Source of the DNA: a virus
Reading direction: 5' to 3' (one strand)
Virus record (IMG/VR): IMGVR_UViG_3300028909_000334
Coordinates: 1-23,893 of that record
DNA length: 23,893 bases
In this document: piece after piece, positions 1 to 23,893 of the stretch
Position numbering within the stretch: the stretch's first letter is position 1
Layout: the number at the start of each line of letters is the position of its first letter
Notes under the pieces: generated by a model
Told to the model about the DNA's origin: nothing
Database searches by the model: none
What the model saw: only the letters and a program-made list of their open reading frames with translations
Position numbers and translations under genes: made by a program

Positions 1-564
1 CGTATTGGCCGGTATCCATCCGTTTGCTTCATATTCCGCACGCTCTTCATCAGTTGCTATGAATATCACATATTCCAGCGCGCGGCCATTTGGTTTATAG
101 CATTCAATATCAAAAATATTACGGACCTGAGGATATGGTTCTCCATATTCGTTAACATCAATATATACCAAACCGTTGGGGTTAATGAAATATTCGTTCT
201 GCACGCATTGACGTATCCATTCCGACAACGAAATTCCTTCCGTGATATTTGAAATAAATGTGATAAATTCAGACTGCAATTCTTCCGGCAGGTTGTAATG
301 TTCCATGCCTCCCTTTGCGGTATATATTGCCCCTATGGGCTGCATAACGCGATGTATTGTGTCCGAAAGGCTGTGCATCATGTTTATAAGCGTATCTATC
401 TGCCCTGGTCTCATAAACTCTGGCTTATCCATCACATAATCTTCTATGCCAACACCGGTAACAAACATATACATAATAGCATATTGATCACGCATCTTTT
501 GGAATTGTGATCTATATGCTTTTTTATTAATTATGTTTTCTATGTCTGTTAATTGCAATATCAT
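1..564 (-). CDS. Probable phage portal protein, N-terminal part (runs off left edge)
   Basis: An open frame of 188 codons runs from an ATG at 564 to the window edge with no stop, so the gene is incomplete. Its place directly downstream of terS, terL and one small gene is where tailed phages normally keep the portal gene. The portal is the ring through which DNA enters the capsid and to which terminase docks. The sequence contains 'NEYFINPNGLVYIDVN' followed by 'IECYKPNGRALEYVIF', resembling the part of portal proteins where a short loop with an Asp-Pro/Asn-Gly turn precedes a strand describing positions on the DNA path. That resemblance is suggestive, not a signature. No catalytic motif is expected. 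It starts 11 bases after the stop of the preceding gene and is probably co-transcribed with it. It could also be another head-completion protein. Confidence 0.55.
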   Translation of the reverse strand, partial: MILQLTDIENIINKKAYRSQFQKMRDQYAIMYMFVTGVGIEDYVMDKPEFMRPGQIDTLINMMHSLSDTIHRVMQPIGAIYTAKGGMEHYNLPEELQSEFITFISNITEGISLSEWIRQCVQNEYFINPNGLVYIDVNEYGEPYPQVRNIFDIECYKPNGRALEYVIFIATDEERAEYEANGWIPANT

Positions 565-575
565 ATCTTATCGGG

Positions 576-1064
576 TTAGTGGATTATAGATTTTTTAGCG
601 CGTTCCTGCGCATCTATTTCTTTTTGAAGCTTGACTAATTCGTCAATCACCTTTTCGCGTTTCGGGGATATTATTTGATCTATATTAACCCTCATTTTTT
701 CCATTTCTGGAATAACGACATTCGCCCATTCGCATATTGCGTCGCCTGGTTCGTGGTTTAATATTATGTTGCATGCTTTTTGTAGTGTTGGAAATGACAT
801 ATTTTTTGGATCCATTTCTACCATTTCCTGATATTGGGAAAGTGGGCATTGAATTGACGGGAAACTTCTTTTCATTAAAGCCAGCAACAGCCATCCGCGC
901 ATATCCTTATGTATTTCTTTTTGCGGATATGTTACGCCGCGCATAGCCTCACTAAATTTAGGCATGAAATCCGGGTGGTTCAAGAATTGATTCCTGTATT
1001 GTTGCGTGGCTGCTGCATTATTGCCAAGTGGTGCTGCTGCATTATTGCCAAGTGGTGTATTCAT
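576..1064 (-). CDS. Unknown protein between terL and portal genes
   Basis: 162 codons. I do not recognise the family. The protein looks soluble and mostly helical, with a charged C-terminal helix (about residues 125-160, rich in Lys and Glu). Its N-terminus consists of a perfect duplication, PLGNNAAA twice (residues 4-19), encoded by a 24-bp tandem repeat. The start at 1064 is the only ATG placed before this repeat; the next in-frame Met is residue 34 (MPKF), so a shorter product starting there is possible. It lies 44 bases after terL and 11 bases before the portal gene, so it is probably a late gene with a packaging or head role, but that is only inferred from position. Confidence 0.75.
   Translation of the reverse strand: MNTPLGNNAAAPLGNNAAATQQYRNQFLNHPDFMPKFSEAMRGVTYPQKEIHKDMRGWLLLALMKRSFPSIQCPLSQYQEMVEMDPKNMSFPTLQKACNIILNHEPGDAICEWANVVIPEMEKMRVNIDQIISPKREKVIDELVKLQKEIDAQERAKKSIIH
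1009..1056 (-). repeat. 24-bp perfect tandem duplication inside a coding region
   Basis: Two adjacent identical 24-base units at 1009-1032 and 1033-1056 encode PLGNNAAA twice near the N-terminus of the 162-residue protein. The unit length keeps the frame, so copy-number change would only lengthen or shorten a flexible Asn/Ala-rich leader. Confidence 0.9.
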
Positions 1065-1108
1065 TTCACAAATGTATAAATAATTATTTTACGCCGACGT
1101 ATTTTTAT

Positions 1109-2599
1109 TTACCGGCCTCCAACCGTGGCGTTCCGCCCGTTTCCTTTTGCGCAATACTTATCGAATTCGTTTTTTAATAATTTGCATATAAAGTATCGTT
1201 TTGCATCTGAGAAATGCCCTATAGGTTCGTATGTTTTCTTTGTGACCTTATCAGTTACTTTAAATTTAACCATTCCCCCAACATTACCAGGCCGGCTGTC
1301 TTCCTGTACAGAAACATAATCATTGATTGAAGTTTTGCATTTATCTGAAATTTGTATTGAAAATCCCTGATATTCAAATTCGTAAATGTCGTTTATAAAA
1401 CTTGCAGACATGGCCACCCTGGGTGCGCTACGCTCCACGCGCGAAACAACGAGAAACCCGCAGCTGCGCAATGTTTCAATAAACTTATCAAAAAAAGAAG
1501 AATTGTTTACATCGATTGTTGTACGGCTCTGCGCCGAAGGATCTCCGTATATGTAAACAATATCAGCATATGATATGGATCGCAAGTAGGCCGCAAGTTT
1601 AATCGCAGCCTTCACTGCATTGTTATACGGGCTTTCGCATGGCAGTTCCATAATTTGCCGGATTGTTTTGCCGTCCGTTTGCCACAACGATTGCGTTACG
1701 TATGGTATAACGTTGTTATCTAATGAAACGTGTATTGGAAAACCAGGCTCATAACCAAATGCGGCAACGTGTTTTATTTCGTTAAAATGTTTCCAAAATT
1801 CGCCACCAGTGCGAATTACCCCGCGATCTCCGTTTGCATATATCCGGTAATAATTTGGCTTATGAATTCGATCAAATTCGTAAGCCGCTAATGTGTGTGT
1901 GTCTTTAAAGCCGGCTTTCCCGTCCGGCCGGCCCATGATCCACCAGTTGTCTCTATAAGTAGTTTTGATCCAAATGGAATCCCCGGCGGCGTTTATTCGT
2001 TTGAATGAATATTCAGGGTCCAAACCACTAAAAATGGATGGGCAATCTTGCACTTTCAGCGGCAGATCGGTCCATATATCAATATCTATGAGATTTTTAT
2101 AAATCCAAAGTTCGCTGGAAATCGGGTTCCAGTCGTATATAAATTTCTGGTTTTCTTTCCCGCGCAAACGTTTGCGCATTTGATCATTTTCCAGCTCCAT
2201 AAACTGGCTAAACTCATTCATATACACAAACATTATATCCTCAAGGCCCTTGACGTTTTCCTCGCCGTCCAGTCCGTCAAACCTTATTTCAGCAGTTTTG
2301 TCGGCTTTTCTGATGCAGCCTTCAATTGTTTGCAGGAATGGCAATAATTTTAATTTCTTTGCAGCAAGTTTGAATGATTTATATATAGTGTCTTTTATAT
2401 CTACGTTCTGCTTTCTGACGACATATGTTGACCAGGCACATTCTAAAAGGAGCTCCGTGAGTACTTGGCAGATGGTATATGTCTTACTGGCGCTGCTCCC
2501 TCCCTCTATATATATATATCTTATTGATTTGTCTTTCAATAGTGGCTTTAAATGCCAATAAAGTGGGTTATAATTTCGCCTGTCTATTATCGCTTTCAT
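1109..2599 (-). CDS. terL: Terminase large subunit (packaging ATPase and nuclease)
   Basis: 496 residues, the usual length for TerL. It pumps DNA into the empty head through the portal and cuts concatemers. The ATPase domain has the Walker A-like loop GGSSASKT (33-40), a Walker B strand IMFVYMNEF (122-130) with the catalytic Glu at 129, and the coupling motif YDWNP (155-159). The C-terminal RNase H-like nuclease shows three acidic positions in the expected order: D294 in VSLDNN, D353 in IYGDPSAQSR and D465 in GHFSDAKRYF. The residue before the catalytic Glu is Asn instead of Asp, as in some phage terminases. The start lies at the end of a repeated ATGAAA-containing array that separates it from terS. 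It resembles the Terminase_3/SPP1-like branch, but the branch assignment is tentative. Confidence 0.95.
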   Translation of the reverse strand: MKAIIDRRNYNPLYWHLKPLLKDKSIRYIYIEGGSSASKTYTICQVLTELLLECAWSTYVVRKQNVDIKDTIYKSFKLAAKKLKLLPFLQTIEGCIRKADKTAEIRFDGLDGEENVKGLEDIMFVYMNEFSQFMELENDQMRKRLRGKENQKFIYDWNPISSELWIYKNLIDIDIWTDLPLKVQDCPSIFSGLDPEYSFKRINAAGDSIWIKTTYRDNWWIMGRPDGKAGFKDTHTLAAYEFDRIHKPNYYRIYANGDRGVIRTGGEFWKHFNEIKHVAAFGYEPGFPIHVSLDNNVIPYVTQSLWQTDGKTIRQIMELPCESPYNNAVKAAIKLAAYLRSISYADIVYIYGDPSAQSRTTIDVNNSSFFDKFIETLRSCGFLVVSRVERSAPRVAMSASFINDIYEFEYQGFSIQISDKCKTSINDYVSVQEDSRPGNVGGMVKFKVTDKVTKKTYEPIGHFSDAKRYFICKLLKNEFDKYCAKGNGRNATVGGR

Positions 2600-2670
2600 T
2601 ATATCGATTTCATTTTCATTATATCGCTTTCATTATATCATTTTCATTTTCATTATATCATTTCATTATT
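2594..2670. repeat. Short direct-repeat array between terS and terL
   Basis: Four exact copies of TTTCATTATATC (plus strand) begin at 2594, 2614, 2628 and 2648, followed by a partial copy at 2661. The first copy contains the terL start codon and the partial one contains the terS stop. Read on the minus strand, each unit is GATATAATGAAA, so the array repeats the sequence around the terL start. The other ATG codons lead to early stops. A terminase recognition (pac) site or expansion of the start region are both possible; neither is shown. Confidence 0.75.
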
Positions 2671-3193
2671 CTTCGCCGGTATCATATCCAATAATAATAG
2701 TATTTGTATTTGGAAGTGGCTTGTCTTTCTCGTACGCCCCAGTGTGCTTCATTAGCTTGTCAAGTGCGAAATCACGGCTATACAATTCAAATTCAAATTC
2801 ACCGTTTTTACATATTTTTATTTTTTTAATATTTTTTGTTTTCATGCTTGCGCTGTCTTTGATCTTTACAGATACGGTATTTAACAATACCACTTCTTTA
2901 GTAATAGCATCAATAACATTATATTCTACATTGTTAAATTCCAAATAATTACTAATATCATCAAAAGCAATATCTCGCAGCTCTGAAACTACCTCGTCCG
3001 ACTTCAGTTCCACCCGCGCAGCCCGGGCATCCATCGCAGACTGGATCGCGCCGGCAACTTCTGGCTTTAACATTAGTTGGTTTGATAATGCGTCTGGGTG
3101 CGCCGACTGGTACCCAGCTCTAATTACGGCAGCGGACCCGTTTAAATCAACCAAATATTCGCGTATGAACACTTTTTGCTTGTCAGATAACAT
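2666..3193 (-). CDS. terS: Terminase small subunit
   Basis: 175 residues. The N-terminus, LSDKQKVFIREYLVDLNGSA followed by AVIRAGY, is the characteristic start of the Terminase_2 family: 'LTxKQxxFvxeYlxDlNaxxAaxrAGY'. The region to about residue 60 is the helix-turn-helix that binds phage DNA. The middle is a helical oligomerisation part, and the C-terminus (ending in TNTIIIGYDTGEE) would contact the large subunit. It is the first gene of the leftward late block, with terL 66 bases downstream. No convincing promoter was found upstream on the minus strand; TAACTTCG near 3225 is a one-mismatch match to the -7 box without a partner -33 box. Confidence 0.92.
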   Translation of the reverse strand: MLSDKQKVFIREYLVDLNGSAAVIRAGYQSAHPDALSNQLMLKPEVAGAIQSAMDARAARVELKSDEVVSELRDIAFDDISNYLEFNNVEYNVIDAITKEVVLLNTVSVKIKDSASMKTKNIKKIKICKNGEFEFELYSRDFALDKLMKHTGAYEKDKPLPNTNTIIIGYDTGEE

Positions 3194-3276
3194 AATACAG
3201 TTTTTTACAGTTCATTTGCGAAGTTAATAATAATTACGATAAGCGTTTTCTTTAACATTATTTTAACTAAAAATAG

Positions 3277-3308
3277 TTTGTTTGGTAAACTAAAGTTTAC
3301 TATCTTTG
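3277..3308 (+). promoter_or_regulatory. Bacteroidota-type promoter with internal operator
   Basis: TTTG at 3277-3280 (or 3281-3284) and TATCTTTG at 3301-3308, 20 bases apart, match the Bacteroidota -33/-7 consensus. The spacer holds the palindrome GTAAACTAAAGTTTAC, which ends directly at the -7 box. The first downstream gene starts at 3353. The same arrangement recurs at 23062-23093. Confidence 0.85.
3285..3300. promoter_or_regulatory. Palindromic operator GTAAAC-N4-GTTTAC
   Basis: A perfect 6+6 inverted repeat with a TAAA centre fills the promoter spacer. A dimer bound here would block RNA polymerase. The second copy is at 23070-23085 with a TTTT centre. Confidence 0.7.
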
Positions 3309-3352
3309 TGTAACAAATCAGGAAATGGTTTCTTGTTTAAAAAAAAAACAAA

Positions 3353-3652
3353 ATGTACACAGCAAACAAAGTAAACGGAATAGGTGAAGTGATAGCACGG
3401 GATGTAAATATCATAACTGTTTATTTTTCTGAAACAGATAAGACGACTAAATATCCTGTTGCTTATGGACCTGTAATGTATGCTACCATTGAAGAGGCGG
3501 AAGCATCATTTGACGTTAAAGATAGCGCCGAAACAATGACCGCTATCTATAATGCAAATGTAGAGGCTGATAAAATAGCAGCAAGCAACAGGGGTGCAAG
3601 TGACTGGCTGGCTGAAAAGAATAGGGAAAACGCAATAAAGAACATGAAATAA
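3353..3652 (+). CDS. Unknown small protein, first gene of an operator-controlled unit
   Basis: 99 residues, family not recognised. The N-terminal half, 'NGIGEVIARDVNIITVYF' followed by 'TTKYPVAYGPV', alternates hydrophobic residues with turns. This looks like a small beta-barrel or SH3-like fold. The C-terminal half is a charged helix (about 58-99). It has no membrane segment or catalytic motif. It starts 45 bases after the -7 box behind an A-run leader (AAAAAAAAAACAAAATG). As the first gene behind a strong regulated promoter it is probably an early phage gene. It is followed 28 bases later by another small gene. Confidence 0.8.
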   Translation: MYTANKVNGIGEVIARDVNIITVYFSETDKTTKYPVAYGPVMYATIEEAEASFDVKDSAETMTAIYNANVEADKIAASNRGASDWLAEKNRENAIKNMK

Positions 3653-3680
3653 TATACTTAACCACTTAAAACAAAACAAA

Positions 3681-3956
3681 ATGAAAGTAATAATCAATGC
3701 AACCGTTCCAAAATCTTACCAGACGCCATCACTTCGTCACTTCGGTATGGGATGCAACGCAAATGGCAATGGTCGCTATTCCGCGTCAATGACCTTCGAT
3801 ACAATGAAGGAAGCAAAAGAATTTCTTGTAACACGTGCTGAATACTATTTTGAAGATGAAAAATCTTTGAAGAAAGCAAAAAGAGCTATACGCATGTATG
3901 GCGTGTTACGCATTGATGCAGTTTCTGCACGAATAGAAAAAATCGAAACTGAATAA
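3681..3956 (+). CDS. Unknown small basic protein
   Basis: 91 residues, not recognised. The order is a strand-like N-terminus (MKVIINATV), a Gly/Asn-rich loop (FGMGCNANGNG, about 21-31) and a strongly charged helical half with many Lys and Glu (DEKSLKKAKRAIRMYG). The basic helix could bind nucleic acid, but no known motif is visible. The start follows the leader TTAACCACTTAAAACAAAAC AAA directly upstream of the ATG. It is the second gene of the unit starting at 3353. Confidence 0.8.
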   Translation: MKVIINATVPKSYQTPSLRHFGMGCNANGNGRYSASMTFDTMKEAKEFLVTRAEYYFEDEKSLKKAKRAIRMYGVLRIDAVSARIEKIETE

Positions 3957-3992
3957 GTTGCCGGAATTTCTTAACCACAAAACCAAAACAAG

Positions 3993-4310
3993 ATGACCGA
4001 TCAACAAAATAGCTGCAAGGAACTAATATTAAAGACATTTAGCGGATGGGATATTTACTTTTTAAGCGCTTCCGGTAGCTCAGTATCTTTATATTTTGAA
4101 ATAAATGGCCTAAAATGTAGATTCTCGAATCATGGTATTTCAAATAAAGTAAGAATGGATACCGAAATATGCTTTGATCTTCCAAATGCAAGTGGCTCTA
4201 ATATTTTGCAGTGCGAATATTCGTTTGAGTTAAGGGCTAAAATATATAAGGCACGTCTGACCAATAAACAAAAGAGGGCGTATTCTGGATGGCTTCAAAT
4301 GGAGTGTTAA
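3993..4310 (+). CDS. Unknown small protein, last gene before a terminator
   Basis: 105 residues, not recognised. The central part alternates polar and hydrophobic residues (SGSSVSLYFEINGLKCRFSNH), suggesting beta strands. It ends in a basic helix (about 80-105, KIYKARLTNKQKRAYSGWLQ). Three Cys residues are scattered and do not form a zinc pattern. The leader TTAACCACAAAACCAAAACAAG resembles that of the preceding gene. A factor-independent terminator lies 80 bases after the stop. Confidence 0.75.
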   Translation: MTDQQNSCKELILKTFSGWDIYFLSASGSSVSLYFEINGLKCRFSNHGISNKVRMDTEICFDLPNASGSNILQCEYSFELRAKIYKARLTNKQKRAYSGWLQMEC

Positions 4311-4391
4311 AGGCTAACGAGGGGTGCGGGAGAAACAGCACATGGGAGTACGTACTTTTATTTGATTAATTTCTTGCCCTACCTTTTCGTA

Positions 4392-4422
4392 ACGGCCGAC
4401 TGGAAACGGGGCCGTATTTTTT
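4392..4422 (+). terminator. Factor-independent terminator
   Basis: Stem ACGGCC (4392-4397) pairs with GGCCGT (4410-4415) around a 12-base loop and is followed by a run of six T (4417-4422). It closes the unit starting at 3353. Confidence 0.85.
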
Positions 4423-4873
4423 ATGTGAAAAATCGCTATAACTGTTTACGGGGCATAAAATGAAGGATGCGGATGGAGAAATATATTAACTTACTACTTT
4501 ATATATTGTGCATTTATTATAAAATTCAGATATATTAATGCTGTTTTCTTATATTACAGTTACTACTATACTCATACCTTACTCAGTGTTAACTATTGTC
4601 TTACTCAATTGATTTCCAATACTTTAAGTATAAAATAGTTAAAATAAGGGGAAATTGGAATAAGAAAAATAAAAAAAGCAAAAAAGGCTAAATAAACAGT
4701 TATAAAGCGTAATAATAATATAAAATACTGATTATAACTGTTTATTTGAGAAAATACAAAAAATAATTAGGCCCTGTTTGGCGCGAAATCTTAACTACTT
4801 TCGCATAACAGCCCTGGGCGCGGTTTTTCAGTGAGTAGGGTTTGAGGAACATGTATTATAGTAAAGTATATTC
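4423..4873. other. AT-rich non-coding region with repeats; candidate origin or control region
   Basis: No gene is supported between 4311 and 4915. The stretch after the terminator is very AT-rich. It contains three occurrences of TATAACTGTTTA (direct at 4437-4448, and as the two arms of an inverted repeat at 4690-4747) and several TTACT/TTACTCA words between 4490 and 4620. It lies directly upstream of the primase-helicase operon. Origin function is only inferred from composition, repeats and place. A 10-bp palindrome AGTACGTACT sits at 4347-4356, before the terminator. Confidence 0.45.
4690..4747. repeat. 16-bp perfect inverted repeat
   Basis: AAATAAACAGTTATAA at 4690-4705 is the exact reverse complement of TTATAACTGTTTATTT at 4732-4747, with 26 bases between. 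The core TATAACTGTTTA also occurs at 4437-4448 next to the terminator. The arms are too far apart and too AT-rich for a good terminator; paired binding sites fit better. Confidence 0.85.
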
Positions 4874-4902
4874 TTTGATGTAAAATAATACTACTACTTT
4901 TG
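4874..4902 (+). promoter_or_regulatory. Probable Bacteroidota-type promoter
   Basis: TTTG at 4874-4877 and TACTTTTG at 4895-4902 are 17 bases apart, slightly short of the usual 19. The start codon of the next gene is only 13 bases after the -7 box, so the leader would be very short. Confidence 0.6.
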
Positions 4903-4915
4903 TAAAAAAAACAAA

Positions 4916-5299
4916 ATGGCAACTTTAAAATTATACGTGCATCAAAGGGCAGTTATCAATTTAACTGCCGGGGAAATAAAAGCACTTACGGCTAAATTCG
5001 GAAGCGTGGATTTAGGAATTAAAACATTCCTTGACGAAGGTTTTTTAAAAATAGGTTTTTATGGTTATGAAAAAGAAGAATTACAGCCATCGGATATAAT
5101 TCTTCTTTTTTTTGAACCGGGGACGAAAGCAGACGGAACACCGATGATATTGCGCGAGGTCAAGGAATATTTGCTAAATAAAAAACAACCTTATAGAAAA
5201 ATAACCACTACATCTATGCACTTAGCTGGATTTACGTTAATAAAAAATCTATTGCCCAACCGCAGTGCTGGGTATTACGTAAAGGTTAAAAATATATAA
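4916..5299 (+). CDS. Unknown protein sharing a C-terminal domain with the primase-helicase
   Basis: 127 residues. The N-terminal half is unrecognised. The C-terminal part (about 78-127) matches residues 678-725 of the primase-helicase encoded 300 bases downstream: L-x2-(I/V)-K-x-Y-L-x2-K near the start, then AGF, NL-x-PNRS-x-G-(F/Y)-x-V and a final I in the same order. The two share this module, whose function I cannot name; a DNA- or partner-binding domain is likely, since it is the last folded part of the helicase. It is the first gene of the replication unit, with an A-rich leader (GTAAAAAAAACAAA before the ATG). Confidence 0.8.
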   Translation: MATLKLYVHQRAVINLTAGEIKALTAKFGSVDLGIKTFLDEGFLKIGFYGYEKEELQPSDIILLFFEPGTKADGTPMILREVKEYLLNKKQPYRKITTTSMHLAGFTLIKNLLPNRSAGYYVKVKNI

Positions 5300-5355
5300 T
5301 CAGTATATTTGGTTTTCAAGAAATAAATAGTATTATTGCGTATCATTTATAAAAT

Positions 5356-5586
5356 ATGGAACAGACACTTATAAGGGGTGGACGCGGGTACGTTGACGAA
5401 TCCCGCGCTGAAATCATCAGGGCTTACGTTTTCAAATACATTGGAGATTGGCATACGTTTGAATGCGATAATATTGCATCTTTTAAATCAGCGCACTACC
5501 GTTATTTAGCGGCAAACAAACTTGCCTATATTTTCCGATTCGAGCATCTCGGCAACACGAACTGGCGTGTAAAGCGCGTTTCATAA
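5356..5586 (+). CDS. Unknown small protein upstream of the primase-helicase
   Basis: 76 residues, not recognised. It is compact and aromatic-rich (YVFKYIGDWHTF, SAHYRYLAANKLAYIFRFEHLG), basic near the C-terminus (NTNWRVKRVS), with no membrane segment. It ends 19 bases before the primase-helicase gene. A helix-turn-helix-like fold in 34-60 is possible, but I see no clear pattern. Its role is probably in replication by association only. Confidence 0.7.
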   Translation: MEQTLIRGGRGYVDESRAEIIRAYVFKYIGDWHTFECDNIASFKSAHYRYLAANKLAYIFRFEHLGNTNWRVKRVS

Positions 5587-5605
5587 CTTTTTTTTCGTCA
5601 AAAAT

Positions 5606-7873
5606 ATGCCCGATACCGTCATTAGCTTTTATAGTGATATTCACGATACGAAGTCTAAAAAAGAATATATTTTACAATACTTTTTGTCCGACATAAAAAC
5701 CGGCAAGTGGGAGGATTTTGTAAATAAAATAAGGCTGGAAAAAGATAAAGTAAAACAGCGGGCCGCAAAAAAAATGTGTCCGTCTGTTACAATTTCCGGC
5801 CATTTCGCAAGCGAGCGCACAGATGGTTCATTAACGAAGCATAGCGGATTTATAGCTCTGGATTTTGACGATTTAGGAAATGACGTTGAGTTGTTTAAAT
5901 CGCTCATAAATGCAGATCCGTACACTTACGCGAGCTGGACGACTATACGCGGGGTTGGGGTGTGTGTTCTATTCAGGATCGACGGCAAAAAACACCGCGA
6001 AAGCTTTGAGGGCATCCAGCAATATATTTACGAAAAATATCCCGAATTTTCTCCCAACCTCGACAGCAGCTGCATCAATGAAAGCCGCGCGAGGTTTGTT
6101 AGCTTCGACCCTCATTTATTTGAAAGGCACGATCCATACGAAGTGCCTGTTTTTAAACAGTACCCGAAAAAAGAAAAGGTACAAAAAATAGAAAAAATAA
6201 TTTACGTACAAAGCGATTTTGAGCGTATTATACAAGAAATTCAGCAAAAACATATACAGATAATCCCGGATGACGCGGATGGGTATAAGAATTTATTACG
6301 ATGCGGTTTTGCGCTGGCTGATAAATTTGGCGAATCGGGCCGTAATTATTGGCACTCATTATGCCATCTAAACAAAGGGTACTCCCCGCGTACCGCTGAT
6401 AAAAGATACACATCTTGCCTGAAAGCAAAAGGCAATGGCGTTACAATGGGGTCGCTTTATTATTACGTAAAAAAAGCAGGCATTGAAATATATTCCCCGG
6501 AAACAACCAATATAATCCGCGCAACGTCCAACCTGCGGAAATCAGGGCTTACGCCGGACGCAATCGCGACTCAACTGTTTAAAAAAGAAGGGATTGCAAA
6601 AGAAATAAGTCTGCCGGTCATAAATGAGGTAATCAATAACCAATTTGTTTTAAAAGACGAAACAGAAAGTACCGAAGATGAGATAATGAATTTTCTTAAA
6701 ATGAATTATGAGATTGAGGAAAATTACATTACAAATAAACTGGAAATTGAAGGAAAGGTTTTGACGACAAAGGATTTAAACAGTATGTACGTCGATGTGA
6801 AGCGGACGATTGAAAAGGCGAAAACAATAGCTATAAAAGAGATCTTGCATAGTAATTTCGTGAAAACATACAATCCATTTCAAAGATTTTTTTCTGACAA
6901 TGAGGGCAAAATCCCACAGAACCCGGAAAAATTTATACACTCATTTTTGAAATGCCTCAATACCGACAACCGGGCATACCTTGAAAAATTTACCACGAAA
7001 TGGATGGTTTCTATCATTCAAGCAATGCAAGGCGGCTATTCGCCTCTATTTCATATTTTATGCGGCGATCCCGGAACTGGAAAGACGCATTTTCACAGGT
7101 ATTTATTGCCTGAATATCTTTTGCCTTATGTCACTGAAGATAATTTGGCGGACCTCAATAAAAAGAAAGTGGATACGGAAAAATTATTGATTGACAATCT
7201 TTTGTTGATCATGAACGACATAGACGAATCTTTTTTGCGTAAAATTTCACAAAACAAATCACTGACGGACAGCCGGATATTCGAGGGCCGGTTAGCCTAT
7301 GCGGAAACATCCGAAAAGCGCAAGCGGCTGGCCGTGCTTTGTGGAAATGCTAACATTTATAATATAGTACATGATCCGTCTATAAACAGGCGTTATGTGC
7401 CATGTTCAATTACCGGACCTATGCAGCAGTCCATTTATAATTCATGCAACAAAACAGAATTGCTGATGGCTTGCTATCAGTTGCATAAAGAAGGATATGT
7501 TTGGCAGATATTGGGAGAAGACATTAACGAATTGGATTTGCATACTCGGGAGTTTCACGAATATGGGGATGGTGTGAACCTGCTTAAAAAGTATTTCAAA
7601 CCAGGAAATCCGCAAGACAGCTGGGCAAAGAAAATGACATTGACCGATATAAAATCATATTTGGCGAGTAAAACGTCATTGAAAATATCATTGAGCCGGG
7701 CGGAGGTTCAAGGGGCTGGATTTCCTTATTATGTAAATTTATTCCCCAACCGGTCCCCTGGTTTTGTCGTTGAGGAAATAAGTGATTACGGCGGTATAAT
7801 CCCGCCTGCAAACACCGGATACCAAACCCCGTCTAATAATAATTTTGGCAACGGTTCCGACTTACCATTTTAA
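5606..7873 (+). CDS. Primase-helicase (BT4734-like/VirE_N primase, PriCT-2, VirE-type helicase)
   Basis: 755 residues. It would prime and unwind phage DNA at the fork. The N-terminal part (about 60-175) has the archaeo-eukaryotic primase-like pattern of BT4734/VirE_N proteins: HSGFIALDFDDLG with acidic D86 and D88, then RARFVSFDPHLF (161-172). Residues 204-297 fit a PriCT-2 linker (LRCGFALADKFGESGRNYWHS ending in MGSLYYYVKKAGIEI). The helicase core follows, with Walker A GDPGTGKT (487-494), Walker B LLIMNDID (533-540) and an arginine-finger candidate at NRRYVP (594-599). Residues 678-725 form a small domain shared with the protein at 4916-5299. The last residues, GNGSDLPF, resemble the acidic tip of bacterial SSB. 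The start at 5606 follows a 19-base gap after the previous stop. Confidence 0.9.
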   Translation: MPDTVISFYSDIHDTKSKKEYILQYFLSDIKTGKWEDFVNKIRLEKDKVKQRAAKKMCPSVTISGHFASERTDGSLTKHSGFIALDFDDLGNDVELFKSLINADPYTYASWTTIRGVGVCVLFRIDGKKHRESFEGIQQYIYEKYPEFSPNLDSSCINESRARFVSFDPHLFERHDPYEVPVFKQYPKKEKVQKIEKIIYVQSDFERIIQEIQQKHIQIIPDDADGYKNLLRCGFALADKFGESGRNYWHSLCHLNKGYSPRTADKRYTSCLKAKGNGVTMGSLYYYVKKAGIEIYSPETTNIIRATSNLRKSGLTPDAIATQLFKKEGIAKEISLPVINEVINNQFVLKDETESTEDEIMNFLKMNYEIEENYITNKLEIEGKVLTTKDLNSMYVDVKRTIEKAKTIAIKEILHSNFVKTYNPFQRFFSDNEGKIPQNPEKFIHSFLKCLNTDNRAYLEKFTTKWMVSIIQAMQGGYSPLFHILCGDPGTGKTHFHRYLLPEYLLPYVTEDNLADLNKKKVDTEKLLIDNLLLIMNDIDESFLRKISQNKSLTDSRIFEGRLAYAETSEKRKRLAVLCGNANIYNIVHDPSINRRYVPCSITGPMQQSIYNSCNKTELLMACYQLHKEGYVWQILGEDINELDLHTREFHEYGDGVNLLKKYFKPGNPQDSWAKKMTLTDIKSYLASKTSLKISLSRAEVQGAGFPYYVNLFPNRSPGFVVEEISDYGGIIPPANTGYQTPSNNNFGNGSDLPF

Positions 7874-7909
7874 AAGCGCAAAAATAGTTTGAAAATTTTT
7901 TAAAATAAA

Positions 7910-7940
7910 TTTGGTTTAAAACAAAATGGTTGTATCTTTG
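7910..7940 (+). promoter_or_regulatory. Bacteroidota-type promoter
   Basis: TTTG at 7910-7913 and TATCTTTG at 7933-7940 are exactly 19 bases apart. The next gene starts at 7980, about 40 bases downstream. The palindromic operator of the promoters at 3277 and 23062 is absent here. Confidence 0.85.
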
Positions 7941-7979
7941 TTCTGAAATCAAATCATAACAATTAAAACAACCAAAATT

Positions 7980-8507
7980 ATGAACCAAGCAAAGAAGTTT
8001 ACCGAATTAGTTGCAGCCGCTAACATTCAGTTCCCAGGATTTGGAATTACTGAAATAATCATAGGCTATGAAGGATTTGAGGACCAGGACGAAGTAGCTA
8101 CCACGTCCATGTATGACCTTCCAACAGAAGTAAGGGAGTGGATAAAAACACAGGTGAAAATTCACACTGCTTTGAAAGCAAAAACAATAGAAGTTCTTAC
8201 TGTTTTAGGATTTGATTTTTCGCAGTTTGATAATGGATCTGAATTATCGGAAATCAAAGAAAGGGCAATTGAATTTTTACAGGCACATTCGAGCGAATTA
8301 GAACAAAATAGCGATGAATGTGAAGTACACGGAAACGGAAGTAGGCAGTCTGTAAATTATGATGACTCTTATTTGTATGCTTATGCTGCTGCTGATGCTG
8401 CTGATGCTGCTGCTGATAAGTATCTACTTATATCAGCTAATATCTGTTTAGAAGCATTAAAAGAGCTTAAAAGTCCGGGTGTAGAATTCTTATATCTTTG
8501 TGATTAA
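7980..8507 (+). CDS. Unknown protein with Ala/Asp/Tyr-rich low-complexity segment
   Basis: 175 residues, not recognised. The N-terminal 115 residues look like an acidic globular domain. Residues about 131-148 are low complexity (YLYAYAAADAADAAADKYL), encoded by GCT/GAT codon runs at 8377-8419, and lead into a Leu-rich amphipathic C-terminal helix. The 193-residue minus-strand protein at 11245-11826 has the same plan: a globular N-terminus, Ala/Tyr/Asp repeats, then a short Leu/Lys-rich helix. The 242 bases after its stop hold no supported gene. The start is placed behind the leader ACAATTAAAACAACCAAAATT. Confidence 0.8.
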   Translation: MNQAKKFTELVAAANIQFPGFGITEIIIGYEGFEDQDEVATTSMYDLPTEVREWIKTQVKIHTALKAKTIEVLTVLGFDFSQFDNGSELSEIKERAIEFLQAHSSELEQNSDECEVHGNGSRQSVNYDDSYLYAYAAADAADAAADKYLLISANICLEALKELKSPGVEFLYLCD

Positions 8508-8749
8508 GTGTTCTTCATGCAATAAAATTCGACCCAAGCTATCTTAAGTGCAGCCCAAACATTGAATATATGGCAGCGGTTCTTTTTTATACTATTAATA
8601 AAAACCACAAAAAATTAAAACTGTCCGTCACCTCTACCTAGATAGATTATCCATTAGTTATGGGTAGTTGATTGGTCGGGAAATTGATTCAGATTAGAAA
8701 AAACATATTGATTTCAATAAATATTAATTCACATAAAAAACAAAACAAA

Positions 8750-9001
8750 ATGAAACTTGCAAATAAAAATAGAAATAGAAAATTATTAACTCCTGCTCAA
8801 ATGAAGGACGGAGACATTGGAGTTATTAGAAAATGGTCTTACACTCTTGCTTATATTGGGGATATAGTTCAAAAATTTGAAAATGATAAATTAATTACTT
8901 TGGGTAAAAACTGGAAGCATAGTTTCAAAAATGCTGATAAAATTACTTCCGACGATTGTCTAATTGAAATATTGCCACCAGGAACATTATTAGAAATATA
9001 A
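8750..9001 (+). CDS. Unknown small basic protein
   Basis: 83 residues. I place the start at 8750, because ATAAAAAACAAAACAAA directly upstream matches the A-rich leader of other genes here. An earlier in-frame start at 8672 would add 26 residues of no protein-like character. The sequence has a basic N-terminus (MKLANKNRNRKLLTP) followed by strand-like segments (DGDIGVIRKWSYTLAYIGDIV, ITLGKNWKHSF) and an acidic end. It may be a small beta-barrel, but the family is unknown. It lies between the promoter-proximal 175-residue gene and the first HTH-like gene. Confidence 0.7.
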   Translation: MKLANKNRNRKLLTPAQMKDGDIGVIRKWSYTLAYIGDIVQKFENDKLITLGKNWKHSFKNADKITSDDCLIEILPPGTLLEI

Positions 9002-9037
9002 ACCTATACAGTTTATCCACTACCAAAAACAAAGATT

Positions 9038-9286
9038 ATGAAGCAGCAATGTATAAAATTCATAAAATGGGTGATAGATAAATGGAAGTTAAACAGGGGT
9101 CACTTGGCTTTTAAAATGGGTATGCCGAAAGGCACATTCAACAACAAACTGAACCCCACACATGCCTCTAATTTCAGCAATGAGGAAAACATTAAGCTGA
9201 TAGGGGTATTGCGGAAAATGAGCAAGGATATTGACAGCGTAACGGATATTGATTTTAATGACGCTTTAAAAGCACTTGTAAAATGA
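9038..9286 (+). CDS. Small HTH-like protein, coupled to a PAPS-reductase-like gene
   Basis: 82 residues. The region FIKWVIDKWKLNRGHLAFKM followed by GMPKGTFNNKL reads as a helix-turn-helix (LA-x-K-x-G as the turn, TF-x2-KL as the recognition helix). It is clearly related to the 72-residue protein at 10189-10407: both have I-x5-(D/R)WKLN-x3-LA-x-K-x-G-x4-TF-x2-KL, then F, E, I-x2-VL and SK-x-I in register. Its stop overlaps the next start by four bases (ATGA), so the two genes are translationally coupled. It may be a small regulator or a DNA-binding partner of the enzyme. Confidence 0.8.
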   Translation: MKQQCIKFIKWVIDKWKLNRGHLAFKMGMPKGTFNNKLNPTHASNFSNEENIKLIGVLRKMSKDIDSVTDIDFNDALKALVK

Positions 9287-10122
9287 ACCTTATAGACCTA
9301 AATGGCAAAATTATTGGTTGCCCTCAATCTGCTGGTATAAATTCCGCTGCTGCATTATGTCGGTTAATAGAGGCGGGAATTAAGCCAAAGGAACTACATA
9401 TATTCTATGCTCACTTTACAGAACATAGCCCCGGTTCGCTTGAATTTGTAGAGGCACTAATTGAACTGGCAAAAAATAACTTTCCTGTTGTAAAATCAAA
9501 AATCACCTATAACAGCGTATTGGAATTTTTTGAGCGTGAAAAAATGATACCACACCCTATTTCATCACCTTGCAGTAGAAAGTTGAAGATAATACCAGTA
9601 ACTGAATACAACGTAGAAAACAGGATAGAAATTGATTTGATAGGGTATATACGCACAGAGCAAAAGCGTATCGTTAATCAGGAAAAGAGAGGCGGAAATG
9701 ATATGTTTCTATCAAAGGGCTACCCCGTTGCAGACCTTGACGAAGAACAATGTTTTACAATAGTAAAAAAGTGGTTATGTTGGTATCCTGCTATATATGA
9801 TTTAAGATGGAATAATGCAGGTTTTATCTTGTATGTAACCGCTAATCTGCATAGGTTCACGGAAGATATACAGCGTAAGTTATTGAAGAAAATAGGCACA
9901 GATAAGCGTGTTTTCAAGCATAACAACTGCCTACCATGTAAGAACATGAACATAGATGATATGTTAGCGGTTGAATACTTCTACCCTGAATACATGAAAG
10001 CGGCAAATGAACTATCGGATAGGTTAAATGCTTACTGGGGTAGAAGTGCAGACCAATATTATACCACATTCGGCAAACAAGATTATGAGGTAAAGGCATG
10101 TGAAGTTTGCCAGTTCGATTAA
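9283..10122 (+). CDS. PAPS-reductase-like / adenine nucleotide alpha-hydrolase fold protein
   Basis: 279 residues, typical for the family. The PP-loop is GCPQSAGINSAAALC (12-26), a variant of SGGxxS in which the first Gly is Ala and the Asp is Asn. Family features in order are CSRKLKIIPV (97-106), where the Cys and the Lys-x2-P stretch are usual, and DLIGYIRTEQKRI (118-130). Two CxxC pairs (C216/C219 in NNCLPCKNM and C273/C276 in ACEVCQFD) could bind zinc or an iron-sulfur cluster. The fold adenylates a substrate with ATP. In phages related proteins are found near DNA-modification genes, but the substrate is unknown. The gene is coupled by ATGA to the HTH-like gene upstream. Confidence 0.8.
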   Translation: MNLIDLNGKIIGCPQSAGINSAAALCRLIEAGIKPKELHIFYAHFTEHSPGSLEFVEALIELAKNNFPVVKSKITYNSVLEFFEREKMIPHPISSPCSRKLKIIPVTEYNVENRIEIDLIGYIRTEQKRIVNQEKRGGNDMFLSKGYPVADLDEEQCFTIVKKWLCWYPAIYDLRWNNAGFILYVTANLHRFTEDIQRKLLKKIGTDKRVFKHNNCLPCKNMNIDDMLAVEYFYPEYMKAANELSDRLNAYWGRSADQYYTTFGKQDYEVKACEVCQFD

Positions 10123-10143
10123 AACATGGGGTTTGCCCACACT

Positions 10144-10157
10144 TAGCAATATTGCTA
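10144..10157. promoter_or_regulatory. 14-bp perfect palindrome upstream of the second HTH-like gene
   Basis: TAGCAATATTGCTA lies 31 bases before the start codon at 10189 and could be an operator for the HTH-like protein. No -7 box of the usual type was found next to it, so the regulation is only suggested. Confidence 0.4.
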
Positions 10158-10188
10158 TGACATTACCTTAAAAAAAAAATAATCGAAA

Positions 10189-10407
10189 ATGGAACAACAC
10201 CCCCAACACACCGCAATACAGAATTTAATAATGAGATGGAAATTAAATAAGGTAGCCTTGGCTGCTAAGTGCGGCATCAATGCCTACACTTTTAAAATGA
10301 AACTTGCAGGTAAGCCCCATTATAAGTTCACGGACGGCGAAGTAGAAAAAATAACAGAAGTTTTGAAAGAATTATCAAAAGAAATTAAAAATACAATAGA
10401 CAAATGA
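10189..10407 (+). CDS. Small HTH-like protein, paralogue of 9038-9286, coupled to a VRR-NUC gene
   Basis: 72 residues. The core LIMRWKLNKVALAAKCGINA followed by YTFKMKL aligns with the 82-residue protein at 9038-9286 over nearly its full length, including the LA-x-K-x-G turn and TF-x2-KL. Similarity is also visible at the DNA level (AGATGGAAATTAAATAAGG against AAATGGAAGTTAAACAGGG), pointing to a duplication. Its stop overlaps the next start by four bases, exactly as in the first module. It probably binds DNA, either as a regulator or to deliver its partner nuclease. Confidence 0.8.
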   Translation: MEQHPQHTAIQNLIMRWKLNKVALAAKCGINAYTFKMKLAGKPHYKFTDGEVEKITEVLKELSKEIKNTIDK

Positions 10408-10919
10408 ATGTAATCAGCAGCGTATTTGCGACAGAGAAGCAGTTTCAGGCAGCGGCATTTAAGTGCCTGAATAATGAAGACGAGTTTATCAGATTTCGCG
10501 GATTAGTCCACCACATCCCCAACGAGAATCTAAGCGAATCGGCGCGGTTATTTCTTGCCACACAGGGCGTGATACCTGGGCCACCTGATTTATCATTGCC
10601 TTTTTGTTGCCATACATTTTATGCAGAGCTAAAAATGTTGAAATCTATAAAATTCAACAAGAATAAAAAAAGCAACGATTACGGAAAGGATTTCACTAAT
10701 TATGTGGAAGTAGTATTGGAGTTGCAAAAAATAAAGGAAAGCAGGATTTCCGCGAAATCGTATCTGAGCGCGGCACAAAAAGCATGGCACGCGACGTATG
10801 AAAAAACGTCAGCAAGAATACCAATATACATTCTTTTCCCCGAATGGGACGCGGAACACGGGGATTGGTTATTACAAGTACGCCGGTGGGGCCGCATGGT
10901 GCGGGAATTTGTTAGGTAA
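10404..10919 (+). CDS. VRR-NUC family nuclease
   Basis: 171 residues. VRR-NUC proteins have the PD-(D/E)xK nuclease fold and cut branched or structured DNA, often as Holliday junction resolvases. Visible motifs are HHIPNEN (36-42), the Gly-rich GVIPGPPDLSLP (55-66) with D62, the catalytic pair E75 and K77 in YAELKM (73-78), and a later helix with the expected Gln (Q125 in LSAAQKAWHA). The order and spacing fit, but the insert between the Glu-x-Lys and the Gln helix (about 45 residues) is longer than usual. It is coupled to the small HTH-like gene upstream, so it may resolve phage replication or recombination intermediates before packaging. Confidence 0.85.
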   Translation: MNVISSVFATEKQFQAAAFKCLNNEDEFIRFRGLVHHIPNENLSESARLFLATQGVIPGPPDLSLPFCCHTFYAELKMLKSIKFNKNKKSNDYGKDFTNYVEVVLELQKIKESRISAKSYLSAAQKAWHATYEKTSARIPIYILFPEWDAEHGDWLLQVRRWGRMVREFVR

Positions 10920-11201
10920 ATGCAAGGCGAAGCTTGAAAACGGCAACAGAATAATAACACAAACAGCCGTCTTTAAAGCGTTTGGGCGACCTATGAGGGG
11001 GTCCAGGCATGAGGCTGATCAAGAAGGGGGGAAATTGCCCTCTTTTATAGATGCAAATAACCTACAAACCTTTGTGGGAGATGATTTGAGGGTGTGATCA
11101 ATCAGATAGATTTTTTAGACAAAAACGGCAACGCGAAGCCTGATAATTACCATAAAATAAGATCATCATCATTTTGCGCCGATACCGGCATAGAGATTTA
11201 G
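10909..11201 (+). pseudogene. Frameshifted remnant of a P63C-type gene (N-terminal region)
   Basis: From about 10909 the frame reads AKLENGNRIITQTAVFKAFG, then GGKLPSFIDANNLQTFVGDDLRV, ending in a stop at 11095-11097. This matches the N-terminal region of P63C-domain proteins (AvLedGtRVlsQxgFlkAlGR, PFlaaxNLkpfixxdL). Skipping two bases in GTGTG just before the stop restores the expected continuation, RV-INQIDFLDKNGN, which runs on to a stop at 11199-11201. This fits a two-base insertion by slippage in a GT repeat. The rest, including the P63C domain itself, is missing, and the start is unclear because the segment overlaps the end of the VRR-NUC gene. P63C proteins are phage-associated proteins of unclear function. 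Confidence 0.6.
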
Positions 11202-11244
11202 GACTTTAATTTTCTTTATCATAATTGGAGTTTCTCCCGCGCCA

Positions 11245-11826
11245 TCATATCTGTATAATTTCCGGCTTTTCAATGAATTTTTTCAACATATCCAATAAGG
11301 CGTAGTCGTAGTCGTTGGCGTAGGCGTGGGTGTTGGCGTAGGCGTAGGCGTAGGCGTTGGCGATGGCGTAGGCGTTGGCGTAGTCGTAGTCGTTGGCGAT
11401 GGCGATGGCGTAGGCGTGGGTGTTGGCGTAGGCGTAGGCGTAGTCGTAGTCGTTGGCGTAGGCGTGGGTGTTGGCGTTTCTTTTTTCATTGAATTCACTC
11501 AAGCTTATTACACCGTTGGTATATTGTTCACATATGCCGATCAATTCTGCAACTTCCTTTTTTTCAAACCATCCATTTTTTTTGCACTCGGATTTGTACT
11601 GGAATAAATTCACTTTTGCGCAATTCAAATTCAATATTTGTTTTTCTTTTGTTGTCAAATCGCAATTTTTGAATACAAACCAAAACTTATGCTCCACCGG
11701 TATTTCAAGATTTAGTATTTCCTGAATTTCCATGCTTTCAGGAAATTCGTGGCGCCGGTCAACGCAATTTTCAGGCTCAAAATAACATCCAAAATCTACT
11801 TCTTCTTTTTTAAATTGATGCTTCAT
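11245..11826 (-). CDS. Unknown protein with hexanucleotide-coded Ala/Tyr/Asp/Asn repeats
   Basis: 193 residues, not recognised. The first about 118 residues form a unique, Cys- and Lys-rich region. Residues 117-175 are built from repeated blocks such as ANTHAYA and NDYDYA, mostly with Ala at every second position. A Leu/Lys-rich helix closes the protein (LLDMLKKFIEKPEIIQI). The repeat is coded by GCC followed by TAC, AAC, GAC, ATC or CAC, so it is a degenerate six-base DNA repeat. It is the last gene of the long minus-strand run, 40 bases after a 41-residue gene. There is no signal peptide or membrane segment. The 175-residue protein at 7980 has a similar plan. Confidence 0.75.
   Translation of the reverse strand: MKHQFKKEEVDFGCYFEPENCVDRRHEFPESMEIQEILNLEIPVEHKFWFVFKNCDLTTKEKQILNLNCAKVNLFQYKSECKKNGWFEKKEVAELIGICEQYTNGVISLSEFNEKRNANTHAYANDYDYAYAYANTHAYAIAIANDYDYANAYAIANAYAYAYANTHAYANDYDYALLDMLKKFIEKPEIIQI
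11299..11476. repeat. Hexanucleotide repeat tract (GGCGTA and variants) with 40-bp exact duplication
   Basis: About 30 six-base units of GGCGTA, GTCGTA, GTCGTT, GGCGTT, GGCGAT and similar lie inside the minus-strand gene. A 40-base stretch at 11299-11338 is repeated exactly at 11437-11476, 138 bases away. Because the unit is a multiple of three and free of stops, several reading frames stay open on both strands, but only the minus frame ending at 11245 extends into unique protein sequence on both sides. Confidence 0.9.
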
Positions 11827-11865
11827 AAATGTTTTCGGCTTACCTGCCTCGTCGGTGTATGGTGG

Positions 11866-11991
11866 TTAATCACATACAGAACATTGCGCGATCGCAATAG
11901 TTTTTATCTCTGCCAAATAATCTTTGATTGTTGATTCCGGGTTAATCCTTATCAACATATTAATAAGTTTTTCTTTGTCTTGCTGGGTCAT
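11866..11991 (-). CDS. 41-residue unknown protein, coupled to the upstream helicase gene
   Basis: Reads MTQQDKEKLINMLIRINPES then TIKDYLAEIKTIAIAQCSVCD. Its start codon overlaps the stop of the helicase gene (ATGA at 11988-11991), the coupling pattern used throughout this operon, which is why I accept so short a gene. It is mostly helical and charged, with a C-terminal CSVC that could bind metal in a dimer or be chance. No family recognised. Confidence 0.65.
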   Translation of the reverse strand: MTQQDKEKLINMLIRINPESTIKDYLAEIKTIAIAQCSVCD

Positions 11992-13910
11992 ACCGTTTGT
12001 AATTTATCAGTGAGTAATTCAACTTTAAAATCAGGATAAAGTTTCCGTGCGCGCTGCGCCATGTATTCTTTTATCTTTTCATTCATGCCACGCCAAACCC
12101 CGATATGTTTTGTTTTGTCGGGGTTTTGATTTTGGATCGCCTTCCATTTTTTGCCAATTTCTTTCCCGATCTCCCAAAGTTGCAAAAATAATTCCATATC
12201 CATACCGCCGGAATTTACATCGTGCCAGTCCTGTACCAGTTTTTGCGTTTCCGATTTCAGCGCTTCAAAAGGGGTCATGCTTTTTGATTCAAAAAGATCC
12301 AGCAACTTCACCAAAATATTTTGGTCTATTTTTTCCTTTTTCAGTTTGAAAGCCACAAAATCAGGCTCTTCTACGAGCTTGACGGGGAAAACATATCCAC
12401 ACGGAACCATTAGCGGCTGGTTGCAAGGCAGAAATAAAGTATCATCAATGATATTATCGCATGATGTATCTTCATTTGCGTTTGCAGCCCCACAGAAGGG
12501 GCAAGATGGCAGGCATTTGTTTTGGGTGCATATCCGGGCGGCGGCGTGGTTTATGCCCTTGCATTGAGGGCAAAACTTAGTAGGCGCAATTCCGTTACCC
12601 GGCTTGCCGGGATTCCAAAATATTTCTGCCAAATCACGATCTGCGTCCCAATCCCCAAGCAATGCAGTACTATTGTGCATATCAAGAAATATAAAATATT
12701 CTTTTCCCTGAAACGTGCGTGAGAAACGCCCCGCAATCTGCATCATAAGAGGCCAACTATTCACGTACCTGTTTAATATGCATACTTGCAGTGATGGTAT
12801 ATCTATACCAGTAGTGGCAAGGTCGCCGCCGAAATTGCCCACCGCGCCAGGGTAATGCTCCCACCATTGCCAAAACCATTTACGGTACGATTCGTAATCA
12901 TTCCACTTACCATCTGCATCAGTGCGCCATTCAGGGTCGTACATTTCGCTTTTTTCGTCCCCTGGCCAATTATCGCCATCCAGGTGCCGCGCGTTGTAAC
13001 CGTCGGCCACAAATGCAGCAGTCATGGCTAATGAGTGTTCAATGCTCGAATTATAGCATCCGATTTGTTGGCCACGAAATTTTTCCGCTTCCCTCAAAAC
13101 CGCTTTAATAAATTTTGGTTTTTTTAATATACGCCCTTCGTGCGCGAGGTCAATTTTGCCGGATCCTACAATTGTTTTTTTATCCAATGCGTCTAATCCG
13201 TCGTCGGGGATTACGGAAACACAATCCACCAGCCCTTCTCTCTGATTTTTTTTATGCCATGCCTGCAATTCACTAATTTGAGGACCTGTAATGATCTGCC
13301 CATAATTCGGTACGCCAATCCTATTTTGCTTGTATGTTACAATAGTTTGATATCGCGATTTTAGCGGCAGTTTTTTAGTTGCGCTTTTTGGCGTAGCGGT
13401 GAAGCCGATAATTTTAATACCGCGATCTTTCATTTGGTTTTCAAAAGCCACATGCTCGCCTCTGTGACATTCGTCAATGATAACTAAACCGATATTATCG
13501 TAAAGTGATGCAAGTCCGTGGCTATCTCTTAATGAATTTGCTTTTTTGATACGGTTCATAACCGTCCGTACCATGGCCACATAAACCCGGCTGGGGCGTA
13601 TTTTTTTGGCGTTTGCGTCAATGACCGTTGCAATTAGTTCGTTTCCGTTGGTATCTATAATTGCGGTGCGGATGCTGTTACGCATACCCTCTACCAATTT
13701 ATCCCTGTGAAATACGGTCAGGACTGATTTTGTGGGATTTGCCGCTAAGAATCGCTGGATTATCATAGCGGCCTCGAAGGTCTTCCCTGCGCCCGTCGGG
13801 CGACATAAAACGGCTGTAGAGTAGTTCTCTACATACAGAGTGCGGATAGTGGCGTTACATCCGTCAGTTTGCCAGTAACGGGGTTGGAAATTTGGCGAAA
13901 GTGTGTACAT
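11988..13910 (-). CDS. DEAD/DEAH-type helicase with C-terminal cysteine clusters
   Basis: 640 residues, a superfamily 2 helicase that uses ATP to remodel DNA or RNA. Motif I is RPTGAGKT (37-44), motif II IIDECH (144-149), motif III FTATP (170-174), and motif VI QIAGRFSR (391-398) in the second RecA-like domain. At 447-484 seven Cys residues in CPQCKG, ICTQNKCLPSCPFC and TSC suggest zinc-ribbon-like modules. The rest (490-640) is a helical tail of unknown role. The start directly follows the stop of a small membrane-peptide gene. Related helicases occur in phages near replication and methyltransferase genes. The exact substrate cannot be told. Confidence 0.9.
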   Translation of the reverse strand: MYTLSPNFQPRYWQTDGCNATIRTLYVENYSTAVLCRPTGAGKTFEAAMIIQRFLAANPTKSVLTVFHRDKLVEGMRNSIRTAIIDTNGNELIATVIDANAKKIRPSRVYVAMVRTVMNRIKKANSLRDSHGLASLYDNIGLVIIDECHRGEHVAFENQMKDRGIKIIGFTATPKSATKKLPLKSRYQTIVTYKQNRIGVPNYGQIITGPQISELQAWHKKNQREGLVDCVSVIPDDGLDALDKKTIVGSGKIDLAHEGRILKKPKFIKAVLREAEKFRGQQIGCYNSSIEHSLAMTAAFVADGYNARHLDGDNWPGDEKSEMYDPEWRTDADGKWNDYESYRKWFWQWWEHYPGAVGNFGGDLATTGIDIPSLQVCILNRYVNSWPLMMQIAGRFSRTFQGKEYFIFLDMHNSTALLGDWDADRDLAEIFWNPGKPGNGIAPTKFCPQCKGINHAAARICTQNKCLPSCPFCGAANANEDTSCDNIIDDTLFLPCNQPLMVPCGYVFPVKLVEEPDFVAFKLKKEKIDQNILVKLLDLFESKSMTPFEALKSETQKLVQDWHDVNSGGMDMELFLQLWEIGKEIGKKWKAIQNQNPDKTKHIGVWRGMNEKIKEYMAQRARKLYPDFKVELLTDKLQTV

Positions 13911-14018
13911 TTACTTAATATGCATCATTTTTATAATACAAAAAACCAAAAAAACCGTAAGGCAGCAAGTCGCTACTACCAAACATAATTTCATTATTAA
14001 ATCCATTATCCTATCCAT
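13911..14018 (-). CDS. 35-residue single-pass membrane peptide
   Basis: I place the start at 14018 (MDRIMDLIMKLCLVVATCCL, then TVFLVFCIIKMMHIK), because GGAG lies eight bases upstream within a 62-base duplicated segment that supplies a start to another gene as well. A longer frame from 14099 only reads through that duplicated segment. Residues about 10-31 form one hydrophobic helix with several Cys. The stop abuts the helicase start codon. It may be an early membrane peptide; function unknown. Confidence 0.55.
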   Translation of the reverse strand: MDRIMDLIMKLCLVVATCCLTVFLVFCIIKMMHIK

Positions 14019-14073
14019 TTTGCTTCTCCTTTTTCGCCCTGCGGCGTTTTTTGTTATCAATATCCCGATGTTT
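14012..14073. repeat. 62-bp direct repeat, copy A (partner 14768-14829)
   Basis: Identical to 14768-14829 except for one base. On the minus strand it contains the sequence coding for the basic tail KHRDIDNKKRRRAKKEKQNG, a GGAG ribosome-binding site and the start ATGGATA. In this copy stop codons lie just upstream, so the tail is not translated as part of a gene; only the ribosome-binding site and start are used. Confidence 0.9.
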
Positions 14074-14074
14074 A

Positions 14075-14404
14075 TTACCAGTTCATTTTTTCTATCCATC
14101 TGTAATGAAATTTAATTAAAAAAGACTGAGGTAAGTAGCGATTGCCGGTAAATAGCCACTTAAAAGGAAGCGCCATTATCATGCAGGTACAATATATTAT
14201 AAACACCGGAGCGGTCAATCTCCACAGGAAATTATTTTTTATTATTTTCCTTCGTTTATAAAATTGAAATGGCGCAAAACGAATTACTTCTTGTTCTTTA
14301 AATCTACTTATGTGATAAGCCGATACATTATACTCTTTAAGTAGTTCTTCAAACCACTTTTCTACTTCATAATCACGGGCGACTTCAAGTCTGCTAAAGT
14401 TCAT
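14075..14404 (-). CDS. Unknown protein with one or two hydrophobic segments
   Basis: 109 residues, not recognised. The N-terminal half is polar and charged (VEKWFEELLKEYNVSAYHISR followed by a basic stretch YKRRKIIKNN). Residues about 62-84 (LTAPVFIIYCTCMIMALPFKWLF) are likely membrane-spanning, leaving a short basic tail outside or inside. The start follows an A/T-rich leader in a 28-base gap after the upstream gene. The stop is two bases before copy A of the 62-bp repeat. Confidence 0.7.
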   Translation of the reverse strand: MNFSRLEVARDYEVEKWFEELLKEYNVSAYHISRFKEQEVIRFAPFQFYKRRKIIKNNFLWRLTAPVFIIYCTCMIMALPFKWLFTGNRYLPQSFLIKFHYRWIEKMNW

Positions 14405-14432
14405 ATTATTATTGTTTTAAAAAATTAAAAAA

Positions 14433-14774
14433 TTACTCTTTTTTTGCTTTTTCGGTCATATCGTCTATCCAGTCATTGACATCGGACAAATTCTCAATCT
14501 GGTTCACTTTTTCAAACAAAATAGCCAGATCATAGGCTCTGTCGGATTGTATTTCTTGGCGCAATATTTTTGCTGTATGAGGCGACTTAGACACTATATT
14601 GTTGAAAAACCTATTAACACCATTTTTCTGATTTTGAATATCTACCTTCATCCACGAAGGGCAAATCTCCGATGCCGCCAGCCAATCTAACTGCCGCTTA
14701 AGTATTTCTTGGAAATATAAAGTCCGTCTCAGATCGTTCCGAAATTCTGTTTCTCTATTTGTGAGTTTATCCAT
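14433..14774 (-). CDS. Unknown helical protein
   Basis: 113 residues from the ATG at 14774. I prefer this start because GGAG is eight bases upstream and because an earlier in-frame ATG at 14816 would only add 14 residues read out of frame from the upstream gene's tail. The sequence is helical and charged (RRTLYFQEILKRQLDWLAAS, ILRQEIQSDRAYDLAILFEK) with a single CPSW motif. It has no membrane segment and no recognised family. The start overlaps the end of the 49-residue gene by eight bases. Confidence 0.7.
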   Translation of the reverse strand: MDKLTNRETEFRNDLRRTLYFQEILKRQLDWLAASEICPSWMKVDIQNQKNGVNRFFNNIVSKSPHTAKILRQEIQSDRAYDLAILFEKVNQIENLSDVNDWIDDMTEKAKKE

Positions 14775-14916
14775 TTTGCTTCTCCTTTTTCGCCCTGCGA
14801 CGTTTTTTGTTATCAATATCCCGATGTTTCTTTTCGGGTGTGTCTCCGTTTAGTTCTCCGGCTATAACCCCGGTTGGGTAGTCAGCCCAATCGAATATTT
14901 TGCGTGGTGGTTTCAT
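14767..14916 (-). CDS. 49-residue unknown protein with basic tail
   Basis: Reads MKPPRKIFDWADYPTGVIAG, then ELNGDTPEKKHRDIDNKKRR and RAKKEKQNG. The first part looks folded (aromatic and Gly-containing), and the last about 20 residues are strongly basic (KHRDIDNKKRRRAKKEKQ), suited to nucleic-acid binding. The start overlaps the stop of the 79-residue gene by four bases (ATGA). The 3' end forms most of copy B of the 62-bp repeat, which also supplies the ribosome-binding site of the next gene. Confidence 0.65.
   Translation of the reverse strand: MKPPRKIFDWADYPTGVIAGELNGDTPEKKHRDIDNKKRRRAKKEKQNG
14768..14829. repeat. 62-bp direct repeat, copy B (partner 14012-14073)
   Basis: One mismatch from copy A (A instead of G near 14805 on the plus strand), which is synonymous in the frame of the basic tail. 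Copy B covers the end of the 49-residue gene and the GGAG and ATGGATA start of the 113-residue gene, so it is probably the original from which copy A was duplicated. Confidence 0.9.
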
Positions 14917-15152
14917 TTGTATTTATTAAAAAAGTTATCAAAATCCGCGATTGGGATGTTTCGGAATTTTTCCGAAAAAGTATTTATTTTATCTTCGTCA
15001 ACAATAGAAAGGTCACTGCTCATTATAATATAAACCATGGGGTTAATAAAGGGTTTTATCTCCCTGATATATTCTATTATATCTTCTATTTCAAAATCAG
15101 ATAATTCCACATCATCTGGCGTTATTGTCGGCACGTGGTATCGTTTTTTCAT
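14913..15152 (-). CDS. Unknown acidic protein
   Basis: 79 residues, not recognised. It is acidic (ITPDDVELSDFEIEDIIEYIREI) with a hydrophobic middle (INPMVYIIMSSDLSIVDED) and an aromatic C-terminus (IADFDNFFNKYK). It is coupled at both ends by four-base ATGA overlaps, with the zinc-ribbon gene upstream and the 49-residue gene downstream. No catalytic motif is visible. Confidence 0.75.
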   Translation of the reverse strand: MKKRYHVPTITPDDVELSDFEIEDIIEYIREIKPFINPMVYIIMSSDLSIVDEDKINTFSEKFRNIPIADFDNFFNKYK

Positions 15153-15340
15153 TTTACAAATTTTAAAACATTTAGGTATAATTTATAATAAGCTAATTTA
15201 GCGTACAACCCTGTTAATTTGTCTGCGAATTTTATATAAAAACCGCACTTCCCGCACACTTGTTTTAAGTGTGGGCCGGCGAAGTAAAAATTACCCGACC
15301 CTTCGTAGTTGCATTTGTGGCACTTGTGTGTATATAGCAT
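15149..15340 (-). CDS. Zinc-ribbon small protein
   Basis: 63 residues. C7-x2-C10 in CHKC and C29-x2-C32 in CGKC are spaced as in a zinc ribbon. The second half (40-63) is a helix with many Tyr, Lys and Leu. Such small ribbons often mediate protein or nucleic-acid contacts. Its start codon abuts the stop of the helicase-methyltransferase gene and it overlaps the next gene by four bases (ATGA), so it is likely made together with them. Confidence 0.75.
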   Translation of the reverse strand: MLYTHKCHKCNYEGSGNFYFAGPHLKQVCGKCGFYIKFADKLTGLYAKLAYYKLYLNVLKFVK

Positions 15341-17629
15341 TTAGTAAAGTATTAAGTCATTATCGTTATCGTCAACAGGTTCTTGTATTTGTTCGCTAAA
15401 TATTAGTTTAGGTGTTTTTAAATCCATTTCAGCGTCGCGGATATTTTTTATCGACTCATTGAAGTACGAAGTTTTTAGCTCAAAACTAATAGCCTTGCGC
15501 CCCATTTTAACCCATGTGTAACTTTCTGACCCGATGCCGCCAAACATGCTGAGGCACGTATCGCCATGGTTTGTCCAAAGCATCGTGGCGCGTTCTATTG
15601 TTTCCAATTGCAATGGGCAAATGTGCTTTTCGTCGTCGTTTTCCCGCGCTTTACGCCCGTTCAGGGTTTTGGTTTGGTTAACATCCATCCATACGGGCGA
15701 TGCTATTTGCTGCCATTTTGCAACAGGTATGTAATTCGGCAGTGTCGGGTTGGTGTCTTGGTTTACCACGGGATTTTCATTATTGCCGGGTGCCCGGAAA
15801 ACTAATAAATAATCGGGCATCCCCACTCGGCTCATAGAGCTGTCTTTTTTCACCTGCTTATGCAGCAAACCTAATGCTTTAGTCCGCTGCATTTCGGTTA
15901 CGGGGTCTTTCCATATCGTTACGCGGCAATGGTAAATAAACCCTGCGTCTGTCATTTGTTTAACCAACATGCCCGACCAGTCCCGCAATCCGATAAAGCC
16001 TTCTTTGCCCTTCATTATAGGCGTATCCATGCAATGTATTGCCACATTTCGCCCTGGTTGCATAACCCTCAATAGCTTGGGCGGGATAAAGGAAAAGAAT
16101 TTATTAAATTCGTCATAATCCTTGCAGTTGCCCAAATCTTCGGGTTCGGAGCTGTAAACATACAGCTCAGGGAATGGCGGCGAAAACATAGAGAACCCGA
16201 TGCTTTTATCAGCCAGTTGGTCAACGCATTGGATGCAGTCACCCAAATAACCTGTCCAATTTTCCGTTTTCTCAATCCTTATTTCCCGCGCCGGCAAGTG
16301 GTCTGTTTTAAAAATTTCCGACATTGCTATTTGCATTTCGTGTTGCATTTCTGTGAATTTTCTTTGTTTTTCCCTGAGTGAAACAACAATATTTTCCATT
16401 GTGTCGGTACTGATAATATAAGCGTTTACGGTTAATTTTTGCCCAAACCGCCATTCCCTGCGGATGGCTTGGTAAAGCCCCTCGAATGAAAAATCAGGGC
16501 TTGCAAAAATCATATTCCGGCAATTTTGGTAATTCAACCCCATCCCGGCAATTTTTATTTTCGTTATCAGGATGCGGAAATTACTTTTTGAAAATCCCAA
16601 AAGGATTTCTTTTTTAAATTCGGGTGTGTCCGACCCGGTTACTTCAAAGTATTCTTTTTCATCAATTCCGGATGCCGCAAACATTTTGCGTAATGTTTCC
16701 CCTTCCTCATTTTGCTTAACCCAAATAATAAAAGATTCTTTGCTTTCTTTCACGATATTTACAACTTCGTCCATCCGTTGTATTTTCGTCAACCTCAATT
16801 CAGCATTATGAGTGGTTGCAGAAACGGTGTTATCGTTAAACAATTTGGCATTTTCTTTTTTTGGGGTGATAATTAATTTTTCGATATACTCTAATGGCGG
16901 CAAGGCATAACCGTCATCTGAAAATCCAATATCGGAAGGTTTGCTTAACATTATTGCCCAACTGGATACCCACGCCCAAAAGCGTTTTTTCCCGTGGCCT
17001 TTAATCCGCCAAACACCCGTATCGCCGCTGTCATGGACAAAGAACATGGCCAGCATTACATTATGCTGCAAAATGCCCAAAAATTCGCTGTGGCTACCTA
17101 ATTCCGTTGGGTCGTTAGGTGATGGGGTGGCGGTGCAGCATAATTTATAGGCGGTGTTTTTAAAACCATTTATAAGTTTCTCTTTATAAACCCCGTCAAA
17201 AGATTTAATAATGCTGGATTCATCCAATACGATGCCGGAAAATAAATCAGTTTTTATGTTGTCTATTTGTTCATAGTTAGTTATGTATATACCGGAAATT
17301 ACAGGGTAATCCGGGTTATATTCCGTAACATTTATCCCTATTGCCGCCCCCTCTGCAATAGTCTGCCCAATCACGGCTAATGGCGCAAATATTATAACCG
17401 GGTTGCCCGTATGGCGTACTACTTCATTTGCCCACGTTAGTTGTTGGCGGGTTTTGCCTAAACCACAATCCTCGAATAATGCGAAACGGCCGTATTCGAG
17501 TGCTTTTTTGACACAAAACGATTGAAATGGATACAGCCATGGCCAATTATTTTCGCAAACAAAACCGCACGGGATATGTTTTTTTTCTTTGGCGGCTAAA
17601 AGTTGGAGATATTCTTTGTTATCGCTCAT
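15341..17629 (-). CDS. SNF2-like helicase fused to a DNA methyltransferase
   Basis: 762 residues. The N-terminal about 440 residues form a superfamily 2 (SNF2-like) helicase with Walker A CGLGKT (55-60), motif II VLDES (134-138), motif III CTATP (165-169) and motif VI QAIRREWRFGQ (387-397). The C-terminal part is an amino-methyltransferase of the motif IV-before-motif I (beta-type) order, with SPPF (483-486) as the catalytic loop, typical of N4-cytosine or N6-adenine enzymes, then HICPLQLETIERA (669-681) and the AdoMet-binding FGGIGSES (696-703). DNA translocation coupled to methylation is implied. It is coupled by ATGA to the 81-residue gene upstream. Phage-encoded fusions of this type may protect phage DNA from host restriction; a defence or regulatory role is also conceivable. 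Confidence 0.9.
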   Translation of the reverse strand: MSDNKEYLQLLAAKEKKHIPCGFVCENNWPWLYPFQSFCVKKALEYGRFALFEDCGLGKTRQQLTWANEVVRHTGNPVIIFAPLAVIGQTIAEGAAIGINVTEYNPDYPVISGIYITNYEQIDNIKTDLFSGIVLDESSIIKSFDGVYKEKLINGFKNTAYKLCCTATPSPNDPTELGSHSEFLGILQHNVMLAMFFVHDSGDTGVWRIKGHGKKRFWAWVSSWAIMLSKPSDIGFSDDGYALPPLEYIEKLIITPKKENAKLFNDNTVSATTHNAELRLTKIQRMDEVVNIVKESKESFIIWVKQNEEGETLRKMFAASGIDEKEYFEVTGSDTPEFKKEILLGFSKSNFRILITKIKIAGMGLNYQNCRNMIFASPDFSFEGLYQAIRREWRFGQKLTVNAYIISTDTMENIVVSLREKQRKFTEMQHEMQIAMSEIFKTDHLPAREIRIEKTENWTGYLGDCIQCVDQLADKSIGFSMFSPPFPELYVYSSEPEDLGNCKDYDEFNKFFSFIPPKLLRVMQPGRNVAIHCMDTPIMKGKEGFIGLRDWSGMLVKQMTDAGFIYHCRVTIWKDPVTEMQRTKALGLLHKQVKKDSSMSRVGMPDYLLVFRAPGNNENPVVNQDTNPTLPNYIPVAKWQQIASPVWMDVNQTKTLNGRKARENDDEKHICPLQLETIERATMLWTNHGDTCLSMFGGIGSESYTWVKMGRKAISFELKTSYFNESIKNIRDAEMDLKTPKLIFSEQIQEPVDDNDNDLILY

Positions 17630-17871
17630 AAAGCATCTATATTAGTGCGTTCGTTAATAATACCATCAGCGCATTGCACGATGGCTATTTCCTTCCATTT
17701 GTCGTTACCGCTCCCGGCGAGGTAGCCCTGCAATGCGGCGTATTTAAGGGTTATATCGTAATCCGACCGCAGCCTTTCCGAAAGCAATATCTTTTCGTTA
17801 TGCGTTAGATAGTTGTTATGCGCCTTAAGCCTTCTTTTGCGCATGTCATTTGGAATATCCGTTAGTACCAT
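17626..17871 (-). CDS. Unknown helical protein, first gene of the long minus-strand run
   Basis: 81 residues, not recognised. It is helical and charged (RKRRLKAHNNYLTHNEKILLSERL, YDITLKYAALQGYLAGSGND) with no membrane segment. It is coupled by ATGA to the helicase-methyltransferase gene. It lies 16 bases after a candidate -7 box (TAGCTTTG), so it begins the operon. A helper of the fused enzyme is possible, but only position suggests it. Confidence 0.75.
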   Translation of the reverse strand: MVLTDIPNDMRKRRLKAHNNYLTHNEKILLSERLRSDYDITLKYAALQGYLAGSGNDKWKEIAIVQCADGIINERTNIDAL

Positions 17872-17887
17872 CTCTTATAATTTTCGA

Positions 17888-17918
17888 CAAAGCTACAAAA
17901 ATTTCTGAATAAAAAAAA
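17888..17918 (-). promoter_or_regulatory. Candidate promoter of the minus-strand run
   Basis: On the minus strand TAGCTTTG (17895 to 17888) matches the -7 box. At the 19-base spacing only TTTT, instead of TTTG, is present as the -33 element. It is weaker than the divergent plus-strand promoter that starts 14 bases away. Confidence 0.4.
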
Positions 17919-17931
17919 CTTTTTACAAAAA

Positions 17932-17962
17932 TTTGGAAATAAGGAAAAGTTGTTTAATTTTG
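17932..17962 (+). promoter_or_regulatory. Bacteroidota-type promoter of the recombination operon
   Basis: TTTG at 17932-17935 and TAATTTTG at 17955-17962 are exactly 19 bases apart. The first gene starts at 18017 and the operon runs to the terminator at 21387. Confidence 0.85.
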
Positions 17963-18016
17963 CGGTATAAAAGGAAATTTCGATTATTATTTTAACCTCT
18001 TTTAACGCCGGATAAC

Positions 18017-18124
18017 ATGCATTCCGAAAAAGAAACAGATTTTGACCCGGTAAGCAAATCCATCCTGATTGCAATTGCAATATTGGTTTTTGCATTGACT
18101 ATTAAAAACTTATTTTATAACTAA
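18017..18124 (+). CDS. 35-residue single-pass membrane peptide
   Basis: Reads MHSEKETDFDPVSKSILIAI, then AILVFALTIKNLFYN. The first 14 residues are acidic and polar; residues 15-28 plus neighbours form one hydrophobic helix. It starts about 55 bases after the -7 box and ends 15 bases before the annealing-protein gene. It is too short to name. Its place directly behind the promoter supports it being translated. Confidence 0.6.
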   Translation: MHSEKETDFDPVSKSILIAIAILVFALTIKNLFYN

Positions 18125-18139
18125 ACAACAAAATAGAGT

Positions 18140-18709
18140 ATGGAACAAAACCAGCAACTTGCAAGGCAAGATTCATTACCGCCGGAAATTATGGAGAGCA
18201 TAGTTACCAAAGGCGATTTGTCGGGTCTTACCCCCGCGCAAATGACGCAATACTATATACAGTATTGCCATGCATTGGGGCTTAATCCGACGACAAAACC
18301 ATTTACGGTTTTAACTTTTCAAGGCAAAAAAATCCTTTATGCCGGACGCGAAACCGCAGCGCAATTGAATAAACTTTACTGCGTTTCCCACGAGGTTTTA
18401 AAAAGATACGTGGAAAATGGATGTTATTGCGTTGAGGTTCGCGCTTTACTGCCGGACGGCCGTGTTACTGAATCTATTGGTATTGTCAACATTACCCGAC
18501 GGGATGCACAAGATAAAGAAATCGGCCTTATGTTTGGCGAAACGTATGCCAATGCCATTAAAAAAGCGGAAACCCAAGCAAAACGCCGCGCCACTTTGGA
18601 TATTTGCGGATTAGGGATGAATGACGAAGAGACGGAACGTATGCCGGAATCTAAAGAACCTAATGAATCCAATATTAATCAGCCTTCCAAAAAAGTAACA
18701 ATAATATGA
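18140..18709 (+). CDS. Probable single-strand annealing protein, partner of a YqaJ exonuclease
   Basis: 189 residues. Such proteins load onto single-stranded DNA and pair it with a homologous strand. The conserved features of this phage family are GLTPAQMTQYYIQYCHALGL (29-48), 'NPTTKPFTVLTFQGKKILYA' (49-68), then PDGRVTESIGIVNI and, near the C-terminus, YANAIKKAETQAKRRATLDICGLG. I recognise this pattern from phage proteins next to YqaJ exonucleases; the annealing role is inferred from that pairing. The C-terminus is a polar tail rich in Glu and Asn. It is coupled by ATGA to the exonuclease gene. Confidence 0.7.
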   Translation: MEQNQQLARQDSLPPEIMESIVTKGDLSGLTPAQMTQYYIQYCHALGLNPTTKPFTVLTFQGKKILYAGRETAAQLNKLYCVSHEVLKRYVENGCYCVEVRALLPDGRVTESIGIVNITRRDAQDKEIGLMFGETYANAIKKAETQAKRRATLDICGLGMNDEETERMPESKEPNESNINQPSKKVTII

Positions 18710-20094
18710 GCAACATACACAACAAAATAGAAACCGGGCTTGGTCTTATTACTGGATCGGAAGTGTGGAAACTTATGCCTGCTGCATTGGGTAAGATAAC
18801 ACCGGAATCGGAATTATCAGTAGGTGCAAAAACCTATATTGAAGAGCGTTTTTGGATGCTTGCGGATGGATTTTCACCGGACGTAAAGGCATCAAGCCTG
18901 CAATATGGCATAGACCATGAGCCAATAGCGTTAGCGGCACTTAGCGGCGTTGTAGGCCAACCTATTGAGCGCGGCACTTTTTTAAGGCACGAGTTGGGTT
19001 TTTTCGGATGCACCCCTGATACAAAGCCGGTAATGTATAATGGCGAAATTCACAGCGCGGAAATCAAATGCCCGTCCACAGGCCGGAGCCACCGCGAAAA
19101 CAGGGAAATCTGCATATCTTACAAAAACGAAACAAACCATTGGATGGATAGTGTTTGGGTAAAAAAATATCCTGAATTATTTTGGCAGACGCAGATGGAA
19201 ATGTATATGGATGGAACCAAAAAATGTATATTTATGTCTTACCATGATACATCTGCCGGTTTAAATCTTGACACGGATATTGTAATGTGTGTATTCAACC
19301 GCCGGGACGAAGCGATAGAATTGCTTTTGATGCAGCTTAAAAAAGCATGGGCATATTATCAAGAATATGCGTCAAGTGAGCTCATAGACGGCAAAGCACT
19401 TGACGTTGCAAAAGTGCTAGGTATCGAAAAAACAAAATTGGTCCCGATTGGTATCAGGGTTGACGAACCCGGCAAAATGGAAATGGAACATGCTGGATTG
19501 CAGGTAAACATGGATGCTGCCCCTGCGCCTGAAAAGACGAAAAAGGAAACCGCAAAAGAGAGAAAAGCGCGCGAGGAAAAAGAGTTTGCGGAAAAATTAG
19601 TGGAGTACACTGCTAAATTGCAGGCTTGCACCACACCCGAGGAACTTGACGCGCTGAGGCAAAAAGATAATGAGCCGTTTTTGAAGGCGACATTGGCTCA
19701 TTACATTGAGATGCGGGATAAAATGAATCGGCCAGTTGCAATAACCAAAGCCACTGCCGAAATATTGCCAAATGGCGACTTGGGTACGATCAAGGGCAGT
19801 ATTCCACCCGTTGAGCCGGAAACCGAAACACAAAAAAACGATTTACCAGCCCGCAAAAATGATGCGCTGTACGTGCAATTTGATGCCATAAAAACGGAGT
19901 TGACGGAGGATGAAATAACTGGGGCGTTTAAATTTGAACCGATGCTTAAATTTATGATGGATAATGCCAATTACATCGGCAGCGTAAATCCCAAACCCGA
20001 ATACGATGCCGATTTCCGAAACTACGTAATCCCATTACTAAAAGAATTAGGATATACAGATTGGATGAAAGCAAGAGTAACAAAGACCGTTTAG
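18706..20094 (+). CDS. YqaJ-type recombination exonuclease with long C-terminal extension
   Basis: 462 residues. YqaJ is the lambda-exonuclease-like nuclease that digests one strand from a DNA end so an annealing protein can bind. Motifs in order are GSEVWKLM (17-24), YGIDHEP with E72, GCTPD with D105, the core AEIKCP with E119 and K121, and FWQTQMEMYMDG (159-170) with two Gln. The nuclease ends near 235. Residues 270-350 are a Lys/Glu-rich coiled coil, and the C-terminal part (about 385-462) looks like a separate small helical domain. This extension makes the protein well over the usual length. It is coupled to the annealing-protein gene by ATGA. Confidence 0.9.
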   Translation: MSNIHNKIETGLGLITGSEVWKLMPAALGKITPESELSVGAKTYIEERFWMLADGFSPDVKASSLQYGIDHEPIALAALSGVVGQPIERGTFLRHELGFFGCTPDTKPVMYNGEIHSAEIKCPSTGRSHRENREICISYKNETNHWMDSVWVKKYPELFWQTQMEMYMDGTKKCIFMSYHDTSAGLNLDTDIVMCVFNRRDEAIELLLMQLKKAWAYYQEYASSELIDGKALDVAKVLGIEKTKLVPIGIRVDEPGKMEMEHAGLQVNMDAAPAPEKTKKETAKERKAREEKEFAEKLVEYTAKLQACTTPEELDALRQKDNEPFLKATLAHYIEMRDKMNRPVAITKATAEILPNGDLGTIKGSIPPVEPETETQKNDLPARKNDALYVQFDAIKTELTEDEITGAFKFEPMLKFMMDNANYIGSVNPKPEYDADFRNYVIPLLKELGYTDWMKARVTKTV

Positions 20095-20112
20095 CATATC
20101 AAGACACGATTA

Positions 20113-20145
20113 CGCCACCCTGCCATAACACGGCGGGGTTTGGCG
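20113..20145 (+). other. Stable hairpin between the exonuclease and SSB-like genes
   Basis: CGCCACCCTGCC (20113-20124) pairs with GGCGGGG and TGGCG (20132-20145) around loop ATAACAC, giving 12 base pairs with one G-U pair and a two-base bulge. It is followed by A rather than T, so it is not a plus-strand terminator. It may be an RNA processing or stability element within the operon. Confidence 0.6.
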
Positions 20146-20163
20146 GTAAAAAAAAACAAGCAA

Positions 20164-20454
20164 ATGACATACGCAATAACCGGCAAACTGATTGCCAAAT
20201 TAGGGACATTAACGGTAAATGACAAGTTTAAAAAACAAGAATTTGTCATTGAAGTATCGGAAGAAGTTAATGGAAATGTTTATCCCAACCCCATTAAAAT
20301 GCAGTTGGTGAATAACAGATGCTCTTTGGTGGATTTGGTGCCAATTGGCGCAAACATCAAATGCTCATTTAATATTAAGGGTAATTCATGGCAAAAAGAT
20401 GGGAAAGCAAATTACATGGTCAATCTTGATTGCTGGAAAATAGAAAACGCTTAA
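20164..20454 (+). CDS. DUF3127-type SSB-like protein
   Basis: 96 residues from the ATG at 20164. An in-frame TTG at 20140 would add eight residues, but it lies in the hairpin and lacks a leader. The sequence fits the Bacteroidota DUF3127 family: a G-K-L strand (ITGKLIAKLG), then FKKQEFVIEV, YPNPIKMQLVNNRCSLVDLV, GANIKCSFNIKGNSW and a final NYMVNLDCWKIE. These features follow the OB fold of single-strand binding proteins, so it probably protects or delivers single-stranded DNA to the annealing protein. It lacks the acidic SSB tip. Confidence 0.75.
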   Translation: MTYAITGKLIAKLGTLTVNDKFKKQEFVIEVSEEVNGNVYPNPIKMQLVNNRCSLVDLVPIGANIKCSFNIKGNSWQKDGKANYMVNLDCWKIENA

Positions 20455-20457
20455 ATC

Positions 20458-21009
20458 ATGCAAATAACCATCCCCGATAACTACGCCGCCGCAATACAAG
20501 ATAACGTCAATCTCGCCATTGCCGCCAACGAAGCGCTCACAACAGTTAATGATCTACTTTATGACGAATTGGGCATTGCGATAGAAATAACGCCTCATTT
20601 GGTGGAGCAAATCACCGAACTTATTGCGCCATTAGCAAAACGTTTTGATGAAAAGGCACGTACGCTATGGGGTGTGATACCTCATTTAGTGCCGCACGAT
20701 AACTACGTGGTACGGATCGGGCAAGAATTTAATCGCCGATGCACGGAGGTTGAAAATAACATGATTGAGCATGTCGATATTGTTTACCGTGGTGCGGTGA
20801 AAAATATTAGCATGGAGTACTTCAGGTTGCATATTGCGTATCTAAAAAATACCGCACCGAATTGGGGATTGAAATCTCCAAATTTTAACTTTGGGAATAC
20901 CTATGCGATGAACCTATGGGCTACAAAACCCGATATTTTTTGGCAGTCGAGATACAACAAAATGATAGATGATGCTTTTATTAATTTTGAAAATGATAAG
21001 GAGATATGA
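20458..21009 (+). CDS. Unknown protein in the recombination operon
   Basis: 183 residues, not recognised. It is mostly helical in the first half (residues 6-65) and mixed in the second, with several aromatic motifs (NWGLKSPNFNFGNTYAMNLW, PDIFWQSRYNKM). It starts three bases after the SSB-like gene and overlaps the next gene by four bases, so it is made with the recombination proteins. It has no catalytic motif and no membrane segment. Confidence 0.75.
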   Translation: MQITIPDNYAAAIQDNVNLAIAANEALTTVNDLLYDELGIAIEITPHLVEQITELIAPLAKRFDEKARTLWGVIPHLVPHDNYVVRIGQEFNRRCTEVENNMIEHVDIVYRGAVKNISMEYFRLHIAYLKNTAPNWGLKSPNFNFGNTYAMNLWATKPDIFWQSRYNKMIDDAFINFENDKEI

Positions 21010-21131
21010 CACGCAAAGAAAGAAAGCACACATTACTTACCGCATTCTATATGTACCTACATATAGCGGAGAATGCAAGGAACAAAAAGAAAGCCGGGAA
21101 TAAACCAAGACCGCATATTTTAAAGTTTTAA
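21006..21131 (+). CDS. 41-residue basic unknown protein
   Basis: Reads MTRKERKHTLLTAFYMYLHI, then AENARNKKKAGNKPRPHILKF. Its ATG overlaps the stop of the previous gene (ATGA). It is basic throughout with one amphipathic helix. The 3' part (21088-21106) duplicates the stem region of the operon terminator, so its tail may have arisen by a small duplication. Confidence 0.55.
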   Translation: MTRKERKHTLLTAFYMYLHIAENARNKKKAGNKPRPHILKF

Positions 21132-21145
21132 CCAACTAAAACAAA

Positions 21146-21379
21146 ATGAAAAGCAACAGCACACTTATAGCACTACATGAGAAGTGCATCAAGATACAAG
21201 AAATGATAAAGACCTGTGAAGACCGGATAAACGGGCATGAGCGATCTGCAAAATTTCACTTTGAATTAAGAAATGCCGATGCCTGTAAGTGGCAAATTGA
21301 ACGGCTAGAGGTGAACAAATGTATGATTGACCGGTTGAAATTGTACTATGTCAACACGTTTATTAAGTTAGTTATTTAA
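21146..21379 (+). CDS. Unknown coiled-coil-like protein, last gene of the recombination operon
   Basis: 77 residues, not recognised. It is almost entirely helical with heptad-like spacing (LIALHEKCIKIQEMIKTCED, WQIERLEVNKCMIDRLKLYY) and four Cys that do not form a metal pattern. The start follows the leader TTTAACCAACTAAAACAAA. The stop lies eight bases before the terminator hairpin. Confidence 0.7.
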   Translation: MKSNSTLIALHEKCIKIQEMIKTCEDRINGHERSAKFHFELRNADACKWQIERLEVNKCMIDRLKLYYVNTFIKLVI

Positions 21380-21386
21380 GCAAGAA

Positions 21387-21417
21387 AGCCGGGAATAAAC
21401 CCCGGCTACATATTTTT
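21387..21417 (+). terminator. Strong, probably bidirectional terminator
   Basis: AGCCGGG (21387-21393) pairs with CCCGGCT (21401-21407) around AATAAAC and is followed by T-rich TACATATTTTT. On the minus strand the same stem is followed by TTCTTGC, so it may also stop transcription of the leftward gene that ends at 21474. Confidence 0.85.
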
Positions 21418-21473
21418 AACCTTTTAAAGGTATATCCAACGCATAAATGATGTTATAAATCATGCCATCACTA

Positions 21474-22811
21474 TTAGTTATACTCTACAATATAAGACCA
21501 TTCGTAAACGGATGTTGATCCAAGATTTGTTATATCTTGGTAATTAAATCCTGACGCAGTACTTGTGGCAAAAAAACCTACGGTTATTCCAACATTTGCA
21601 GCTGCAATGTTATTCGGAAATAAAACCACATGCGAATTATTCGGGTAACTTTGGGTGTAAGCCAGATGAAAAATACTGCCCGTAGTTGACACTGCTCCGG
21701 TCGTAATCTGTATCACCCCGCTCCGATCATCCGATCCCGGCAATAGTACGTATGTTCCACCGGTACCGGCGGCAATCCCTAACGTTATGGTAGGGGGTTG
21801 TAGGTCGCCTATAATTTCTACTATGCCGGACCGTTGAGGAAATGTGTCTGTCACATCAGAACCGCTGTGCGGGTTTGTTATAAGTATATTATTATGGTTT
21901 GAAGTGCCGTCTATCAGTTCCAAACCACCGAACGTTGACGGGTAACCAGAACAAAATATACCCCCAATCATGTTACCGGATGAGTTGGCCCAGTTCGCGC
22001 CATATCTGTTAAAATTCCCGACAACAAAGCCACTGTTAAACATCTGAATTGCGGCTGGTTCATATTCTGTATATATACTCGAAAGATTGCCTACATTTAT
22101 GGGATTGATTGTTGTATGCGTTACGAATGAGTTATTGAATGCTGACGCAGTATTTGTTTCGTCAGGCAGATAGTAGTTGCGGTTACCGGTAAGTGGGTTA
22201 TCTTGTATTGATGCTGAGTAAGAGCTACTTATGTCCGCTAACTCAATATCTGGTTGGGCAGACCCATTACCTGAACTTGCAGACATCAATAGGCGGCCGC
22301 CATCGTCACGGTAATCCCAATAATCAGCACCCATGGCACCACTATAACCTGATGAATTTAGCAACTGAAAATAGTTTGTTCCACCCCCTGAATTAGACGC
22401 AGTATTACCATTGTTCAATACATTCTGAAATAAGCAAGTACATCCGCTTGTAATTGCGCTGTAAATAGCATCGTATCCGCTATCTGCTATGTGCATTGCG
22501 CTATCGGTTGCGCCCCCCACTACGAATGGACCTACACTGTTTGGTGCGGTCTGCGTTGTGATGTTTGCGTCCACCGTAGCCCGTTGGCTGTTGACCCATG
22601 TATGGAATTGCGCTGGTGTTGGCGCTTGCGCTGAACTGTCTACACCAGATGCGATAGCTACTACTGTCATGGCAGCTACTGTAATAGATGTGCGGATTCT
22701 TTGACCCCATACTTTTCCCGGTATCAGTTCTATTCTATCAGACGTATCAAGGGCTTGCCCCCGTGCGGTAAAAGCCATCCCGGCCATAAGTGCGAATAAT
22801 ATGCGTTTCAT
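21474..22811 (-). CDS. Fibre-like phage protein with N-terminal Sec signal peptide
   Basis: 445 residues. The N-terminus, MKRILFALMAGMAFTARGQA, has a basic start, a hydrophobic core and a likely cleavage site after GQA, so it reads as a Sec signal peptide, unusual for a tail protein. A second hydrophobic stretch (about 43-55) follows. The body resembles phage fibre-like proteins: CLFQNVLNNGNTAS (126-139) and NRNYYLPDETNTAS (210-223) fit the 'LQxVLdaGNtas' and 'yyLPdxsGT' patterns found in such proteins. The remainder is Gly/Ser/Asn/Thr-rich beta sequence. It may be exported to the cell surface or be a structural protein with a signal-like leader. It stands alone between the terminator and the divergent promoter. 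Confidence 0.65.
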   Translation of the reverse strand: MKRILFALMAGMAFTARGQALDTSDRIELIPGKVWGQRIRTSITVAAMTVVAIASGVDSSAQAPTPAQFHTWVNSQRATVDANITTQTAPNSVGPFVVGGATDSAMHIADSGYDAIYSAITSGCTCLFQNVLNNGNTASNSGGGTNYFQLLNSSGYSGAMGADYWDYRDDGGRLLMSASSGNGSAQPDIELADISSSYSASIQDNPLTGNRNYYLPDETNTASAFNNSFVTHTTINPINVGNLSSIYTEYEPAAIQMFNSGFVVGNFNRYGANWANSSGNMIGGIFCSGYPSTFGGLELIDGTSNHNNILITNPHSGSDVTDTFPQRSGIVEIIGDLQPPTITLGIAAGTGGTYVLLPGSDDRSGVIQITTGAVSTTGSIFHLAYTQSYPNNSHVVLFPNNIAAANVGITVGFFATSTASGFNYQDITNLGSTSVYEWSYIVEYN

Positions 22812-22815
22812 ATCG

Positions 22816-22846
22816 CAAATGTAATAAAAAAAAATAATTTTGCAAA
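22816..22846 (-). promoter_or_regulatory. Promoter of the fibre-like gene
   Basis: On the minus strand TTTG (22846 to 22843) and TACATTTG (22823 to 22816) are 19 bases apart. Only four bases separate the -7 box from the start codon, so the transcript would be leaderless or nearly so. It overlaps the plus-strand promoter at the palindrome TTTGCAAA (22839-22846). Confidence 0.75.
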
Positions 22847-22869
22847 TAGTAATTATTTATTTACCTTTG
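22839..22869 (+). promoter_or_regulatory. Promoter of the HTH gene at 22875
   Basis: TTTG at 22839-22842 and TACCTTTG at 22862-22869 are 19 bases apart. The start codon lies five bases after the box, so the transcript would be leaderless or nearly so. Confidence 0.8.
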
Positions 22870-22874
22870 GCGGC

Positions 22875-23060
22875 ATGGAAATGACAATATTAGAATACAG
22901 CAAAAAATATGGCGCAAGTGTGCAGTATTTACAACGGCTGATCCGACATAAAAAAACAGAATTGCTTATGGAATGGGGTGTGAAATCTTACAGGACGATA
23001 GGCGGTACTATATTACTAAACATAGACCCTACAATTGCTGAAAATAAATCTTTGAAATAA
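22875..23060 (+). CDS. Small HTH protein (excisionase/MerR-like)
   Basis: 61 residues. MTILEYSKKYGASVQYLQRL (3-22) reads as a winged helix-turn-helix of the kind in MerR-like regulators and excisionases: hydrophobic start, 'Y-x-K-x-Y-G' turn and Q-x-L-Q-R-L-I recognition helix. RTIGGTILLNID (40-51) forms the strand that follows in such proteins. It probably binds DNA as a regulator or excisionase-like factor. The near-leaderless start behind its promoter is a feature also known for some phage repressors. The gene ends two bases before the -33 box of the operator-containing promoter, so it is a candidate for controlling it. Confidence 0.75.
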   Translation: MEMTILEYSKKYGASVQYLQRLIRHKKTELLMEWGVKSYRTIGGTILLNIDPTIAENKSLK

Positions 23061-23061
23061 A

Positions 23062-23093
23062 TTTGGTTGGTAAACTTTTGTTTACTATCTTTG
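23062..23093 (+). promoter_or_regulatory. Bacteroidota-type promoter with internal operator
   Basis: TTTG at 23062-23065 and TATCTTTG at 23086-23093, 20 bases apart, with GTAAACTTTTGTTTAC between them touching the -7 box. This is the same design as at 3277-3308. The gene start is at 23115. Confidence 0.85.
23070..23085. promoter_or_regulatory. Palindromic operator GTAAAC-N4-GTTTAC
   Basis: A perfect 6+6 inverted repeat with a TTTT centre inside the promoter spacer, matching the operator at 3285-3300 except for the central bases. Confidence 0.7.
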
Positions 23094-23114
23094 TGGAAAC
23101 AAAACACGAAAGGT

Positions 23115-23471
23115 ATGCAATCATTTAAGTTTGATTTTCTCTTAAAGCCAACCCAAGCAAAGAGGATGGTAACGGTAGATGTCGTTGGCCGTTTTTACAT
23201 AACCGATAATAACGGCGATCTTGTTTTTATTGGACTTGGCAAAAACCGCACAATTACGGATTGGGCTTCTGGTTTAACATTGCAGCAAATAAAAGTACTC
23301 CGCGATTTGCTTGCTGATAATGAAATCATGGCTCCCGGCGGTAAAAGTAAAGCAATGCCAAAGCCTGTAATGGATTTGCCTACGGCTTTGCGTAACAGCA
23401 GGGATGCGGGATTGCGAAATAACAGGTTTGCAGATGCAGACGAGGCAAATGATTATTTAGGTAGTTTGTAA
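23115..23471 (+). CDS. Unknown protein, first gene of an operator-controlled operon
   Basis: 118 residues from the ATG at 23115. An earlier in-frame TTG at 23067 lies inside the promoter and is excluded. The N-terminal half looks like beta strands (RMVTVDVVGRFYITDNNGDL); the middle is helical (TLQQIKVLRDLLADNE); the C-terminal third is basic and polar, ending in DADEANDYLGSL. No family recognised, no membrane segment. It is controlled by the operator-containing promoter. Confidence 0.75.
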   Translation: MQSFKFDFLLKPTQAKRMVTVDVVGRFYITDNNGDLVFIGLGKNRTITDWASGLTLQQIKVLRDLLADNEIMAPGGKSKAMPKPVMDLPTALRNSRDAGLRNNRFADADEANDYLGSL

Positions 23472-23491
23472 CTGCAAAACACATAAAAAAA

Positions 23492-23587
23492 ATGCAAAAT
23501 AATATTTTCGGACGCATATTTTTACCGTTGTGGGGTGGCTTTGTTTATACCGCAACGTATATGATTATATTGATTTTTATTTTATGA
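23492..23587 (+). CDS. 31-residue single-pass membrane peptide
   Basis: Reads MQNNIFGRIFLPLWGGFVYT, then ATYMIILIFIL. Almost the whole peptide is hydrophobic. An A-rich leader (ACATAAAAAAA) precedes the ATG, and the stop overlaps the next start by four bases (ATGA), the coupling pattern of neighbouring genes. It is too short to name. Confidence 0.5.
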   Translation: MQNNIFGRIFLPLWGGFVYTATYMIILIFIL

Positions 23588-23796
23588 TTTGTATAAACAA
23601 TATTCAGCAAATGTCCATAATCACTAATTTATATCAGGTAAACGTTGGGCGCACGGTATTATTTACGCAAAGCCCAAATAAAGATGGAAAAATCGTATGC
23701 AAATTTCGCATTCGATCAAAGACGGGAAAGAGCATTATTATTCATAATCAAAAAATAAAGTATGACCACACAATTCAGCAAAAAAACGGTAGATAA
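23584..23796 (+). CDS. Unknown small basic protein
   Basis: 70 residues from the ATG at 23584, chosen because it overlaps the stop of the 31-residue gene (ATGA); a shorter product from 23611 is possible. The sequence is strand-rich and basic (NVGRTVLFTQSPNKDGKIVC, KFRIRSKTGKSIIIHNQKIK), consistent with a small nucleic-acid-binding beta fold. No family recognised. It overlaps the start of the next gene. Confidence 0.6.
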   Translation: MICINNIQQMSIITNLYQVNVGRTVLFTQSPNKDGKIVCKFRIRSKTGKSIIIHNQKIKYDHTIQQKNGR

Positions 23797-23893
23797 GGGG
23801 TGTTACGATAATCTTGAGCAATTTCCGGAGACATTGGATATTAACGGTATTATTGATCTGCCAATACCAATTTCAGATAAATTTTTGTTTATA
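23762..23893 (+). CDS. Start of an unknown gene (runs off right edge)
   Basis: 44 codons from the ATG at 23762 to the window edge, reading MTTQFSKKTVDKGCYDNLEQ then FPETLDINGIIDLPIPISDK. It overlaps the preceding gene by 35 bases in another frame. It is soluble and acidic so far; too little is present to identify it. Confidence 0.55.
   Translation, partial: MTTQFSKKTVDKGCYDNLEQFPETLDINGIIDLPIPISDKFLFI

Follow-up and report, generated by a model that had tools for sequence, protein, structure and literature searches.

A palindromic operator common to distant promoters of a Bacteroidota phage and its probable relation to the DUF5053 protein family

The consensus cited in PMC7366714 for promoters of the Bacteroidota primary sigma factor (sigma ABfr) consists of a -33 TTTG box and a -7 TAnnTTTG box. 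Engineered Bacteroides repressors act, in tandem designs, at an operator placed between these two boxes (PMC9259675), which is the promoter part that is occupied by a palindrome in the phage described here. These engineered promoters are synthetic and based on LacI or RbsR, and most of them required an additional operator close to the transcription start. The placement between the two boxes, combined with this additional operator, fits repression by occlusion.

Two further systems invite comparison. Lambda-type CI/Cro control, acting at pR and pL, resembles the arrangement proposed here in its small HTH dimer, its several early promoters and their common operator sequence. Bacteroidales and phage operons that encode DUF5053 (PF16476) proteins carry the same unit as this phage, TTTG-N4-(6-4-6 palindrome)-TAnnTTTG, and the exact GTAAAC half-site is present in several of them. 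In the literature library that we searched, DUF5053 is mentioned in no paper, so the family appears to be without a described function.

We analyzed a stretch of 23,893 nucleotides (the window), which is the complete IMG/VR record IMGVR_UViG_3300028909_000334, yet a fragment of the genome of a phage of Bacteroidota bacteria. The earlier note had described two promoters, P1 and P2, in which GTAAAC-N4-GTTTAC fills the spacer up to the -7 box, and both were found at exactly the positions and with exactly the sequence claimed (Table 1).

Table 1. Promoters, operators and genes discussed in the text (positions in the window unless a contig is named)
Feature	Position	Strand	Description
Promoter P1	3277..3308	+	-33 TTTG 3277-3280, spacer N20, -7 TATCTTTG 3301-3308
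Operator O1	3285..3300	n/a	GTAAAC-TAAA-GTTTAC, perfect 6-4-6 inverted repeat abutting the -7 box
P1 transcription unit	3353..4310	+	ORFs 3353-3652, 3681-3956, 3993-4310
Possible intrinsic terminator of P1 unit	4391..4422	+	ACGGCC..GGCCGT, T run; weak folding z-score
Operator-free promoter	7910..7940	+	TTTG-N19-TATCTTTG, spacer without palindrome; precedes ORF 7980-8507 and following genes
Small HTH protein, candidate operator binder	9038..9286	+	82 aa; model Cro/C-protein/phage 186 CII-like
Paralogous small HTH protein, candidate operator binder	10189..10407	+	72 aa
Promoter of 22875 gene	22838..22869	+	TTTG-N19-TACCTTTG; weak out-of-register GTAATTATTTATTTAC at 22849-22864, 3 mismatches
61-aa HTH protein	22875..23060	+	Earlier proposed binder; operator link not found
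Promoter P2	23062..23093	+	-33 TTTG 23062-23065, spacer N20, -7 TATCTTTG 23086-23093
Operator O2	23070..23085	n/a	GTAAAC-TTTT-GTTTAC, abuts the -7 box
First gene of P2 unit	23115..23471	+	118 aa
Third promoter unit P3, operator to -7 box	G005:4602-4625	-	TTTGCTTAGTAAGTTTTTGTTTACTATCTTTG

The window contains no perfect TTTG-N20-TAnnTTTG promoters other than P1 and P2, and both have the two boxes of the Bacteroidota primary promoter at its usual spacing of ~19-21 bases. Each also has a 6-4-6 inverted repeat in the spacer that abuts the -7 box, which is one trait of the DUF5053 operator class as defined in this work. The 12 arm bases of O1 and O2 are identical (12/12), while the N4 loops differ. 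No third exact copy of GTAAAC-N4-GTTTAC was found in the window, as had been stated before. Under a Markov model of the window with the same dinucleotide make-up, 0.31 perfect promoters and 0.005 exact operators (both strands counted) were expected per window, and a perfect 6-4-6 spacer palindrome occurred in none of ~125 simulated perfect promoters. The palindrome is not a generic trait of all promoters of the phage, as is seen, for example, at 7910-7940, where the spacer lacks it.

A second contig, IMGVR_UViG_3300028873_000040 (G005; 41,517 bases), has 99.9% identity to positions 1-22730 of the window and represents the same phage; it extends the known phage sequence by 18.8 kb on the left. 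Outside the window, it carries a third promoter unit, P3, in which 10 of the 12 operator bases are matched in the register of P1 and P2 and which heads an orphan gene of 226 aa adjoining the tape-measure gene. When G005 was searched for GTAA-N8-TTAC before TAnnTTTG, P1 and P3 were returned and no other copy. Many further copies at random positions, which the earlier note had named as evidence against an operator, were thus absent from the window and from G005, and the operators are single sites at three distant places. The several units that share the operator, previously counted as two early operons, now number at least three, each a transcription unit of small genes. The ORFs of the P1 unit matched no family; the P2 unit may extend to the end of the window.

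The match had also been placed in the control region only. P3 and P2 share 81% similarity over 54 bases, reaching into the leader (..AACACG(A/G)AAGGT), and the shared part of these copies is therefore the promoter plus the leader, slightly beyond the operator. Duplicated promoters would be alike in the same way, and the palindrome might simply belong to a recently copied promoter with no regulator involved. An activator might also bind the palindrome, since MerR-type activators are known to bind promoter spacers. Activation or simple copying is nevertheless very unlikely as the explanation. Copies 1 and 2 keep the 12 arm bases with different loops, and in unrelated phages and in genomes the register is kept while the half-sites are different. 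In addition, both promoter boxes already agree with the consensus and are normally spaced, so an activator is not needed. The analysis supports the reading of the palindrome as an operator between the -33 and -7 boxes.

Bacteroidales genomes and viral contigs were scanned with the promoter and operator pattern alone, ignoring genes. The Bacteroidales genomes gave four matches, with a DUF5053 gene downstream in 4/4. The promoter stands ~50 bases before an ORF of 57-68 aa that is followed by the DUF5053 gene, as was seen directly in three matches; the fourth comprised 325 bases of DNA only, and its DUF5053 gene was inferred from a family search that placed the single one of that genome at a contig start. 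A host SOS/LexA box was considered and rejected, because the genome matches lie at DUF5053 operons and not at repair genes. Two viral matches, L005 and L008, have no -33 TTTG and probably arose by chance.

The relaxed viral scan, which required RTAAAY arms and the full promoter, produced 35 stretches. At 21/28 informative viral operator promoters, a DUF5053-like gene of the same strand followed within 2 kb, compared with 5/95 palindrome-free promoters of the same contigs (p=2e-13; nine control contigs had no DUF5053-like gene at all). Six viral operator sites had no such gene nearby. Two viral contigs (L106 and L124) represent one other phage, whose two promoters share GTAAWY operators; the first promoter heads an operon with a DUF5053-like gene, and the second is followed by recombination genes. 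Between L106 and L124 the arms stay while the N4 loop and the N bases of the -7 box vary, so that a loss of the palindrome with retention of the boxes, the other observation that had been named as speaking against an operator, was not encountered. Close relatives of the phage itself, in which the pairing of operator and regulator could be compared, were not found: scans with TerL, the primase, 9038-9286 and the P2 gene returned only the same phage, a contig with a 58% TerL and no promoter-operator unit (L048), and a spurious match (L053).

We then considered the DUF5053 genes as a family. Upstream sequence of sufficient length was available for 63 distinct DUF5053 genes, and in 38 of these a promoter carries a 6-4-6 palindrome in its spacer. 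At the same loci, the spacer palindrome was found in 38/49 promoters upstream of the DUF5053 domain and in 7/124 others (p=2.8e-21). The half-sites vary (GTAAAC, ATAAAC, ATAACC, ATAATC, ATATAC, ATACGA, ATAACA and others), and base 6 is predicted in 38/38 cases by one residue of the recognition helix, residue 29, which stands two before the conserved W. K or R at this residue goes with C6 (30/30), and S, P or D goes with A6 and Q with G6 (together 8/8; p=2e-8, kinship ignored). For residue 35, K goes with G or T and R with A at base 1 in 36/38 cases (p=1.6e-6, kinship ignored). In 12 further viral pairs, 11 of which had been chosen by the RTAAAY half-site search, the residue 29 rule held in 12/12 and the residue 35 rule in 10/12. 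Contrasting residue-base cases occur within one genome and within one contig, and a viral contig outside the 63-gene set (L109) has two DUF5053 genes with different operators, each of which follows the base-6 rule. The predicted structure of a DUF5053 protein (pLDDT 64) was too uncertain for use. The spacer palindromes before DUF5053 genes make DUF5053 look like a repressor family with a readable DNA code, and its members are probably spacer-binding autoregulators.

The earlier note had proposed the 61-aa HTH protein at 22875-23060 as the binder. This protein adjoins P2, ending two bases before it, and the promoter of its own gene carries a weak GTAA..TTAC palindrome. We consider this role very improbable. 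The protein has no Pfam family, no homologue in IMG/VR or INPHARED, and no similarity to DUF5053, the family that is associated with the operator. Its promoter palindrome is shifted by 3 bases, into the -7 box, and is probably a chance occurrence, as matches this loose (up to 3 mismatches) should turn up ~14 times per window. The broader proposal, that one protein controls several promoters, is possible and supported, with the proteins at 9038-9286 and 10189-10407 as better candidates.

When the 210 ORFs of the phage were compared with a profile of 56 DUF5053 sequences, 10189-10407 ranked first (E=1.5e-5; 90% probability in hhalign). Its paralogue 9038-9286, with which it shares 37% identity, ranked third after an antisense ORF. 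In Pfam, 10189-10407 scored 18.0 bits against DUF5053 (E=0.0023; gathering cut-off, 26.6 bits) and 9038-9286 gave no DUF5053 match, so neither is classed as a member. Both are shorter than DUF5053 proteins and lack the N-terminal part. On these comparisons they are distant relatives of DUF5053, not members, and we propose that they work like them. A match of 10189-10407 in L054 was judged to be chance.

The protein at 9038-9286 also has a weak match to the phage CII/CP76 family (PF06892; E=0.00094, below the family cut-off). Its model (pLDDT 77) resembles the folds of the phage 186 regulator, the restriction-modification C protein C.Esp1396I, HipB and Xre (Foldseek probability near 1, E about 0.04), and it has no sequence homologue among solved structures. 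At the position of residue 35, both paralogues have K, which goes with G1. At the position of residue 29, 9038-9286 has K, which goes with C6, and 10189-10407 has A, although the alignment of 9038-9286 to the family is weak. With this weak alignment in mind, we lean toward 9038-9286 as the operator binder of the two.

In DUF5053 operons, the DUF5053 gene is in the operon behind the operator, whereas the two proteins of the window are not directly behind one. Their genes are among those that follow the promoter at 7910-7940, which lacks the operator, so simple autoregulation is not visible. On the other hand, the binder could be a prophage-type repressor, CI-like or DUF5053, from the unsequenced part of the phage or from the host, with the HTH proteins of the window acting otherwise. 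Neither paralogue adjoins an operator, and a better regulator candidate may lie outside the known part of the phage, because the record is a fragment and no contig is known that continues it beyond 23893. A host protein could also bind the phage sites, since Bacteroidales chromosomes carry DUF5053 operons of the GTAAAC class. Such a source is nonetheless rather unlikely: 10189-10407 resembles DUF5053 more than any other known ORF of the phage does, and 9038-9286 fits two code positions. Moreover, the ORF lists showed no evident integrase, and a search of 395 Bacteroidota genomes gave no TerL relative; signs of lysogeny are thus absent.

We favor, as reasonably likely, the reading in which GTAAAC-N4-GTTTAC is the operator of the small DUF5053/Cro-like HTH dimer of the phage (9038-9286 or 10189-10407), which would jointly block P1, P2 and P3. 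After infection, the RNA polymerase of the host, carrying the primary sigma factor of Bacteroidota, would read the TTTG/TAnnTTTG promoters. The HTH protein, once accumulated, would occupy the inverted repeat that fills the spacer between the -33 and -7 boxes and exclude the polymerase, so that P1, P2 and P3 would be switched off together. Both HTH genes, like those for the primase-helicase and a nuclease, are downstream of the possible terminator at 4391-4422. Since they are beyond this terminator and behind the operator-free promoter, the HTH protein would probably be made with the replication genes and would silence a set of accessory early genes in a Cro-like role. It is inferred that the protein binds these sites in this phage, that it represses and does not activate, that the units are early, and which paralogue acts.

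Unlike lambda-type CI/Cro systems, in which the repressor gene is beside clustered operators and the promoters are divergent, the phage has one operator in each promoter, lying within the -33/-7 spacer. Neither a CI gene nor a divergent switch was seen in it, and the candidate protein is of a different, DUF5053-like kind.

DUF5053 and its distant phage relatives may well form a large unstudied class of spacer-binding repressors in Bacteroidota with a modular code, in which residue 29 would set base 6 and residue 35 base 1 of the half-site, and phages such as this one may use a member to silence several early promoters jointly. The family gains from this work a probable function as self-regulating repressors, a constant place for its operator and a residue-to-base code that can be tested, and phages are seen to share one operator among several promoters. 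Early gene control in Bacteroidota phages becomes directly testable, and DUF5053 could be a source of orthogonal pairs of repressor and promoter for use in gut bacteria.

Two DUF5053 genes, which encode proposed repressors of the HTH type, were found on a single contig (L109, at 12063 and 11082) with separate operators, ATAAAC and ATACGA, respectively. In both cases, base 6 of the half-site agreed with the base predicted from recognition-helix residue 29. At several loci (e.g., contigs L022, L023, and L024), the DUF5053 gene was separated from its operator promoter by an ORF of 57 to 68 aa. No DUF5053-like gene was found near the RTAAAY spacer operators of contigs L127, L131, L132, L133, and L134, which could reflect either a different regulator family or chance. 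The promoter of the tRNA-Met gene in viral contig L015 was without an operator.

Features located in the window and in contig L015
Feature	Sequence	Coordinates	Strand	Remark
Long inverted repeat, AAATAAACAGTTATAA / TTATAACTGTTTATTT	Window	4687-4750		Within a 600-b noncoding stretch
Phage tRNA-Met (CAT) gene	L015	15852-15926	-	Own TTTG/TATCTTTG promoter
ORF with low-complexity AYANDYDYAYA repeat tract	Window	11245-11826	-	Simple-repeat region

The noncoding stretch of the window gave a folding z of -3.95, and an additional TATAACTGTTTAC was present at about 4438. The inverted repeat is possibly a replication origin or a binding site.

Spacer palindromes were also found in other phages. The gut phage MT835681 (L104), distantly related to the window phage by TerL, has two promoters (1558 and 3670) with near-perfect spacer palindromes that differ from each other. 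In the Flavobacterium phage FPSV-S1 (L102), the divergent early promoters 29354+ and 29282- have in common the AT-rich spacer palindrome TAATTnAAATTTAATTATATCTTTG, the same logic as that of the window phage, in which one spacer palindrome is common to separate, probably early, promoters.
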